A stretch of DNA of 64,000 nucleotides, from the NCBI RefSeq assembly GCF_014873765.1, contig NZ_JADBGG010000009.1:62001-126000 (forward strand), read 5' to 3'. This stretch comes from Desulfomicrobium macestii (GTDB lineage: Bacteria > Desulfobacterota > Desulfovibrionia > Desulfovibrionales > Desulfomicrobiaceae). The notes under the pieces were generated by a model. It did no database searches. It saw only the letters and a program-made list of their open reading frames with translations, and was not told the DNA's origin. This document shows positions 1 through 64,000 of this stretch, piece by piece (the first letter of the stretch is position 1; the number at the start of each line of letters is the position of its first letter). The translations under genes were made by a program, and so were the position numbers.

Positions 1-1
1 T

Positions 2-673
2 TCCAAGAACACCCAGGTTGCCGAGACCATCGGGCTGGATATGGAGCTCATGGCCCGGTACATGCGCGCCCGCAAGCTCGACCTTTTCATCACGGACATT
101 CAGGAAGCGGCCACGCGGGCGGCGGGGATCATCCGGCGCATGCTCGATTTTAGCAGACTGGCTGAATCGGGGCGCTCCCAGTGCGATCTGCAGACCCTCA
201 TCGAACACTCCCTGACTCTGGCCAGGAATGATTACGACCTGAAGAAGTTCTACGATTTCAAGAAAATGGATTTGCGCATCTCCGTCGAGGAGGGGCTGGG
301 CAAGCTGGCCTGCACCGAAACGGAGATCGAGCAGGTGTTTCTGAACATCCTGCGCAACGCGGCCCAGGCCATGGCCGAGGCCACCCCTACCGTCGAGAAT
401 CCGCGCCTGGAGATTCGGGCACGCAGAATCGGCAATCGGGTCAGGATCGAGATCGAAGACAACGGTCCCGGCATGAGTGCGGAAATCAGCCGTCGCATCT
501 TCGAGCCTTTCTTCACCACCAAGCCGCCTGGCCAGGGTACGGGCCTTGGGCTTTCGGTGTCCTATTTCATCGTCACCAAGGGGCACGGCGGGACCATGGA
601 GGTCGAATCCGAGCCTGGCCTGGGGACGCGTTTCATCATTGAACTTCCGTTCAAAAAGCAAGAGCAGGAATGA
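2..673 (+). CDS. Sensor histidine kinase, C-terminal part (5' end outside window)
   Basis: The frame is open from the window edge to a TGA at 671-673, giving 223 residues of a protein that starts upstream. The first part reads like the second helix of a dimerisation/phosphoacceptor domain (GIIRRMLDFSRL). It is followed by a GHKL ATPase domain: N box NILRNAAQAM, G1 box EDNGPGM, F box FEPFFTTK and G2 box GTGLGLSVSYF, ending in the usual terminal strand. It therefore autophosphorylates a histidine that lies outside the window. Its sensor domain and partner regulator cannot be seen. The next gene starts about 55 bp downstream in the same direction and may be co-transcribed. Confidence 0.93.
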   Translation, partial: SKNTQVAETIGLDMELMARYMRARKLDLFITDIQEAATRAAGIIRRMLDFSRLAESGRSQCDLQTLIEHSLTLARNDYDLKKFYDFKKMDLRISVEEGLGKLACTETEIEQVFLNILRNAAQAMAEATPTVENPRLEIRARRIGNRVRIEIEDNGPGMSAEISRRIFEPFFTTKPPGQGTGLGLSVSYFIVTKGHGGTMEVESEPGLGTRFIIELPFKKQEQE

Positions 674-728
674 TGCGTTCATTTTTGGAATGCGCACGGG
701 GCATGATTGGCCCGGGGCGGGACGGGGC

Positions 729-1391
729 ATGATTCTCTCCGAAAAAATGGCCCTCGCCAAGGCTCGCATGATCGAGGTGCTGGAACGCTTCGGTCCCGGC
801 ACGGCCGTGGGCTGGACCGGAGGCAAGGATTCAACCGTGGTGCTGGCCCTGTGGCGGGAGGTGCTGCGCGAACATGCCGCTGCAGCGCCGGTGCGGGCTC
901 TGAATCTGGATACGGGCTGCAAGTTTCCGGAAGTGTTGGCTTTTCGTGATCGGTTGGCGGGCGAATGGGGCATCGAGCTGCATATCGTGCGGCCCGATGT
1001 CGATCTGGTCCGCTATCCGCTTGCGGTGGATCCGGTGCAATGCTGCGGCGACCTGAAGATCCGTCCCCTGAACGACGCCGTCACGCGGCTCGGGATTCCG
1101 GCCCTGCTGACGGGTGTGCGCGCCGATGAGAACCCGGACCGGGCCGACCGGCCATGGCTGGAGGATCACGGCGATCACGTCCGGGCCCTGCCCATCCTGG
1201 AATGGACGGAGCTTGATGTCTGGACCTTCATGGTGCGCGAGTCCGTCCCGTGGTGCAGCCTCTACGACCAGGGCTACCGCTCCCTGGGCTGCATGCCCTG
1301 CACCGTCCGGTCGGGCCGGGGGGAGCGCTCGGGGCGGGATTCGGCCAAGGAGGAGAGAATGGGGCAGCTCAGGAGTCTGGGGTATTTTTAG
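729..1391 (+). CDS. Phosphoadenosine phosphosulfate reductase family protein (sulfonucleotide reductase-like)
   Basis: 220 residues. It has a PP-loop nucleotide-binding motif TGGKDS (30-35) and a CCGDLKIRPL segment with Cys105-Cys106. A late GCMPCT motif adds Cys188 and Cys191. The CC...CxxC set is the 4Fe-4S ligand pattern of APS reductases. The usual C-terminal catalytic Cys tail (ECGLH-like) is absent: the protein ends RSLGYF. Reduction of APS or PAPS is therefore not proven, and another adenylyl-substrate reaction is possible. Start: ATG 729 is chosen because the family fold begins shortly after it; ATG 690 is an in-frame alternative, and neither has a strong ribosome site. It runs toward the 329-bp repeat array. 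Confidence 0.8.
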   Translation: MILSEKMALAKARMIEVLERFGPGTAVGWTGGKDSTVVLALWREVLREHAAAAPVRALNLDTGCKFPEVLAFRDRLAGEWGIELHIVRPDVDLVRYPLAVDPVQCCGDLKIRPLNDAVTRLGIPALLTGVRADENPDRADRPWLEDHGDHVRALPILEWTELDVWTFMVRESVPWCSLYDQGYRSLGCMPCTVRSGRGERSGRDSAKEERMGQLRSLGYF

Positions 1392-1719
1392 GGTGTGACC
1401 TTCCAAGCCATCTCGATGTCATCCCCGCGCAGGCGGGAATCCATGGCTTTTTCATGAGGGACGGGGTGCGGCAGGACGGCCGCGTCCCGGTTCGCCCCGG
1501 GCGGGGACCGTCGAAACTCCTTCGCGGGCCTCGTACGGCTCAAGCGTTGCGTGGTGATGCGGAAGTCCGCGATAACGCACTGGGCAACGCCTGAGCCAAC
1601 GATGCCTGGCTCAGTCAGACAGTCGACGACCCCGCCCGGGACGAACCGGGACGCTCGGTCTTGTGCGCTGGGCAGGTGAGCGGAAAAGAAACACTCTGAA
1701 GGAGACTGTTGATACTTTA
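1391..1719 (+). repeat. 329-bp tandem repeat unit A1 carrying a double-stem structured module
   Basis: First of 2.4 direct tandem copies with a period of exactly 329 bp. The unit opens with GGGTGTGACC and has an imperfect hairpin of the ATCCCCGCG/CGGGAAT type at 1421-1440. The structured module spans 1482-1654. Its outer 5' arm (1482-1506) pairs with 1630-1654 at 24 of 25 positions. Box 1 is 1515-1534 (AACTCCTTCGCGGGCCTCGT). The inner stem is 1537-1550 with 1584-1597. Box 2 is 1598-1622 and contains CCTGGCTCAGTCAG. The same two boxes recur near 22.5, 22.8 and 46.8 kb with unrelated stem sequences. No credible protein is encoded. Confidence 0.9.
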
Positions 1720-2048
1720 GGGTGTGACCCTTCGAGCCATCTCGATGTCATTCTCGCGCAGGCAGGAATCCATGGCTTTTTCATGAAGGGCGGGGTGCGG
1801 CAGGGCGGCCGCGTCCCGGTTCGCCCCGGGCGGGGACCGTCGAAACTCCTTCGCGGGCCTCGTACGGCTCAAGCGTTGCGTGGTGATGCGGAAGTCCGCG
1901 ATAACGCACTGGGCAACGCCTGAGCCAACGATGCCTGGCTCAGTCAGACAGTCGACGACCCCGCCCGGGACGAACCGGGACGCTCGGTCTTGTGCGCTGG
2001 GCAGGTGAGCGGAAAAGAAACACTCTGAAGGAGACTGTTGATACTTTA
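1720..2048 (+). repeat. 329-bp tandem repeat unit A2
   Basis: Nearly identical second copy. The structured module is at 1811-1983, with box 1 at 1844-1863. The short palindrome near its start (1750-1769) has decayed on both arms compared with the first and third copies. The box and stem region is unchanged, consistent with stronger constraint on the module or with recent copying. Confidence 0.9.
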
Positions 2049-2168
2049 GGGTGTGACCCTTCGAGCCATCTCGATGTCATTCCCGCGCAGGCGGGAATCC
2101 ATGGCTTTTTCATGAGGGACGGGGTGCGGCAGGACGGCCGCGTCCCGGTTCGCCCCGGGCGGGGACCG
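2049..2168 (+). repeat. Truncated repeat unit A3 (5' 120 bp only)
   Basis: Third copy of the unit. It keeps the start and the ATTCCCGCG palindrome (2079-2098), then stops right after the outer 5' arm. Boxes 1 and 2 and the inner stem are missing. The break lies 13 bp before the cooA stop codon, so the array abuts the 3' end of cooA. Confidence 0.85.
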
Positions 2169-2181
2169 GAATGTCCGGGCC

Positions 2182-2883
2182 TCAGTTCTCCAGCGCCGCA
2201 CAGGCCTCGAGCACCGCGATGTCGGGGATGCAGATGACGCCGCGACCCTTGAGCTGGATGACGCCATCCTTGGCCAGGGCGTTGAGCAGTGAAGACACTG
2301 TCTGGCGGGAGGAGCCGATGATGGTCGCCATCTGCTCCGTGTTCAGACCCAGGGAGACCATACCTCCATCCTCGCATTGGCCGCAGTGGCGGCACTCCCG
2401 GCAGCGCGGCAGACGCCTCGCCTCGTAGACCAGAAATTCGATGAGCCGGTTGCGAACGTCCTTGAAGGCCAAGGTGTCGATGACGGAGATGGCATGGGAC
2501 AGAAGATCGCCCAGGACGTGGATCATGGCGGAGTTGAAGCTCGGCATGGAGCCGAGATAGCGCCGGACCTCGGACACGCTGGCAATGAGGATCTCCAGAT
2601 CGTCCAGGGCCTGCACATAGGCCCGGGTGTGGGTCGCGTAGACATCCCCGGCGTCGAGCATGGCCATGGTGAATTCCTTGTCGCGGTAGGCAAGGTACAC
2701 CCGGGCCCGCCCGGAGGTCACGATGAAGATCTGGTCTCCGGCCCTGGGCTCGAAAACCAGGGCCCCCCGTGCAAACTTCCGGGAGCTGAAGAGCTTGCGA
2801 ACGGGAGCCATCTCCGGGCGATGGAGGTCTTGCAGCAGCGTGATTTCGGTCAGGCGCATGGGCGGCTCCGGCTTTTGATCCAT
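2182..2883 (-). CDS. cooA: CO-sensing CRP/FNR family regulator CooA
   Basis: 233 residues. A cyclic-nucleotide-type effector domain (about 15-125) leads into a long dimer helix (about 125-150) and a C-terminal winged helix-turn-helix (about 175-220). His85 in GDVYATHTRAY sits where CooA proteins carry their haem-ligand histidine. The cysteine ligand of the Rhodospirillum protein is replaced by Ala83, as in other non-cysteine CooAs. Between the two domains is an unusual CxxCxxCxxC stretch (Cys161, 164, 167, 170). It is the third gene of the cooS-cooC-cooA cluster, which supports the CO role. Met9 (codon at 2859) has a better ribosome site (GGAG) and may be the true start. It should bind the operator at 5847-5862. 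Confidence 0.85.
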   Translation of the reverse strand: MDQKPEPPMRLTEITLLQDLHRPEMAPVRKLFSSRKFARGALVFEPRAGDQIFIVTSGRARVYLAYRDKEFTMAMLDAGDVYATHTRAYVQALDDLEILIASVSEVRRYLGSMPSFNSAMIHVLGDLLSHAISVIDTLAFKDVRNRLIEFLVYEARRLPRCRECRHCGQCEDGGMVSLGLNTEQMATIIGSSRQTVSSLLNALAKDGVIQLKGRGVICIPDIAVLEACAALEN

Positions 2884-2998
2884 GATAAAGGGGAATCCAG
2901 GCGAAGGATGCGGCCTGGATGCTCCTCGCTTGTCAAGGATTCATGCTGGTTTGCGGTTCATGTGTCCAGCGCCTTGGGCCTGGGCCCGGATGTGCCGT

Positions 2999-3775
2999 TC
3001 AGGTATCTTGAGTCATTGCGGCGAGCAGCCGGGCGCACACTGCATCGACAAGGGACCCGTCGGCCAGATTCAGGACGCTGGCCTGGGTCAGTTGCCTGTC
3101 GACCAGGCTCGGCAGGATCGGCAGATGCACCACATTTTCTGGCAGCCCCGCCATGGCGGGCAACTCGGGTTCACCGATACCGCGATTGACCGCCAGCACC
3201 TGCCGCGCAAGGCCCAGGTCCCCGGCCAGCGCTCCAACCCTGGCCGCCGTTTCGAGGGACCGTCGACTCGGTTCGCTCACCACCACCAGAGCATTGACCC
3301 CGGCCACGGTGCCACGCCCCAGATGTTCCACACCGGCCTCCAGGTCCACCAGCACGAAGTTTTCCTCCTGCAGCACCAGATGGGCCAGCACGGATTTCAG
3401 CAGAGCGTTGGCCGCACAGGCGCAGCCGTCCCCGGCGCCGGTGATGGAGCCCATGGTCAAAAGGCGCTTGCGGCCCGGACGCGGCCCGCCGACATTGTGC
3501 ACCGGCAGATCCACGCTCAGCTCCTCGGGCAGATCGGAAACGTCGGGGTTGAGGCTCAGGTAGCCGCTCCCGATGCGTTCGCGGATCAGATCCTCGCGTG
3601 CGTATAGGGGCACGGGCAGGTCTTCGGCCTCAAGTCCGCAGGCCTGACCCAGGCTGAGCGCTGTGTCCGCGTCCACCAGCAGCACGTCGTGCCCCTGCCT
3701 CGCCAGATAATCCCCCAGCCAGGCGCAGAGCGTGGTCTTGCCCACGCCGCCCTTGCCCGCGAATGCGATTTTCAT
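2999..3775 (-). CDS. cooC: CO dehydrogenase nickel-insertion ATPase CooC
   Basis: 258 residues. It has a deviant Walker A GKGGVGKTT (8-16), DADTAL (35-40) and VDLEAGVEHLGRG, as in the MinD/ArsA-like CooC ATPases that load nickel into the C-cluster of CooS. A C-x-C pair (Cys118, Cys120) matches the metal-binding cysteines of characterised CooC. The start is fixed by AAGGAG ahead of the ATG at 3775; the frame is open further upstream, but that extension lacks family similarity. It lies 70 bp downstream of cooS and upstream of cooA on the same strand, so it is probably co-transcribed. Confidence 0.93.
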   Translation of the reverse strand: MKIAFAGKGGVGKTTLCAWLGDYLARQGHDVLLVDADTALSLGQACGLEAEDLPVPLYAREDLIRERIGSGYLSLNPDVSDLPEELSVDLPVHNVGGPRPGRKRLLTMGSITGAGDGCACAANALLKSVLAHLVLQEENFVLVDLEAGVEHLGRGTVAGVNALVVVSEPSRRSLETAARVGALAGDLGLARQVLAVNRGIGEPELPAMAGLPENVVHLPILPSLVDRQLTQASVLNLADGSLVDAVCARLLAAMTQDT

Positions 3776-3845
3776 GCGATTCTCCTTGAGGATGGGGGAG
3801 CAAGAGCTCCCCCGTTTGCGTGCGTTTGAGACAGTTGCTGCCGTG

Positions 3846-5732
3846 CTAGGCCGACCAGCCAAGCGCCAGGCGCTTGGCCTTGATGCGTTCGTCGATCAGC
3901 TCCGCGGCCTGCAGGGGGCCGGATTCCACGGCGAAGCACGCGCCGAAGACGTCGTCGAGCCCCTTCAGGGCCAGGGACGTGATCATGGAGCTGCCCAGGA
4001 TGTGCGGGGGCAGACCCAGATGGGTGTAGACGCCGCTGGCCACGGCGTAGAGGCCGATGGCCGCCGCCTTCTCGGAGTACCATTCGGGCGCGCTGGCCGC
4101 CACGGGCAGGTCGCTGATGTCCAGGCCTGCGTAGTTGGCCAGCACCGCGCAGAGATGCAGGATGCGGGAGTTGTCCACGCAGCTGCCGACGTGCAGCACC
4201 GGCGGGATGCCCAGCGCCCGGCAGACTTCCGCCAAGCCCGCCCCGGCCTGCGAGGCCGCTTCGGGCTCCAGGAACCCGGCCTTGCCCATGGCTACCGTGG
4301 CGCAGCCCGTGGCCAGTACGAGGATATCGCGCTTCATGAGTTCCCGGGCCAGGTTCACGTGCACATGGTCGTGCTTGAGCTTGGGGTTGTTGCAGCCCAC
4401 GATGCCGACCACGCCGCGCACCTTCCCGGCCTGCAAGGCCTGGATCAGCGGCTCGGGAGTGCCGCCCAGGGCGCCCAGGATGGCCTCGTTGGAGAAGCCC
4501 GAGGTGATGGACATGGGCTTCGACGGAATCTCGACCTTGGCCGGATCGCGCCGGGTGAAGGCCTCCACGGCCATGAGCACGGCCTCGCGCGCCTTTTCGC
4601 GGGCGTTGTTGTAGTGGAATTCCATGTGGATGCCGCCGGGGAACTTGGCCTTGTCCGAGGTGGAGACGAATTTGGTGTGGTAGCAGCCGGCCACGTTGAC
4701 CAGGCTCGGCATGATGCACTGGTAGTCCACGATGACCATCTCCACCGCGCCGGTGACGATGGCCAGCTCGGTCATGAGGTGGTTGCCGGCCATGGGCACG
4801 CCCTGGCGCATGAGCAGTTCGTTGCCCGTGCAGCACAGGCCCGCGATGTTGATGCCGGCCGCGCCAGCCTCTTTGGCCTTGGCCAGGATTTCGGGCTCGC
4901 GCGCCGCGGCCAGGATCATCTCCGAGACGATGGGGCTGTGGCCGTGGACCAGGATGTTGACCTGATCCTCCTTGAGGACGCCCAGGTTGACCATGGATTT
5001 GACGGGCTTGGGCGTGCCGAAGATGATGTCCGAGACCTCGGTGGCGATCATGGACCCGCCCCAGCCGTCGGCCAGGGCCGTGCGGCTGGCATGCAGGCAG
5101 ATGGAGACCGGGTCGCAGTCCACGCCCATGTGCGTGCGGTGCAGCATCTCCACGCATTCACGGTCGATGCCGCGTGGCGAACATCCGGTACGCGCCCAGA
5201 TGTCCCTGCGTTTCTGCGGGGCGCGGCCGCTGAAGGCCACGTTATTGGAGCGGCAGCCGTAGTCCTCGAAGAAGAGGTCGGCCAGGGCCTTGGCCCGTTC
5301 GCGCACCGAGAGCCCTTCCACCTCGATGCCCAGTTCCGTACAGATGCGTTCGAGCTTGGCCTCGTCGCGGATGCCGTAGTCCGTGGTCTTGCCGTCACCG
5401 ATGGCGGCCAGCGTCTCCAGCAGGTCGCGCCCGTGGTCTGAGTGCGCTGCCGCCCCGGCGGCCACGAAACGGCCGAAGTTGCGGGCCACGGTCAGATCGC
5501 CGTCGGCGCCGCACACGCCGTATTTCTTCTTGGGGCCACCGCCCGGGTTGATGCGGCAGGGGCCCATGACGCATTTGCTGCAGGTCAGGCCCTGTTCGCA
5601 GAAGGTGCAGTGCGGCGTCTGGTCTTTCAGCCGGTCCCAGATGAGGTTCACCCCCTCGCGTCCGGCCTTGGCGATCATTTTCTGAGCGTCTTCCCAGGGG
5701 CTCAAATCCTGGATTTCCCTTTCCTTGGCCAT
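3846..5732 (-). CDS. cooS: Anaerobic carbon monoxide dehydrogenase catalytic subunit CooS
   Basis: 628 residues, the usual size for the monofunctional Ni-Fe CO dehydrogenase (CO + H2O to CO2 + 2H+ + 2e-). The N-terminal cysteines 42, 45, 51, 54, 59 and 74 fit the B and D iron-sulfur clusters. Later motifs fit the C-cluster: LVHGHSP, AGLCCTGNE, VGCNNPK, ATGCATVAMGKAG and HVGSCVDNSR. The start follows AAGGAGG. No cooF ferredoxin, CO-linked hydrogenase or acetyl-CoA synthase gene lies next to it, so electrons must go to a carrier encoded elsewhere. The upstream region has a CooA-type palindrome, suggesting CO induction. Confidence 0.97.
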   Translation of the reverse strand: MAKEREIQDLSPWEDAQKMIAKAGREGVNLIWDRLKDQTPHCTFCEQGLTCSKCVMGPCRINPGGGPKKKYGVCGADGDLTVARNFGRFVAAGAAAHSDHGRDLLETLAAIGDGKTTDYGIRDEAKLERICTELGIEVEGLSVRERAKALADLFFEDYGCRSNNVAFSGRAPQKRRDIWARTGCSPRGIDRECVEMLHRTHMGVDCDPVSICLHASRTALADGWGGSMIATEVSDIIFGTPKPVKSMVNLGVLKEDQVNILVHGHSPIVSEMILAAAREPEILAKAKEAGAAGINIAGLCCTGNELLMRQGVPMAGNHLMTELAIVTGAVEMVIVDYQCIMPSLVNVAGCYHTKFVSTSDKAKFPGGIHMEFHYNNAREKAREAVLMAVEAFTRRDPAKVEIPSKPMSITSGFSNEAILGALGGTPEPLIQALQAGKVRGVVGIVGCNNPKLKHDHVHVNLARELMKRDILVLATGCATVAMGKAGFLEPEAASQAGAGLAEVCRALGIPPVLHVGSCVDNSRILHLCAVLANYAGLDISDLPVAASAPEWYSEKAAAIGLYAVASGVYTHLGLPPHILGSSMITSLALKGLDDVFGACFAVESGPLQAAELIDERIKAKRLALGWSA

Positions 5733-5846
5733 GCTTGTCCTCCTTGTGGTTTCGCGGCCTTCGCCGGACTTTGGGTGATGGAATCGGTCATGCCATCCTT
5801 TGGCGATTCACTTGGGGCATGCTAGACCATTGCACGATTTTCTGTC

Positions 5847-5862
5847 TGTCGCCTAGCTGACA
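5847..5862. promoter_or_regulatory. Putative CooA operator upstream of cooS
   Basis: The 16-bp sequence TGTCGCCTAGCTGACA fits the inverted-repeat form TGTCR-N6-YGACA described for CooA sites. It is the only such site I saw in the 196-bp cooS-ispG intergenic region and is centred about 122 bp upstream of the cooS ATG. A weak -10-like TAGCAT lies toward cooS at about 5818-5823 on the minus strand. Function is inferred from the match and from cooA being in the same cluster. Confidence 0.65.
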
Positions 5863-5928
5863 GCGGGGGGATATTTTCGGATTTCCCGTCCTTGGCTTTG
5901 AGAGTCAAATTCATTACGCTCCCCGGCC

Positions 5929-7068
5929 ATGACAACCCCAGAACCCTCCTTGCATCATTGTCCGGAACATTTTGTGGATACGCCCATTCCGGCCCCGCGC
6001 GCCAGGACCCGCAGCCTGTTCGTGGGCGACGTGGGCATCGGCGGCGACAATCCCGTACGGGTGCAGTCCATGACCAACACGGACACCCGGGACGTGGACA
6101 CGACCCTGGCCCAGATTTCGGCCCTGGCCTCGGCCGGGTGCGAGATCGTGCGTTTGGCCGTTCTGGATCTTGAAGCATCCATGGCGCTGAAAAAAATCTG
6201 CGCCGCCACGCCCGTGCCGCTCATCGCGGACATCCACTTCGACTCCCGCCTGGCCGTGCAGGCCGTGGAGGCGGGGGTGCGGGGCCTGCGCATCAATCCC
6301 GGCAATATCGGCGGCGCGGACAAGGTCGATCGCGTGGTGGACGCGGCCCGCGCGGCCGGAGTGCCCATCCGCATCGGCGTGAACAGCGGCTCCGTGGACA
6401 AGGATCTGCTGCGTAAATACGGTGGGCCCACTCCGGCAGCCATGGTCGAGAGTGCCCTTGAGCATGTGCGCCTGCTCGAAGAGAGAGGATTCGACGCTAT
6501 CAAAATTTCACTCAAATCATCAAGTGTGCTGGGCACGGTGGCTGCATATCGTCTCATGGCCAAAACCGTGGACTATCCGCTGCACATCGGCGTGACCGAG
6601 GCCGGGACGGCCATGCGCGGGGCGGTCAAGTCGTCGGTGGGTCTTGGGATTCTGCTGGCCGAGGGCATCGGCGACACGCTTCGGGTGTCGCTCACCGCCG
6701 ATCCTGTGGAAGAGATGCTGGTGGCCTGGGAGATCCTGCGCGCCCTGGGCCTGCGGGCCAGGGGCCCGGAGATCGTGTCCTGCCCGACCTGCGGCCGCAC
6801 CGAGATCGGGCTCATGGAGTTGGCCGCCGCCGTCGAGGACCGTCTGCGCGGAGTGGAGGAGGTCTTTACCGTTGCGGTCATGGGCTGCGTGGTCAACGGC
6901 CCCGGCGAGGCCCGCGAGGCCGACATCGGCGTGGCCGGAGGGCGGGACTCGGGCCTTATCTTCCGCAAGGGCGAGGTCGTGCGCAAGGTGAAGGGCAGGG
7001 CGGAACTGCTGCCCGCCTTCATGGAGGAACTGGAGAAATTTCTGGATGAGCGGCGGGCCGGAGCATGA
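5929..7068 (+). CDS. ispG: 4-hydroxy-3-methylbut-2-en-1-yl diphosphate synthase (flavodoxin) IspG
   Basis: 379 residues. It catalyses the 4Fe-4S-dependent reductive ring opening of MEcPP to HMBPP in the MEP isoprenoid pathway. An N-terminal TIM barrel (VQSMTNTDT, RINPGNIGG, GVNSGSVD) is followed by the cluster domain with ligands Cys285, Cys288 and Cys320, plus Glu327 in GCVVNGPGE. It is divergent from cooS. No clear ribosome site precedes the ATG, so the exact N terminus is less certain. dxs and ispA of the same route lie at 13.8-16.6 kb. Confidence 0.97.
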   Translation: MTTPEPSLHHCPEHFVDTPIPAPRARTRSLFVGDVGIGGDNPVRVQSMTNTDTRDVDTTLAQISALASAGCEIVRLAVLDLEASMALKKICAATPVPLIADIHFDSRLAVQAVEAGVRGLRINPGNIGGADKVDRVVDAARAAGVPIRIGVNSGSVDKDLLRKYGGPTPAAMVESALEHVRLLEERGFDAIKISLKSSSVLGTVAAYRLMAKTVDYPLHIGVTEAGTAMRGAVKSSVGLGILLAEGIGDTLRVSLTADPVEEMLVAWEILRALGLRARGPEIVSCPTCGRTEIGLMELAAAVEDRLRGVEEVFTVAVMGCVVNGPGEAREADIGVAGGRDSGLIFRKGEVVRKVKGRAELLPAFMEELEKFLDERRAGA

Positions 7069-7122
7069 ACCCGTGCCCGCTTATGCCGACTGGCGCAACT
7101 GCCTGCTTTTCGGAGGTGAGAT

Positions 7123-8214
7123 ATGCCTGGTAAGGATTTTCAGGACCGTGCCATCGGGGCTGTCATGGGGGCCTTCATCGGGGACGCCCTGGCCCTTGGC
7201 CCGCACTGGTACTACAATCTGGACGAGCTGCGGCGCGACTACGGCGACTGGATCGAAGGCTACACCGCCCCCATGCCCGGCCGCTATCACGACGGCTTGC
7301 GGCCTGGTGAGCAGTCCCAGGCGGGGTTCATCCTCGAACTGACCCTGGCGTCCCTGGTGGAGCGCGGCGGCTACGATGCCGAGGATTTCTGCCAGCGTAT
7401 GGACAATGAGCTCTTTTCCCTGCTCGACGGCACGCCCGTGAGCGGCCCGGGAGGCTACACCAGCCAGTCCATCCGCGAGGCCTGGCGGCGGCGGGTCAGA
7501 CAGAAGCTGCCGTGGGGGCAGACCGCGGGGCAGGCCGACACCACCGAGGCCATCGAACGCATCCTGGCCATCGCCGTGCGCTACGCCCAGGGTCCTGCGC
7601 AGCTCGCCACGGCCGTGGCCGGCAACGCAGCCCTGACCCAGGCCGACGACCTGGTCCTGTCCCTGACCGTGGCCTACGGCGCAGTGCTCGGGCAGCTGGT
7701 GCAGGGGCATGCCCTGGACGCGAACATTTCGGACCGGCTCATGCATCTGGTCAAGAGCGGGGCGCTGCCGTTCCACGCCGTGACCCGCGAGAACCTCCAG
7801 CCGCCACGGCCCGGCGATCCCGACCCGCCGCGTGCTGGGCGTTTCGCCTCGCCGGACGCGCTCCTGTCCCCGGCCTACATGGCCACCGTGGCCGAGGACC
7901 CGGACGTGCGCATCGAACCGGCCTGGAAGGTGTCCCTGGTCTATGGCATGCCCTGCGCCATCTACCATCAGCTGCCGGCGGCGTACTATCTGGCGGCGCG
8001 CTTCCGTGACGACTTCGAATCCGCCGTGCTGCACGCCGTGAACGGCGGCGGGCAGAATCAGGCCCGCGCCATCCTGACGGGCGCCCTGGTCGGAGCCCAG
8101 ACCGGATTTTCCGGCATTCCGTGGCGCTTCACCGACGGCCTCGTGCGCGGCACCGGTTTGCTGGAGCTTGCGGAGAGGCTGGCGGAGCAGGCGGAAGAAG
8201 AGGGGCATGCCTAA
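7123..8214 (+). CDS. ADP-ribosylglycohydrolase-fold protein lacking canonical metal ligands
   Basis: 363 residues with the all-helical ADP-ribosylglycohydrolase fold: GAFIGDALALGPHWYYN near the N terminus and GGGQNQARAILTGALVGA near the C terminus. In active DraG/ARH enzymes the matching positions are a DDT motif and GGDTDT, whose aspartates bind two metal ions. Here they read GEQSQA and GGGQNQ, so most ligands are gone. It resembles the crystallin-J1-like branch of the family. Hydrolysis of ADP-ribose should not be assumed. It starts 54 bp after ispG with GGAGG before the ATG and may share its transcript. Confidence 0.8.
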   Translation: MPGKDFQDRAIGAVMGAFIGDALALGPHWYYNLDELRRDYGDWIEGYTAPMPGRYHDGLRPGEQSQAGFILELTLASLVERGGYDAEDFCQRMDNELFSLLDGTPVSGPGGYTSQSIREAWRRRVRQKLPWGQTAGQADTTEAIERILAIAVRYAQGPAQLATAVAGNAALTQADDLVLSLTVAYGAVLGQLVQGHALDANISDRLMHLVKSGALPFHAVTRENLQPPRPGDPDPPRAGRFASPDALLSPAYMATVAEDPDVRIEPAWKVSLVYGMPCAIYHQLPAAYYLAARFRDDFESAVLHAVNGGGQNQARAILTGALVGAQTGFSGIPWRFTDGLVRGTGLLELAERLAEQAEEEGHA

Positions 8215-8274
8215 GAACTGAACCGGCCGGACGAAAGTTGTCAGGCGGGCGCTTTTGCAGTTTTCGTGAGCAGC

Positions 8275-8307
8275 TTCACTTTTGCGACGGGCTGTCGCAA
8301 ACGTGAA
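8275..8307 (+). promoter_or_regulatory. Inverted repeat in the proS leader region
   Basis: TTTGCGAC (8281-8288) and GTCGCAAA (8294-8301) form a perfect 8-bp inverted repeat around GGGCT. TTCAC (8275-8279) and GTGAA (8303-8307) extend it with small asymmetric gaps. It is followed by an AT-rich stretch and no T-run, so it looks more like an operator or a leader hairpin than a terminator. It lies 60 bp before proS. The ligand or factor is unknown. Confidence 0.4.
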
Positions 8308-8366
8308 CGAGAAATATATTTTTCAACATATTAATAAGTTATATCCATAGCGAGGAGACATCCCCC

Positions 8367-10109
8367 ATGCTGTTCAGCAAATTCTACGTTCCCACCCTGA
8401 AGGAAACCCCGGCCGAGGCCGAGGTCATCAGCCACAAGCTTCTGCTGCGCGCGGGCATGATCCGCAAGCTGACCAGCGGCATCTACACCTACATGCCGCT
8501 GGGCCTTCGCGCCATCAACAAGGTCGCAAACATCGTGCGCGAGGAGATGAACCGGGCCGGGGCCCAGGAGATCTCCATGCCCATGGTGCAGCCGGCCGAC
8601 CTGTGGCAGGAGAGCGGGCGCTGGGATTTCTACGGCAAGGAGCTCCTGCGCCTGAAAGACCGTAACGGCCGCGACTACTGCCTCGGACCCACGCACGAGG
8701 AGGTCATCACCGACCTGGTCCGCGGCGAGGTCCGCTCCTACCGGCAGCTGCCCATCAACCTGTACCAGATCCAGACCAAGTTTCGCGACGAGATCCGTCC
8801 GCGCTTCGGCCTCATGCGCGGCCGCGAGTTCATCATGAAGGACGCCTACTCCTTCGACAAGGACGACGAGGGCGTGAACGCGAGCTACCAGGCCATGTAC
8901 GACGCCTACGAGCGCATCTTCACCCGCCTGGGCCTGGAGTTCCGCGCCGTCAGCGCCGACTCGGGGGCCATCGGCGGCAGTTTTTCCCATGAGTTCATGG
9001 TCCTGGCCGACACGGGCGAGGACACCCTGGCCGTGTGCACGTCCTGTTCCTACGCCGCCAACCTCGAGAAGGCCGAAACGAAGCCCCAGCCCATGTGCAC
9101 GCAGACCTGCGCCGCACATGAGCAGGTGGCCACTCCGGGCAAGCACACGGTGGAAGACGTGGCCGGATTCCTGGCCGTGGCCACGACCCAGGTCATGAAG
9201 ACCCTGCTCTTCGACGTGGACGGTAAATCCGTGGCCGTGCTGCTGCGCGGCGACCGCGAGGTCAACGACGTGAAGCTGAAAAACCTTCTCGGCGCGACCA
9301 GCGTCGAGCTGGCCACCCCGGAACAGGTCGTGGCCTGGACCGGCGCACCCGTGGGTTTTGCCGGACCTGTGGGACTGAAAGTCGACGCCATTTACGCGGA
9401 TCACGAGATCGCGGCGGGCACGGATTTTGTCTGCGGGGCCAACGCCGCCGACGCGCACCTGATCCATGTCGACCCGCGCCGCGACATCACCCTGTCCACG
9501 GACGCCGCGCCACTGGGTTACGCGGACCTGCGCTCCATCACCCTGGACGACCCCTGCCCGGCCTGCGGCGGTCCCCTGACCATGCCCAAGGGCATCGAGG
9601 TCGGCCATGTCTTCAAGCTCGGCACCAAGTATTCCAAGTCCATGAACGCCACCTTCCTGGACGAGAACGGCAAGGAGCAGGTCCTCATCATGGGCTGCTA
9701 CGGCATCGGCGTGAGCCGCGTGGTGGCCGCCAGCATCGAGCAGAACAACGACGCGAACGGCATGATCTTCCCGCCGTCCATCGCCCCCTTCGAGGTCAAC
9801 GTCCTGGCCATGTCCACCAAGGACGAGAAAGTCATGACCATGGGCCGCGAAATCCACGACTGGCTGGAGGGCCAGGGCATCGACACCCTGTTCGACGACC
9901 GCGATGAACGCCCGGGCGTGAAGTTCAACGAGGCCGACCTGCTGGGCTCCCCCATGCAGATCGTCATCGGCGGCAAGGGCCTGGAGCGGGGCGTGCTCGA
10001 GGCCAAGAACCGCAAGACCGGCGAGAAGAGGGAACTGCCCGTGGCGGACTGGAGGAATGCGGTTCTTGAGTGGCGCAAGGAAGTGATGAAGGAGTGGGGA
10101 CTGGCATAA
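8367..10109 (+). CDS. proS: Prolyl-tRNA synthetase
   Basis: 580 residues, a class II synthetase of the long bacterial type. Motif 1 lies around the [16 protein letters not shown] region and motif 2 contains [17 protein letters not shown]. An inserted editing domain that clears mischarged Ala-tRNA occupies roughly residues 230-390. Motif 3 has GCYGIGVSR, followed by a C-terminal anticodon-binding domain ([19 protein letters not shown]). GAGGAG precedes the ATG. It follows the glycohydrolase-like gene after 150 bp that contains the inverted repeat at 8275-8307. Confidence 0.97.
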
Positions 10110-10179
10110 CCTGCCGCCGCAGCAAGCCGGACTGATGCGACACTGTCGCGCCGGTCCGGCCCAACGGATATCATCCAAC

Positions 10180-10236
10180 ATGCACATATTCTCCGTCCTC
10201 ACCCTCACCCAAGCCGTCAGGGATGTCCTTGAGGGC
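10180..10236 (+). repeat. Left copy of a 57-bp direct repeat of the xseA start
   Basis: Matches 11358-11414 at 55 of 57 positions, starting at the ATG. The two copies bracket the DUF1016 gene. The right copy is the true start of xseA; this one is displaced about 1.18 kb upstream. Confidence 0.93.
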
Positions 10237-10308
10237 AAATACATCCTCACAATCACCGGTGAGACCTTCCAGTTACCCGGTAAGCGGAGAGCAGGGATCG
10301 TAGCATGA
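10180..10308 (+). pseudogene. Displaced xseA N-terminal fragment (42 codons), overlapping the DUF1016 start
   Basis: Translation starts MHIFSVLTLTQAVRDVLEG, which copies the first 19 residues of XseA with two changes. It then runs 23 unrelated codons to a TGA at 10306-10308. That stop overlaps the ATG of the DUF1016 gene in an ATGA arrangement (10305-10308), so the remnant could couple translation from the original xseA start signals into the inserted gene. It cannot encode a nuclease subunit by itself. It is either a scar of insertion or a purposely retained leader. Confidence 0.8.
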
Positions 10309-11345
10309 AAAAGCTTGTACTGCCGGAGACGACTGATTCAACCAGTCTCGTGAATACGCTCCGGGACTTGATCCGTCAGTCGCGGCAGCAGGTGCTGCGC
10401 AGCGTTGATACCATACAGGTGCAAACGTATTGGCAGATCGGCAGGCATATCGTTGAGTTCGAACAGGGCGGGCAGGCTCGAGCTGATTATGGTAAGCGGT
10501 TGTTATCCAATTTGGCGGACGCGCTGACCCAGGAATTCGGCAAAGGGTTTGATGAGCGTAACTTGCGGAATATGCGGGCTTTTTTTCAGTGCTTTCCAAA
10601 TTGGAACGCGGTGCGTTCCGAATTGAGCTGGACGCATTATCGCCTGCTGCTGCGGGTGGATTCAGCGGAGGCCCGCAACTGGTATATGGACGAAACGGCG
10701 GGGCAGAATTGGAGCACGCGGGTTTTAGAGCGGCAGATAGGCACCCTGTTTTACGAACGCCTGTTGTCCAGCAAGGATAAGCAGAGGTTGCTCGAAGATT
10801 CCCGAGAGCAGATGCGGTCGGAGATCGGTTCGCCACGTGACTTTGTACGCGATCCGGTCATGTTGGAATTTCTGGGCGTTCGTGATTTGGCAGGGTTGCT
10901 GGAGTCTGATTTGGAGCAGGCGCTCATGAACAAGCTCCAGCAATTTCTGCTGGAGCTTGGCAAGGGCTTTGCCTTTGTCGCACGCCAACAGCGCGTCAGC
11001 ACTGAAACGCAGGATTTTTATATTGACCTCGTGTTCTATAATTATGTGCTCAAGTGTTTTGTGCTGATCGATCTGAAGACAGGTCATCTTTCGCATCAGG
11101 ACATCGGTCAGATGGACATGTATGTGCGTCTGTATGACGATTTGCGACGCGGGGAGGGCGACAACCCGACTGTTGGGATATTGCTGTGCGGCAGCAGGGA
11201 TCACTCGGTTGTCAGGTATTCAGTATTGCATGAAAGCGAACATCTATTCGCCAGTAAATACAGGTTGGTGCTGCCGAGCGAAGAGGAACTGCGCCGGGAA
11301 CTGGACCGAGAAACTCAGGCCGCGCAGGCGCGGCAAAGCGAATAA
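10305..11345 (+). CDS. DUF1016/YhcG family PD-(D/E)xK nuclease domain protein
   Basis: 346 residues. The N-terminal DUF1016 domain (about 15-170) has YWQIGRHIVEFEQGG, GFDERNLRNMR and SWTHYRLLLRV. The C-terminal YhcG nuclease-like domain (about 190-330) has FYIDLVFYN and LIDLKTG as the D...(D/E)xK core, with Asp in place of the common Glu. The family is often found in accessory and mobile DNA and its cellular role is not settled. The gene is less GC-rich than its neighbours, sits between two copies of the xseA start, and ends 12 bp before the intact xseA ATG. These points suggest an insertion that rebuilt its target. Confidence 0.88.
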   Translation: MKKLVLPETTDSTSLVNTLRDLIRQSRQQVLRSVDTIQVQTYWQIGRHIVEFEQGGQARADYGKRLLSNLADALTQEFGKGFDERNLRNMRAFFQCFPNWNAVRSELSWTHYRLLLRVDSAEARNWYMDETAGQNWSTRVLERQIGTLFYERLLSSKDKQRLLEDSREQMRSEIGSPRDFVRDPVMLEFLGVRDLAGLLESDLEQALMNKLQQFLLELGKGFAFVARQQRVSTETQDFYIDLVFYNYVLKCFVLIDLKTGHLSHQDIGQMDMYVRLYDDLRRGEGDNPTVGILLCGSRDHSVVRYSVLHESEHLFASKYRLVLPSEEELRRELDRETQAAQARQSE

Positions 11346-11357
11346 AAGAAGCCGTCC

Positions 11358-11414
11358 ATGCACATATTCTCCGTCCGCACCCTCACCCAAGCCGTCAAGG
11401 ATGTCCTTGAGGGC
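11358..11414 (+). repeat. Right copy of the 57-bp direct repeat (true xseA start)
   Basis: Partner of 10180-10236. It continues in frame into full-length xseA. The two mismatches between the copies are both within the first 14 codons. Confidence 0.93.
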
Positions 11415-12728
11415 GAGTTCCCTTTTGTCTGGGTGCGTGGGCAGGTTTCGAACCTTTCCAGGCCTCCGTCCGGGCATGTGTATTTTTCCTTGAAGGACGA
11501 TGACGCCACCTTGAGCGTGGTCTGGTTCAAGGGGGCTCAGCCCAAGGGCGCCGCTGATGGTGGCGAGCGGGTCAATCCTGTCACCGGAGAGGTTGAGAGC
11601 GGGGAGCCCTTTCAGCTTGGCGATGGGCAGGAAGTGCTCGTGGCCGGGCGCATGAACGTCTATCCGCCGCGCGGGGCCTATCAGCTGGTGGCGGAGCTTG
11701 TGCAGGGACAGGGGCTGGGCGAGCTGGCCGTGGCCTTCGAGGCCATGAAGGCCAAGCTGGCAGCCAAGGGGTATTTCGATCCGGACCGCAAGATGAGCCC
11801 GCCGCGCAACCCGCGTCGGGTCGCCGTGGTCACGGCTCCCCAGGGCGCGGCCTTGCAGGATTTTTTGCGTATAGCCGGTGAGCGGGGGTACGGCGCCACC
11901 ATTCGGGTGTATCCTAGCCTGGTGCAGGGCGAGAGCGCTTCGGCCCAGATTTCCGCGGCCCTGGACCGCGCCGACCGCGACGGCTGGGCCGAGGTCATCG
12001 TGCTCATTCGCGGCGGCGGCTCTCTTGAGGATCTTTGGGCCTTCAACACCGAACCCGTGGCCGAGGCCATCTTCCGCTCGCGCCTGCCCGTGGTCTGCGG
12101 GGTCGGGCATGAGGTGGATACGACCATCGCGGACATGGTGGCGGATCAGCGCGCGGCTACGCCCTCTCACGCGGCGCAGCTTTTGTGGACGGAGCGCGGC
12201 GTACTGCTTCAGCAGGCCGACGAGATTTTTCTGGCCTTGACCCGTGGCATGGGCCGTTTGCTGGACGTGCGCGAGCGGAACCTGCAACAGCAGACGCAGG
12301 GGCTGAACTGGCATTCTCCGGCCAGGCGCATCGAGCGCTGGGGCTTTGAACTGGAAAGGCTTCAGGACCGCCTGCGCCAGGCCGCCCGGACACAGCTCGA
12401 AAGTCGCGCCACGACCCTGGCGCGTCTGGAGGATCGCTTGCATCGTTCTTTTGGTCCGGCCGCGATGCTGTCCCTGCGTTCCGATCTGGATCGCGCCGAC
12501 GCGGCCCTGGAGCAGGCCGGAGCACGTTTTGTGCGCATCCGCCTGGAGGCCCTGCGCGGGTTTGAGGGCCGTCTTGCCGCTCTTGACCCGGCTGCTCCAC
12601 TGGCGCGAGGCTACGCTCTGGTTCGGGGATCGGTCGGTTTTGTGCGTTCGCGGGAGGATGTGCGGGCGGGGGATCAAATCCGCGTACAGGTCGCGGACGG
12701 GGAATTTTCAGCGGAGGTGCTGCCATGA
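11358..12728 (+). CDS. xseA: Exodeoxyribonuclease VII large subunit
   Basis: 456 residues. The N-terminal OB-fold (FPFVWVRGQVSNLSRP, HVYFSLKDDDATLSVVWFK) binds single-stranded DNA. The central nuclease domain has RVAVVTAPQGAALQDF, RGGGSLEDLWAFN, CGVGHEVDTTIADMVAD and DQRAATPSHAA. A long helical C-terminal region follows (about 270-400), as expected for binding multiple XseB copies. With XseB it degrades single-stranded DNA to oligonucleotides. Its stop overlaps the next gene by 4 bp, and xseB lies two genes downstream. The DUF1016 insertion upstream leaves the coding sequence intact but must affect its expression signals. Confidence 0.96.
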   Translation: MHIFSVRTLTQAVKDVLEGEFPFVWVRGQVSNLSRPPSGHVYFSLKDDDATLSVVWFKGAQPKGAADGGERVNPVTGEVESGEPFQLGDGQEVLVAGRMNVYPPRGAYQLVAELVQGQGLGELAVAFEAMKAKLAAKGYFDPDRKMSPPRNPRRVAVVTAPQGAALQDFLRIAGERGYGATIRVYPSLVQGESASAQISAALDRADRDGWAEVIVLIRGGGSLEDLWAFNTEPVAEAIFRSRLPVVCGVGHEVDTTIADMVADQRAATPSHAAQLLWTERGVLLQQADEIFLALTRGMGRLLDVRERNLQQQTQGLNWHSPARRIERWGFELERLQDRLRQAARTQLESRATTLARLEDRLHRSFGPAAMLSLRSDLDRADAALEQAGARFVRIRLEALRGFEGRLAALDPAAPLARGYALVRGSVGFVRSREDVRAGDQIRVQVADGEFSAEVLP

Positions 12729-13600
12729 TGTTGCGACGCGTTCTTTTTTTCATGCTTGCGTTCTTGACGTTTCCGGTCGTGCAGGGCGCTGCCCTGCATG
12801 CCGCGCAGCTTCGTCTGGAATGCCCCGAGGTCATCGGCATTGGCTTGCCGTTCGTGGTCAGGGTCGAATCCGACGCGCCTCTGGACAGGCTCCGCGTGGA
12901 GTGGGCCGGGAAGACGCTGCAAGTACCGGGGGCCGGGAAGTCGAGCGTGGAATTCCTGCTCGGCACGGATGTCCTGAAGTCCAAACCCGGCACCGAGACT
13001 CTGCGCATTCTCAAGCTGGGCCACGATCCTCTGGCCGTACAGACTTCGATTCTGATCGAGGATCGTGAATTTCCCGAGCAGCGCCTGACCGTGCCGACGG
13101 AAATGGCCAGCCCTCCGGCGGCGGTACAGGAGCGCATCGCGCGGGAAAACGCCGAGGTGCGCGCGGTGCTGGGCACGGTTTCGCCGGACAACCATCTGGT
13201 CCTGCCGTTCATGCGCCCGGTTCCGGGCGAAGTCAGCAGCGCCTACGGCCTGAAGCGATTCTTCAACGATCTGGAACGCAATCCCCACCGTGGACTCGAT
13301 CTGCGGGCCGCGCTGGGAGACCCCGTGCGGGCCGCCGCGCCCGGGCGGATCGTGCTGGCCGCGGATCATTATTATGGCGGCCGTTCTGTTTTTCTTGATC
13401 ACGGTCTGGGCGTGTTCACGGTCTACATGCATCTGGACGAGTTCAAGGTCAGGCAGGGCGACATGGTCGAGGCCGGAGATGTCGTCGGGCTGGCGGGTCA
13501 GACCGGCCGGGTCACCGGTCCGCATCTGCACCTGGGGCTTTATGTGCTCGATCTGGCAATGGACCCGGCAGCTCTTTTTTTCGCAAATTCTGTCCAATAA
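12725..13600 (+). CDS. Exported M23-family metallopeptidase (LytM-type)
   Basis: 291 residues with an N-terminal signal peptide (hydrophobic residues about 6-24, ending near GAALHA). The C-terminal third is an M23 domain: HRGLDLRAALGDPVRAAAPG, YMHLDEF and GPHLHLGLY, with the His/Asp zinc ligands present. Members cut peptidoglycan peptide cross-links in the periplasm or regulate other hydrolases. The start codon overlaps the end of xseA (ATGA), and xseB follows after 11 bp, so expression is tied to the exonuclease VII genes. A functional link between the two activities is not evident. Confidence 0.93.
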   Translation: MMLRRVLFFMLAFLTFPVVQGAALHAAQLRLECPEVIGIGLPFVVRVESDAPLDRLRVEWAGKTLQVPGAGKSSVEFLLGTDVLKSKPGTETLRILKLGHDPLAVQTSILIEDREFPEQRLTVPTEMASPPAAVQERIARENAEVRAVLGTVSPDNHLVLPFMRPVPGEVSSAYGLKRFFNDLERNPHRGLDLRAALGDPVRAAAPGRIVLAADHYYGGRSVFLDHGLGVFTVYMHLDEFKVRQGDMVEAGDVVGLAGQTGRVTGPHLHLGLYVLDLAMDPAALFFANSVQ

Positions 13601-13611
13601 TAAGGCAAGAC

Positions 13612-13839
13612 ATGGCTAAGACACAGCAATCTTTCGAAAAGCGGCTGGAGCGGGTCAAGGAGATCACGGCGATGCTTGAAGGCGGAGACCTGCCTCTTGA
13701 GCAGGGGGTGAAGCTCTTTCAGGAAGGCGTGCGTCTCTCCAGGGAGTGCGGCGCGGAACTTGAGCAGGCCCGCATCATCGTGGAGAGCGCCGGTCAGGAG
13801 CCCCCGGCGGAGTCCGGTGTTCCGGGAGACGAGGCATGA
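13612..13839 (+). CDS. xseB: Exodeoxyribonuclease VII small subunit
   Basis: 75 residues, normal for XseB. It has the conserved helical core SFEKRLERVKEITAMLEGG followed by DLPLEQGVKLFQEGVRLSREC, which forms the dimeric coiled coil that wraps on XseA. The acidic tail is dispensable-looking. It overlaps ispA by 4 bp (ATGA), so translation is probably coupled. Confidence 0.95.
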   Translation: MAKTQQSFEKRLERVKEITAMLEGGDLPLEQGVKLFQEGVRLSRECGAELEQARIIVESAGQEPPAESGVPGDEA

Positions 13840-14723
13840 ATCCGCGAGAAATGAAGGTCGAACTGGGGGCCCTGGGCGCCTTGGTGGAATCCCGCCTGGC
13901 CACGATTTTCAGCGACGGTCTGACTCCCGAGCGACTGGCCGCCTCCATGGACTACTCGCTCATGGCCGGGGGCAAACGGCTGCGTCCGGTGCTCTGTCTG
14001 GCCTGGGCGGAACTGGCCGGGGGCCGCGCGGACAAGGTGCTTGATTTCGCCTGCGCCATCGAGTGCATCCACACCTATTCCCTCATTCATGACGACCTGC
14101 CGGCCATGGACGACGATGACCTGCGTCGGGGCAAGCCCTCCAACCACAAGCAGTTCGACGAAGCCACGGCCATCCTGGCCGGAGACGGCCTGCTGACCGA
14201 GGCCTTCACCCTGGCCTCGTCGCTTGAGCTGCAACCGGACAGGATTCTCAAGGCCATTTTTCACCTCTCGACTGCTGCCGGTCCGCGTGGCATGGTCGGC
14301 GGCCAGGTTTTGGACATGGGCCTGACCGGCAAATCTGCAAGCCTGCCGCAATTGCGCGAGATGCATGCCAAGAAGACCGGGGCGCTGATCGAGACTTCCT
14401 GTGTCACGGGCTGCATTCTCGGCGGCGGAGGCGATTCCGATCAGGCCTTGGCCTCGGAATACGGCCGGGCCATCGGGCTGGCTTTTCAGGTTACGGACGA
14501 CATTCTGGACGTGATCGGGGACGAGGCTGCCCTCGGCAAGCCCGTGGGCAGCGATGAGGCCCAGGGCAAGTCGACCTATCCGGCCCTGCTCGGCATCGAC
14601 CAGAGCCGGGTTCTGGCCAGGCAGAGCGTGGATCAGGCCTTGGCCGCGCTGTCCGGGTTTTCACACCCCCGCGCCGATTTTCTGCGGGCCGTCGGCCTCT
14701 ATATTTTGGATCGAACGCATTAG
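13836..14723 (+). CDS. ispA: Polyprenyl (farnesyl/geranyl) diphosphate synthase
   Basis: 295 residues. It is a trans-prenyltransferase condensing IPP with allylic diphosphates. The first aspartate-rich motif is in HDDLPAMDDDDLRRG and the second in FQVTDDILDVIGD. GGKRLRPVLC binds diphosphate. It sits between xseB and dxs, the common xseB-ispA-dxs order of proteobacteria, so farnesyl diphosphate synthase is the likely activity. Product length cannot be read with certainty. Confidence 0.95.
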   Translation: MNPREMKVELGALGALVESRLATIFSDGLTPERLAASMDYSLMAGGKRLRPVLCLAWAELAGGRADKVLDFACAIECIHTYSLIHDDLPAMDDDDLRRGKPSNHKQFDEATAILAGDGLLTEAFTLASSLELQPDRILKAIFHLSTAAGPRGMVGGQVLDMGLTGKSASLPQLREMHAKKTGALIETSCVTGCILGGGGDSDQALASEYGRAIGLAFQVTDDILDVIGDEAALGKPVGSDEAQGKSTYPALLGIDQSRVLARQSVDQALAALSGFSHPRADFLRAVGLYILDRTH

Positions 14724-14731
14724 GAGCATAA

Positions 14732-16639
14732 ATGACTGAGCAAATCCTGCAGGAACTTTTTCCCACTCTGGCCGCCATCAAGAGTCCCGGCGATGTGCAG
14801 ACCCTGGATGAAAAGGAACTGACCAGGCTTGGCGAAGAGATTCGCCGCATGATCATTCAGACTGTGTCCGCCACGGGTGGGCATCTGGCCCCGTCCCTTG
14901 GCGTGGTGGAACTGACCATGGCGCTTTTGCGCGTCTTCAACCCCGCCCGCGATCGCATCGTCTGGGACGTGGGGCATCAGGCCTATGCCTACAAACTCCT
15001 GACCGGCCGCCTGGATCGTTTCCACACCCTGCGCCAGTTGGACGGCATCAGCGGTTTTCCCCGCACCTGCGAAAGCCCTTACGACCACTTCGGCGTGGGC
15101 CACTCCTCGACCTCCATCTCCGCCGCCCTGGGCATGGCCGCGGCCCGCGACCTGGCTCATCAGGACCACAAGGTCGTGGCCGTCATCGGCGACGGCTCCA
15201 TGACCGCCGGGCTCGCTTACGAAGGCCTCAATCAGGCCGGCGGACTGGGCAAGGATCTGGTGGTGGTGCTGAACGACAACGAGATGTCCATTTCGCGCAA
15301 TGTCGGGGCGCTGTCGTCATTCCTCAGTCGGAAGCTGTCCAAGCGCTGGGTGCAGCGGTTCAAGAAGGAAGCCGAGAGCATCATGCGCCAGATCCCGAAG
15401 ATCGGCGACGACATCGCCGAATACGCCCGTCGCAGCGAGGACTCCCTGAAGAGCTTCTTTACGCCGGGCATGCTTTTCGAGGCTTTTCGCTTCACGTATA
15501 TCGGTCCCTTGCAGGGGCACGACATGCGCATGCTGACCAACGTTTTCCAGCAGACCAGGGAGCTTGAGGGACCGATTCTGGTTCATGTCCTGACCAAGAA
15601 GGGCAAGGGCTACGCGCCGGCCGAAACCAACCCGACCTTTTATCACGGCGTGGGCTGTTTCGAGCCCGAGACCGGCGCGGCCCGAAAGTTCGATGCCTGC
15701 GCACTGCCGAGCTACACCGAGGTTTTCGGTTCCACGCTGTGCAAGCTGGCCGAGGAGGACGAGCGCGTCGTGGCCATCACCGCCGCCATGCCTGAAGGCA
15801 CCGGAGTGAGCTGCTTCGCGGATAAATATCCGGAACGCTTTTTCGACGTCGGCATCTGCGAACAGCACGCCGTGACCTTTGCCGCCGGCCTCGCCTCCCA
15901 GGGCATGAAGCCTGTGGTCGCCATCTATTCGACCTTCATGCAGCGCTCCTACGATCAGATCGTGCACGACGTCTGTCTGCAGAACCTGAACGTGACCCTC
16001 TGCCTGGACCGGGGCGGTCTGGTGGGGGAGGACGGAGCCACCCATCACGGCGTTTACGATCTGTCCTTCTTGCGTCACATCCCCAACCTAGTGGTCATGG
16101 CCCCGCGCAATGAACCCGAACTGCAGCACATGCTGGCCACGGCCCTGGCTTTTGACGGCCCCGTGGCCCTGCGTTACCCGCGCGGAGTGGGCGAAGGCGC
16201 GCCTCTGGCACAGACGCCGACGATCCTGCCCATCGGACAGGGGGAGCTGCTGCGCGAGGGCACGGACGGAGTCGTCGTGGCGCTCGGCAGCCGCGTCAGC
16301 CCCGCGCTGGAAGCGGCGCGCATGCTGTGCGAGGAGACGGGCAAGGACGTGGCCGTGTTCAACGCCCGCTTCGTCAAACCCCTGCCCGCAGAGCAACTTC
16401 TGGCCTTGGCCGCATCGCAGCCTTTCATGCTTCTGGTCGAGGAGAACGCCTTGCCCGGAGGATTCGGTTCCGCCGTGCTTGAGCTTTTGGCCGATCACGA
16501 CGCGCTTTCAAACCTGCGCGTGAGACGCCTTGGCGTTCCCGACCGTTTCGTCGAGCATGGCAGTCAGAAGGAACTGCGGGCCAGACTGGGCATCAATCGG
16601 GACGGTATCTTGAAGGCATTGCATGCCCTGGTGCGTTGA
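14732..16639 (+). CDS. dxs: 1-deoxy-D-xylulose-5-phosphate synthase
   Basis: 635 residues. It is a thiamine-diphosphate enzyme making DXP from pyruvate and glyceraldehyde 3-phosphate, the entry step of the MEP pathway. Visible motifs: WDVGHQAYAYKLLTGR, VIGDGSMTAGLAYEGLN (the ThDP motif), GPLQGHDM, the central DVGICEQHAVTFAAGLA and YDQIVHDVCLQN. The C-terminal transketolase domain is complete. It starts 8 bp after ispA and is followed by a strong terminator, so it closes the operon that begins at xseA or proS. Confidence 0.97.
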   Translation: MTEQILQELFPTLAAIKSPGDVQTLDEKELTRLGEEIRRMIIQTVSATGGHLAPSLGVVELTMALLRVFNPARDRIVWDVGHQAYAYKLLTGRLDRFHTLRQLDGISGFPRTCESPYDHFGVGHSSTSISAALGMAAARDLAHQDHKVVAVIGDGSMTAGLAYEGLNQAGGLGKDLVVVLNDNEMSISRNVGALSSFLSRKLSKRWVQRFKKEAESIMRQIPKIGDDIAEYARRSEDSLKSFFTPGMLFEAFRFTYIGPLQGHDMRMLTNVFQQTRELEGPILVHVLTKKGKGYAPAETNPTFYHGVGCFEPETGAARKFDACALPSYTEVFGSTLCKLAEEDERVVAITAAMPEGTGVSCFADKYPERFFDVGICEQHAVTFAAGLASQGMKPVVAIYSTFMQRSYDQIVHDVCLQNLNVTLCLDRGGLVGEDGATHHGVYDLSFLRHIPNLVVMAPRNEPELQHMLATALAFDGPVALRYPRGVGEGAPLAQTPTILPIGQGELLREGTDGVVVALGSRVSPALEAARMLCEETGKDVAVFNARFVKPLPAEQLLALAASQPFMLLVEENALPGGFGSAVLELLADHDALSNLRVRRLGVPDRFVEHGSQKELRARLGINRDGILKALHALVR

Positions 16640-16681
16640 TTTTCAGCATCCCTTTCCGATTCGGCGCAGCAAGCGCCGGTA

Positions 16682-16720
16682 CACGTCAAAAAGCCCGGTC
16701 AGATCGGGCTTTTTGACGTG
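16682..16720. terminator. Bidirectional terminator between dxs and the universal stress gene
   Basis: CACGTCAAAAAGCCCG pairs with CGGGCTTTTTGACGTG around a 7-nt loop. The stem includes an A5/T5 tract, so it can act for dxs on the plus strand and for the convergent universal stress protein gene. Confidence 0.85.
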
Positions 16721-16760
16721 GTGACGTTCCGGTCTGCGCCCGGGATCACGCCTGTCCTGC

Positions 16761-17183
16761 TTACTTCTTGATCACCATGACCGAGCATGGGGAATGCGAA
16801 ACAACCTTGCTTGAGACGCTGCCGATGAGGAACCGTTCAACCGCTCCCGCGCCCTTGTTGCCGATGATTATGAGGTCGATTCCGTTCTTCTCGGCATATT
16901 CGACGATGGCGTCGGCCGGAGACGGGCTTTCCTGCACCACGACATTCACCTTGGCGTCGGCGGCCTTGGCCTGATCCTTGATACGCTGCACGGTTTCCTG
17001 AACGCCTTGGCGAATCTTTTCCTGAAATTCCCCTGAAATTTCTCCAAGATACAGGTTGTTGAAGGGCGCGGTGGAAATGGTCAGGGTCGTAAGTTCCGCG
17101 TTTTCCTTGGCCGCGGTTTCCATTGCCTTCTTGAGCACCAGAGTTGCGTAGGTCGATTGATCGAGAGCCGCCAGGATCTTCAT
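16761..17183 (-). CDS. Universal stress protein (UspA family)
   Basis: 140 residues, a single Usp domain. The N-terminal strand is KILAALDQSTYA, and near the C terminus the nucleotide-binding signature IIIGNKGAGAVERFLIGSVSSKV matches G2xG9G(S/T). ATP binding is therefore likely. AAGGAGG lies 8 bp before the ATG. It is monocistronic, with a roughly 245-bp upstream spacer (17184-17429) in which I found no gene. What stress it serves is unknown. Confidence 0.93.
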   Translation of the reverse strand: MKILAALDQSTYATLVLKKAMETAAKENAELTTLTISTAPFNNLYLGEISGEFQEKIRQGVQETVQRIKDQAKAADAKVNVVVQESPSPADAIVEYAEKNGIDLIIIGNKGAGAVERFLIGSVSSKVVSHSPCSVMVIKK

Positions 17184-17422
17184 GCTTTCATCCTCCTTTT
17201 ATACAGGTTTCTTTTGTCCTCCATGCAAGGCAAAATCACATCGTCTGTATCAAGCGAGGAAAAGTGGTGGTATCGCGGATTGAACTGTCGGAAGTTGATC
17301 AGGCGATGTTTGGTAAAAACATAACTCTCCGGGCGTCCTTTGGCAACGTTTGAGCAAAAATGAATCGCTTCAGGTCGACTGCTTCGGAAATCAACAGGCA
17401 GAGGCGCATCAATGCGGGTGAT

Positions 17423-17458
17423 AAAAAACGTGCAGACCCGTACTTTCCGGGCCCGCAC
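17423..17458 (-). terminator. Terminator downstream of the pirin gene
   Basis: On the minus strand GTGCGGGCCCG pairs with CGGGTCTGCAC (11 bp with two G-T pairs) around GAAAGTA, followed by a run of six T. It starts just after the pirin stop codon. Confidence 0.85.
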
Positions 17459-17463
17459 GCTTT

Positions 17464-18321
17464 TTAGAGGGGCTGGTTGACGGGGTGCTTGATGAAGGTG
17501 CCTTCGTGGTATTCCTTGAAGGCAAGGTCGAGTTCGGCCTTGGTGTTCATGACGATGGGACCGCGCCAGGCGATGGGTTCGCCCAAAGGGCGCCCGCTGA
17601 TCAGCAGGAAACGGATGCCTTCCGGGCCTGCCTTGACGGCCAGCGAGTCCCCGGGTCCGAAGAGGACCAGGTCGCGGTTGGTCACCGCTTGGCCTTCCAC
17701 CGCGCCCGCGCCTTCGATGACGTAAATGAAGGCGGTGTGGTCGCCGGGCAGAGCGTGGGTGAATCCGATTCCGGCGGGAACGGAGCAATCCAGATACTTT
17801 GGCTGGATGACTATGTCGTCCATGGGGCCGTGCACGCCCTCGACGTGGCCAGCGATCACCTTGACCAGCGTGCCGTCGTCAAGGGTGGTCTGGGGGATCT
17901 GCGCGGCGGTCAGTCCACGGTAGCGCGGAACCATCATTTTTTCGGCCGCCGGCAGATTGGCCCAGAGTTGAAAGCCGTGCATGGAGCCGTTTGCGTCGCC
18001 TTTGGGCATCTCCTGATGGACAATGCCGGAGCCCGCGGTCATCCATTGCACGTCGCCGCTGGAGATCACGCCCGTGTTTCCCATGCTGTCTCCGTGTTCG
18101 ACATCTCCCTTGATGACATAGGTGATGGTCTCGATGCCCCGGTGCGGATGCCAGGGGAAACCGCGTTTGAAATCCTCGGGCCTGTCGGACCTGAAGTCGT
18201 CGAACATGAGGAAGGGGTCGAAATCGGGGGCTTCGTAATAGCCGAAAACCCGTCGCAGCTTGACTCCCGCTCCTTCGGTCACGGGTTCTCCCTTGTAAAT
18301 GGTTTTGATCGCTCGTCGCAT
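17464..18321 (-). CDS. Pirin family protein (bicupin)
   Basis: 285 residues. The first cupin contains the metal-ligand motif FPWHPHRGIETITYVIKG, with a downstream His/Glu set in SGIVHQEMP, as in pirin and YhaK. The second cupin (about 160-270) lacks clear ligands. Pirins may bind Fe and act as quercetin dioxygenases or redox-sensitive cofactors; no specific role can be assigned here. GGGAG precedes the ATG. The gene stands alone, with its own terminator. Confidence 0.9.
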   Translation of the reverse strand: MRRAIKTIYKGEPVTEGAGVKLRRVFGYYEAPDFDPFLMFDDFRSDRPEDFKRGFPWHPHRGIETITYVIKGDVEHGDSMGNTGVISSGDVQWMTAGSGIVHQEMPKGDANGSMHGFQLWANLPAAEKMMVPRYRGLTAAQIPQTTLDDGTLVKVIAGHVEGVHGPMDDIVIQPKYLDCSVPAGIGFTHALPGDHTAFIYVIEGAGAVEGQAVTNRDLVLFGPGDSLAVKAGPEGIRFLLISGRPLGEPIAWRGPIVMNTKAELDLAFKEYHEGTFIKHPVNQPL

Positions 18322-18425
18322 GATCGCTCCCGGTTATGGCGTGTCCGCTTGTAACGCCGGTTCAAGGAAAGAGCGCCTGACATCTACGGCGCTTGCGGTT
18401 CGGTTCGCACGGATCGTCATGGCGA

Positions 18426-18812
18426 TCAGTTTCTGCGCGGCCCCGGAACCTGGAATATTTTTAGTTCGGTCTTGTCCGGTTGCTTGGTGACCAGATGTTT
18501 GTGCCGGTTCAGGGCCCTCTCGGTCAGCAGCAGCATGATGGCGGGTAAATCGGATTCCTCGTGCAGTCTTTTGAAGCCATCGTCTTCCCGCAATCTTTGG
18601 CTGACCTGATAGCCCTGTTTTTCTTCAGGATCGAGCACCACATCACCGGGTTTGATTTCAATCTGATCCCCGACGGCCTTGTTCAGGAAATCAAAGATTG
18701 TTCGTTCATAAAATTTCTTCACGTCTTCCGTTGACTCGGCCGCGTCGATCTGGCTGCGAAAATGCGGCTCCACCTCACGCTGCTGCGCTTTGAAAGACAA
18801 TTGTCGTGTCAT
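18426..18812 (-). CDS. Conserved-looking hypothetical protein
   Basis: 128 residues from the ATG at 18812, which follows a clear GGAGGT. It is soluble, charged and mostly helical, with no signal peptide, Cys pair or motif I recognise. Features are FYERTIFDFLNKAVGDQIEI in the middle and a C-terminal run of basic residues. It stands alone between pirin and queF, with about 300 bp upstream that hold a 12-bp perfect hairpin (19031-19062). Function unknown. Confidence 0.75.
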   Translation of the reverse strand: MTRQLSFKAQQREVEPHFRSQIDAAESTEDVKKFYERTIFDFLNKAVGDQIEIKPGDVVLDPEEKQGYQVSQRLREDDGFKRLHEESDLPAIMLLLTERALNRHKHLVTKQPDKTELKIFQVPGPRRN

Positions 18813-19030
18813 GCCGACCTCCGTGAAAAAAAGTGGAAGGACCAGTGAGAAAAACTGCCTGCAACCAGGCTTGCGCAAAGGGATGAGCAAAAGGGCGGTG
18901 CGGAAATGTGGCTGCGCGTGGTGATGTAATTGGAATTTGCTGGTTTACGAAACCATAGCGCGGGGGGGAATATTTGGCAATGCCGGGCCCAAATGTGCCG
19001 CAAACTCTGAACTTTCGGCGGGTTAGGGGG

Positions 19031-19062
19031 CCTGATCCGCGAGGGTCGATTCGCGGATCAGG
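19031..19062. repeat. Perfect 12-bp inverted repeat downstream of queF
   Basis: CCTGATCCGCGA and TCGCGGATCAGG are perfectly complementary around GGGTCGAT. There is no T-run on either side. It sits 57 bp past the queF stop codon and could end the queuosine operon transcript in a Rho-linked way, stabilise its 3' end, or be an operator for the next gene. The remainder of 18813-19118 shows no gene. Confidence 0.6.
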
Positions 19063-19118
19063 CAGTGTGCAATGATTTCGGGATCGGATGAAAAGCCGGT
19101 GTCTGGCACGGGCGTCTT

Positions 19119-19940
19119 TTATTGCCTCGGATCGCGCGGATTCGGCCACGGGCCGGGGTGGGTCGAACGGACGGGATTTATGTCCAGTCCGCCGCGCCGG
19201 GTGAAGCGCGCGCTGACCTCAAGCTCCTGCGCGCCGCAGCGTCGGTGGATGTCGGCATGAATCTTCTCCACGCAGGCTTCGTGAAACCCCTGATGTTCCC
19301 GGTACGAGACCAGGTAGCGCAGCAGGCCGTCGTGCAGGATGCGCGGACCGGCATAGGTGATGCGCAGCGTGGCCCAGTCGGGCTGGCCGGTCACCGGGCA
19401 GCAGGAGCGGAACAGCCGGGTGAAGAGGGTTTCGCGCGCAGGGTCTGACGCAGTTCCGAGCAGGGCCGCGTCGGGTTCATAGGTGAAGCCCGTGATGTCC
19501 AGCCCGTCGATGCATGTCCCTTCGGGCTCGGCCAGCGTGCATTGCGAGAACTCTTCAGCGGCGATGATCCGCACCGTCACATCCGCCCCGGCGGCCCGCG
19601 AGAGGTCGCGTGTCATGGTCCGGCGAAGTTCGTCAGCGCTTTCAAGGGCGGTCATGTTGAATGAGTTGCAATAGAGCTTGAGTGATTTCGATTCGATCAG
19701 GCAGGGCGAATTCCACGGCACCCGCACTTCGGCCATGGCCACCAGCGGCTTCCCTGACGCGTTCAGCCAGGAGAGCTCGAAGATGTTCCATATGTCCTCG
19801 CCATGGCCGAAAGTTTCCGCGCCTTCGATGCCGGCGGCCCCGCGCCCGAGGGAGCGGGGGATGGGGCAGAGCTGGTCCGGGTCGTAGCGCCGGCTGTAAT
19901 CCACCTGCCTGCCGAGAACCATGCGGCTTGAATGTGGCAT
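19119..19940 (-). CDS. queF: NADPH-dependent 7-cyano-7-deazaguanine reductase QueF
   Basis: 273 residues, the long YqcD-like (two tunnelling-fold domains) type. It reduces the nitrile of preQ0 to the amine preQ1 for queuosine synthesis. SKSLKLYCNSFN is the QueF signature with its conserved Glu/Ser context, and FRSCCPVTGQPDWA carries the catalytic Cys-Cys region and Asp. Last gene of queD-queE-queC-queF, 13 bp after queC. Confidence 0.95.
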   Translation of the reverse strand: MPHSSRMVLGRQVDYSRRYDPDQLCPIPRSLGRGAAGIEGAETFGHGEDIWNIFELSWLNASGKPLVAMAEVRVPWNSPCLIESKSLKLYCNSFNMTALESADELRRTMTRDLSRAAGADVTVRIIAAEEFSQCTLAEPEGTCIDGLDITGFTYEPDAALLGTASDPARETLFTRLFRSCCPVTGQPDWATLRITYAGPRILHDGLLRYLVSYREHQGFHEACVEKIHADIHRRCGAQELEVSARFTRRGGLDINPVRSTHPGPWPNPRDPRQ

Positions 19941-19953
19941 TATTGTCTCTTCC

Positions 19954-20610
19954 TTATTTCAGGTATCGCGTCGGATCGAGGCCCTGGTCGTGACGCAGGG
20001 CGAATTTGCGTTCATCGCAGGCGCCGCAGGTCCCGCAGTGCAGTTCCCCGCCCTTGTAACAGGTCCAGGTCCGGGCGAAATCTACGCCCAGGGTTCGTCC
20101 CAGGTCGCCGATTTCGCGTTTGTCCATCGATGCAAACGGGAATGCCACACGCACCGCGTCGTCCGTGCCCAGCCTTGCGGCCTCATCGATGGCTGCGTTG
20201 AACTCGGGACGGCAGTCGGGATAAATGTGATGATCCCCTGAATGTGACCCGATGAGCACGCGGGAGGCTCCGACGGATTCGGCGTAGCCCACGGCGATGG
20301 CGATGAGGATGCCGTTGCGGAACGGGACCACGGTGCTCTTCATCGAGTCCGCGTCGTAGGCGCCTTCCGGAATGGCTTCGCCGGACTGGAGCAGGGACGA
20401 GGCGAACAGTTCATTGATGAACGGCAGCCCGACGACCTTGTGCCCCACGTTCCGGCGTGCGCAGATTTCCCGCGCCATGGGCAGTTCGCGCGGATTGTGC
20501 TTGGAACCGTAGTCGAAACTCAGCGCCGCGACCCGCGTTCCCATGGAAATTTCATGGGCCAGAAGGACGGCGGAATCCATGCCGCCGGAGAGGACGATCA
20601 CCGCATCCAT
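19954..20610 (-). CDS. queC: 7-cyano-7-deazaguanine synthase QueC
   Basis: 218 residues. ATP-dependent conversion of 7-carboxy-7-deazaguanine to preQ0. The PP-loop is LSGGMDSAV (7-15). The C terminus holds the zinc cysteines in TWTCYKGGELHCGTCGACDER. The start at 20610 overlaps the queE stop as TGATG; the frame is open further upstream, but that part is queE antisense-frame noise. AGAGGTG is the ribosome site. Confidence 0.95.
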   Translation of the reverse strand: MDAVIVLSGGMDSAVLLAHEISMGTRVAALSFDYGSKHNPRELPMAREICARRNVGHKVVGLPFINELFASSLLQSGEAIPEGAYDADSMKSTVVPFRNGILIAIAVGYAESVGASRVLIGSHSGDHHIYPDCRPEFNAAIDEAARLGTDDAVRVAFPFASMDKREIGDLGRTLGVDFARTWTCYKGGELHCGTCGACDERKFALRHDQGLDPTRYLK

Positions 20611-21233
20611 CAAACACCTCTTTTGTCGTTGAATGTCAGAACATGCAGGCGCGCAGAGAAATTGAAGCCGTGGCGCACGCACAACTCCCAGACAGGGGGC
20701 ATGCGCCGCATCTGGTCCTGCCGGACGGCCCCAAGAGGCATGAGCCAGACCTTGCGGGCATCGATGCCATGAGCGGCGATGAAGTCGAGCACAGGGGTGA
20801 TGTCCTCCTCGACCACGAATTTGAAGGCGTCCGCCCGGGACACGGTATCCGGATCGAGTACAGGCGCGTGGAGCGGTTTGGGCGAACAGACCACGAAACC
20901 TCCGTGATCCGCCGGGATGCCCGCCTTGCCGCTGGTTTCGTACTGCACCTGACGGCTGGAATCGCCAAGCGCGCGGACCAGTCGCGCAAGCCCAGTGTCC
21001 CACTGCAGAAAGGGTTCACCCCCGGTGATGACCACAAGTGCCCGAGGATGCCGGGCAATTTCGTCTTCGATGTCATCCACGCGCATGCGGCGGCCGCTGC
21101 CGAGGGCTTGCGGAGTGTCGCACCACTCGCAGAAGGGCGGCACGCAGCCTGCCAGGCGGACAAAGACGGCAGGGCGGCCCGCAAACGGCCCTTCGCCCTG
21201 CAGGGAGACGAATATTTCGCTCACCTCAAGCAT
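20610..21233 (-). CDS. queE: 7-carboxy-7-deazaguanine synthase QueE (radical SAM)
   Basis: 207 residues. Radical SAM enzyme converting 6-carboxy-tetrahydropterin to CDG. The N terminus has the usual EIFVSLQGEGPFAGRPAVFV, and VITGGEPFLQ is the GGE motif. The cluster motif reads GCVPPFCEWCDTP, that is Cx4Cx2C, one residue longer than the common Cx3Cx2C; I checked the codons. The ATG at 21233 has GGAGG 6 bp upstream, inside the queD 3' end, and the genes overlap by 8 bp. Confidence 0.93.
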   Translation of the reverse strand: MLEVSEIFVSLQGEGPFAGRPAVFVRLAGCVPPFCEWCDTPQALGSGRRMRVDDIEDEIARHPRALVVITGGEPFLQWDTGLARLVRALGDSSRQVQYETSGKAGIPADHGGFVVCSPKPLHAPVLDPDTVSRADAFKFVVEEDITPVLDFIAAHGIDARKVWLMPLGAVRQDQMRRMPPVWELCVRHGFNFSARLHVLTFNDKRGV

Positions 21234-21642
21234 GTTCGCCTCCATCCCGGGACCGGGTCGCCCAGGCGGTCTGGGTTTCGTAAACCGTGACCTGCTCAAG
21301 CCGGAAACGGTCGGAAACCAGGGCGCAGTCAAGGGTCCTGAAGATATGCTCGGCCATGTTTTCGGCCGTGGCAGGCAGGTCGTGATATTCGGGAAGGTCG
21401 CTCAGGTCGGCATGGTCGTAGCGGCTCAGCACCTCCCGCTGGACAATGCCCTTGAGTTCCCCGAAATGCAGGATCATGCCCGTTTCGTCCGGCCGTCCGG
21501 CAAGCTGGACCTGTAGCCGGTAAGTGTGGCCGTGGAGGCGGGCGCAGTTGCCGTAGATGCGCAGGTTGTCTGACTCGGAGAGGTCGCGAAGATGCAGCCG
21601 GTGGGCCGCATGAAAGGAGAATTCTTTGGTGATAGTGAGCAT
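21226..21642 (-). CDS. queD: 6-carboxy-5,6,7,8-tetrahydropterin synthase QueD
   Basis: 138 residues. It makes 6-carboxy-tetrahydropterin from dihydroneopterin triphosphate. Zinc ligands are in FSFHAAHRL and ARLHGHTYRL; YDHADLSDL and the terminal VYETQTAWA fit the PTPS/QueD family. The ATG at 21642 follows AGGTGG; a GTG three codons earlier is less likely. First gene of the que operon. A small hairpin lies directly before its ribosome site. Confidence 0.94.
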   Translation of the reverse strand: MLTITKEFSFHAAHRLHLRDLSESDNLRIYGNCARLHGHTYRLQVQLAGRPDETGMILHFGELKGIVQREVLSRYDHADLSDLPEYHDLPATAENMAEHIFRTLDCALVSDRFRLEQVTVYETQTAWATRSRDGGEHA

Positions 21643-21658
21643 ATGAGCCACCTATGAG

Positions 21659-21678
21659 CCCGGCAGCTTCGTGCCGGG
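21659..21678 (-). promoter_or_regulatory. Hairpin just upstream of the queD ribosome site
   Basis: CCCGGCA and TGCCGGG form a perfect 7-bp stem around a 6-nt loop, ending about 5 nt before AGGTGG of queD. A preQ1 riboswitch would be expected to show a short stem with an A-rich tail that pairs into its loop, and I do not see one. Its regulatory role is therefore only possible. The rest of 21680-21900 shows no other feature. Confidence 0.3.
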
Positions 21679-21902
21679 GGTGAGGGAGAATTTCTAAAGC
21701 GGGTTGCCACTTGTCCGCTGCCTTGAAACAGGGCTGCTGAATGAAAATGGACGGCAAGTCAAGGCGTGTTACAGGCCGCGCGATGCCCTTCTCCTGATTC
21801 GAAGGCCTGGCGGTTGCGTGGTGGGGCAAAAAAACATAGATGATGGTTATGTCGAATTTTTAGCTACATACGCTCAGTTACGCTTTAGCAAACGGATAAA
21901 TT

Positions 21903-22319
21903 ATGAGTAATTCAAGATTTCATGGAGTGCTCGCGCTCGTTTTCTGGATCGTTTTCGTTTTGCCGGGAATTGCCGTCGCAAGCGATCATCTGTTGCCGCC
22001 ATTGGAAGCGCAGAAATTGATTGAGGAAAATAAGGATAATCCGAAATTCGTAATTATTGATTTACGGTCGAAAAATGAATTCGATGACGGCCATATCGAA
22101 GGTGCAAAGTCGATTCATTATTATGCCACAAATTTTAAGAGAATCATCTCTCAATTGGACAGAGAATCTAAGATTCTTCTTTATTGCCAGAAAGGCAGGC
22201 AAGCTCCTCTTGCTTTGAGGGCTTTGGATAAGCTGAGGTTTACAGACATGTATATTCTGGATGGCGGATTTGATGAATGGATCAATGCCGGGCTGCCAAT
22301 AGAGTATTCTTCATTTTAA
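21903..22319 (+). CDS. Exported single-domain rhodanese
   Basis: 138 residues. A signal peptide (hydrophobic 8-25, ending GIAVAS) precedes one rhodanese domain. DLRSKNEFDDGHIEGAKSI is the typical CH2A-type region and LLYCQKGRQA is the active-site loop with the catalytic Cys. It is thus a periplasmic sulfurtransferase or sulfur carrier. The gene is strikingly AT-rich compared with its neighbours, which suggests recent acquisition. It is followed by a strong terminator and is divergent from queD. Confidence 0.92.
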   Translation: MSNSRFHGVLALVFWIVFVLPGIAVASDHLLPPLEAQKLIEENKDNPKFVIIDLRSKNEFDDGHIEGAKSIHYYATNFKRIISQLDRESKILLYCQKGRQAPLALRALDKLRFTDMYILDGGFDEWINAGLPIEYSSF

Positions 22320-22356
22320 ATGGTTTTTTTTGAATATACGTCAGGATGTTTTTTAC

Positions 22357-22398
22357 AAAAAGTCGTCATTGCCTTGAAGAAGGGGATGACGACTTTTT
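22357..22398 (+). terminator. Terminator of the rhodanese gene
   Basis: AAAGTCGTCAT and ATGACGACTTT form an 11-bp perfect stem, with a 16-nt loop and a T7 run after it. It separates the rhodanese transcript from the repeats that follow. Confidence 0.88.
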
Positions 22399-22434
22399 TT
22401 CTGGAAGAAGAACATGAAAGATGGATTGTTGCGT

Positions 22435-22650
22435 GCGGTACGCGGTCCGGGGTCGTCATGGCCTTGAGGCCCGCCGGAACTCCTTCGCTGGCCTCGTAGA
22501 GTTGAACCGTTGCGTGCAGGGCGGAAAATTGCGGCGGTACGTCCGGCAACGGTTCAACAAACGATGCCTGGCTCAGTCAGACAGCCGACGCGCCTCAAGA
22601 CCATGACGCCCCCGGACCTTGAGATGCTGACGGGAAATGGTGTTGATGCG
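22435..22650 (+). repeat. Structured repeat B1 (double stem with conserved boxes)
   Basis: Outer arms 22444-22470 and 22592-22618 pair almost fully. Box 1 (22478-22497) reads AACTCCTTCGCTGGCCTCGT. The inner stem (22501-22513 with 22546-22558, GTTGAACCGTTGC) is perfect over 13 bp. Box 2 (22559-22584) contains CCTGGCTCAGTCAG. Boxes match those of the 1.4-2.0 kb array; the stems do not. The short open frame running through it also occurs in the other B copy only because the DNA is duplicated. Confidence 0.9.
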
Positions 22651-22700
22651 GTTGATTGGTAGAGGATTTTTTTAACTGGCTTGCGGAAGCATGGGGGGGG

Positions 22701-22918
22701 GCGGTACGCGGTCCGGGGTCGTCATGGCCTTGAGGCCCGCCGGAACTCCTTCGCTGGCCTCGTAGAGTTGAACCGTTGCTTGCAGGATGAAAAATTGCGG
22801 CGGCACGTCCGGCAACGATTCAACAAACGATGCCTGGCTCAGTCAGACAGCCGACGCGCCCCAAGACGATGACGCCCCGGACCTTGAGGTGGTGGCGGGA
22901 AATGGTGTTGATGCGGTC
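22701..22918 (+). repeat. Structured repeat B2
   Basis: Second copy, 266 bp downstream of B1, including the shared tail CGGGAAATGGTGTTGATGCG. Box 1 is at 22744-22763, inner arms at 22767-22779 and 22812-22824, and outer arms at 22710-22736 and about 22856-22883. The inner stem has one C-A mismatch and the outer stem several, so this copy looks slightly decayed. Confidence 0.88.
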
Positions 22919-22954
22919 ATGTTCAGCATGAATCCAGAGAATTGAGTGTAGATC

Positions 22955-22998
22955 AGACCTCACTTGAAAACACGTTTTTTTCAAGTGAGGTCTTTTTT
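22955..22998 (+). terminator. Plus-strand terminator after repeats B1-B2
   Basis: AGACCTCACTTGAAAA pairs with TTTTCAAGTGAGGTCT (16 bp, perfect), followed by six T. The T-run is on the plus strand, yet no plus-strand protein gene lies between this and the previous terminator at 22357-22398. Only the two structured repeats do. Confidence 0.85.
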
Positions 22999-23055
22999 GC
23001 TGGAAAGGCTGCGATGTCAAATTGCATCGTGTCTGGGCGTGGTCTCAAACGGGGA

Positions 23056-23895
23056 TTAGTCCACAAGGGGGAATGGAAGATCCGGCACGGCCCATTGCTT
23101 GGGAGTGTTGGTGAACGGGCAGGTGAAGGCCAGGCTTCTGGCTACGAGTTGCAATCCTTCCACCAGCTTGTTGCCACGGCCGTAGCGGGGATCGCCCATG
23201 ACGGGGTGTCCCAGGCCGTGCAGATGGCGGCGAATCTGATGTTTGCGTCCTGTGTCGATGCGGGCGAGCAGGAGGGTCATGTCGGAGGCGGGGTCGCTCT
23301 GGATGACGTGAAAGCGTGACCGGGCCTCTTTGCCGTCCAGGGGTTCGTTGACCTCAAGGTCCGTCCAATCCGGAATGCCGCGCACGATGGCCGCGTATTC
23401 CTTGACTACCGTGCCCTGACGAAAGAGCTCCCCGAGCTTCGCGGCGGCCTTGCCGTCATGGGCCAGGAGCATGATCCCCCGGGCTTCGCGGTCCAGGCGA
23501 TGAACCGGGTGCAGCTCGTTTCTGGACCCAAGGCTGGCCTGGGCCAGACGGGGCAGGGTGCAGTGGTCCGCGAAGCGGGTGCCCTGGGACAGGACGGCCG
23601 CCGGTTTGTTCCAGATCGAATAGTGTTTGGCCTTGGCGATGAGTTCCGGCTGGGCCGGGACCAGGGCCAGGAGCGCTGGATCGTAGTTGATCTCCAGGCG
23701 TTCGCCGGGTTTCACTTCAGTGGACGCGCGGCGCAGTCGCGTGGTCGAGCGCCCCGGGCGGGACCACCACACGCCGCCTTTGGCCATGCAATCCTTGATG
23801 CGGGCCTTGGGCAGTCCGGTCAGGCCGGCCAGCGTGTCGCAGGCGGAGGCTGTCTCTTCCACGGTGAAGGTGCGGGAAAATGTGTCGGCGTGCAT
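23056..23895 (-). CDS. RluA-family pseudouridine synthase
   Basis: 279 residues. An S4-like N-terminal part (LPKARIKDCMAKGGVW) is followed by the synthase domain. The HPVHRLDREARGIMLLA motif holds the catalytic Asp of the RluA class, and RKHQIRRHLHGLGHPVMGDPRYG is the second signature. The target RNA cannot be read from sequence; 23S rRNA or tRNA are both possible. The ATG at 23895 overlaps the stop codon of the cupin gene (TGATG), so the two are translationally coupled. Confidence 0.92.
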   Translation of the reverse strand: MHADTFSRTFTVEETASACDTLAGLTGLPKARIKDCMAKGGVWWSRPGRSTTRLRRASTEVKPGERLEINYDPALLALVPAQPELIAKAKHYSIWNKPAAVLSQGTRFADHCTLPRLAQASLGSRNELHPVHRLDREARGIMLLAHDGKAAAKLGELFRQGTVVKEYAAIVRGIPDWTDLEVNEPLDGKEARSRFHVIQSDPASDMTLLLARIDTGRKHQIRRHLHGLGHPVMGDPRYGRGNKLVEGLQLVARSLAFTCPFTNTPKQWAVPDLPFPLVD

Positions 23896-24242
23896 CAATA
23901 TGTTTTTCCCTTCGGCAGATAGGGTATGTAGTCCTCGCGCACGGGGGAGAAGACTTCGATGGCCAGGCAGGTTTCGTGGATGACCGCGCCGTGCTCGACT
24001 CCCGGGGCGATGCACCAGCTGTCGCCCGGACCGAAGTGGTGCTCCTCTCCGTCGATGGTCATGGTCATGTGCCCCGAAACCAGATAGCCGGTCTGTTCGT
24101 GCATGTGCGAGTGGATGGGGAGGTATGAGTGTTCCTTGAGTTCAAAACGGGCCATGAGGGTCTTGTCTCCATGGACCAGGGTGCTGACACTGATGCCCGG
24201 GATGAGCTCATGCCAGACGGCGTATTCATTTTTGGTGATCAT
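23895..24242 (-). CDS. Small cupin-domain protein
   Basis: 115 residues, a single cupin_2 barrel. HSYLPIHSHMHEQTGYLVSG gives the HxH...E metal-ligand motif and PGDSWCIAPGVEHGAVI the second motif with its His. AAGGAG precedes the ATG at 24242. Likely a small metal-binding sensor or enzyme of unknown substrate. Pairing with a pseudouridine synthase gives no clear functional clue. Confidence 0.9.
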   Translation of the reverse strand: MITKNEYAVWHELIPGISVSTLVHGDKTLMARFELKEHSYLPIHSHMHEQTGYLVSGHMTMTIDGEEHHFGPGDSWCIAPGVEHGAVIHETCLAIEVFSPVREDYIPYLPKGKTY

Positions 24243-24375
24243 GCGGATGCTCCTTTGGTGATCGTGACGCATTTGTGTATCCGATCGATTATGGCTTGAC
24301 AAACGTTCAGTGCACGGGCAGTCATTTTCTCCATGAATACCAAGGCCAGCAGCGTTTCCCTTCTTTGGTGGCGGC

Positions 24376-24473
24376 ATGAAATACATGCCGTGGGATGCGT
24401 CTTGGCCTGAAATCCGTCAAAGGATAAGCAAAATACCAACCGCGGCAGTGCAGACTGACCGCGGTTTTTTTTT
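24376..24473 (+). promoter_or_regulatory. Putative tryptophan attenuator in the trpB leader
   Basis: A potential leader frame starts at ATG 24376 and has two Trp codons close together (encoding MPWDASWPE). About 35 bp later comes a perfect terminator: ACCGCGG at 24439-24445 and CCGCGGT at 24459-24465, with a run of nine T, just 24 bp before the trpB ATG. A terminator directly before a gene it would shut off, behind Trp codons, is the layout of transcription attenuation. The frame has no stop before the hairpin, unlike classic trp leaders, and I could not define a convincing antiterminator. A TTGACA at 24296-24301 may be the -35 element. Confidence 0.5.
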
Positions 24474-24497
24474 ATTCGAACCCCAAGGAGACTCCTC

Positions 24498-25706
24498 ATG
24501 ACCATGCCCACAGCCGACGGTTTTTTTGGCACCTACGGCGGACAGTTCGTTCCCGAACCGATCAAGGACATCCTCAATGAACTGGCCGAGGCTTTTGAAC
24601 GCTATCGCAACGACCCGGATTTCATCAAGGAATACGAGTACTACCAGAAGCAGTTCACCGGCCGTCCCAATCCGCTCTATTTTTGCGCTAACCTTACCGA
24701 GCGCTGCGGCGGCGCGAAGATCTATCTCAAGCGTGAGGACCTGAATCATCTGGGTGCGCACAAGGTCAACAACACCATTGGCCAGATTCTGCTCGCCAAG
24801 CGCATGGGCAAGAAGAAGATCATCGCCGAAACCGGCGCGGGTCAGCACGGTGTGGCCACCGCGGCAACGGCGGCTCTCATGGGCATGGAGTGCACCATCC
24901 ACATGGGCGCGGTGGATGTGGAGCGTCAGAAGCTCAACGTTTTTCGCATGCAGATGATGGGAGCCAAGGTCGTTCCCGCCGAGAGCGGTCAGAAGACCCT
25001 GAAGGAAGCCGTGGACGAGGCGCTCATGGCCTGGGTCCAGGATGCCGAAAATACATTCTACCTGCTCGGATCGGCGGTGGGGCCGCATCCGTATCCGGTC
25101 ATGGTGCGCGAATTCCAGTCCATCGTCGGCCGGGAGGCCAAGGCGCAGATCCTGGAAGCCGAAGGCCGCCTGCCCGATTACTGCATCGCCTGCGTGGGCG
25201 GCGGTTCCAACGCCATGGGACTTTTTTCCGAGTTCATTCCCCACGAGGAAGTCAGGCTCGTCGGAGTCGAGCCCGCCGGCAGGGGGCTTGGCTATGGCGA
25301 ACACGCGGCCACGCTCTGCCTGGGCGAACCCGGGGTCATGCACGGGTTCAATTCCTACATGCTGAAAGATCCGGCCGGGGAGCCCGCGGAAGTCTATTCC
25401 ATTTCGGCGGGCCTCGATTACCCGAGCGTCGGCCCCGAGCACGCGCATCTCAAGGATCTGGGGCGGGCCGAGTACGTGCACGCCAGCGATCACGAAGCCC
25501 TCGACGCCTTCTTCCTGCTTTCGCGTACCGAGGGCATCATCCCGGCCCTGGAATCCTCCCACGCCCTGGCCCATGCCCTGCGCCTCGCCCCTACATTGCC
25601 GTCTGATGCGATCATCATCGTCAACCTCTCGGGACGCGGAGACAAGGACGTGGACCAGATCGAACGCATGGTCGAAAGCGGCGAGGTAGTGCCTCCGACA
25701 CTATAG
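24498..25706 (+). CDS. trpB: Tryptophan synthase beta chain
   Basis: 402 residues, the canonical TrpB1 type. It condenses indole with serine using [15 protein letters not shown] holds the Schiff-base lysine, [13 protein letters not shown] the catalytic region and GGGSNAMG the phosphate-binding loop. AAGGAG lies before the ATG. No trpA or other trp gene is adjacent, so this is an orphan copy: either the only trpB, with trpA elsewhere, or a second, indole-salvaging one. An attenuator-like leader precedes it and a terminator follows. Confidence 0.96.
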
Positions 25707-25762
25707 GCAGGCGGAACGATTTTTCCGCGAGGGAATGAACGTTTATTGGATTTGACCGGATG

Positions 25763-25797
25763 AATGGCCCGGCCGATTTTTTCGGCCGGGCCATTTC
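25763..25797 (+). terminator. Terminator of trpB
   Basis: AATGGCCCGGCCGA pairs perfectly with TCGGCCGGGCCATT around a short T-rich loop, followed by TT. Confidence 0.8.
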
Positions 25798-25902
25798 AAT
25801 TGTGATTCATGATGGGTTGTCGGTTTATTGATAGGATATTTTGTTGCGCCGTTCATGTGCTCTGCATTTGAAAAATATAAAAAAGCATGTAAGAATGCGA
25901 AA

Positions 25903-27045
25903 ATGACAAACACCGCCATGACTACTCTTTTCGCCCCGGCAGAGCGCTTGCCCGCCGCGTGTCTCGCAGCCCTCAGAGAACAACTTGTTCAGCTGGATCA
26001 TGTGAAATGGTTGGAGCGTATGCCCCTCATGATTTTTCTGGCCGATTCGCACAGACAGATCGTGTATGGAAATCCGCCATTTGTTCGTGCCGCCAAGCCG
26101 TCCGTGCAAAATGGTCTCGTAGGTTTGCGGCCAGGTGAAGCCCTGGGCTGCATCTTTGCGCAGGAAATGGAGGCGGGTTGCGGTTGCTCGGCGTATTGCC
26201 GTCACTGCGGAGCGGTGCAGGCCATTTTGAAAAGCTTGCGAGGTATCGAAGATTGCAGGGAGTGTCACATACTGACGAAGGATTCCTTGGGGCTGCATGC
26301 CATCGATGTCCAGATTCTGTCCAGGCCCTTTATCCACGACGATCGTATTTACAGTCTCAACATTGCGGTCGATATCAGTCATGAGCGGCGCCTTGCGGTT
26401 TTGAACCGCAATTTTCTGCATAACATGATCAACGCCGCCGGAGGCATGGAAAACATGCTTTCCATGCTCTCCGACAACGAGGATGATGAATTGAACAGGC
26501 ATGTTCCGCTGCTGCGCCAGAGCGCGCTGACCATGCTGCAGGAGGTGCTTTATCAATATGATGTCGCGGCAGTGGAGAACGGCAAATTGGCTGTGCAGGT
26601 TGCCGTGCACGACGTTTTCCGGGTTGTGACGAGGCTGGTCGAGCAGCTGCGTGAGCATCCCGTTTCGCGCGGCAGAAAGCTCCTGGCGGATGGTCCCGAG
26701 ATCCGTGTTTCCACTGACGCCAAGCTTTTGCGGCACGTACTTTCCAATCTGATCGTGAACGCCCTGGAAGCCTCTCCGTTAGGCTCGGCGGTCCGGGTGA
26801 GCTGGGAAGTGGAGCCGTCCGGTTTGCGGCTTGATGTCGACAACACCGGAAGCATGGCTCCGGAAGTGGCCCTGCAGCTTTTCAAGCGCTATGTTTCAAC
26901 CAAGGGCGAAGATCGCGGTCTTGGTCTGTACATGGCCAAAGTTTTTGCCGAAGACCATCTGGGAGGACGCTTGGCGTACGAACCACTTCCGGGAATCACC
27001 CGCTTCAGTCTTTATCTGCCGAACTCCGCGCCTTCTTCGAAGTGA
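25903..27045 (+). CDS. PAS-like sensor histidine kinase with Cys-rich sensor region
   Basis: 380 residues from ATG 25903; ATG 25855 and 25918 are alternatives and none has a strong ribosome site. A PAS-like N-terminal domain carries a cysteine cluster, GCGCSAYCRHCGAV, plus DCRECHIL. The phosphoacceptor region reads NFLHNMINAAGGM, a variant of the HDILN box with Asn after His. The ATPase domain has NLIVNALEAS, DVDNTGSM and GLGLYMAKVF. No membrane segment, so it is cytoplasmic, and the cysteines hint at redox, metal or iron-sulfur sensing. No response regulator lies next to it. Confidence 0.88.
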   Translation: MTNTAMTTLFAPAERLPAACLAALREQLVQLDHVKWLERMPLMIFLADSHRQIVYGNPPFVRAAKPSVQNGLVGLRPGEALGCIFAQEMEAGCGCSAYCRHCGAVQAILKSLRGIEDCRECHILTKDSLGLHAIDVQILSRPFIHDDRIYSLNIAVDISHERRLAVLNRNFLHNMINAAGGMENMLSMLSDNEDDELNRHVPLLRQSALTMLQEVLYQYDVAAVENGKLAVQVAVHDVFRVVTRLVEQLREHPVSRGRKLLADGPEIRVSTDAKLLRHVLSNLIVNALEASPLGSAVRVSWEVEPSGLRLDVDNTGSMAPEVALQLFKRYVSTKGEDRGLGLYMAKVFAEDHLGGRLAYEPLPGITRFSLYLPNSAPSSK

Positions 27046-27063
27046 TCGACCTTGCCGGGCGGG

Positions 27064-27756
27064 TCAGTCCACCAGCCCGACCGGCACTCCCACTTCGACC
27101 TGCATCAGGGCGTCGCCCAGGTCCAGTTTGTCCAGTTCCTTCTTGAATGCGTCCACATTCTGGGCCAGGGCCGGGAAGGTGCCCCAGTGCATGGGGATGA
27201 CCTTCTTGCATCTGAGCATCATGGTCGCATAGGCCGCCTGGGCCCCGTCCATGGTGAAGACGCCGCCGATGGGCAGCAGGGCCAGGTCAATCTTGTACAG
27301 TTTGCCCCACATGGCCATGGACGAAAAAATGCCCGTGTCGCCGGAATGGTAGATGGTGTAGCCGTCCGGCAGGCGGATGATGAAGCCCGTCGGTACGCCC
27401 GATTCGCAGGAGTGGGTGGCCTGGACCATGGTCACCGCGATACCCTGGTGGGTCACGGTGCCGCCGATGTTGAAACCGATGCCGTTCAGGATCTGGCTGT
27501 CCGGCAGGCCCTGGCTTTTGAGCTTGGCGGCAAGCTCCACGATGCAGCCCAGCGTGGCACCGGTGCGCTTGCAGATTTCAAGGGCCTGCCCCACATGGTC
27601 GCCGTGGTCGTGGGTGACCAGGACGAGGTCGGCGTTTATGCTTTCGGCCGTGGCCTTGGCCGACGGATTGCCGTCGAACCAGGGGTCGATCAGAATCGAG
27701 AGATTCTGGCTGGTGATGGCAAAGGCCGAGTGGCCGTGCCAGGTCAGGGTGTTCAT
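27064..27756 (-). CDS. UPF0173-type metal-dependent hydrolase (metallo-beta-lactamase fold)
   Basis: 230 residues. [11 protein letters not shown] is the HxHxDH metal motif; [15 protein letters not shown] and MHWGTFP supply the other ligands, as in UPF0173 proteins. Substrate unknown. The ATG at 27756 is preceded by AAGGAGG. It lies 10 bp after the hybrid kinase gene on the same strand and is convergent with the kinase at 25.9-27.0 kb. Confidence 0.92.
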
Positions 27757-27766
27757 GAAGCCTCCT

Positions 27767-30043
27767 TCAGGTGTTTTCGCCGCCAAGGGCGATGCGGAGT
27801 TCCGCAAGAATGTTTTCGGTCGTCAGCAGCAGGTTCTCGGTCTCCCGGCGCAGATCTTCGGGTGCGGACCCCGCGCGGGCCGAATCCTCCAGTTTTTTTG
27901 CCGCCAGACCTTCCTCGGTCAGCCCCATGTTCATGAGCAGGCCCTTGATGCCATGGGCATGGTGCATGAGCTTGTCCGGCCCGGCCGCCTCCAGGCAGGT
28001 TCGCAACTCCTGGTCGTGAGCGGTCAGCGTCTCGGCCAGGCTCTGGATCAGCGGCATGGCCTCTTCGCGATCAAGTTCGTATTGGGCGTTCAGGGAGTCC
28101 AGCATGCGCTCGATATAGCCTTGGCCCGGTTCGGACAACGGCAGCGGCGCAAGCGATGCCGGGGAAGATTCAAGCAGGGCTTGGGATGCGGCTTTGAACG
28201 AGGTTTCGGGCTTGGCCTCGGGGGCTGGCTGAAACGGGATTTCCGGAGCGTCTTCATGTGCCTTCGGGGGATGCGCCGGAGAGAATTCCAGGATTTCGCT
28301 GAAGCCGCTGAGCACCGCGTGCACCTCGTCCAGTCGCAAGGGTTTGGTCAGATAGCCGTCCATGCCGATGCCCAGGCAGCGCTCCTTGTCTTCGAGCAGG
28401 GCGTGGGCGGTCATGGCCACGATGGGCGTATGGGTGCCCTGAACCTTTTCGCGCACGGCCCGGACCAGAAAGCTGTCGTCCATGTCCGTGGGGGCGGGCA
28501 GGCCCTGCTCGCAGGCGCGGATGATGCCCGTTGCCGTGAACCCGTCCATGACCGGCATCTGCAGGTCCATGAAGATCAGGTCGTAGGCGTGCCTGCTGAT
28601 CATGGTCAGCACGTCCAGGCCGTCACTCGCCTCGTGTACCGAGTGCCCCATCTTGCCCAGCAGCAGTCCGGCCAGTTCCCTGTTGGTGGCCACGTCGTCG
28701 ACCAGCAGGATTTCGAGTGGACGCAGCCGGGGCAGGCTGCGTTCCGTAGGCTGATTGTCCGGCAGGTGCAGGCGCAGGTTGAAAACCTGGGCCAGGGCGC
28801 GCAGCAATTCGTCCTGGAGCAGGGGTTTGGTCAGCACGCCGCGTATCTGCCCCTCGCCGGCCGCGATGGATTTGTCGCCCATCTGGGTCAGCACGATACT
28901 CGGCACATCATGCAGGGTTCCGCCCGCGAGCGTGAGTTCCATGCAGGCGAAGTCGCCGAAGTCCGTGTCCATGATCGCAAGGTCCACGCTTTTTCCGTCA
29001 AGGCCCATGCATTCCATGCAGTCGGTGGTTTCGGCATCAAGGCCCCAGAAGGCGAGCAGTTCCACGACATGGGCTCGGATCAGCGGGTTGTTGGCCACGA
29101 CCAGGACAGTGGCCGCGTGATCGAAGACTCCGGCGTTTGCCGTGTCCGGGGCGCTGGGCCGGCTCATGCGGGCATGAAATTCGAATGTGCTGCCCTGTCC
29201 GGGGATGCTGTGCACCGAGATGTCGCCGCCCATGAGCTGGACCAGCTTGCGCGAGATGGACAGCCCAAGGCCGGTTCCGCCGTAGACGCGGGTGGAGGAG
29301 CTGTCCACCTGGGTGAAATCCTCGAAGATTCCGGCCTGCTTGTCCTTTGCAATGCCGATTCCGGTGTCCTCGATCCTGAATCGGACCACGCAGTCGCCTG
29401 CCTGGTCTGGTTCCACCGCGCAGGAGCAGCAGACATGGCCCGAGGGGGTGAACTTGAGCGCATTGCCGAGCAGGTTCATGAGCACCTGGCGCAGGCGGAT
29501 GGGGTCGCCGCGCATTTCGCGTGGCATGTCCGGGGGCAGGCGGCAGATCAGCTCCAGTCCTTTTTCTGCGGCCGTGAGCCCAAGGGTGCTGACGGTTCTT
29601 TCGACCTCGGCGCGCAGATCGAAGGGGCGAATTTCCAGCGCGAACTGCCCGGCCTCGATCTTGGAGAGATCAAGGACACCGTTTATGAGATTGAGCAGCG
29701 ACTCGGAGGCGTTCTTGACGATGGTCAGGGCGCGGTGCTGCTCGGGGGTGACCTTCGTGCCCAGCACGACGTCCGTCATGCCGATGATGGCGTTCATGGG
29801 GGTACGGATTTCATGGCTGAAGTTGGCCAGAAACTGGGACTTCATGCGACTTGCGGATTCGGCCTGCCGCTTGGCCTTGTCCAGTTCCGCGACCAGTTGC
29901 GTCAGCCTTGCCGCGTCTTCGTGCAGCGGGTCCCGGGCAAGGCTTTGCTCCTGGTGGCGGCCTTTGAGGTCACGAAGCTCTTGCCTGCACGCGCCAAGTT
30001 CGGATTCAGGATCCTGTGTGCTGGAATTGTTGCGGATGCTCAT
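27767..30043 (-). CDS. Hybrid sensor kinase: HisKA-HATPase-REC-REC-HPt
   Basis: 758 residues from ATG 30043, with AAGGGGAA upstream; the frame stays open to 30169. A short coiled N terminus leads into HisKA ([19 protein letters not shown]) and HATPase ([30 protein letters not shown]). The first receiver is degenerate: VLVVANNP replaces the acidic pair, although MDTDF keeps an Asp. The second is complete ([30 protein letters not shown]). The C-terminal HPt has HAHGIKG. There is no membrane segment or recognisable sensor domain, so the input probably comes through a partner. It looks co-transcribed with the UPF0173 gene. Confidence 0.93.
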
Positions 30044-30341
30044 GAAGTTCGTGTTCCCCTTGGTGGGTCGTTCGGGAGATGCTTGATTTTCTGTCGGATT
30101 TCGCGCCGAGCGCGCCGTAAGACGACTTTTTTTGACTACCAGAATTCGTTTCCGTGTCCAAGCGCTCACTGCCTGCCGATCCGGCAGGGGCGAATCGAGG
30201 GAAGGGACGGGGGCGGCGCGGAAAAGAGCGGGCCTTAGGGTGAAAAATCATGGCATGGAATTGATTTTCTTTTTCTTCTTTCTTGGGTAGTGTCGGGGTT
30301 GTCAAATACGGACGTTTTAAAATGATGGATGTTTGCCGGTC

Positions 30342-30992
30342 ATGACAAGATCAATCCGTTTTTTCTATCTGTTGTTATGGATTCTTTTCGCATCCTGCCC
30401 AGTGGGGCATCTTCATGCCGAAGAGCATTCGGTGCGTGTGCATCGTGTCGTCGAGGGGGACAGTATCCGCCAGCTGTTGCTGAAGTACGGCTGCGTGACC
30501 TCCATGGGCGAGTACGCCAAGGTCCGGGATGTTTTCACCAAGCTCAACCCCGGGATTTCTCATTCAGCGCTTCTGACTCCCGGTGCGGATGTCTCCGTGC
30601 CCGTGTTCGAGAAAAATTCGGGCAAGGCCTGCCTCCTTTTCGAGGAACAGCGCATAGTGCGCGTCGAATTTGAATCCATGGGCTCCGCCGAGCGGGTGCG
30701 CGTTTATCTGGACGGTCCCGTGTTGCCCGACGTGTTCACGTTGAAGACCGCGCTTCCGGTGCGGGTGGTGTGCGACTTCGACGGCGCGCTGCCCAAGTCC
30801 GACCTGATCAGGGAAATCCCCTGCGATGGGCGCATGGTGCGCAAAATCAGGGTCGGTCACGAGGACAAGCCCTTCAAGCGCGCCAGAATCGTGCTCGATG
30901 TCGTGGAACCTCTGATCGGCCGCATCGAGCAGGAGTTTTTCGAGCAGGAAAGCCTTTTCATGATCACGGTCTTTGAAGACTCCCCCAAATGA
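30342..30992 (+). CDS. Exported AMIN-domain-like protein
   Basis: 216 residues. The N terminus is a signal sequence (FFYLLLWILFASCPVG); LFASC could be a lipobox, or cleavage may follow HLHA. A LysM-like stretch (HRVVEGDSIRQLLLKYG) comes before an AMIN-like beta domain with the repeated VRVYLDGPVLPDVF and ARIVLDVVEPL patterns. AMIN domains position cell-wall or secretin proteins in the periplasm, so a peptidoglycan-related role is likely. The 298 bp upstream (30044-30341), divergent from the hybrid kinase, shows no gene. Confidence 0.8.
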   Translation: MTRSIRFFYLLLWILFASCPVGHLHAEEHSVRVHRVVEGDSIRQLLLKYGCVTSMGEYAKVRDVFTKLNPGISHSALLTPGADVSVPVFEKNSGKACLLFEEQRIVRVEFESMGSAERVRVYLDGPVLPDVFTLKTALPVRVVCDFDGALPKSDLIREIPCDGRMVRKIRVGHEDKPFKRARIVLDVVEPLIGRIEQEFFEQESLFMITVFEDSPK

Positions 30993-31057
30993 GGTTTTGA
31001 TTCCGCGCCGCGAAACCCCTTGGCATTTTGTCCGGCGCCTCTTCATAAGGATATCTC

Positions 31058-31699
31058 ATGTACGTTTCCGTCCCCCCCATGGAGATCGAATCCCGTTCCC
31101 TGGCCATTATCGACGCAGAGGTCCCCGAACCCCGGCCCTTCGCAGGGGACCAGTGGGCCGTCGCCCGCCGCATGATCCACACCACAGCCGATTTTGATCT
31201 GCTCTCGCACATCCGCTTTCATCCCGACGCCATCCAGGCAGGCAAGGATGCGCTTTTGGCCGGAGCCGACATCGTGACCGACACGCGCATGGCATTGTCC
31301 GGCATCCCGGTCCGGAGGCTTGAGCCTCTCGGATGCAGCGTGCGCTGCCTGATCGATGATCCGGCGGTGGCCAAGCGCGCCAAAAGCGAGGGTGTCACCC
31401 GGGCCTGGGCCGCCGTGGACGAGGTCATGGCCCATGGCGGGGCGGACATATTCGTCATCGGCAATGCGCCGACGGCTCTCTATCGCCTCCTGGACTGGAT
31501 GGAGCGCGGCGCTCGTCCGCCAAGGCTCATCGTGGGCATGCCGGTCGGGTTTGTGAACGCGGCGGAATCCAAGGAGTTGCTCCTGGCCCAGGACGCCATC
31601 CCCTATATCACCATCGTTGGCCGCAAGGGCGGCTCAAGCCTCGCGGCCTGCGTGATCAACGCCCTGCTCAAGCTGGCGCGGGAGCCCCATAGCTCCTGA
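31058..31699 (+). CDS. cbiC: Precorrin-8X / cobalt-precorrin-8 methylmutase
   Basis: 213 residues. Moves a methyl group from C-11 to C-12 in cobalamin synthesis. RMIHTTAD contains the catalytic His; TDTRMALSG, IGNAPTALYRLL, GMPVGFVNAAESK and GRKGGSSLAA are family signatures. Sulfate reducers use the anaerobic route, so cobalt-precorrin-8 is the likely substrate. AAGGA precedes the ATG. No other cob/cbi genes are nearby. A strong terminator follows. Confidence 0.94.
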   Translation: MYVSVPPMEIESRSLAIIDAEVPEPRPFAGDQWAVARRMIHTTADFDLLSHIRFHPDAIQAGKDALLAGADIVTDTRMALSGIPVRRLEPLGCSVRCLIDDPAVAKRAKSEGVTRAWAAVDEVMAHGGADIFVIGNAPTALYRLLDWMERGARPPRLIVGMPVGFVNAAESKELLLAQDAIPYITIVGRKGGSSLAACVINALLKLAREPHSS

Positions 31700-31719
31700 T
31701 GGAACCTGTCCGCTCATGA

Positions 31720-31767
31720 AACAAGAAAGCCCCTGCGCGAATGATTTCGGCAGGGGCTTTCTTGTTG
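31720..31767. terminator. Bidirectional terminator after cbiC
   Basis: AACAAGAAAGCCCCTG pairs perfectly with CAGGGGCTTTCTTGTT. It serves cbiC and possibly the convergent small gene at 31834-32139. Confidence 0.85.
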
Positions 31768-31833
31768 TCGGCCATCGGGAACGCGGGCAGGCGGCGCGGC
31801 CTTGACTTCAGGGCTGTCTTGCCCTGTTTTTTT

Positions 31834-32139
31834 CTAGACCTCTTCGACGATGATCAGTCGCGTGTCGAGTACGATGTCTTTTATTCTCTCCTGAAACCCG
31901 CGCATGTGGCCGGAGCGCAGGTGGCTCTCAAGAGCTTTGCGGCTGGCCCATTTTTCAAGCACCGTGACCGAATCCGGGCCAAGATGCTGGTTCTCAAGGG
32001 CCATGTCGATATCCTGGGCCGGAAAATAGTCCACGCAGCCCGGTTCCTGGCGGACCAGGACGGCCAGGTCGCGGAATTCGCGCAGAAAGAGCGGAGCAGT
32101 TTTGCGTTTAAGGGTGACGTGCGCCACGACGTGGATCAT
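31834..32139 (-). CDS. Antibiotic biosynthesis monooxygenase (ABM) domain protein
   Basis: 101 residues, a ferredoxin-like ABM fold. MIHVVAHVTLK starts the first strand, EPGCVDYFPAQDI is the central signature and FVLEKWASRKALESH-type sequence (here VTVLEKWASRKALESH) the helix-strand part. Such proteins are often quinol monooxygenases or small detoxifying enzymes. The ATG overlaps the stop of the upstream DUF3592 gene (ATGA) with GGGAGG before it. Confidence 0.88.
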   Translation of the reverse strand: MIHVVAHVTLKRKTAPLFLREFRDLAVLVRQEPGCVDYFPAQDIDMALENQHLGPDSVTVLEKWASRKALESHLRSGHMRGFQERIKDIVLDTRLIIVEEV

Positions 32140-32636
32140 TTGCCTCCCTTGGCGGCGCCTGCGCCGCTCAGCAGATAGACGCCGAAGATGACGGACACGC
32201 TGCCGGTCAGGAAGCAGAAAAGTCCGACCCCTGCCTTGAGCAGGAAGAGGGGCATGTAAAGGTGCCGGTAGAGCAGGGATTGCGCGGGGTCGTCCGGATT
32301 GACCAGGGCCGCCACGGGCCGTTTTTCGTCCTGGGCCGCGCGCAGAGACAGATGCAGGTCCGTTTGCGGACATTCGTCGCCGATGCACGAAAATTGCCCC
32401 TCAAGGGCCTGGCCTTCGAATTCGTACTGGTAACGGACCACGGTCTGGTTTCCCAGCGCCTGGTCCGCGCCCGAGAAATGCTCCACGGAAAGGACCTCGA
32501 CCGTAATCGGTTTCCAGGATTCGGCGGCGAAATGGACCAGGGCGCTTTGACCCGCGTCCAGCAGGAAGCGGGTGCCGAGGATCACGAACGGGATGCCCAG
32601 AACGAGCAGGATCAGCTTGCGCAAGGTTGGAAACAT
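32136..32636 (-). CDS. DUF3592-like membrane protein
   Basis: 166 residues. A membrane helix near the N terminus (about 7-27), a beta-rich periplasmic part with WKPITVEVLSVEHFSG, YQYEFEGQALEG and VNPDDPAQSLL, and a second helix near 135-157. This matches DUF3592. Function unknown. It starts just 3 bp after the heavy-metal-binding gene, forming a three-gene unit with the ABM gene. Confidence 0.82.
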   Translation of the reverse strand: MFPTLRKLILLVLGIPFVILGTRFLLDAGQSALVHFAAESWKPITVEVLSVEHFSGADQALGNQTVVRYQYEFEGQALEGQFSCIGDECPQTDLHLSLRAAQDEKRPVAALVNPDDPAQSLLYRHLYMPLFLLKAGVGLFCFLTGSVSVIFGVYLLSGAGAAKGGK

Positions 32637-32639
32637 GCC

Positions 32640-32840
32640 CTAGTCCTGTGGGTCAAAGCCGATCTTGCGGATGGCGTCCTTGACCTGATCGAGATTGACC
32701 TCGGGAGCGGCGTCGAAGCTGGCCTGACCGGGGTCAAGGGTCACGGAAATGTTGGAGATGCCGGGCGTTGCCTGTAAAATTTTGGTCACGGAGCCCGTGC
32801 AGTGGGCGCATGACATTCCTGAGATTTTGATAACTGGCAT
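32640..32840 (-). CDS. Heavy-metal-associated (HMA) domain protein, CopZ-like
   Basis: 66 residues, one HMA domain. GMSCAHC (8-14) provides the CxxC copper-binding pair, with the expected beta-alpha-beta pattern. GGAGG lies before the ATG. A copper or other soft-metal chaperone is likely, but no P-type ATPase is nearby. First gene of the three-gene minus-strand unit; about 120 bp separate it from the divergent map gene. Confidence 0.92.
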   Translation of the reverse strand: MPVIKISGMSCAHCTGSVTKILQATPGISNISVTLDPGQASFDAAPEVNLDQVKDAIRKIGFDPQD

Positions 32841-32962
32841 GGGTGCCTCCTTTTTTTGCGACCATGGCCGAAAGACTCATGGAAGGCAATGTTCGCGGAC
32901 ACTGGACAGAACGGTGCGTTCTGGGACAAGTGATATGAAAAAACATCAAACAAAGGTACGTC

Positions 32963-33796
32963 ATGCTTTTTCGCAACTCGAAATTACGATTGAACCGCCG
33001 AAGCCTGAGCGCTTCCGTGGCGGAAGAATATTGGAAGAGGTATCGCATCAAATTGAAGGACAAGGCGGCCGTGGACGGCATCGCCAAGGCCGGAGAACTC
33101 GTGGTGCGCACGCTGGACATGATCGGGGCTCATATTGCTCCGGGAATCACGACCGACGCCCTCAACACCCTGGTCCATGACTTCACTCTGGAGCATGGGG
33201 CCGTGCCTGCTCCCCTCGGCTACCGGGGATTTCCCAAGAGTACTTGCGTGTCGGTCAACGACGAAATCTGCCACGGCATCCCCGGGCCGCGCGAACTGCG
33301 CGAGGGTGATATCGTCAACGTCGATGTGACCAGCATCAAGGATGGCTGGTTCGCCGACGCCAACCGCACGTTTTTCGTCGGCAAGGTTTCCGCCGAGGCC
33401 GCAAGACTGGTGGAGGTGACGGCCCAGTGCCTGGCCCGGGGCATCGCGGCCGTCCGTCCGGGTGCGACGCTCGGGGATGTGGGGCATGCCATCCAGAGCC
33501 ATGCGGAAGGTTCGGGGTATTCCGTGGTGCGTGAACTGGTCGGGCACGGCGTGGGGCATGCCTTTCATGAACAGCCGCAGGTCAATCATACCGGGCGTCC
33601 CGGCCTTGGCGTCGTGCTCGTTCCGGGCATGGTCTTCACCATCGAGCCCATGATCAACCAGGGCGGCCTGGCCATAAACAGGCTTGATGACGGCTGGACC
33701 GTGGTCACGGCCGACGGGTCCCTTTCGGCCCAGTTCGAACAGACCCTGCTGGTTACCGAGAAAGGGGTGCGCAGTTTGACGCCGTATCCGCTCTGA
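32963..33796 (+). CDS. map: Methionine aminopeptidase
   Basis: 277 residues. Removes the initiator methionine. Metal ligands are visible: Asp in VNVDVTS, Asp in DANRTF, His in GHGVGHAFHE, Glu in FTIEPM and Glu in QFEQTLLV. The N-terminal 25 residues are a basic extension before the standard type I core. A bidirectional terminator follows. Confidence 0.95.
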   Translation: MLFRNSKLRLNRRSLSASVAEEYWKRYRIKLKDKAAVDGIAKAGELVVRTLDMIGAHIAPGITTDALNTLVHDFTLEHGAVPAPLGYRGFPKSTCVSVNDEICHGIPGPRELREGDIVNVDVTSIKDGWFADANRTFFVGKVSAEAARLVEVTAQCLARGIAAVRPGATLGDVGHAIQSHAEGSGYSVVRELVGHGVGHAFHEQPQVNHTGRPGLGVVLVPGMVFTIEPMINQGGLAINRLDDGWTVVTADGSLSAQFEQTLLVTEKGVRSLTPYPL

Positions 33797-33813
33797 GGTC
33801 GTGTTTTTGGCGA

Positions 33814-33862
33814 AAAAAGGCCCGCGTTTTCGGATGTCCGAAGCGCGGGCCTTTGTTTTTTT
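33814..33862. terminator. Bidirectional terminator between map and the formate dehydrogenase operon
   Basis: AAAGGCCCGCG pairs with CGCGGGCCTTT, with an inner TTCGGA/TCCGAA stem in the loop. T-runs occur on both strands, so it can end map and the convergent formate dehydrogenase transcript. Confidence 0.85.
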
Positions 33863-33916
33863 AGAGAGGCCGGGAAGCCGTCTTCCCGGCCGGCCGATGG
33901 AGGAGGGCCTGATGGA

Positions 33917-34651
33917 CTAGGCCTTGCTTCTGGAAGTCGAGCCGAAGAGCTTGGCGAACATGGCCTTGCGGTTCATGAGCCCAGGCGTGGTGGCTGCGGC
34001 CACCGCGAAGTCGTGAAACTTCTGCGGATCCATCTGGTAGAGGTAGATGACCCTGGTCGAATCGGCGTCGCCCAACACCGCGTCAGGGAATTTCTTCTGC
34101 ACCTCGGCCAGGCGTTTTTCAGCCAAAGCCAACATCTCGTCCCGATCCCCAAAGTTCATTGTCCCGGTCGGACAGGCCTGCACGCAGGCGGGTTTGAGGC
34201 CATTCTGGACCCTGTCCAGGCACATGGTGCACTTGGTCATAACCTTGGTGGCCGCATCCTGACGCGGGATGTTGTAGGGGCAGGCTTCGCGGATTTCATC
34301 GAAATCCGGCAAATCCTTGGTTTTTTCCGTGAAGGTGATGGCACCGGTGACTTCGTCCTGCAGAATGGCCGTGTCGTCATAGGCGTCGGCGGTCATTTTG
34401 CAAGGCGGTTCGGTGCAATGGCGGCACTGCTCGGGAAAGAAGAGCCAGGCGGCCATGAAGCCCTTGTCGTCGGCGACTTCCTTCATGTGCACGGTCTTGT
34501 AGGTGATGGCCGAAACATCCATGGGGTTCTGATGCGACCCATGGTTTCTGGTCTGCTCGGCCGGGAGTTTGTTCCACTGCTTGCATGCGATCTGACAACC
34601 GCGGCAGGCCGTACATTTGGTCAGATCGACGAAGAATGATTTTCCTGACAT
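33917..34651 (-). CDS. Formate dehydrogenase, iron-sulfur (beta) subunit
   Basis: 244 residues. It has four ferredoxin-type cysteine sets: CTACRGCQIACK, CRHCTEPPC, CPYNIP with nearby Cys, and CTMCLDRVQNGLKPACVQACP. It carries electrons from the alpha subunit. There is no C-terminal membrane anchor and no cytochrome b gene follows, so this is the soluble two-subunit periplasmic type known from Desulfovibrio, expected to pass electrons to a periplasmic cytochrome c. It has no signal peptide and would be exported with the Tat-signal-bearing alpha subunit, whose gene ends 9 bp upstream. Confidence 0.95.
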   Translation of the reverse strand: MSGKSFFVDLTKCTACRGCQIACKQWNKLPAEQTRNHGSHQNPMDVSAITYKTVHMKEVADDKGFMAAWLFFPEQCRHCTEPPCKMTADAYDDTAILQDEVTGAITFTEKTKDLPDFDEIREACPYNIPRQDAATKVMTKCTMCLDRVQNGLKPACVQACPTGTMNFGDRDEMLALAEKRLAEVQKKFPDAVLGDADSTRVIYLYQMDPQKFHDFAVAAATTPGLMNRKAMFAKLFGSTSRSKA

Positions 34652-34660
34652 ATTGGCTCC

Positions 34661-37600
34661 TTACGCTTTCTTCACGTTGACCATGAAGGCCTTGGTTTCC
34701 GGGATGCCGGTGTTCGGATCGCCAACGGCAGGAGTCAGCAGGTTGGCTGCATCCCCACCATCCTTGGGCCAGACCCAACCGTAGTGCCAGGGAATACCCA
34801 CGACATGGACAGGGTTGCCCATGACGTCAAAAGGCTTCAAGCGCTTGGTGACGATGGCGATGGCCCAGAGCTGTCCGCGCGGGTTCTCCAGGATGACCTT
34901 TTCGCCGTTCTTGATCCCCTTGAGTTCCGCCAGTTCCTCGCTCATTTCGCAGAACATCTGCGGCTGAGCTTCCGTGAGCCAGGGCAGCCAGCGGGTCAGT
35001 ACGCCCGTCTGCCAGTGCTCGGTGACGCGGTAGGACGTACACACGAACGGGAAGCGCGGGTCGCAGGTGGTGCGCTTGTGAGCGTCCTCGGCAAACATGA
35101 GAGCCGTGGGGCTGTTGAGCTGCGTGGAGAAGGGATGCTCGGTGACCGGGCATTCCAGCGGTTCGTAGTATTCAGGCAGCGGACCGTCGTTCAGGCCCGG
35201 ACCGTAGATCTGTCCCACGCCATGCTTGCGCATGATGAAGGGATGCTTGGCTCCGGGAGCGCCGCCGCCGTCGACCACGTCGATGAGCCATTTCTTGCCC
35301 GCTTCGTCCCATGCCAGGACAGGCTTCTGCGGTGCCCAGGGTTTGCCGGTCATGTCGACGGAAGCCCGGTTGTAGATGACGCGGCGGTTGACCGGCCAGG
35401 ACCAGGTCCAGTTGGGATAGAGGCCGACCTTGGCCTGTTCCGGAGTCTGGGTCTTGTCGCGGCGTGCGGACATGTTGCCTTTCTCGGTGTAGGACGCTGT
35501 GTAGATCCAGTTGCCGGAACAGGTCGATCCGTCGTCTTTCAGGTGAGCGAAAGATGCCACCTGGGTGCCGGCTTTCATGACCGTTTCCGTGCCGTCTGGA
35601 GCCTTGAGGACTGTGTCCTTGAGGTAGTAGCCGTTGATCAGCTTGGCGACCTTGTGCGGATCGAAGACATGGCCATCGCCCCAGTCGTCGACGTTGAGGC
35701 CGAGGATCGGATCCGGGAACGCGCCCTTGTCCTTTTTGTACAGTTCGCGAATCTTGAGAGCGAGTTCATAGATGATGTCGCCGTCCGGCTTCGATTCGCC
35801 CATGGGGCTCGGGCCTGCGTAGCGCCACTGCATCCAGCGGCCTGAGTTGGTGATGGAACCTTCCTTCTCGACGGAGACCGCGCAGGGCAGGAAGAAGACT
35901 TCGGTCTTGACCTTCTTGGGATCGACGCCCGGGCCCTTCCAGAAGGAGCCGGTCTCGTTCTCGAACATGTTGACGTTGACCATCCAGTCCAGCTTGGACA
36001 GGGCTTCGCGGGTCTTGTTGGAGTCCGCACCGCTGGCGGCAGGGTTCATGCCCCAGGAGAAGAAGCCCTTGAACTGGCCTTTGAGCATCTTGTCGAAGAG
36101 CACCAGCCAGGAGGCGTTCTGCCCGGCATCGAGCTTGGGCATCCAGTTGTAGGCTGTGGGCAGGTCGGCTTCCTTGTAGAAGGACTTGAGCAGGCTGGCG
36201 AAGTACTTGGGTTTGTGCTGCCACCAGTTGACGCTCTTGGGGTCCTTGCTGACCGGAGTGTTGGCCTTGTTGTAGTCTTCCAGGGTCGCCCAGTTGGAGC
36301 GAGGGGTCGCCATGTAACCGGGGATGATGTGGAAGAGCAGGGCCTGGTCCGTGGAGCCCTGAACGTTGGATTCGCCGCGCAGCGCGTTCACGCCGCCGCC
36401 GGCCACGCCCATGTTGCCCAGCAGCAGCTGGATGATGCTCATGGCGCGGATGTTCTGCACGCCGACGGTGTGCTGGGTCCAGCCCATGGCATAAAGGATG
36501 GTGCCGGCCTTGTCCGGTTTGCCCGTGGCGGTGTAGGCCTTGTAGAAGGCCAGCAGCTGGTCTTCGGGTGAACCGGAAATGGAGGAAACTTTCTTGGAGT
36601 CGTAACGATCGTAGTGTTTTTTCAGGATCTGGTACACGCAGCGGGGATCCTTCAGGGTCATGTCCCGCTTGGGTACGCCGTTCTCGTCCATTTCGAAGCT
36701 CCAGGACTTCTTGTCGTACTTGCGCCCGGCTTCGTCGAAACCGGAGAACAGGCCGTCTTTGAAGTCAAAGTCCTTGGAGACGATGAAAGGAGCGTTGGTA
36801 TAATGGAGAACGTATTCCTTCTGAGTCAGGTCATTGTCCAGGATGTACTTGATCATGCCGCCCAGGACGCCGATATCGGAGCCTGAACGCAGGGGAACGT
36901 ACATGTCCGCCTTGGAGGAGGTGCGGGTGTAGCGGGGATCGACGTGAATTACCGTCGCGCCTGCTTCCTGCGCCCTGGTGACCCATTTCCAACAGATAGG
37001 GTGGTTTTCGGCAGCGTTGCTGCCCATTATCAAAATGCAATCACTGTTCTTGAAGTCGATCCAGTGGTTGGTCATCGCGCCGCGTCCGAACGACTCTGCC
37101 AGAGCCGCAACAGTTGCGCTGTGTCAAATACGTGCTTGGTGCTCTATGTACGTCAGGCCGAGGCTACGCAGGAAAGCCTGGTAGATCCAGCACTCCTCGT
37201 TGTCCAAGGCGGCCGAACCGACGGAGGCGAGCCCTTCGGTACGGTTGACGACTTCGCCCTTGGCGTTTTTGGTGGTGAAGGAATCGTCACGGACTTTTTT
37301 GACTCGCTTGGCGATTTCCGTGAGGGCCCAGTCCCAGCTCTTCTCTTGCCATTTGTCGCTGCCGGGAGCCCGGTACTGGACCTTGGTGATGCGCTGGGGG
37401 TTTTCGGCCAGCTGATAGATGGCCGCGCCTTTGGCGCAGAGAGCGCCTTCATTGATGGGATGATCCGGGTCGCCTTCGATGTTGATGGCGCGTTTGGTTT
37501 TCTCGTCGGTGGTGACGATGAGCCCGCAGCCTACCGAACAGTAACAGCAGACCGAGGTGGTTTCCTTGCCTTTGCGCAAGCTAAGGAGCTGTGCGTGGGC

Positions 37601-37696
37601 CTTGGTGGGTGCCAGGTCAAACCCCAGGCCTCCAAAGGCCGTGACCGCTGTAGCCGCGGCCGTGAGTTTGACGAATTCTCTTCTTCCCAGTTTCAT
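34661..37696 (-). CDS. Formate dehydrogenase catalytic (alpha) subunit, selenocysteine-containing
   Basis: 1011 residues when the in-frame TGA at 37124-37126 is read as selenocysteine (residue 191). The site has the formate dehydrogenase context QAR-I-Sec-HSATVAALAESFGRG, then GAMTNHW. The start (ATG 37696) opens a twin-arginine signal peptide with GRREFVK, ending near AHAQ. A 4Fe-4S motif (CCYCSVGC, then ALCAKG) precedes the large Mo/W bis-MGD domains. It oxidises formate or reduces CO2 in the periplasm. A SECIS-like hairpin follows the TGA. Without recoding it would be split at 37124, giving two apparently separate frames. Confidence 0.95.
37083..37126 (-). promoter_or_regulatory. Selenocysteine UGA codon and SECIS-like hairpin
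   Basis: The minus strand begins UGACACAGCGCAACUGUUGC. Downstream, CUGUU (37113-37109) can pair with GGCAG (37100-37096) around the 8-nt loop GCGGCUCU. The length and spacing from UGA resemble the E. coli fdnG SECIS element. The stem uses two G-U pairs, so the fold is plausible but unproven. selA-D genes are not in the window. Confidence 0.7.
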
Positions 37697-38022
37697 GCAG
37701 ATCCTCCTGACAATGTTTCTGGTGTTTACCTTCCACGAATTTCTTGGCCGAGGCGCAATTGCAGCCAACGGCCCGACGGGAGAACGAAATCAACCTGCGC
37801 TGACTCAGCAGGCCGAGCCTCTTCGCGTCCAATGAGTTTCACGCTGATGCGTCTGGTCAGGACCGGACGCAGGTCAAAGCCGAGGCCGGAAAAAGGCAAC
37901 ATACCTTGCATTCCGGATGACTCTGATTTTTGCGAGAAAGCTATGGGGGTTTTCGATACGTTTTCCGATTTTTTCATGTTCAACGCTATGCATGAAAAAA
38001 AGAAGAATATGCAAGGAGATCT

Positions 38023-38883
38023 TTAATCCTCAAAGTCTGGCACCATGGCGCAGAGATATTCCGCCAGGATGGGGAAGATGTCGTCGTTTCTGTGATTGTA
38101 GCGGAATTCAAGTTCCTTGATGTAAAGCGGGAAATTTCTGGGCGAGATGCCCTTGAGACGCCGGAACCAGTCCTTGGAAAAGGACCAGAAGCCTTTGGAC
38201 GAGTCGATGAAAAGTCCCTTGTCGTTGTGGCGGATGTTGTAGAGCGCGGACAGGTGGCTTCCTCCGACCAGAAGAGCGGCGTATTGTTTGAAGCGGTCGG
38301 TGTAGATGATCTTGCCCAGGCTGGCGGTCTTCAGATGAAAGTTCATCTTGAAATGGATGATGCTGTCGCCGTCAAGCTCGGGAATGAGGTCGGCGAAAAC
38401 GTGCGGGCCTCGCTCCACGATGCCGAACACAGGCATGCGCGTCCCGCTTCTGGTGCTCATGTCCATGTGGAACTTGCCGGATTTCGAGAAATCGAGCCCT
38501 TCGATGGAGCGGATGATCAGGCGTGCGTCCAGCGAGTGGGTCAGTATGGCCATGCGCAGGGTGGTCACGGCCTTGTAGGCGGTGTTGTAGGTGACGCCAA
38601 GTTGCTCCGCCATGCGGCCCGTCGGCACCTCCAGTTCGAAGAGCTTGATGAGGCGCAGCCATTGCTGGGCAACAAGATTGCCGTTGTTTATGAAGCGCTG
38701 GCTGAAGTCATGGAAGGTGTACGAACAGCGGGAGCAGCGCCGCTTTCCTCCCCGCAGGGCATAGAGTTTCCGGCTGCGGCATTTGGGGCAAAAACGCTGA
38801 TGGTTTTTCCAGCAAAATTGCAACAAAAATTTTTTTGCTGAATTTTCATTTTTTACAATATTTTCAAATTTTTGAAAATTCAT
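38023..38883 (-). CDS. ISXO2/IS1595-like transposase-related protein, probably not an active IS
   Basis: 286 residues. The N-terminal zinc ribbon is CPKCRSRKLYALRGGKRRC followed by SRC. The C-terminal part resembles the ISXO2 transposase domain (YTDRFKQY, FWSFSKDWFRRLKGI, ELEFRYNHRND). The usual VDETYIGGK is replaced by HMDMSTRSGTR, and the Asn before the FWS motif is Ser. I found no terminal inverted repeats or target duplication at its ends, and saw no second copy in the window. It may be a domesticated DNA-binding protein. It lies upstream of the formate dehydrogenase operon, in the same direction, 326 bp away. That gap (37697-38022) holds no other gene. Confidence 0.75.
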   Translation of the reverse strand: MNFQKFENIVKNENSAKKFLLQFCWKNHQRFCPKCRSRKLYALRGGKRRCSRCSYTFHDFSQRFINNGNLVAQQWLRLIKLFELEVPTGRMAEQLGVTYNTAYKAVTTLRMAILTHSLDARLIIRSIEGLDFSKSGKFHMDMSTRSGTRMPVFGIVERGPHVFADLIPELDGDSIIHFKMNFHLKTASLGKIIYTDRFKQYAALLVGGSHLSALYNIRHNDKGLFIDSSKGFWSFSKDWFRRLKGISPRNFPLYIKELEFRYNHRNDDIFPILAEYLCAMVPDFED

Positions 38884-39143
38884 TTATAAAAAATCCTGTG
38901 CAAAATTGTGGGTAATAGCGTTTCTGTGCTTTTTTCCAAACATCTTATTTAGAGAATATATGTCTAGGTTGTATTCTGTCATGAAAGACATAATACGCGC
39001 TTCCCATAGGGGGCAAACTCACATTTTTGCACAAGATACAGCCCTTGCTCCGGGAGGGCAAGGGTCCGAGTTTAAGTGGCGCAGGATGTCTTTTTCAGCT
39101 ACTCGTCATTTGGGCATGCAACGATTTCCCAATGGAGGCTGAT

Positions 39144-40370
39144 GTGCGCGGAGGTTTGCGGGTACTTCTCTTGGTGGTGTTTGCGTTGTGGCTGGCATCC
39201 TGCCAGGACGCCGAAGTCCAGATTCCTCTTGCTCCGGCAGGGCTCGGAGTGACCGACACCGAAGTCACCTTCGGGTCTTCCCTGGCATTGCAGGGGCACG
39301 CCGGTTATCTGGGTCAGGAAACGTTGCGCGGAGCCATGAGCTATTTGCAGTACGTCAACGAACAGGGCGGAGTGCACGGTCGGGCCATCCGGGTCATCAC
39401 CCGCGACGATTCCTACGATCCTCCGAAATGTCTGGACAACACCCAGCGTTTTCTCATCGAGGACCAGGTCTTCGGGCTGTTCTGCTATGTGGGCACCCCG
39501 ACCACGGTCAAGATCCTGCCCCTGGTGGAAGAGGCCCAGGTTCCGCTCCTGGGCATGTTCACCGGGGCCAATGCGCTGCGCGAGCCGTTCATGCCTTACC
39601 TCATAAATGTGCGCGCCTCGTACTATCAGGAAACCAACGCCGCCGTGGAGCACCTGGTCAAGGATCTCAAGCTGACCCGCATCGCGGTTTTTTATCAATA
39701 TGACGCCTTCGGCTTCGACGGACTGACCGGCACGGAACTGGCGCTCAAACGCTTCGGGCTGGAACCCGTGGCCAGAGGAAGTTACGTGCGCGGCACGCAT
39801 GACATAAGCGAAGGCCTTGAGCGCATCCGCGAATCCGGCGCCGAGGCCGTGGTCATGATCGGCACTTCGGACCCGTGCGCGAATTTCATCCGCAAATCCC
39901 TGGAAAATGACTACTCGCCCATTTTTTACATGGTCTCCTTCGTGGGCGCCAAGGAGTTGTCGCGCAACCTTCTGCAGTCGGACACGGATCGTTTGGACGT
40001 GGTCATGTCCCAGGTCGTGCCCCCGCCCGTCAGCAGTGACGGAACCGTGGCCGAAAGCGCCCAGGAATTCGTCCGGCTGCTGGAAAAGTATTTTCCGGGC
40101 GAGGAACCCAATTTCGTGGGTTTCGAGGGCTACATCAACGCCAAGGTGCTTGTGGAGGGGCTTCGGCGGGCAGGACGAAATTTGAGCCGCAAATCCTTTC
40201 TTGAGGCCATCACCGCCATGACAAACTTTTCTCTGGGCGGTGATGTCGGACTGACGTTCGGCCCTCAGGATCATCAGGGCATGGACAAGGTCTACTTCAC
40301 CCGCCTCAAGGAGGGCCGTTTCATCCTCCTTGATGACTGGGCGCAGCTGCGCCGGGAGGAGGGCCAATGA
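39144..40370 (+). CDS. Leu/Ile/Val-type periplasmic binding lipoprotein
   Basis: 408 residues from GTG 39144, which has GGAGG 5 bp upstream; ATG 39132 is an alternative. The signal has a lipobox (ALWLASC). The rest is a Peripla_BP_6 binding protein: VTFGSSLALQG, YLQYVNEQGGVHGRAI, FIYVGTP-type region (FCYVGTPTT) and VVMIGTSDPCANFI. No ABC permease or ATPase genes are present. Instead the stop overlaps the start of a membrane histidine kinase by 4 bp, so it probably presents a ligand to the kinase rather than importing it. The upstream 260 bp show no gene. Confidence 0.88.
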   Translation: MRGGLRVLLLVVFALWLASCQDAEVQIPLAPAGLGVTDTEVTFGSSLALQGHAGYLGQETLRGAMSYLQYVNEQGGVHGRAIRVITRDDSYDPPKCLDNTQRFLIEDQVFGLFCYVGTPTTVKILPLVEEAQVPLLGMFTGANALREPFMPYLINVRASYYQETNAAVEHLVKDLKLTRIAVFYQYDAFGFDGLTGTELALKRFGLEPVARGSYVRGTHDISEGLERIRESGAEAVVMIGTSDPCANFIRKSLENDYSPIFYMVSFVGAKELSRNLLQSDTDRLDVVMSQVVPPPVSSDGTVAESAQEFVRLLEKYFPGEEPNFVGFEGYINAKVLVEGLRRAGRNLSRKSFLEAITAMTNFSLGGDVGLTFGPQDHQGMDKVYFTRLKEGRFILLDDWAQLRREEGQ

Positions 40371-42421
40371 AACCCTACGCGCGCATATCGCTCAAAAACA
40401 AGATTTTCATCTCCATCCTGGCCGTCATCCTCTTGATCAGCGTGACCATCGCGCTCCTGGCCCGCTGGATTCTCATCTCCGGATTGACCAAGGAGCTTGA
40501 GCTGCGCGGCATCGCCGTGGCCCACTCCATTGCCGAGCGCGGCGGCGGGTTTGTCCTCGACAAGAACTACTCGGAGCTCCTGAGTCTCATCTTCGAGGAG
40601 GCCCGATTGCGGGAGCGCCAGCACATGATCAATTACATATATGTGCTCGATCGCAGTGAAAAGGTCCTCTCCCACACCTTCACCGTGCCTTTTCCCGGTC
40701 CCTTGAGCACCGCCAACCCTGTCCTCGAGGGGAACATGCACAGCGTGCGCCTTGTCGCGGTGGGCGCGCAGACCTCCTACGACATCGCGGTGTCCATGAA
40801 CGAGGGCCTGTACCGCATCGGAACGGTGCACGTGGGATTGAGCAAGGAACACATCGACAAGCTGGTGGCCAAGCTGCGCTTCATGTTCCTGGGATTCATC
40901 TCGGCGGTCATCATCATTATCTTCTATGTTAGCCATCGTATTTCGCGATATATAACCAGCCCGATTTCGCGCCTGACGAACATTTCGGACGAGCTCAGCC
41001 GAGGGAATTTCGATGTGCATCTGGATCTTGGCGAGGGCCTGGACTGGGCGGTGACCAACTGTCCGGCCTACAAGGACACCAACATGCCCTGCTGGCATTT
41101 TGACGAACAGGGACGCAAGTCCCGCAAGTCCGAGGGCAAGACCGGTCAGGTCTGCTCGACCTGCCTCTTCTACCGCAAGCGCGGAGGAGACGAGGTCATC
41201 CAGCTGGCCGATTCGTTCATGAGCATGGTCTGGTCCATCCGGCTCTACCGCAAGCGCCTCCAGGAATCGGAGATGAAATACCGGTCCCTGTTCGACTCGG
41301 GTCCCGATCCCATTTTTGTCGTGGACTGCAACACGGACCTGATCCTCGACGCCAACCCCAGGGCCGAGGAACTCTACGAATATTCCAAGGGCGAATTGCT
41401 GGGCGTGTCCTTCATGGTGCTCGGTCACGACCAGGTTCGGGAATGTCTGACCTCTCTCAATGAGGCGAACACGAACAGCGGCTGCGTCTATTATCCCAAG
41501 GTGCTCCATTACAAGAAGGGCGAGCGGCCCTTTTACGTCAACATGCACGCCTGTCCCATCAGTTACGGCGGCACCCATGCCATGATCGTGGCCGTGACCG
41601 ACATCACCGAGATGATGGAGAAGGACGCGCAGCTCGTGCAGGCGGCCAAGATGAAGACCCTTGGCGAAATGAGCGCGGGCATCGCCCACGAGATCAACCA
41701 GCCGCTCAACGCCATCAAGATGGGCAGCGAGTATCTCAATCTGCTCATTGAGCAGAACCGCGAGGTGACCGAAACCCAGATCCGGGACATGGCTACGGAG
41801 ATCAGCCAGCAGGTGGACCGGGCCACGGACATCATCAACAATCTGCGCGCCTTCGGCAAAAAGTCGGGCCTGGTCATGGAACGGGTGGACATGAACGAGC
41901 CCATCCGCGGCGTGCTGTCCATCATCGGCCGTCAGTTCTCCATCCAGCGCATCACCATCCGCCTGGAACTGGGCGAGAATCTGCCGTACATCAAGGGACA
42001 CAACAACCGGCTGCAGCAGGTCTTTTTCAATCTGCTCAACAACGCGCGGGACGCCATTCAGGAAAAAATGGAGAGTGAACCCGGCATGTGGGGAGACATC
42101 CTGGTGCGCACCTACGCCATGGAAGGCCGGGTTTTCGCATCCTTCGCCGACAACGGCCCCGGCATAGCTGATTCGGTGCGCAACAAGATCTTCGAGCCCT
42201 TTTTCACCACCAAACAGACCGGAAAGGGCATGGGGCTCGGCCTGGCCATAACATACGGGATTGTTCGCGATTATGGCGGAACCATTACTATTGACAGTCA
42301 ACCGGGTCAGGGGACAACATTCATTTTGAGTTTCCCGAGCGCCGAGAGCCATCCGGCGCTTGAGCACAATGCAGGCCGAGTGGACAAAAAATCGGCACAA
42401 CCCAGCGAGATATCCCTATGA
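40367..42421 (+). CDS. Membrane sensor histidine kinase with HAMP, Cys4 motif and PAS
   Basis: 684 residues. TM1 about 13-35, periplasmic domain about 36-170, TM2 about 172-188, and HAMP about 189-225. Next comes a cysteine motif: Cys232 and Cys242 ([15 protein letters not shown]) with Cys263 and Cys266 (CSTC), a layout known in deltaproteobacterial sensors and suggestive of a metal or redox centre. PAS about 303-420. HisKA has [16 protein letters not shown], and the ATPase [17 protein letters not shown] and [11 protein letters not shown]. It likely reads the binding lipoprotein encoded just before it and signals to the receiver-STAS protein encoded just after it (4-bp overlaps on both sides). 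Confidence 0.93.
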
Positions 42422-43131
42422 CGCAAGAAAAAATCCTGGTCATCGACGACGAGAAGGCGACCCTGAAAATGTTCCGGCTTTTTCTGGACGTGTACGGATT
42501 CGACATCCTCACGGCCGAATCCGGAGAAGAGGGGCTGGAAGTTTTCGACAGGGAAAAACCCGACATCGTCCTGACCGACATCAAGATGCCCGGCATGGAC
42601 GGAATCGAGGTTCTGCAGCAGATCAAGAAACGGTCGCCCGCCACGGAGGTCATCGTCATCACCGGACATGGCGACATGGACCTGGCCATTCAGGCCCTGA
42701 ATCTGGATGCCGCCGATTTCATAAACAAGCCCATCCAGCGGCAGAGCCTTGAACAGGGCCTGGCACGGGCCAGGGAGCGGCTCAAGCTGGCCAAGAGTCG
42801 GCAGAACGAAGTCAGCGTCAGCCGGCAGGGCCGGGCGCTGGTCATTGAGATTCAGGGCAGCGTCAGTTCCCACAGCGAACCGTATCTGCGCGAAGCCTAC
42901 TCCAAGGCCCAGGAAGCGGGGGTGCAGCGCATCGTGCTGCATTTCGATCCCAACACCTCCGTGAACGGGGCAGGCATCGCCATTTTGACCCAGCTGGTGC
43001 TGGAGAGCGAAAAGGACGGAGTCGAGATTGTCATGGCCGGTCTTTCCGAGAATTTTCGCAAGGTTTTCGGTATAGTGGGGCTGACCCGCATGGTTCAGAT
43101 TTTCGACGGTCTGGATGAGGCCTGTACCTAG
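42418..43131 (+). CDS. Response regulator with C-terminal STAS domain
   Basis: 237 residues. The receiver (1-125) has ILVIDDE, the phospho-Asp in LTDIKMPGMDG, VITGHGD and NKPI. The C-terminal domain (about 135-237) is STAS-like (VIEIQGSVSSHSEPYLREA, NTSVNGAGIAILTQL) like anti-sigma-factor antagonists. The output is therefore protein-protein switching, not DNA binding. Ser/Thr at NTSVNGAG could be the phosphorylatable position of the antagonist type. No partner kinase or sigma factor gene is in this operon. Confidence 0.9.
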   Translation: MTQEKILVIDDEKATLKMFRLFLDVYGFDILTAESGEEGLEVFDREKPDIVLTDIKMPGMDGIEVLQQIKKRSPATEVIVITGHGDMDLAIQALNLDAADFINKPIQRQSLEQGLARARERLKLAKSRQNEVSVSRQGRALVIEIQGSVSSHSEPYLREAYSKAQEAGVQRIVLHFDPNTSVNGAGIAILTQLVLESEKDGVEIVMAGLSENFRKVFGIVGLTRMVQIFDGLDEACT

Positions 43132-43164
43132 GTTTTTTTTTCGGCCCGGGGCCAAGGAGTGTTC

Positions 43165-43707
43165 ATGACGGTTTTCACTCGTATCGCATTTTGTCTCTTT
43201 CTCTTTTGCGTGGCCCAGCCTGTCATGGCCGCGCCGCCCGCCACCGGCGACGCCATGCCCGAACTGATTCTGCCCGTTCCCTTCGATCCGGCCGGACAGG
43301 AGATGCTCGGCGTGCAGGGGAAAACGACCTTCACTCTTGCGGATCTTGGCGCCGATCTCATTTTCATAGAGGTCATAGGCGTGTATTGTCCGCAGTGCGT
43401 CAAGCAGTCCCCGGGTTTCAAGACCCTTTTCAACCGCCTGAACAGGGGCAAGCTCAAGGGGCGAGTGGCCATGTTCGGGCTGGCCGCCGGAGGAACGGAC
43501 GCCGAGGTCAAGCAGTTGCTGGGCACCGGCCAGTACCTTTTTCCGGTCCTGAGCGACCCCGACTACGTGCTGCACAAGGTGCTGGGCGAGCCGCTCACTC
43601 CCTACACAATCGTCTGCAGGCCGGACGGGAGCGTGGTTTACGACCACCTCGGCGTGGTTCAGGACATTGACGCGCTCTACCAGCACATAAAGACACTGCT
43701 CGACTGA
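43165..43707 (+). CDS. Exported thioredoxin-fold (redoxin/TlpA-like) protein
   Basis: 180 residues from ATG 43165 (AAGGAG 5 bp upstream). A signal peptide ends at AQPVMAA. The redoxin domain has the active-site YCPQC and LFPVLSDPDYVLHKVLG. It should be a periplasmic thiol-disulfide or peroxide-type reductase. It lies 33 bp after the receiver-STAS gene and 14 bp before the GAF-rhodanese gene. Confidence 0.9.
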   Translation: MTVFTRIAFCLFLFCVAQPVMAAPPATGDAMPELILPVPFDPAGQEMLGVQGKTTFTLADLGADLIFIEVIGVYCPQCVKQSPGFKTLFNRLNRGKLKGRVAMFGLAAGGTDAEVKQLLGTGQYLFPVLSDPDYVLHKVLGEPLTPYTIVCRPDGSVVYDHLGVVQDIDALYQHIKTLLD

Positions 43708-43721
43708 TCGCGGAGCGGCAG

Positions 43722-45335
43722 ATGACGCCTCAAACCGAAAGCGATGCCGATCGCGCCAGATACCAGTTTCAGATTCTGTTCGATACGGCCGCGGAGCTGA
43801 GCGGGGCGCGTTATCCGCACAGGATACTGGAAGCTTTTCTGCTCTCGGCCCAGGGTGGAATTGGCGCCCGGGGCGGTTTTGCGGCCGTTCTGGGACAGGA
43901 CGGGTTTCAGCTCATGACCCGCTCCAGCCTCTCCAAAAGCCTGACTCCGGAATATGCGCGGGTGCTGCGCGAACATCTGGACGCCCTCGGCGAAGAGCGC
44001 AAATCCTCTTTTTTCGTGCCCTCCCTGCAGGGCGAACTCTGCCCCGGAAAATGCGAGTTGCTCCTGGTCTGCCCTCTCGATGACGGTAGGGATGGAGTGC
44101 TCGGTCTGGAAGAAAGCCTGGCAGGCCGCCCCTATGACGAAAACGACAGGCAGCTTGTGGCGGGCCTTGGCACCCTGTTCCAGACCAGCCTTCGGTTCTC
44201 GCTCTATGCCACCCGTGTCGAACTGCTCAACGCCGAGTTGACCAAGCAAAACGACACCCTCGACCGCCAGATTTATCATCTGAGCGCCTTGCGCGACCTC
44301 TCTGGAGAAATTCTGCGTGTGGACATGGCCGAGGTCATGTCCACCTTTCTTTTGACCCTGCTCGGGCATTTTGCCCGGCCCCAGGGCCTCCTCGTGCTGC
44401 ACGACCGCACCTCGGGACAAATCCATGAAATTTCCAGCGGCCTGCCGGTAAAGCCCGAACTCACCGACCAGAAGGTGGAGCGGCTGTTTTTCCTGTGTCT
44501 GGCCGGTGTCCGCGAAAAGCATCTGCAACCCCTGCAGGTCGAACCTGTCGAGGACATGAGCGGCGCTGCGGGGATCGAGCTGGGTTTTACGCCCGACCGG
44601 GGCTACCTCTTCATGCTGCGCGAGAACATGTACGGGGTGCTGCTTCTGGGGCAGAGTCTCGGCCCGATGGTTCCCGCCGAGGACGGCCTGTTGCAGGCCT
44701 TTGTTTCGCAGGGAGTCTTGCATCTCAAGAATGCCGATTCCTTCAGAACCATCATGGCCCTGAACGATGATCTGGCCAGGCAGAACGAGGAGCTGCGCCG
44801 CACCATCGACGAACTGACGCGGGCCAGGGACCAAATCAGCATGCTGGAGGCCGCGGGCAGACGCATCGCCGGCATCGTGCACAGCAAGGCGTTGAGCCTG
44901 ACCCGGGTACGTCTGGTCGATTTCTTTCTCATCATCGCGCTGAGTTTGGGCATGGCGCTGGCGTTCAACGCGCAAAACCCGCGCGGGATACCCCTGATCG
45001 AAGCTCCCGGGCCCGAGGTTCCATTGGTGACCCTGGAGCAGGCGTTGGCGCTCATCGAAAACGAGGATGCGCTTCTTGTCGATGCCCGCCCGCGCGAGTT
45101 CTTTGAGCGCGAGCATGCGCAAAGAGCGGTCAATGTTCCGGCTCAGCTTTTCGATCTGGTCTACATGATGCAAATGACCGCCGAGGACCCCGAGCGGCCC
45201 ATCGTTGTTTTCGGGCGCAGCGTGAGCCGCCGCTACGACCTGACCGTGGCCGCTAAATTTCTGGGCAGGGATCATGAGCGGGTCTATATCGTCAAGGACG
45301 TCCCGCCCCTGGCCCTGGACGGAGGCATGCCATGA
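43722..45335 (+). CDS. GAF-GAF-coiled coil-TM-rhodanese-like membrane protein
   Basis: 537 residues. There are two GAF-like domains (about 15-165 and 185-345) and a coiled coil (about 345-385). A single membrane helix (about 403-420, FFLIIALSLGMALAF) and a C-terminal rhodanese-like domain (about 435-535) follow. The rhodanese has LLVDARPREFFEREHAQRAV, but the active-site Cys is missing (IVVFGRSVSRRYD), so it is likely a binding rather than catalytic domain. By topology the GAFs face the cytoplasm and the rhodanese the periplasm, next to the exported redoxin. I know no characterised protein with this layout. Confidence 0.85.
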   Translation: MTPQTESDADRARYQFQILFDTAAELSGARYPHRILEAFLLSAQGGIGARGGFAAVLGQDGFQLMTRSSLSKSLTPEYARVLREHLDALGEERKSSFFVPSLQGELCPGKCELLLVCPLDDGRDGVLGLEESLAGRPYDENDRQLVAGLGTLFQTSLRFSLYATRVELLNAELTKQNDTLDRQIYHLSALRDLSGEILRVDMAEVMSTFLLTLLGHFARPQGLLVLHDRTSGQIHEISSGLPVKPELTDQKVERLFFLCLAGVREKHLQPLQVEPVEDMSGAAGIELGFTPDRGYLFMLRENMYGVLLLGQSLGPMVPAEDGLLQAFVSQGVLHLKNADSFRTIMALNDDLARQNEELRRTIDELTRARDQISMLEAAGRRIAGIVHSKALSLTRVRLVDFFLIIALSLGMALAFNAQNPRGIPLIEAPGPEVPLVTLEQALALIENEDALLVDARPREFFEREHAQRAVNVPAQLFDLVYMMQMTAEDPERPIVVFGRSVSRRYDLTVAAKFLGRDHERVYIVKDVPPLALDGGMP

Positions 45336-45811
45336 TCCCGCGCCTGAAGCTCATCCTGACCCATCCTCTTCTCGCCCTGATCCTGCGCCTCTATCTGGCC
45401 GGGATCTTCATCTACGCCAGTCTGCACAAGATCAATTTTCCGGCCGAGTTCGCGGACAACATCGCGGGCTATCTCATCGTCCCGTATTGGCTGATCAATC
45501 CGTTGGCCGTGTTCATGCCCTGGCTGGAACTGGTCTGCGGCCTCTTTCTTCTGGCCGGCGTCAGGGTACGGGCGGCGACTTTGCTGATCGGCGGGATGCT
45601 GGCCATGTTCACCGTGGCGGTGCTGGTGGCCCTGATTCAGGATACGCCCATCGGTTGCGGCTGCTTCCAGACCGTGGGCGAACCCATTTCCTGGTGGACT
45701 GTGCTCAGGGATCTGGCCTGGCTGGCCATGGCCGCCCATGTTTATTTTTATGACCGGCTGATCCATCTGGACCGGCTCTTCATGCTCAAACCGGAGGAAC
45801 TTGGGCTGTGA
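45332..45811 (+). CDS. MauE/DoxX family membrane protein
   Basis: 159 residues, four predicted membrane helices (about 12-32, 50-72, 78-100, 120-140). The IGCGCFQ motif is typical of MauE/DoxX redox-associated proteins, which are thought to supply or move thiol/disulfide equivalents across the membrane. It overlaps the GAF-rhodanese gene by 4 bp and the lipoprotein gene by 4 bp. Confidence 0.9.
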   Translation: MIPRLKLILTHPLLALILRLYLAGIFIYASLHKINFPAEFADNIAGYLIVPYWLINPLAVFMPWLELVCGLFLLAGVRVRAATLLIGGMLAMFTVAVLVALIQDTPIGCGCFQTVGEPISWWTVLRDLAWLAMAAHVYFYDRLIHLDRLFMLKPEELGL

Positions 45812-46122
45812 TCAAATTATTGCCGCTTCTGCTTCTGCTGCTGTGTCTGTCATGTTCCTCCCGGCCCGATCTTGCCGGACGCTACGAGGCGTCGCACACG
45901 GGCCCAAGCGGGCCGGTGAACGCGGTCATGACGCTGGCCGAGGACGGCAGCGGCAAATGGGAGATCGAGGGGGAGGTCCTGCCGTTTTCATGGGTCGTGC
46001 GCGAGGGTGCGCTCAACGTGCACACCCGTGACGGGGCTGTGGTCGAAGGCGTGATCGAGGGCGTGAATGTCCGTCTGGACGTGCCGGGAGTCGGCGCGCT
46101 TGATTTCGTTCGCGGGAAATAG
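45808..46122 (+). CDS. Small lipoprotein
   Basis: 104 residues from GTG 45808 (GTGA overlap with the previous stop). The signal ends in a lipobox, LLCLSC. The rest is beta-rich (GRYEASHTGPSGPVNAVMTL, WEIEGEVLPFSW) and resembles small calycin-like lipoproteins. Last gene of the seven-gene operon; convergent with mobA, 6 bp away. Function unknown. Confidence 0.82.
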   Translation: MIKLLPLLLLLLCLSCSSRPDLAGRYEASHTGPSGPVNAVMTLAEDGSGKWEIEGEVLPFSWVVREGALNVHTRDGAVVEGVIEGVNVRLDVPGVGALDFVRGK

Positions 46123-46128
46123 CTTTTT

Positions 46129-46698
46129 CTAGCGGCCTTGCAGCTGCTCCAGATCGGTCGGGTAGTTGACGTTGAAGAAGATGCGCCTTTCGTCTTCCGT
46201 GTAGGTCACCGTGTGGCGCAGTTCGGCCGGGATGAGCCGACTGAGCTTGAAGAGCCCCTGGGACACGCCTGCCTCCAGCAAGGGCAGGGCCTGCGGTTCG
46301 TAGATCGCGACCAGGTTCTCGATGAATCCCGAATCCTTGAGTTGCCAGGTGGTCAGCACGCAATGCCGCGGGCGTTCTTCCCGCGCGGCCATGAGTCTTT
46401 CGATGATGCCGTCCTCCATGAAAGGCAGGTCGCAGGCGAGGACGAAGATTGGCTCCTTGAATTTGCGCAGCGCGGTGATGATGCCGCCGGCGGGACCGAT
46501 GCGCTCCGTCTCGTCGGTGATGACGGGCCAGGGTCCGCCCACGTCGAGGGTCTGCCGGCAGGAGACATAGACCTTGTCGAGATGGCGTTGCAACAGCGTG
46601 GCCGTGCGCGTGAGCAGGGTCTGTCCCTCGTGCACGACACGCGTCTTGTCTTGTCCGAGCCGGGATGATTTTCCTCCGGCAAGCACCAATCCAATCAT
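46129..46698 (-). CDS. mobA: Molybdenum cofactor guanylyltransferase
   Basis: 189 residues. Adds GMP to Mo-molybdopterin to form MGD. LVLAGGKSSRLGQDK is the nucleotide-binding signature, ACDLPFME the metal-binding Asp region, and FFNVNYPTDLE the C-terminal motif. The start at ATG 46698 is set by the signature. It supports the formate dehydrogenase at 34-37 kb and lies downstream of fdhE on the same strand, with a structured repeat between. Confidence 0.93.
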   Translation of the reverse strand: MIGLVLAGGKSSRLGQDKTRVVHEGQTLLTRTATLLQRHLDKVYVSCRQTLDVGGPWPVITDETERIGPAGGIITALRKFKEPIFVLACDLPFMEDGIIERLMAAREERPRHCVLTTWQLKDSGFIENLVAIYEPQALPLLEAGVSQGLFKLSRLIPAELRHTVTYTEDERRIFFNVNYPTDLEQLQGR

Positions 46699-46778
46699 GA
46701 TTTTCCCTGTGCCGCGATCCGCAGCCGAAAGGCAGCGGGCACGGTATTTTTGGTTTGCAGGCGTCTCAGTGCGGCCGC

Positions 46779-46951
46779 ATTCCGGGACGATCCGGGGCGC
46801 GGCCGCCAAAACTCCTTCTCCGGCCTCGTGCTGTTTTTCCGTCGTTGCTGCCAAACAGATGTCTGCGCTCCGGGCGAGGGGCGACGGAAAAACAAACGAT
46901 TCCTGGCTCAGTCAGGCAGTTGCCGCCCCCACCCCGGATCGACCCGGAACG
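46779..46951 (+). repeat. Structured repeat C (same boxes, different stems)
   Basis: Box 1 (46810-46829) reads AACTCCTTCTCCGGCCTCGT. Box 2 (46895-46919) contains CCTGGCTCAGTCAG. The inner stem TGTTTTTCCGTCG (46832-46844) pairs perfectly with 46882-46894. The outer arms (about 46780-46798 and 46932-46950) pair over about 18 bp. Neither stem resembles those of the A or B copies. It lies in the 437-bp gap between fdhE and mobA. Confidence 0.9.
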
Positions 46952-47021
46952 CTGGGAACGGGCGCTGGCCGGGGCAAGGCTGTTGACTGATTCCACCCGC
47001 AGGGAGAAATGCGCAATTTTC

Positions 47022-47075
47022 GCATTCGCCTCCGAGTCATTCCCGCCTCCGAGTCATTCCCGCGAAGGCGGGAAT
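47022..47075. repeat. ATTCCCGCG-type palindromic repeat with short tandem duplication
   Basis: A perfect palindrome-like element (ATTCCCGCG, AAGG, CGGGAAT) at 47056-47075 is preceded by a tandem duplication of CTCCGAGTCATTCCCG. The same kind of element occurs inside the 329-bp units (1421-1440, 2079-2098), so the two repeat types are neighbours at two loci. Similar sequences are widespread in bacteria (dRS3-like). Confidence 0.75.
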
Positions 47076-47135
47076 CCATCCCCTTGGTCATATGGATGGC
47101 AACAATCGGTCCTGTCTGGAGGCAGTTTTTATTCT

Positions 47136-48020
47136 TTAAAATCCCCAGGCTGAAAGGGTGGGGCGCTTGTATTTCTTTTCCCGGGCCGCCACATCGAGGC
47201 TCAGGGATTCAAGATCGTCCACCAAGGGCAGGGTTCTGCGATCGAGGTTTCTGAAATCCGTGAGCTTGATGTAAAGATTGCAGGTCTTGCAGGCGTTGAT
47301 GCGTACTCCGGGCTCTTCATCGGCTTCGTAGTATTCCAGCTTCGCCACGTCCTTTTCAAGACAGAAGGGACACTGCAATCTAGGCGCATGATATTCCGCG
47401 TGGCAGAATCCGCAGATGTTGTATCTGAATCCTTCCTTTTCACGCAAATCGGACATGATCGGCATGCTGCCGCACAGGGGGCAGTGCCCATGTTCCCAGG
47501 AATTCGAAAGATCGGTCCGGGCTTCCAGCGCGATGGCGGCGCGTTCAAGGGACGGAGTCATGGCGGCCTGCGCGAGCATGGGCAGGATGCGCGGTGCGGA
47601 AGGGGTGACGGCTGTCCAGGTGGAGAAAAAACCTTCGTCGCCGTTCAAATGCGCCTGCATGACCAGGTCCAGGTCCAGGGATTTGTCCGCTATGGCAGCC
47701 GAAATGGCGGCAGCGGCTTCGCCAAGGGCCGGATTGACCGATTTCGCCAGCTCCAGAAATTCGTTGAAAAGTTCAATGCTCTGGTCTTTGTCAAAGGGAA
47801 AATTGGTTCTTTCGACCAGAGGAGCTCCCTGGCTGTGCTGCAGCGGATCGGCGATTTCGATCGTGGCTGCGGCAGGAACCTGGGCCTTGTCCCGGGCCTT
47901 GAGTTGACGGGTGTAGATCTTTTCGACCAGATCGATCAGTTCCACGGGTAGAAAACCCCGTTTTCTGCACGCGTCGATTTTCTTGGCAAGCAATTCCAGG
48001 GCTTTTTCAGCTTCGATCAT
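47136..48020 (-). CDS. fdhE: Formate dehydrogenase accessory protein FdhE
   Basis: 294 residues. A helical N-terminal half is followed by a C-terminal zinc-ribbon-rich half with CxxC pairs: HCPLCGSMP, NICGFCHAEYH, QCPFCLEK and ACKTCNLYIK. This matches FdhE, which is needed for maturation or activity of formate dehydrogenase. ATG 48020 is preferred over 48026 because GGAG then has proper spacing. Divergent from modE-moeA. Confidence 0.93.
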   Translation of the reverse strand: MIEAEKALELLAKKIDACRKRGFLPVELIDLVEKIYTRQLKARDKAQVPAAATIEIADPLQHSQGAPLVERTNFPFDKDQSIELFNEFLELAKSVNPALGEAAAAISAAIADKSLDLDLVMQAHLNGDEGFFSTWTAVTPSAPRILPMLAQAAMTPSLERAAIALEARTDLSNSWEHGHCPLCGSMPIMSDLREKEGFRYNICGFCHAEYHAPRLQCPFCLEKDVAKLEYYEADEEPGVRINACKTCNLYIKLTDFRNLDRRTLPLVDDLESLSLDVAAREKKYKRPTLSAWGF

Positions 48021-48182
48021 GGGCATTCTCCGTTGGTGAAGGGCGAGGTGTGAATCCGGGCCGGGTCCGTTCCTAACGTGTCTTTTGATACATCACAATG
48101 CTTGTTTTGTGTCTGGCTTTGATTTAGCAAAATATGTGTTTGAATTTTAATCACATCATCCTCAAGCCGGGAGGAGGAATCC

Positions 48183-48596
48183 ATGACCGAATCCAAAACC
48201 GAGGGCACCTTGACCTTGCGTCTGCATGTCTGGTTCGAACGCGACGAGAAGATTTTTCTGGGCATCGGCCGGGCCCTTCTGCTCGAAAAAATCGAGGAGT
48301 GCGGGTCGCTCAGACAGGCGGCCACGGACATGAAGATGTCGTATCGGGCCGCCTGGGGCAAGCTCAAGGCCGCCGAGGAAAGCATTGGCAAGCCTCTGGT
48401 CCAGAAGATCAAGGGCAAGGGCCAGCGCTATGAGCTTACTCCCGTCGGGCGTCAGCTGGCTCGGCAGTTTCTGCAGCTGCAAAGCGACATCGAGACCTAC
48501 GCCAAGGGCAAGGCCCAGGATATTTTCGGCGAGGAAGTGCAGTACTACGCCGATGCCTATCCGGAAACCAAACTTTCATCCTTCAAGGCGGATTAG
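48183..48596 (+). CDS. modE: ModE-type molybdate-responsive regulator, DNA-binding domain only
   Basis: 137 residues. A LysR/ModE-type winged helix-turn-helix (GRALLLEKIEECGSLRQAA, MSYRAAWGKLKAAEESIG, KGQRYELTPVGRQLA) ends in a short tail. The C-terminal molbindin domains that bind molybdate in E. coli ModE are missing, so how it senses metal is unclear. GGAGGAA precedes the ATG. It leads an operon with two moeA-type genes. The 162-bp region shared with fdhE is AT-rich; I could not identify a ModE box. Confidence 0.9.
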   Translation: MTESKTEGTLTLRLHVWFERDEKIFLGIGRALLLEKIEECGSLRQAATDMKMSYRAAWGKLKAAEESIGKPLVQKIKGKGQRYELTPVGRQLARQFLQLQSDIETYAKGKAQDIFGEEVQYYADAYPETKLSSFKAD

Positions 48597-48598
48597 GA

Positions 48599-49837
48599 AT
48601 GGATCATGGTTTTTTCCGGGTCATCTCCCCGGCCCGGTTTTGCGAGTTGTTGCGTGGTTTCGCCCCCGTGGATTCCGAGCTTATGCCCCTGGAGGATTGT
48701 CTTGGCCGCGTTCTGGCCGAAGACATCCTGTCCGGGGAGGACATCCCGGCCCTCGACCGATCCTGCATGGACGGCTACGCCGTGCGCGCGGCTGACACCT
48801 TCGGCGCTAGCGAGGGCAATCCTGCCTATGTAGAGCTTGCCCGCAGCGCGGCCATCGATGAGGTCGTCAGCCGTCCCCTCCATTCCGGGGAATGCATGGG
48901 CATCGCCACGGGCGGAAGCCTGCCGCCCGGCGCGGACGCCGTGATCATGGTCGAGCATACCCAGATGCTCGGGGATGCGACAGTCGAGATCCGCAAGACC
49001 GTAACCCCGGGCGAGAATGTCATGCTCAAGGGCGAGGACGTGGGGCAGGGGCAGGTGGCCGTGCCCGCCGGAAGGCGTCTGCGTCCGCAGGATGTGGGGC
49101 TCATGGCCGCCATCGGCTGCACCTCCGCAAGGGTTTATCGCCGGCCTCGCTGCGGTGTCGTATCAACGGGCGATGAACTTGTCCCTGTCGATTCCGTGCC
49201 CAGGCCCGGGCAGATACGGGACGTCAACTCCCATACGCTGGCCTGCATGGCCCGGCAGTCCGGGGCCCTGGTGCGCGCCCACGGATTGGTCCCCGATGTG
49301 CGTGAAGCCCTGCAGGGAGCCCTGGTCCGCTGCCTGGAGGAGAACGACGTGGTCTTCATTTCCGGCGGCAGCTCCATCGGGACCCGGGATCTGACCATCG
49401 AGGTTCTGGAATCCTTCGCGGACAGCGAAATTCTGGCCCACGGCGTGTCCATCAGTCCCGGCAAGCCGACCATCCTTGCGCGCGTCGGGGGCAAGCCGGT
49501 GCTCGGGCTTCCCGGTCAGGTCACCTCCGCCCAGATCGTCATGCTTGTCTTCGGGCAGCCGCTTCTGGTGCATCTGGGGGGTGATGCGGGGGCCTTTGAT
49601 CCCGGACGCCTGCTCATGCGTCCGGCCAAGCTCGGGGCCAACCTGTCATCCAAACCCGGCCGCGAGGACTATGTTCGGGTGCGGCTTGAAGAACAGGATG
49701 GGCAGTGCGTGGCCATGCCGAGGCTCGGCAAGTCGGGCCTGCTGCGGACCATGCTCGATGCCGACGGCCTGGTGCGGCTTCCCGCGTCCCTAGAAGGCAT
49801 GAGGGCCGGACAGGACGTGGATGTCTGGATATTCTAA
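48599..49837 (+). CDS. moeA: Molybdopterin molybdenumtransferase MoeA
   Basis: 412 residues. Inserts molybdate (or tungstate) into adenylated molybdopterin. DRSCMDGYAVRA, TGGSLPPGADAVIMVE, STGDELVPV, SGGSSIGTRD and LGLPGQVTSAQI are family motifs. It starts 2 bp after modE and is followed 14 bp later by a second MoeA-type gene, a common arrangement where Mo and W cofactors are both made. Confidence 0.95.
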   Translation: MDHGFFRVISPARFCELLRGFAPVDSELMPLEDCLGRVLAEDILSGEDIPALDRSCMDGYAVRAADTFGASEGNPAYVELARSAAIDEVVSRPLHSGECMGIATGGSLPPGADAVIMVEHTQMLGDATVEIRKTVTPGENVMLKGEDVGQGQVAVPAGRRLRPQDVGLMAAIGCTSARVYRRPRCGVVSTGDELVPVDSVPRPGQIRDVNSHTLACMARQSGALVRAHGLVPDVREALQGALVRCLEENDVVFISGGSSIGTRDLTIEVLESFADSEILAHGVSISPGKPTILARVGGKPVLGLPGQVTSAQIVMLVFGQPLLVHLGGDAGAFDPGRLLMRPAKLGANLSSKPGREDYVRVRLEEQDGQCVAMPRLGKSGLLRTMLDADGLVRLPASLEGMRAGQDVDVWIF

Positions 49838-49851
49838 CCTGCGAAAAATCA

Positions 49852-51786
49852 ATGAAAAAACGAAACATATATCTGAAGACCGTGCCCGTGGCCGAAGCCC
49901 TGCGTCTGGCCATGGACGCCCTTGACCGGGACCGCCTGGTCGGCAGGGAGACGATCCCCGCGCACCAGGCCTGTGGCCGGGTCACGGCGCAGGCGGTGCA
50001 TGCGGTGTGTTCCTCCCCGACGTTTCACAGTGCGGCCATGGACGGCTATGCCCTGAAAGCCGAGTCCACTTTCGCCGCCCGCGAAGGGCGGCCCGTGCGG
50101 CTGGCCAAGGGCAGCCAATGCGCGCCCGTGAACACCGGACACCCTCTGCCCGAGGGCATGGACGGGGTGCTCATGATCGAGAAGGCCGTGCGCGACACCG
50201 ACGATTTCATCGAGCTAGAAACCCCGGTCTTCCCCATGCAGCACGTGCGCCGCATCGGTGAGGACATCGTGGCCACGGAGCTTCTTCTGCCCCAGAACAG
50301 GCTGCTCTCTCCCTATGACGTGGGCGGCCTCCTGAGCGCCGGGATCTGGGAAGTGCCGGTCTGGGAACAGCTGCGCATGAGCTTCATCCCCACCGGCGAT
50401 GAGGTCCTTGATTTCACCAAGCGCCCAAGTCCGCGTCCGGGGCAGGTCATCGAGAGCAATTCGCAGGTCTTCGCCGGTCTGGCGGCCGCCCAGGGCTGCC
50501 TCTTCACCCGTGTCGATCCGGTGCCGGACAACGAGGAAGCCCTGACCGCGGCGGTGCGCGAGGCCGTGAACGGACCAAGCCATGTGGTCGTCATCGGCGC
50601 CGGCTCCTCGGCCGGCTCCAAGGATTTTTCCCGCTCCATCATCGACAGCCTGGGCCAGGTGCTGGTTCATGGCATCGACCTGATGCCCGGCAAGCCCTCC
50701 ATCCTCGGCATCGTGGACGGCAAGCTGATCGTCGGGGCTCCGGGATATCCGGTCTCGGCCGTGGTCTGCTTCGAGGAGCTGCTCATCCCGCTTTTGTCCT
50801 GGCTGTCCCGCAAGACGCCTCCGGTTCGACCGGTGGTGGATGTGGAACTGGCGCGCAAGATTCCTTCCAAGCTCGGCACGGAAGAGCTGGTCCGACTGGC
50901 CATCGGCCGGGTTGGGGAGAAGCTGGTGGCCACGCCTCTGGGACGCGGCGCGGGCATGCTGACCACGCTCATCCGGGCTCAGGGCGTGACCCGCATTCCG
51001 GTGGACAGCGAGGGCGCCGAGGCCGCCTCGAAGGTCCGGGCCGAGCTGCTTGTCCCGGCGGCGGAGCTGGACCAGACCCTGGTCGTGGTCGGCAGTCACG
51101 ACAACATCCTCGATGTGCTTGGCAACGAACTCATGGGCCTGACCCGGCCGGTGCGCATCGCCTCCAGCCATGTGGGCTCCATGGGTGGACTCACGGCCCT
51201 CAAGAACCGTTCGGCGCTCATGGCCGGGACTCATCTCTTCGACGAGCTGAGCGGTGACTTCAACTTTCCCTTTTTCCTCAAGTATCTGCCCGGTCTCAAC
51301 GTCGCGTGCGTCAATCTGGCCATCCGGCATCAGGGGCTGATCGTGGCCAAGGGCAATCCGCTGGGCATCGGCAAAGTGGAGGATCTCGCCCGGCCCGAGG
51401 TGCGCTTCATCAACCGCCAGCGAGGGGCCGGGACGCGCATCCTGCTCGATTATCACCTGCGGCAGGCCGGGATCAGTCCAGAGCAGGTGAATGGGTACGA
51501 CAAGGAGGAGTTCACGCACATGGCGGTGGCGGTCAACGTGCTCACCGGGACGGCCTCCTGCGGGCTGGGCATTTTTGCGGCCGCGAGCGCCCTGGATCTT
51601 GATTTCGTGCCCCTGGCGCGGGAGCGCTACGATCTGGCCTTCCTGCCCGAACATGCGGACTGGAAGACCGAGGTGGCGCTGGAACTGATCCGCTCGGCAT
51701 CCTTCAAGGAGCGCATCGAGAAGCTGGGCGGGTACGAGACTGCCCTGACCGGCCGCATCATGGAGCCCGGCCAGGGACTTGGGTAA
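49852..51786 (+). CDS. MoeA fused to a periplasmic-binding-protein-like domain
   Basis: 644 residues. Residues about 1-410 are a full MoeA (SAAMDGYALKAES, GHPLPEGMDGVLMIEK, PTGDEVLD, GAGSSAGSKDF, PGKPSILG). Residues about 425-635 form a PBP_like/LysR-substrate domain (VVVGSHDNILDVLGNEL, GSMGGLTALKNRSALMAG, FINRQRGAGTRILLDYHLR), cytoplasmic as there is no signal peptide. The fused domain may hold an oxyanion or cofactor precursor and steer metal choice. Architecture known in archaea and sulfate reducers, function not established. The frame is open upstream, but ATG 49852 begins the MoeA homology. Confidence 0.9.
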   Translation: MKKRNIYLKTVPVAEALRLAMDALDRDRLVGRETIPAHQACGRVTAQAVHAVCSSPTFHSAAMDGYALKAESTFAAREGRPVRLAKGSQCAPVNTGHPLPEGMDGVLMIEKAVRDTDDFIELETPVFPMQHVRRIGEDIVATELLLPQNRLLSPYDVGGLLSAGIWEVPVWEQLRMSFIPTGDEVLDFTKRPSPRPGQVIESNSQVFAGLAAAQGCLFTRVDPVPDNEEALTAAVREAVNGPSHVVVIGAGSSAGSKDFSRSIIDSLGQVLVHGIDLMPGKPSILGIVDGKLIVGAPGYPVSAVVCFEELLIPLLSWLSRKTPPVRPVVDVELARKIPSKLGTEELVRLAIGRVGEKLVATPLGRGAGMLTTLIRAQGVTRIPVDSEGAEAASKVRAELLVPAAELDQTLVVVGSHDNILDVLGNELMGLTRPVRIASSHVGSMGGLTALKNRSALMAGTHLFDELSGDFNFPFFLKYLPGLNVACVNLAIRHQGLIVAKGNPLGIGKVEDLARPEVRFINRQRGAGTRILLDYHLRQAGISPEQVNGYDKEEFTHMAVAVNVLTGTASCGLGIFAAASALDLDFVPLARERYDLAFLPEHADWKTEVALELIRSASFKERIEKLGGYETALTGRIMEPGQGLG

Positions 51787-51993
51787 CCGGTCAAGAACGC
51801 CGAATGGCCGGACTGTTCCGGGACGGCGGGCTGCGTGGAACAGGGAAAACCCGGGTCCCAGGCGTAGTTGAAATGGCGATGATCAGTGTTTTACGTAGCG
51901 ACGAAGCAGATTGACGGTTGGGGTAGACCTGATAACCCCTTCTTTTTCCTTGACGGCCATGTGCGGTTGAAGTAGCTGCATGATCCTCGCGGG

Positions 51994-52068
51994 CGGGAGT
52001 AGCTCAATGGCTAGAGCATCAGCCTTCCAAGCTGAGGGTTGCGGGTTCGAGTCCCGTTTCCCGCTCCA
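51994..52068 (+). tRNA. tRNA-Gly (anticodon UCC)
   Basis: Acceptor GCGGGAG pairs with TTCCCGC (one G-U). Anticodon loop CTTCCAA reads UCC. T-arm GGGTTCGAGTCCC. The 3' CCA is encoded (52066-52068). First of three closely spaced tRNA genes. The 207 bp before it (51787-51993) contains a possible -35 TTGACG but no gene. Confidence 0.95.
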
Positions 52069-52077
52069 CGAGAAAAT

Positions 52078-52152
<75 letters not shown>

Positions 52153-52159
52153 AGCACCT

Positions 52160-52234
<75 letters not shown>

Positions 52235-52242
52235 GATTTTTC

Positions 52243-52322
52243 GGCCGGTCCCTGACCGGCCTCTCGCGTTTGGCTATCCCGTAGCATAGCAAACCGGCCG
52301 GTCCCTGACCGGCCTTTCTTTT
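52243..52322 (+). terminator. Duplicated terminator hairpin after the tRNA cluster
   Basis: The same 19-nt hairpin, GGCCGGTCCCTGACCGGCC (7-bp stem), occurs at 52243-52261 and 52296-52314. The second is followed by TTTCTTTT and looks like the effective terminator. Confidence 0.8.
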
Positions 52323-52343
52323 GCCCAAAATATGTCCGGGGCC

Positions 52344-52371
52344 AAAAAAAAGCTCCCGGAAGGGAGCTTTG
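52344..52371 (-). terminator. Terminator of the small minus-strand gene
   Basis: AAAGCTCCC and GGGAGCTTT form a 9-bp stem around a GGAA/TTCC loop; on the minus strand it is followed by a T7 run. It sits just after the stop codon of the 69-residue gene at 52392. Confidence 0.8.
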
Positions 52372-52391
52372 GAGCGCAGAAGGCAGGAACT

Positions 52392-52601
52392 TTATATTTC
52401 GCCCATGGAGTGGCGCAACCTGAGTTCGTTCAGGATGGCGTTTTCGTAGTGCATTGACGGCGGCTCTTCGTGTTCCGTGGGTTCGAGATAGCGGTCGAGC
52501 ATCTGGCTTTCTTCCCAGAAATCGAGCAACTCGTCGTTGCCGAGGATCTTGAGCTGGTCTTCCAGGGTGAAGGGATCCTCATTGGGAAGGAATCGTGCCA
52601 T
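52392..52601 (-). CDS. Small acidic hypothetical protein
   Basis: 69 residues. AAGGAG lies 7 bp before ATG 52601 and a clear terminator follows, so it is likely a real gene. Acidic and helical (FTLEDQLKILGNDELLDFWEES), no known motif. Function unknown. Between it and mfd (52602-52879) I see no other gene. Confidence 0.75.
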   Translation of the reverse strand: MARFLPNEDPFTLEDQLKILGNDELLDFWEESQMLDRYLEPTEHEEPPSMHYENAILNELRLRHSMGEI

Positions 52602-52879
52602 GAACTGCTCCTTGGACGTGAATGGTGAACGGTTAGGTACGGATCGACCAATACGCACCCGCTTCAGACCTGTCCACCAAAATGTCCGGCATTGGCGGTA
52701 CTCTTTGCGGGAGGCTGTCCGCGTCGCGCGCAAGTGCTTGACCTTGCCTCTCTTTTGGGCAACGTAAAACGATTCTGTGCAAAGAGGTCAAGCGCCTGTT
52801 CGCACATGGCCATGGCTCCAAGCCGCTCCTTCCCGGGGGCGGCTTTTCCCCGTTGCTTTCAATCCGGACCGGTCGTCAC

Positions 52880-55800
52880 GTGATCATTCCCCAAGCCTTG
52901 CAGAAGCTTATCGACGGAGCAGAGCGTCAAACCAGAATCTTCAAGAGCGGTCCCGCCTCGCAGATGTATCTGGCCCAGGCGCTGCTCGAAAAGGGTCACA
53001 ATGTCGTGCTGGTGCTGCCGCCGAGCGCGGATCTGCCCCTTTACGATTCCCTGGCGCGCCTCTTTTCGCCCGAGGACAGGAACCTTCCCTTCTGGGAAAG
53101 GCGCTGGCTGCGCTTTCCTCATTATACCGTGGAGGACCCGCGCCGGTCTCCCTGGCCGGAACGATGGCGGGCCCTTTTTGCCCTGGCCCGGAAAAGGCGT
53201 GGGCGCGGAGTGCTGCTGCCGCTTGAAAATCTGATCCAGAAATGGCCGCATCCCGAACTCCTGCAGCGCGAGCATCTGGAGCTGTCGGAGGGCGAGGAGA
53301 TTTCCCAGGAGGATCTCCTGGAGACGCTGGTCAATTGGGGATATGCGCGCGTTTCCATGGTCACCGCCGTGGGCGAGACCTCCCTGCGTGGCGATATCAT
53401 GGATATCTTCTGCCCCGGATATGACCATCCGCTGCGGCTGGAGTTTTTCGGCGACACCCTGGAACGGATCAGGCTCTTTGAACCCATGTCCCAGCGATCG
53501 CGCGCCGATCTCAAATCCCTGACCATCCTGCCCGTGGCCGGATGCATTGGCGCCGATACCTACAGGGAAGAGGCCCGGAGCATGTTCGACGGATGGCTGC
53601 GCCTGGGAGAGATCTCAAAGCCTGTGCGGGCGGAACTTGAAAAGGAGCTTATGCAGGTCCATCCGCACCTGCCGCCGAGCATGTACTATCCCCGGACCGT
53701 GGGCCTTGAGGCCTGGCTGCCCGAAGGAAGCGTGTTTGTCATGGCCGAGGCCCAGGACCTGCGGACCAAGCTCGACGAGACAAGCTGGGCCTGGCAGAAT
53801 TTTTTTCGCGACGACGAGCGGCAATGGCCCCGTCACGGCCTGATCCAGACCCCTGGCGATGTGCGCAAGACCTGGGAGGACAACCGCCAGATCCTCTGCG
53901 AAAGCCTGGTCATGGGCGTGCGCGAGGATGGACTGGACCTGCCCGAAGAGGGGGTGAACTCCTTCGAGGATCTTTTCTGGACTCCGGAAAGCCGCTCCCG
54001 GCCATGGCGGGCGCTGATGCAGGAGCTTGCCGTCTGGCGCAAAACCTACGCCCAGACCATCTTCTGTTTCCATACCGAGCAGTCCCGCAAGAAATTTCTG
54101 CAGCTCGCGGCCCAGGACGATCATGTGCTCAAAACCGAGTACGAGGCTGCGGGCAGGGGGATCTTCGCGTTGGTCGGCTCCCTGGGACACGGCATGCGCC
54201 TGCCCTGGGCCGAGATTCAGATCCTGCCAGAGTCCGTGCTCCAGCCGGGCGCTCCCAAGGCGCAACGCAGCGCGGGCAAGGCATTCAAGGGTCTCGATGC
54301 CTTCGACGAGCTTGAAAGCGGAGACCTTCTGGTCCATCGCGACTACGGCCTGTGCCGGTTTGGAGGCTTGCACCGCATCAAGTTCGGGGATGTAGCCAAC
54401 GACTACCTGCTGTTGCAGTATGATGGCGAGGATCGGCTCTATCTGCCCGTGGACCGCCTGGGGCAGGTGCAGCGCTACAAGGGGCCCGATGGCGCGGCTC
54501 CGGCCCTGGACCGTCTGGGCAGTTCGGCCTGGAGCAAGGCTCGCGAGCGCACCCGCCAGTCCATCGCCAAGATCGCGCGCGATCTGGTAGAGATGTACGC
54601 TTTCCGCAAGATTACCAAGGGATTTCAGTATAATCCCATCTCGGAACTCTACTGGGAATTCGAGGCCAGCTTTGGATTCGAGGAGACCCGCGATCAGGAA
54701 AAGGCCATCGCCGATGTCCTCGCCGACATGGAAAAACCCGAACCCATGGACCGGCTGGTCTGCGGCGATGTGGGTTTCGGCAAGACCGAGGTGGCCCTGC
54801 GCGCGGCCTTCAGGGCGGTCCTGGACGGCAAGCAGGTGGCCTTGCTCTGTCCGACCACCGTCCTGGCCGAGCAGCACTACCAGACCTTCCGGCAGCGCAT
54901 GGAGCCGTTCTCCATCACCGTGGGGCTGCTGAGCCGCTTCGTGCCCGCGGCCGGACAGAAACGGACCCTGGAAGCCGTGCGGCGCGGGCAGGTGGACGTC
55001 CTGATCGGCACCCACCGCATGCTCTCCAAGGACGTGGAGTTCTCCAACCTGGCCCTGCTGATCCTCGACGAGGAACAGCGCTTCGGCGTCAAGCACAAGG
55101 AGCGCATCAAGAAGATGCGTTCGACCATCGACGTCCTGACCCTGACCGCCACGCCCATCCCGCGTACCCTGCAGCTCTCCCTGTCCGGCATTCGCGGCCT
55201 CAGCGTCATCGAGACTCCGCCGCGCGACCGCAAGCCCGTGGAGACTTCCCTGCTGGAGCGCGATCCGGCCCAGCTCAAGGCCATTCTGGAGCGCGAACTG
55301 GCCCGGGGCGGCCAGGTTTTCTGGGTTTACAACAGGGTGCAGGGCCTGGAGCGGGTGGTGGAGTTCGTGTCGTCGCTGGTCCCCGGGGCCCGGGTCGGCA
55401 TGGGTCATGGGCAGATGAAGGCCCAGGACCTTGAAGAAACCATGCACAGGTTCTGGCACGGCGAACTCGACGTGCTCGTGTGCACGGCCATCATCGAGTC
55501 GGGGCTGGATTTTCCCCGCGCCAACACCCTCATCGTCGACCAGGCACAGCTTTTCGGACTGGGGCAGCTTTACCAGCTGCGCGGCCGGGTGGGGCGTTCC
55601 AGCGAGCAGGCCTACGCCTATTTCATCATTCCCGATCTGGACCGCCTGCAGGAGACCTCGCGCAAACGGCTCAAGATCATTCTCGACATGGATTACCTCG
55701 GGGCCGGATTCAAGGTGGCCATGGAGGACCTGCGTCTGCGCGGAGCCGGGAACATCCTCGGCGAAGCCCAGTCCGGGACCATCGGCAAGGTGGGTCTGGA

Positions 55801-56320
55801 CCTCTTTTTGGAGATGCTCGAAGAGGAGGTCACCAGGCTGCGCGGCGGCAAGGTCGAGACGGAGATCGAACCCGAGCTCAACCTCGGCTTCCAGGCCCTC
55901 ATCCCCGAGGAATACGTGGCCGACGGCAAGGAACGGTTGCATTACTACAAGGCTTTGTCCTCCTGTCACGATGAGGGGGCCATCGTAGAAATCGTGGACG
56001 ACATGCGCGACCGCTTCGGCTCCCTGCCCGAGGCGCTGAAAACCTTCGTGGCCGTGCTCATGATCAAGATCGATGCGCGTAGGCTGGGCGCGGTGCGGGT
56101 GGACCTGTTCGAGGAGCGGGCGCTCATCCATTGGGACGAAACCCGGCATAACGTGGACCTCTCCAAGCTCATGGACTGGGTGGGCGAAAATGCCTCCTGC
56201 GCCCGGATTCTGCCGCCGGCCAAGCTGGAGCTGCGCCTTGTCGCCGGGTCCTCGCCGACCCTGGCCATGCATTCGCTCAAGGACATGCTGCTGGTGCTCA
56301 GGGAGCGGATCAAGCTGTGA
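52880..56320 (+). CDS. mfd: Transcription-repair coupling factor Mfd
   Basis: About 1146 residues. Removes RNA polymerase stalled at DNA damage and recruits UvrA. UvrB-like N-terminal region, RNA-polymerase-interacting domain near GDLLVHRDYGLCRFGGL, then a RecG-type translocase: CGDVGFGKTEVALRA (Walker A), LDEEQRFGVKHKE, TATPIPRTLQLSLSG, ESGLDFPRANTLI and YQLRGRVGRS, and a C-terminal TRCF domain. The start is uncertain: GTG 52880 opens the usual sequence, TTG 52853 is the upstream limit, and neither has a clear ribosome site. Confidence 0.95.
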   Translation: MIIPQALQKLIDGAERQTRIFKSGPASQMYLAQALLEKGHNVVLVLPPSADLPLYDSLARLFSPEDRNLPFWERRWLRFPHYTVEDPRRSPWPERWRALFALARKRRGRGVLLPLENLIQKWPHPELLQREHLELSEGEEISQEDLLETLVNWGYARVSMVTAVGETSLRGDIMDIFCPGYDHPLRLEFFGDTLERIRLFEPMSQRSRADLKSLTILPVAGCIGADTYREEARSMFDGWLRLGEISKPVRAELEKELMQVHPHLPPSMYYPRTVGLEAWLPEGSVFVMAEAQDLRTKLDETSWAWQNFFRDDERQWPRHGLIQTPGDVRKTWEDNRQILCESLVMGVREDGLDLPEEGVNSFEDLFWTPESRSRPWRALMQELAVWRKTYAQTIFCFHTEQSRKKFLQLAAQDDHVLKTEYEAAGRGIFALVGSLGHGMRLPWAEIQILPESVLQPGAPKAQRSAGKAFKGLDAFDELESGDLLVHRDYGLCRFGGLHRIKFGDVANDYLLLQYDGEDRLYLPVDRLGQVQRYKGPDGAAPALDRLGSSAWSKARERTRQSIAKIARDLVEMYAFRKITKGFQYNPISELYWEFEASFGFEETRDQEKAIADVLADMEKPEPMDRLVCGDVGFGKTEVALRAAFRAVLDGKQVALLCPTTVLAEQHYQTFRQRMEPFSITVGLLSRFVPAAGQKRTLEAVRRGQVDVLIGTHRMLSKDVEFSNLALLILDEEQRFGVKHKERIKKMRSTIDVLTLTATPIPRTLQLSLSGIRGLSVIETPPRDRKPVETSLLERDPAQLKAILERELARGGQVFWVYNRVQGLERVVEFVSSLVPGARVGMGHGQMKAQDLEETMHRFWHGELDVLVCTAIIESGLDFPRANTLIVDQAQLFGLGQLYQLRGRVGRSSEQAYAYFIIPDLDRLQETSRKRLKIILDMDYLGAGFKVAMEDLRLRGAGNILGEAQSGTIGKVGLDLFLEMLEEEVTRLRGGKVETEIEPELNLGFQALIPEEYVADGKERLHYYKALSSCHDEGAIVEIVDDMRDRFGSLPEALKTFVAVLMIKIDARRLGAVRVDLFEERALIHWDETRHNVDLSKLMDWVGENASCARILPPAKLELRLVAGSSPTLAMHSLKDMLLVLRERIKL

Positions 56321-56515
56321 AGGGCCGTGCCGGGGGCTTCCCAAGTTTGAACTGGACTCGGTCAGGACTGAAGGGTAGTACGTTGGGCGCATTGTCAACT
56401 TTGTCGCGAGCAGCCGGACGGTTTTTCGGGCGCCTTCTTAACAGGCCCGGATAATGATGCGCGGGGCATGGGGGCTTGCGATGTTCCTCAAAAATAATAA
56501 AATGAGACCTGATTT

Positions 56516-57433
56516 ATGAAAAAATGCGGTATTCGTGCTGTTTTGGTGCTTTCTCTTCTCTTTGTCCTCGCGGGCCTCGGACAGGCCGCGCAGCTGGTCG
56601 ATCGCATCGTGGCCGTGGTCAATGGCGAGATCATCACCTTTCAGGACTTGCAGCAGCAGATCCGTCTTGTCATAGGGCAGACCCCAGATCCCGAAACGGC
56701 CGGAAAAATCGCTCCCCAGGTGCTCGACGACATGATCGACGGGATCATCCTGCGTCAGGAAGCGCAGCGGCTCAAGATCGAGGTCTCCGATTCCGAGGTG
56801 GAGAACGAAATCCGCCAGTTCAAGGCCAGGCGCCGTTTGACTGAAGAGGATTTCGAGCGCACGTTGCGTCTTCAGGGCCTGACCCCCGAACAGTTCAAGG
56901 AGCGCAGTCGCGAAGACATCATCAAGCACAAGATGCTCGGCTACATGGTGCGCCGCAAGGTCGTGGTCACCCAGGAAGAGATTGACGCCTACAAGGCCCG
57001 GAACAGCGCTGAGCTGACCACCGAACGCATCGTGGACGTGCAGATGCTCGTGCTCGTGGACGAGGAGCGCGCCAATTCTCTTTGGAAGTCGCTCAGCGCC
57101 GGAGAAATCAGCCTGGATGAGGCCGTGGCGCAATATTCCATCGGCCCCAAGGTCGACAATGGCGTCATGAGCGATGTGCGTTGGCGGGAATTGGCCGAAC
57201 CATGGCGCGAAGGCCTGCGGGATCTGGATGCGGGCGAGATGGGCAAGCCATTTCTGATCGAGGACAAATGGGTCATCCTGAAACTGCTGAATCGTCGGGA
57301 CGGGGCGCGTCAGGAACAGGCGGCCATGGATGAAGAGGTGCGGGAAGCCATCATGCGTCCCAAACTCGAAGAGCGCTTCAAGGAATACATGAATGGCTTG
57401 CGCGGCAAGGCCATCATCCAGAAGAAGCTTTAG
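56516..57433 (+). CDS. SurA-like periplasmic chaperone/peptidyl-prolyl isomerase
   Basis: 305 residues. A signal peptide ends at GLGQAAQ. SurA N-terminal chaperone domain (VDRIVAVVNGEIITFQDL, EAQRLKIEVSDSEVENEI, FKERSREDIIKHKML), then one parvulin-like domain (about 165-265) with weakened motifs. It should help outer membrane proteins fold in the periplasm. Shorter than E. coli SurA, having one isomerase domain rather than two. The 195 bp before it shows no gene. rodZ follows 39 bp later. Confidence 0.88.
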   Translation: MKKCGIRAVLVLSLLFVLAGLGQAAQLVDRIVAVVNGEIITFQDLQQQIRLVIGQTPDPETAGKIAPQVLDDMIDGIILRQEAQRLKIEVSDSEVENEIRQFKARRRLTEEDFERTLRLQGLTPEQFKERSREDIIKHKMLGYMVRRKVVVTQEEIDAYKARNSAELTTERIVDVQMLVLVDEERANSLWKSLSAGEISLDEAVAQYSIGPKVDNGVMSDVRWRELAEPWREGLRDLDAGEMGKPFLIEDKWVILKLLNRRDGARQEQAAMDEEVREAIMRPKLEERFKEYMNGLRGKAIIQKKL

Positions 57434-57472
57434 GTCTGCGTTTCGACAAACCATGCATGGAGTTTCCAGAAT

Positions 57473-58408
57473 ATGGATTTGATTGAGATCGGAACGGCAC
57501 TGCGCGAAGGCCGGGAACAAAAAGGGCTGACAGTCGAGGCGGTCGAAGAGAAGACCAAGATCGCCCCTTCCGTCATTATCGCCCTTGAAGAAGGCAACAG
57601 CGCCAGGTTTCCTCACGCAGTCTATGCCAGGGGTTTCGTGCGGAGTTACGCCTTGCTGCTGGGATTGGACGCGCAGGAATTGTGCGCTCATTTCAGTCGT
57701 GAATACCCCGTGCCCAAGGACAACGACCAGTCGGAATCCCATGCGCCCCATATTCACGTGAAGATGCACGATTCGGGCAGCGTCGTGACCACCGTGCGCA
57801 TCGCCGCGATTCTGGGCATCCTGCTCCTCGGGGCCTTGGGCTGGTATGTTTTCGATCACTATCGTTCCCAGGTTCCCGAGGCTCCCGCCCCGGTTGAAGA
57901 AGAACTGACCCCGCCCGCTCCTCCGGCGGAAGTCTTGCCGTCGGGTTCCCTGCCCGCTCCCATGACCCAGATGCAGGAAGTGGCGGCCACACCGGCGGAA
58001 GAGTCCGCTGCGGACACGGTCGCCACCTCTGGTGAAGCGCTGAATGCCACCGCCGAGACGTCCCCCCCTGCCGAGCAAGAGGTCGCCCCGGAGCCGCTGC
58101 AGGCTGCCGTAAAGGAATCGGTCGTCGAAGAGGTGCAGGAAGCCAAGACGGAACAGCCCGCCGCTGCCGAGCCCGTCAGGGAGCGCAACCTGCGCATCGT
58201 GGCTCATTCCGCGAGTTGGCTGCAGGCGCGGCCCGACGACAAGATCCTGGATTATTTCCTGCGCAAGGGCGAAACGGCCACCATCAATTTCAGCAAGTCC
58301 CTGAGCATCAAGTTCGGCAACGCGGGCGGGGTCAAGCTTGAGCTCGACGGCCAGCCCTATCCCTTCGAGGGGGCGCTTGGCGAGGTCAAGACCCTGGTTG
58401 TGGAGTAG
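57473..58408 (+). CDS. RodZ-like cytoskeletal/transcription-like membrane protein
   Basis: 311 residues. N-terminal Xre-type helix-turn-helix of the HTH_25 class (about 5-70: LREGREQKGLTVEAVEEKT, YARGFVRSYALLLGLD), one membrane helix about 105-125, a Pro/Ala/Glu-rich periplasmic linker, and a C-terminal DUF4115 beta domain (about 235-310). This is the RodZ layout, linking MreB to the rod complex. Flanked by surA-like and recO genes. Confidence 0.88.
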   Translation: MDLIEIGTALREGREQKGLTVEAVEEKTKIAPSVIIALEEGNSARFPHAVYARGFVRSYALLLGLDAQELCAHFSREYPVPKDNDQSESHAPHIHVKMHDSGSVVTTVRIAAILGILLLGALGWYVFDHYRSQVPEAPAPVEEELTPPAPPAEVLPSGSLPAPMTQMQEVAATPAEESAADTVATSGEALNATAETSPPAEQEVAPEPLQAAVKESVVEEVQEAKTEQPAAAEPVRERNLRIVAHSASWLQARPDDKILDYFLRKGETATINFSKSLSIKFGNAGGVKLELDGQPYPFEGALGEVKTLVVE

Positions 58409-58438
58409 GCGCGGCAGGCGTGGGACCGGGGATGGTAC

Positions 58439-59182
58439 ATGGAATTTTCTGAAAAGGTCCTGGTGCTGCGGGTGGGCACTTTTCGAGAAGCGGACTGCTG
58501 GGTCCGTTTTTTTTCTCCCACGCACGGCCTCCTGACCGCTTTCGCCTTTGGCGGACGCCGTAGCCGCAAGCGTTTCTGCGGCTGCCTGGATCAGCTCAGT
58601 CTGGTCCATTTTCGTGTCAGCCAGGGCCGGCAGGAGTATTTGTGTCTGCAGGAGGGCACGCTCATCAACGGCTTCGGGGAGCTCAAGCGCGACCTCAAGA
58701 AGCTCGGCATGGTCAGCAACTGCGTGCGTTTTTTCGAATCCCTGCCATTCAGTCCGGACGGCTACGCCCCGGCTCACGAGCTTTTGCTTGAGACTCTCGA
58801 AGCCCTGGACGAGGAGCGGCCGGGATCATGGTTCATCCCGCTCATGTTCCGCGCCAAGATGGCCTTCTCCCAGGGCTATCAGCCGGATCTGCAGCGGTGC
58901 CGTCAGTGCGGAGGGCCTCTTGACGCCCATCACCGCGCCGTGTTCGCCGTGCAGGAAGGCGGCCTTTACTGCCTGCGCTGTCCTTCCGGCGGCGGAGCCA
59001 AAATTTCCACTTCCCGCGAAACCTTGAGTCTGCTTCATGGCCTGGCCCGTTCCGGTCCCAGGGAATGGGCGGACTGGGTGCCTTCGGCCAAGGTGCGGGA
59101 AGAGTGCGTCCGCCTGGTGGACGCTTTTGTTCAATGTCATCTTGGCCTGACCTGCGAAGGCAACCGTTTTGTGCGGAGCTGA
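58439..59182 (+). CDS. recO: DNA repair protein RecO
   Basis: 247 residues. OB-fold N terminus (KVLVLRVGTFREADCWVRFF, GLLTAFAFGGRRSRKRF), helical middle and zinc-binding region (CRQCGGPL, LYCLRC). RecO helps load RecA on SSB-coated DNA with RecR. It starts 30 bp after rodZ and ends 30 bp before glyQ. Confidence 0.94.
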   Translation: MEFSEKVLVLRVGTFREADCWVRFFSPTHGLLTAFAFGGRRSRKRFCGCLDQLSLVHFRVSQGRQEYLCLQEGTLINGFGELKRDLKKLGMVSNCVRFFESLPFSPDGYAPAHELLLETLEALDEERPGSWFIPLMFRAKMAFSQGYQPDLQRCRQCGGPLDAHHRAVFAVQEGGLYCLRCPSGGGAKISTSRETLSLLHGLARSGPREWADWVPSAKVREECVRLVDAFVQCHLGLTCEGNRFVRS

Positions 59183-59212
59183 GCGGAATGGATCCCTTTT
59201 AAGGAGCTGTGC

Positions 59213-60082
59213 ATGAATTTTCAGGACGTCATTACCAACCTGCAGCGTTTCTGGGCCGATCAGGGCTGTGTGCTGCAGTTTCCATACGACATGGAAGTCG
59301 GGGCGGGGACGTTCAACCCGTCTACTTTTTTGCGGGTGCTCGGTCCCGAGCCCTGGAAGGTGGCCTATCCCGAATCCACCCGCAGGCCCACGGACGGGCG
59401 CTACGGCGAAAACCCGAACCGCCTGCAGCATTATTTTCAGTTCCAGGTCATCTTGAAGCCGTCTCCGGCCAATGTTCTGGAACTCTACCTGGACAGCCTC
59501 GGCGTTCTGGGCATCGACAAGCACGTTCATGACATCCGTTTTGTCGAGGACGACTGGGAGAGTCCGACGCTTGGCGCCTGGGGACTGGGCTGGGAAGTAT
59601 GGCTCAACGGCATGGAGGTGACCCAGTTCACCTATTTTCAGCAGGTCGGCGGCATCAATCTTGAGCCCATCAGCTGCGAGATCACCTATGGCGTGGAGCG
59701 GCTGTGCATGTATCTGCAGGAGAAGGAATCGGTCTACGATCTGGCCTGGAATGATCACGTGACCTACGGCCAGGTCTATCATCAGGCCGAGGTTGAACAT
59801 TCCAAGTACAATTTCGATCACTCCGATCAGGAGATGCTGCTGGGATTCTTCAATTCCTGCGAGGCCGAGAGCGCGAAACTCTGTGAAGCCGGGCTGCCCT
59901 GGCCCGCCTATGATTTCTGCCTGAAATGCTCCCACACCTTCAATCTGCTCGATGCGCGCGGTGCGATTTCGATCACGGAGCGGGCCAAGTACATCGCCCG
60001 GGTCCGGGCCCTGGCATCGAATGTGGCCAGGCTTTACGTCGAGCAGCGCGAGGCCATGGGGCATCCGCTTCTGGTATCCTAA
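59213..60082 (+). CDS. glyQ: Glycyl-tRNA synthetase alpha subunit
   Basis: 289 residues, class II catalytic subunit of the alpha2beta2 enzyme. The characteristic [39 protein letters not shown]-like segment, and [20 protein letters not shown] are present. AAGGAG before the ATG. Paired with glyS 36 bp downstream; two tRNA-Gly genes lie at 52 kb. Confidence 0.97.
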
Positions 60083-60118
60083 CCGTCCCGTTTCGGGCTT
60101 TTTGATAGGGAGTTTTTT

Positions 60119-62200
60119 ATGAGGCATTTTGTTCTTGAAATCGGCGTGGAGGAAATGCCGGCGCGCTTCCTGCCGCTCCTGGACCGGGAACTGGCGGAAC
60201 GTTTTTCGGTCCTGCTCACGGAAGCGGGGCTTGAATTCGGTCGCGTCGCCACGGCTTCCACCCCCCGGCGGTTGGTGGTGGACATTTCCGGCCTGGCCGA
60301 AGTGCAGAAGACCGAGGAGATCGTCGTTTCCGGCCCTCCCGCGCGCATCGCCTTCGACGAAGCGGGCAATCCGACCAAGGCTGGACTGGGTTTTGCCAAG
60401 TCACAGAACGTGGAATTCGATCAGATCCATGTGGAAAAGACGGACAAGGGCGAGTATCTGGCCCTCAAAAAGACCGTCGGCGGGCGCCTGGCCTCCGAGA
60501 TTCTGGCCGAGACCTGTCTGGGGATTTTGCCGAATCTGACTTTTCCCAAGAAAATGCAGTGGATGGGCAAGGAGTGCACCTTTGGTCGCCCTGTGCGCTG
60601 GATTCTGGCCATGCTCGACGACCGGATCGTGCCCTTTTCCTTCGCCGGCCTTGACGCATCCGATCAGACCCGTGGCCATCGGGTCATGGGCCCCGGCCCG
60701 TTCACCGTTCCCCACGCCGACGAATACGCCCGAATTCTCAACGATAGCGGCAAGGTCATTCTCGACGCGGCCGACCGCAAGCAGGCCATCAGGGCCGAAG
60801 GCGATCGCCTGGCGGCGGAGGTGGGCGGCAGCGTGGAATGGCTTGATTCCCTGCTCGATCAGGTCGCCAATCTGGTCGAGACGCCTCGCGCCATGCTCGG
60901 CGGATTTCACGAGAAATTTCTGGAGCTCCCGGCCGAGGTCCTGCTGACCAGCATGGAAACGCACCAGAAGAGTTTTGGCCTGCGCGGCGCGGACGGGAAT
61001 CTGCTGCCGTATTTCCTGACTGCGGCCAACATCGAGTCGCGTGAACCTGCGCTGGTGCGCAAGGGGTGGGAGAGGGTGCTTCGCGCCCGCCTGGAGGACG
61101 CCCGTTTCTTCTGGGAGGCCGACTGCGCCGCGACCTTCGACCATTGGCTGGACAAGCTCGACAAGGTCATTTTCATCGGTCCTTTGGGAACCATGGGCAT
61201 GAAGACGCGCCGGCTCGAAAAGCTTGCGGCATTCATCGCCTCCGTCGTCGCCCCGGAACTTGGCGAGTCCATGGCCCGCGCCGGACGCCTCTCCAAGGCC
61301 GATCTGGTCTCGGAGATGGTTTACGAATTCGACGACCTGCAAGGCAAGATGGGCGGCATCTACGCCCGGCGCAAAGGGGAAAGCGAGACCGTGGCCGAGG
61401 CGCTCTACGAGCAGTACCTGCCCGCCGGTCAGGATTCGCCGCTGCCTTCAAGCATGGCCGGAGCAATTCTGTCCCTGGCCGACAAGCTCGACAATCTGGC
61501 GGGCTGCTTCGGGCTTGGCATGGTGCCCACGGGCGCTGCCGACCCCTACGCGCTGCGTCGCAGCGCCCTTGGCGCGTGTCGCATCATCCTGGAAATGGGC
61601 CTTCGGGTGGACATCGAGATCCTGCTGCGCGAAGCCCAGAAAGGCTACTCCGACGTGAGCTGGAAGTTCGGCGAGGAAGAGGCCCTGGAAAAGCTCATGG
61701 ACTTCTTCGGACAGCGCCTGCGCGCCTACTGGAACGCCAAGGGCATCCCGACCCTGGTGCTTGAGGCGGCCATGGCTCCCGGTTTCGCGGACATCCACGA
61801 CACCTGGCTGCGTGTTCGCGCCCTTGCGGACTTCAGCCGCGAAGATGATTTCGAGGCTTCGGTTCTGACCTTCAAGCGTGCGGCGAACATCATCCGTAAA
61901 CAGGCCGATCAGGATCTTTCCGGGACAGTGCGTGAGGATCTTCTTGAGATCGATGCAGAGAAATCATTCTGGTCCACGCTGCAGGCGATCGAGCCTGTCT
62001 GGGCTGAACTGGCGGCCACGGAGGACTATCCGAGCATGCTGTCCCGCCTGCGGGTGCTGCGGCCGGCCGTGGATGAATTCTTCGACGGGGTCATGGTCAT
62101 GTGCGAAGATCCCGGACTGCGCGCCAATCGCCTGAATCTGCTTTATCGCCTGGTCAATACCCTGGGGCGCGTCGCGGATTTCGGAAAATTCCAGGTCTAG
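60119..62200 (+). CDS. glyS: Glycyl-tRNA synthetase beta subunit
   Basis: 693 residues, the normal size. FVLEIGVEEMPARFLP opens the protein; PKKMQWMGKECTFGRPVRW and METHQKSFGLRG are typical. The HD-like region and a C-terminal DALR-type anticodon-binding domain (about 580-690) follow. It binds tRNA-Gly and is needed for charging by GlyQ. Confidence 0.97.
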   Translation: MRHFVLEIGVEEMPARFLPLLDRELAERFSVLLTEAGLEFGRVATASTPRRLVVDISGLAEVQKTEEIVVSGPPARIAFDEAGNPTKAGLGFAKSQNVEFDQIHVEKTDKGEYLALKKTVGGRLASEILAETCLGILPNLTFPKKMQWMGKECTFGRPVRWILAMLDDRIVPFSFAGLDASDQTRGHRVMGPGPFTVPHADEYARILNDSGKVILDAADRKQAIRAEGDRLAAEVGGSVEWLDSLLDQVANLVETPRAMLGGFHEKFLELPAEVLLTSMETHQKSFGLRGADGNLLPYFLTAANIESREPALVRKGWERVLRARLEDARFFWEADCAATFDHWLDKLDKVIFIGPLGTMGMKTRRLEKLAAFIASVVAPELGESMARAGRLSKADLVSEMVYEFDDLQGKMGGIYARRKGESETVAEALYEQYLPAGQDSPLPSSMAGAILSLADKLDNLAGCFGLGMVPTGAADPYALRRSALGACRIILEMGLRVDIEILLREAQKGYSDVSWKFGEEEALEKLMDFFGQRLRAYWNAKGIPTLVLEAAMAPGFADIHDTWLRVRALADFSREDDFEASVLTFKRAANIIRKQADQDLSGTVREDLLEIDAEKSFWSTLQAIEPVWAELAATEDYPSMLSRLRVLRPAVDEFFDGVMVMCEDPGLRANRLNLLYRLVNTLGRVADFGKFQV

Positions 62201-62308
62201 GCTACCCAAGGCTTGACAGATCGCGAATGCTTCGGCTAATGACGCCGGATTGCAGAGGCATCTTGATGCTGATAGAAACACGCGTTTAATTTGAGAAGGA
62301 GTTATATT

Positions 62309-62569
62309 TTGGCCAATCACAAGTCTGCCCTGAAGAGACACCGCCAGAGCCTGAAGGCTCGCGAGCGCAACAGAATGATGAAAACTCGGGTGAAGAACGC
62401 CACAAAGGCTTTGCATGCAGCCATCGAGTCCAACGACAACGAAGCCGTCGCAAACGCCCTGAAGAACGTCACCTCCATTCTGGACAAGGCCGCGAGCAAG
62501 AAGATCGTGCACTGGCGTACCGCAGCCAGAAAGATTTCCAGGCTCTCCGTGGCCTCGAACAAAATCTAG
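62309..62569 (+). CDS. rpsT: Ribosomal protein bS20
   Basis: 86 residues from TTG 62309, preceded by AAGGAG at 7 bp. The sequence ANHKSALKRHRQSLKARERN is a classic S20 start; no ATG gives a fitting N terminus. Basic and helical throughout. A non-ATG start is also known for E. coli rpsT, where it supports autoregulation. A terminator follows. Confidence 0.96.
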   Translation: MANHKSALKRHRQSLKARERNRMMKTRVKNATKALHAAIESNDNEAVANALKNVTSILDKAASKKIVHWRTAARKISRLSVASNKI

Positions 62570-62600
62570 TCACTCTACGCCTTCAATTCAGTCACGAAAG

Positions 62601-62632
62601 CCCGTCATGATGCTGCATGACGGGTTTTTTGT
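62601..62632 (+). terminator. Terminator of rpsT
   Basis: CCCGTCATG pairs with CATGACGGG around a short loop, followed by six T and, after a G, more T. Confidence 0.88.
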
Positions 62633-62648
62633 TTTTTTGGGGGTAAGA

Positions 62649-62677
62649 ATAGGTCCTATAGGACCCATGGGACCTAT
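62649..62677. repeat. Nested GGTCC/GGACC palindromes
   Basis: ATAGGTCC and GGACCTAT form an 8-bp inverted repeat. GGTCCTATAGGACC is a further 14-bp perfect palindrome inside it. It lies between rpsT and the binding-protein gene and may be an operator or a short dispersed repeat. Confidence 0.5.
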
Positions 62678-62776
62678 GAAAAGCCCAAGAATTGACACCG
62701 CTGTGCGATAGGGTTATCGATTATCGTTCAACAGTCTTTTTTCTTTGTTTTTTCATCAAAATTTTCGGAGGTTTCC

Positions 62777-63916
62777 ATGAACGCGGCAAAATGTGTCATT
62801 GCGCTTGTCGCCTTTCTGTTGACTTGTGTTCCGGCCTTTGCGGCCGATGCAATCAAGATCGGCGCCATCCTTTCCGTGACCGGTCCGGCGTCCTTCCTGG
62901 GCGAACCCGAAAAGAACACGCTGATCATGCTTCAGGATCAACTTAACGCCGCTGGCGGGGTGAATGGTCAGCAGGTCGAAGTCATCGTTTACGATGACGA
63001 ATCGGACGTGAACAAGTGCGTCATGGCCGCCAAGAAGCTGCTTGATCAGGACCAGGTGGCCGTGGTCATCGGACCCAGCATTTCCGGCAACACCTTGGCC
63101 ATCTCCAAGTTTTTCTCTTCCGCCGAAGTGCCGCTGGTTTCCTGCGCCGCCGCCGAGAAGATCGTGCGCCCCGTGGATCCGTGGGTGTTCAACACTCCGC
63201 AGCTTGACCGCCACGCCGTGACCAGAATCCTCCAGGACGCCAAGGCCAAGGGGTATTCAAGGCTCGCCATTTTGACCGTATCCGACGGCTACGGCCAAGC
63301 CGGGCGTGGAGTTCTGAAGGAGCTCATCCCCGCACAAGGATTCGAGCTTGCCGCCGATGAGGTCTACGGACCCAAGGACACCGACATGACCGCGCAGCTG
63401 ACCAAGATCAAGGGCGCAGGCGCGGACGCCATCATTTGCTGGGGCACCAATCCCGGCCCGGCCGTGGTCGCCCGTAACCGTGTCCAGCTGGGCCTGACCG
63501 TGCCTTTATACATGAGCCACGGCGTGGCCTCGAACAAGTTCATCGAGCTTGCCGGGGATGCCGCCGAAGGTCTCATTCTGCCCGCCGGCCGCCTGGTGGC
63601 GGTGGAGCAGGTCCCGGCCGATCACCCCCAGAAGGCCGTGCTTGAAGCCTATGTGGAGGGATACACCAAAACCTACGGCACCCAGATTTCGTCTTTTGGC
63701 GGTTATGCCCATGACGCCTTCGCGCTGGTCATGGAAGCCATCGCCAAGGGCGGTTCCGCCAAATCAGCCGATATTCGCGACAACCTGGAAAAAATTTCAG
63801 GCTTCGCGGGCACCTCGGGAGTGTATACCTATTCACCCGAGAATCATAACGGCCTCGACGAGTCCGCATTCATCATGGTCACCATCGAAAACGGCGCCTG
63901 GAAGGCCCTGAACTAA
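62777..63916 (+). CDS. Branched-chain amino acid type periplasmic binding protein
   Basis: 379 residues. A signal peptide ends at PAFAAD. Peripla_BP_6 domain: IKIGAILSVTGPASFLGEPE, DQLNAAGGVNGQQVEVIVYDD, VIGPSISGNTLA, LTVSDGYGQAGRG and GYAHDAFALVMEAI. GGAGG precedes the ATG. A strong terminator follows at once, so any permease and ATPase genes would be in another transcript or beyond the window. Confidence 0.94.
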   Translation: MNAAKCVIALVAFLLTCVPAFAADAIKIGAILSVTGPASFLGEPEKNTLIMLQDQLNAAGGVNGQQVEVIVYDDESDVNKCVMAAKKLLDQDQVAVVIGPSISGNTLAISKFFSSAEVPLVSCAAAEKIVRPVDPWVFNTPQLDRHAVTRILQDAKAKGYSRLAILTVSDGYGQAGRGVLKELIPAQGFELAADEVYGPKDTDMTAQLTKIKGAGADAIICWGTNPGPAVVARNRVQLGLTVPLYMSHGVASNKFIELAGDAAEGLILPAGRLVAVEQVPADHPQKAVLEAYVEGYTKTYGTQISSFGGYAHDAFALVMEAIAKGGSAKSADIRDNLEKISGFAGTSGVYTYSPENHNGLDESAFIMVTIENGAWKALN

Positions 63917-63933
63917 ATCATTAAATGAGCAGA

Positions 63934-63966
63934 AGCCGGCGGAGATTCAAGTCCGCCGGCTTTTTT
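63934..63966 (+). terminator. Terminator of the binding-protein gene
   Basis: AGCCGGCGGA pairs perfectly with TCCGCCGGCT around an 8-nt loop, followed by T6. Confidence 0.9.
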
Positions 63967-64000
63967 CATGTGAGAAAATGGATCCATCCAGCCTGCTGCA

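Follow-up and report, generated by a model that had tools for sequence, protein, structure and literature searches.

A dispersed hairpin repeat of Desulfomicrobium with strand-specific mismatch tolerance, putatively a domesticated MITE-derived RNA

A family of dispersed repeat modules in sulfate-reducing bacteria, Desulfomicrobium and related genera, combines covarying stems, conservation above that of the flanking DNA, and a tolerance of outer-stem mismatches that is specific to one strand. Each module consists of an outer stem arm, box 1, an inner stem, box 2, and the second outer stem arm. The explanation that we favor, and to which we give an even chance, is a domesticated repeat derived from miniature transposons (MITEs), the complementary strand of which works as a putative structured RNA. 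Throughout, “complementary strand” denotes the complement of the strand read in the original prediction; at the modules of the window, this is the minus strand. The window is the whole stretch of D. macestii DNA analyzed, 64,000 nucleotides in length, and it carries the following features.

1482–1654, minus (the putative foldable strand): module A1; model match 1498–1639, 127.3 bits; fold z −8.12
1811–1983, minus: module A2, tandem duplicate of A1 at 329-bp spacing; model match 1827–1968, 127.3 bits; seen in the sequence
2140–2168, no strand assigned: third unit, truncated to its left outer arm and lacking boxes; its letters are those of the A1 left arm; model match absent
22444–22618, minus: module B1; model match 22461–22602, 154.4 bits; fold z −5.89
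22710–22883, minus: module B2, tandem copy of B1 at 266-bp spacing; model match 22727–22868, 144.5 bits
46779–46951, minus: module C; model match 46793–46937, 113.6 bits; fold z −5.05
1515–1534 (A1), 1844–1863 (A2), 22478–22497 (B1), 22744–22763 (B2) and 46810–46829 (C), plus-strand reading: box 1, pattern AACTCCYTCNCNGGCCTCGT, 0 mismatches in 5/5
1605–1618 (A1), 1934–1947 (A2), 22567–22580 (B1), 22833–22846 (B2) and 46902–46915 (C), plus-strand reading: box 2 core, exact CCTGGCTCAGTCAG

All five modules of the original prediction lie where it had placed them, and the same five were recovered by a covariance model, R1, derived from 32 of the copies in the D. macestii genome. The R1 scan of the window returned precisely five forward copies and no sixth; two weak reverse-strand matches are palindrome echoes at B1 and B2. 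The box 2 core CCTGGCTCAGTCAG has five exact occurrences in the window, while with up to two mismatches allowed, 100 shuffles averaged 0.65 occurrences and never exceeded 3. Given that A1/A2 and B1/B2 are tandem duplicates, the independent loci number three. The inner stems had been called unrelated in sequence while still pairing arm to arm; the arms do pair, but “unrelated” was too strong for three independent loci, A, B, and C, whose inner stems have CGTYG in common. That the modules match no nameable element agrees with Rfam: the Rfam 15 scan of the window returned three tRNAs only, with no module matching at gathering score, and a search of nine relatives at E ≤ 0.5 gave one element match, MIR841 (34.6 bits; gathering score 200), in addition to IRES_Bip (16.8 bits; gathering score 40).

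The element, ~190 bp in length, was present in 24 of the 61 genomes searched, with Desulfomicrobium, Desulfonatronum, and Desulfonatronospira as apparent hosts. At least 51 model matches were detected in the D. macestii genome, and six genomes of the genus Desulfomicrobium carried 41 to at least 52 each. Tandem duplicates are frequent among the copies, and a predicted coding sequence was overlapped at 1 of 69 loci; like a MITE, the element is short, non-coding, and present in many copies. Zero matches were found on plasmids for the element and on viral contigs for the exact pattern. A literature search of titles and abstract starts found no description of the repeat family, the box and motif strings retrieved unrelated papers only, and the text of a survey of stem-loop families (PMC2267715) is without any occurrence of Desulfo or Geobacter.

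Modules A1, B1, and C each folded more stably than 200 of 200 shuffles. Across 32 copies, 95.1% of the pair cells were paired (shuffled mean 78.5%), both sides had changed in 26 of 37 pairs (shuffled 17.2), and the covariation score was 0.464 (shuffled 0.162). Four of five covariation measures beat all shuffles; for the fifth, further pair types, 16 of 500 shuffles attained the observed value. Shifting the partner by 1–3 columns lowered pairing to 25–41%. The pairing of the genome-wide copies is compensatory, as originally predicted. Pairing between box 1 and box 2 is represented by two covarying pairs, at columns 26–124 and 27–123. The internal loop may contain a kink-turn or tandem G.A pairs; two base-pair registers are compatible with it, and the pairs that would discriminate between them show hardly any variation. 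One alignment was restricted to the top 107 of the 149 aligned rows, of which 79 were kept once near-identical rows had been removed.

Copies at orthologous places in Desulfomicrobium are conserved above their flanks. In 43 orthologous-position clusters, the boxes are 94–96% identical, the 40 bp to either side of them 83–89%, and the middle 82.5%, with gaps below 3%, so that the element spans 82–96% identity, versus 60–69% with 12–17% gaps at 40–80 bp from the boxes. The clusters are accompanied by 232 between-species pairs of copies matched by both flanks; one ortholog analysis drew on 161 of the 167 reciprocal ortholog pairs. Together with the mismatch bias described below, this conservation supports selection independently of covariation. 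All three lines of evidence support the original prediction of a selected fold with a conserved internal loop, be it RNA or folded DNA.

Which strand is kept foldable was read from the mismatches. Scored on the strand of the original prediction, outer-stem mismatch events comprise 140 A.C and 28 G.T; counted over copies, the A.C:G.T ratio is 340:20 in 181 copies and 73:16 in 71 of the 72 Desulfonatronum copies. The flanks show no such bias (139:155, 141:136, 507:456, and 464:474), and the A.C excess keeps its sign in every gene context. Since outer-stem mismatches are mostly A.C on one strand while the flanks are unbiased, the complementary strand is likely the one kept foldable; the original prediction had folded the strand that selection does not favor. 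In keeping with this, the complementary strand folds better in 152/181 and 58/72 copies. The asymmetry is weak in the inner stem (24:17 events; 74:46 and 28:17 over copies). Two further comparisons say little: a small control of five distinct tRNAs with 55 Watson-Crick, 5 G.T, and 0 A.C pairs, and the terminal repeats at the outermost ends of 27 frames, with a mild asymmetry of the same sign (A.C 24, G.T 13). A cruciform or other double-stranded role is disfavored, because A.C on one strand is G.T on the other and an asymmetry would not be expected, yet 140:28 was observed. Mutation bias is likewise disfavored, by the flank spectra and by the copies lying against the replication trend, for which A.C:G.T is 17:0 (n = 12, the readable ones of 15 such loci).

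The replication trend itself was established in two single-contig genomes, where the orientation of the element follows replication at 32 of 37 and 31 of 41 loci, compared with 99 of 188 and 95 of 194 for genes; the count used 52 of the 54 matches in genome G009, two reverse-strand echoes being left out. In the prevailing orientation, the lagging-strand template carries the strand of the original prediction and not the complementary strand. Weaker folding was predicted for copies against the trend, but the comparison did not support this (n = 12 vs 70, p 0.06–0.32).

RNA is not singled out by these data, because with DNA energies, too, the complementary strand is more stable, in 161/181 and 67/72 copies. 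The functional molecule could instead be folded single-stranded DNA serving as a substrate for transposition, recombination, or replication, which we consider unlikely, if the strongest of the competing explanations. G.T is better tolerated than A.C in DNA as well as in RNA, the orientation tracks replication, and the core travels in transposons, all of which would suit a DNA substrate. Against it stand the lagging-strand template, the one most often single-stranded, which carries the non-favored strand in the prevailing orientation, and the sign of the bias, which is unchanged in oppositely lying copies. Y1-type transposase genes were also not beside the element where examined: Y1_Tnp (PF01797) occurs in 28 of 41 genomes, and in 13 stretches around such genes box 2 was absent and box 1 had one degenerate match. 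This lack of adjacency in the 13 stretches likewise led us to reject a RAYT/REP origin and sets the family apart from that system.

The gene neighborhood bears on a second explanation, namely that the element is a 3′-UTR hairpin acting as a terminator or decay barrier for neighboring messages, as BIME/REP do. Among the 65 Desulfomicrobium loci at which both neighbors were called, convergent arrangements (26) far outnumber divergent ones (3); in the window, loci A and B are each flanked by convergent genes and C follows an fdhE-like gene, and the near-absence of coding overlap fits equally well. However, such 3′ placement may just reflect harmless insertion, and Desulfonatronum avoids divergent sites less (8 of 62). 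The same strand is favored whatever the direction of the neighbors, and 21 of 65 loci lack a neighboring gene that reads in the direction of the folded strand. A version in which the element belongs to the gene on the complementary strand looked favorable in an uncollapsed count of 78 copies; at the 69 collapsed loci, genes point toward it from both sides about equally, and the context-independent strand bias weakens it further. Overall, a gene-end role seems improbable to us. Because of those 21 loci, and because no block within 120 bp of the boxes matches the conservation of the element, neither a promoter nor a read-through source is evident; a promoter consensus scan at locus B found none.

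Covariation alone is not proof of a functional fold, because many of the double changes are transversions with no visible intermediate, which template switching in DNA can produce; such switching reportedly gives rise to hairpins and maintains them (PMC8794818). The double changes comprise 62 of transversion and 43 of transition type, and 71 of the 105 lack a visible intermediate, as would be expected if arm were copied onto arm by mutation alone. Template switching predicts neither the A.C:G.T asymmetry nor unpaired boxes at 94–96% identity, and the doubly changed pairs mostly stand alone (72 of 88 runs) instead of having been copied in blocks. We therefore hold a purely mutational origin to be quite doubtful, and template switching may still supply the double changes.

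The same core was found in three miniature-transposon frames of relatives, with target duplications of 8, 6, or 10 bp. The 8-bp duplication is present in 16 of 27 Desulfonatronum frames at a match of at least 7/8 (shuffled 0) and in 3 of 4 Desulfonatronospira frames, the 6-bp duplication in 5 of 5 frames of relative G027 (shuffled 0.39), where the frame was recognized at 5 of 6 loci, and the 10-bp duplication in 4 of 7 frames (shuffled 0.14). Related copies thus possess the terminal inverted repeats and target-site duplications of MITEs. For window-type copies, no target duplication was found in an offset scan of 151 pooled copies, mostly from Desulfomicrobium, where no offset united more than 7 of them; these copies are old, and their duplications may have decayed. 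IS66, suggested as mobilizer by the GTAA ends and 8-bp duplications, was rejected, as a PF03050 match is absent from the GTAACT-frame genomes G024, G029, G041, and G058; among the end positions listed for G024 and G041, there is no obvious autonomous element with the same ends. Such frames, and the frequent tandem duplicates, might suggest functionless MITE relics that appear conserved through recent insertion or gene conversion, but this already weakened reading has little chance of being right given the between-species sharing of positional copies, their conservation above adjacent DNA, and the strand asymmetry in place.

Taken together, a model for the domesticated repeat emerges. The window copies would descend from MITEs like those of the relatives, and the complementary strand is predicted to fold into a long hairpin comprising the outer stem, an internal loop formed by the two boxes, the inner stem, and a variable tip. 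This strand may act as an RNA whose hairpin is bound or cut by a protein, as for Neisseria Correia/NEMIS, ERIC, and Yersinia YPAL, and the orientation bias could have arisen through loss of copies in which the lagging-strand template carries the more stable strand. A further-reaching proposal, possible but one that we put forward only tentatively, is a new structured-RNA class with up to ~75 copies per genome. Its module would be common to three or more non-autonomous transposon frames whose ends are unrelated, every copy would stay able to fold in place on a single strand, and replication would set the orientation of the copies chromosome-wide.

Known systems offer partial parallels, compared here with the consulted parts of their descriptions. 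Correia/NEMIS is likewise a dispersed, short inverted-repeat MITE with a target duplication and a conserved core; its transcripts form an RNA hairpin that is bound or cut by RNase III, and most of its locations are common to strains (PMC2649163, PMC2229807). It is described only from Neisseria and differs in size and ends, a strand-specific wobble test and replication-linked orientation are absent from those parts of its descriptions, and the present core, unlike it, is found in three transposon frames that differ in their ends. ERIC (IRU, ~127 bp) and YPAL (RU-2, ~168 bp) are also intergenic palindromes with target duplications, compared in sequence via Rfam only; their hosts are enterobacteria and Yersinia, the duplications of YPAL range in length from 3 to 26 bp, and YPAL, which lies beside a dyad symmetry, is produced jointly with the genes upstream of it (PMC2229807). 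The ~90-bp BRE of Bordetella is similarly dispersed and tandem, mostly intergenic, and tied to the small RNAs bprJ1/J2, but has other hosts and is reportedly not co-oriented with the replication fork (PMC3110155). The 235-bp Chunjie MITE, compared by description only, has dozens of copies in Geobacter uraniireducens, another sulfur/iron-reducing bacterium (PMC10969869).

Hairpins of bacterial MITEs are usually viewed as decaying DNA with occasional effects on neighbors. In this family, copies at orthologous positions change more slowly than the adjoining intergenic DNA, and the mismatch signature names the foldable strand. With the same core in transposons of different ends, the idea of a domesticated RNA gene becomes testable, and the comparison of A.C with G.T in orthologous palindromes provides a simple, general test of which strand matters.

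All five modules of the original prediction were found where it had placed them in the window, on the plus strand; this strand is termed the reader's strand below. The genes flanking them carry names read from translations, with no database match behind them:

1482-1654 and 1811-1983, plus strand: modules A1 and A2, between PAPS-reductase-like and Crp-like genes
22444-22618 and 22710-22883, plus strand: modules B1 and B2, between rhodanese-like and pseudouridine-synthase-like genes
46779-46951, plus strand: module C, between fdhE-like and mobA-like genes

A1/A2 and B1/B2 are tandem duplicates, and the window thus holds three independent loci. The 14-base core of box 2 occurs exactly five times in the window, while shuffles allowing two mismatches averaged 0.65 occurrences, and three modules folded singly were each more stable than all of 200 shuffles. 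A covariance model built from 32 copies of the organism's own genome matched exactly the five forward copies. No Rfam family accounts for the element: in the window only three tRNAs matched. Rfam searches of nine relatives (E ≤ 0.5) gave nothing above threshold and two sub-threshold matches; one of these, to the plant microRNA precursor MIR841 (34.6 bits; gathering score 200), falls on an element and reflects its long hairpin. A second, common palindrome (GTCATTCCCGCGNAGGCGGGAATCCATG type) lies repeatedly near the element, in the window at 1418-1446, 1747-1777, 2076-2104 and 47053-47080; in the A array it is a component of a 329-bp unit. A plus-strand terminator-like hairpin followed by T's is present at 22955-22993, past B1/B2 and ahead of the 3' end of a convergent gene, and another T-ended hairpin is found near 22355-22400, ahead of B1/B2.

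The compensatory pairing claimed for the stems extends genome-wide. In the alignment of the 32 copies, 26 of 37 pairs changed on both sides and 95.1% of pair cells are paired; the covariation score was 0.464, compared to 0.162 for shuffles and 0.06-0.15 for slid partners, and 16 of 500 shuffles had as many further pair types as observed. Two box-box pairs also covary, so the boxes are partly paired with each other. Of 105 double changes within ortholog clusters, 62 were transversion-type and 43 transition-type, and 71 lacked a visible intermediate; 72 of 88 doubly changed runs were single pairs. Template switching, in the available part of its description (PMC8794818), may be a source of such double changes; the conserved boxes and the mismatch asymmetry described below are unexplained by it.

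The model matched 24 of 61 genomes searched, the own genome included, at E ≤ 1e-5. As at most 52 candidates were scored per genome, larger counts are lower bounds: the own genome has at least 51 matches, and six Desulfomicrobium genomes have 41-52 each, while five others have none in the same search. Two Desulfonatronum-type genomes carry 71 and 75 copies. Scanning named genomes with a pattern gave 45 stretches, in Desulfomicrobium, Desulfonatronum, Desulfonatronospira, Desulfonatronaceae and one unclassified MAG; there was no exact pattern match in viral contigs, and none to the pattern in plasmids. Of 297 genomes of the phylum, 9 have a reduced form with the boxes almost touching (AACTCGCTNNNCTCARACAGTT, allowing one mismatch), numbering up to 20 copies; most of the 30 loci inspected are enclosed by the arms of another inverted repeat. 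Tandem arrays whose later copies miss the left part were seen at loci L047 (genome G000 contig 8, ~9087-10014) and L024-L026 (G000 contig 1), the repeated portion being either box 2 together with the inner and outer arms on the right, or the right side plus the inner hairpin. Close opposite-strand pairs, head-to-head or tail-to-tail, are few (genome G009, 188863/189104 and 1906251/1906500; genome G015, 1160448/1160837).

In relatives, the core is enclosed by terminal inverted repeats with target duplications outside, in three frames:

Frame i, GTAACTAYTCAGC, 8-bp duplication: 27 frames recognised among 72 Desulfonatronum-type copies, 16 of 27 agreeing at 7 or 8 of 8 positions (15 perfect; shuffled 0)
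Frame ii, CCTGAATCCGTGAAA, 6-bp duplication: genome G027, 5 of 5 agreeing at 5 or more of 6 (4 perfect; shuffled 0.39)
Frame iii, CAGGGCAWTTTTGTTCTCAC, 10-bp duplication: 4 of 7 agreeing at 9 or more of 10 (3 perfect; shuffled 0.14)

Frame i shows the duplication in 3 of 4 cases in Desulfonatronospira as well; no IS66 transposase turned up in four genomes with this frame. Outer stems are similar inside one frame and dissimilar from frame to frame. An offset scan of 151 pooled copies, mostly from Desulfomicrobium, revealed no clear target duplication, and we therefore infer descent of the window copies from a miniature transposon (MITE) through the shared core. Four loci of the CAGGGCA frame (L100, L104, L106, L229) have AGTTAC or GGTTAC immediately inside the right terminal repeat, letters resembling the GTAACT frame's right end, which would fit the capture of one frame by another. 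Inverted pairs of GTAACTAYTCAGC ends ~140-176 bp apart recur in genome G024 (such as contig 1, 292845-293018, and contig 15, 58423-58588); these pairs, shorter than the ~220 bp hairpin-bearing elements, are possibly related MITEs without the full core.

Conservation in place was queried with 181 Desulfomicrobium copies from ten genomes, of which 144 fell into 43 position clusters matched through both flanks. Within clusters, identity is 94-96% in the boxes, 83-89% in the adjoining 40 bp on each side and 82.5% in the middle, with gaps below 3%. At a distance of 40-80 bp it is down to 60-69% with 12-17% gaps, and farther out it recovers, reaching 81-85% in the mostly coding stretch 160-280 bp to the left. 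No block within 120 bp of the boxes matched the element's conservation in the 43 clusters. Most copies are thus old and fixed, and their conservation exceeds that of the adjoining intergenic DNA. Among 69 collapsed Desulfomicrobium loci, 26 lie between convergent, 36 between co-directional and 3 between divergent genes, 4 have no called neighbour, and one overlaps a predicted coding sequence.

Orientation was examined in two single-contig genomes (G015 and G009), where GC skew (20 sampling points per genome) switches sign around 1.5 and 3.5 Mb, a few of the points being noisy. We assigned the replication origin to the 3.5 Mb switch, near which, close to the GC-skew minimum, both genomes have a second DnaA-domain gene (G015, 3507586-3508038; G009, 3446471-3446923). 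Both records have the stronger dnaA match at their start, ~0.4 Mb from this gene. In G015 the reader's strand runs in the leading sense at 32 of 37 loci (p = 7e-6), and in G009 at 31 of 41 (p = 0.0015), two tests that are not independent because many loci are common to both genomes; sampled genes, called by a simple codon-usage script, do so in 99 of 188 and 95 of 194 cases. In the prevailing orientation, the lagging-strand template carries the less stable strand. Loss of copies exposing the more stable hairpin on this template is a possible cause of the bias; the fold difference it predicts for the against-trend copies was not significant.

The outer stems distinguish the two strands. Counting one mismatch event per cluster, pair and state, with an aligner that treats all mismatches alike, we observed 140 A.C, 28 G.T and 74 other events on the reader's strand. 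All 181 Desulfomicrobium copies together give an A.C:G.T ratio of 340:20. A single position, four pairs away from the boxes, contributes 80 of the 340, and leaving it out changes the ratio to 260:19. For 71 Desulfonatronum copies the ratio is 73:16. Each A.C read on one strand corresponds to a G.T wobble on the opposite one, so the complementary strand tolerates mismatches that it can still pair. With RNA energies it is the better folder in 152 of 181 Desulfomicrobium and 58 of 72 Desulfonatronum-type copies; with DNA energies the counts are 161 of 181 and 67 of 72. Neither replication-linked mutation nor mutation linked to neighbouring transcription is a likely cause of the A.C excess, since twelve copies against the replication trend gave 17:0 and the excess keeps its sign in every gene context; the flanks show no corresponding substitution bias. 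Two regions count against the strand reading: the inner stem, at only 24:17 events, and the outermost terminal repeats of 27 frames, at 24:13. The asymmetry points to a single strand and disfavours a role as duplex or cruciform alone; RNA and single-stranded DNA are both compatible with it.

No publication describing this hairpin family was found, judged by titles and the start of abstracts. The nearest described kinds, going by the available parts of the sources, are Correia/NEMIS, ERIC and YPAL (PMC2649163, PMC2229807), together with BRE, which is reported not to be co-oriented with replication (PMC3110155). The best-supported explanation is that Desulfomicrobium has domesticated a MITE-derived repeat and keeps its complementary strand foldable. 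The likeliest reason would be that this strand is transcribed and acts as a hairpin RNA, whose conserved internal loop a protein or nuclease may recognise.
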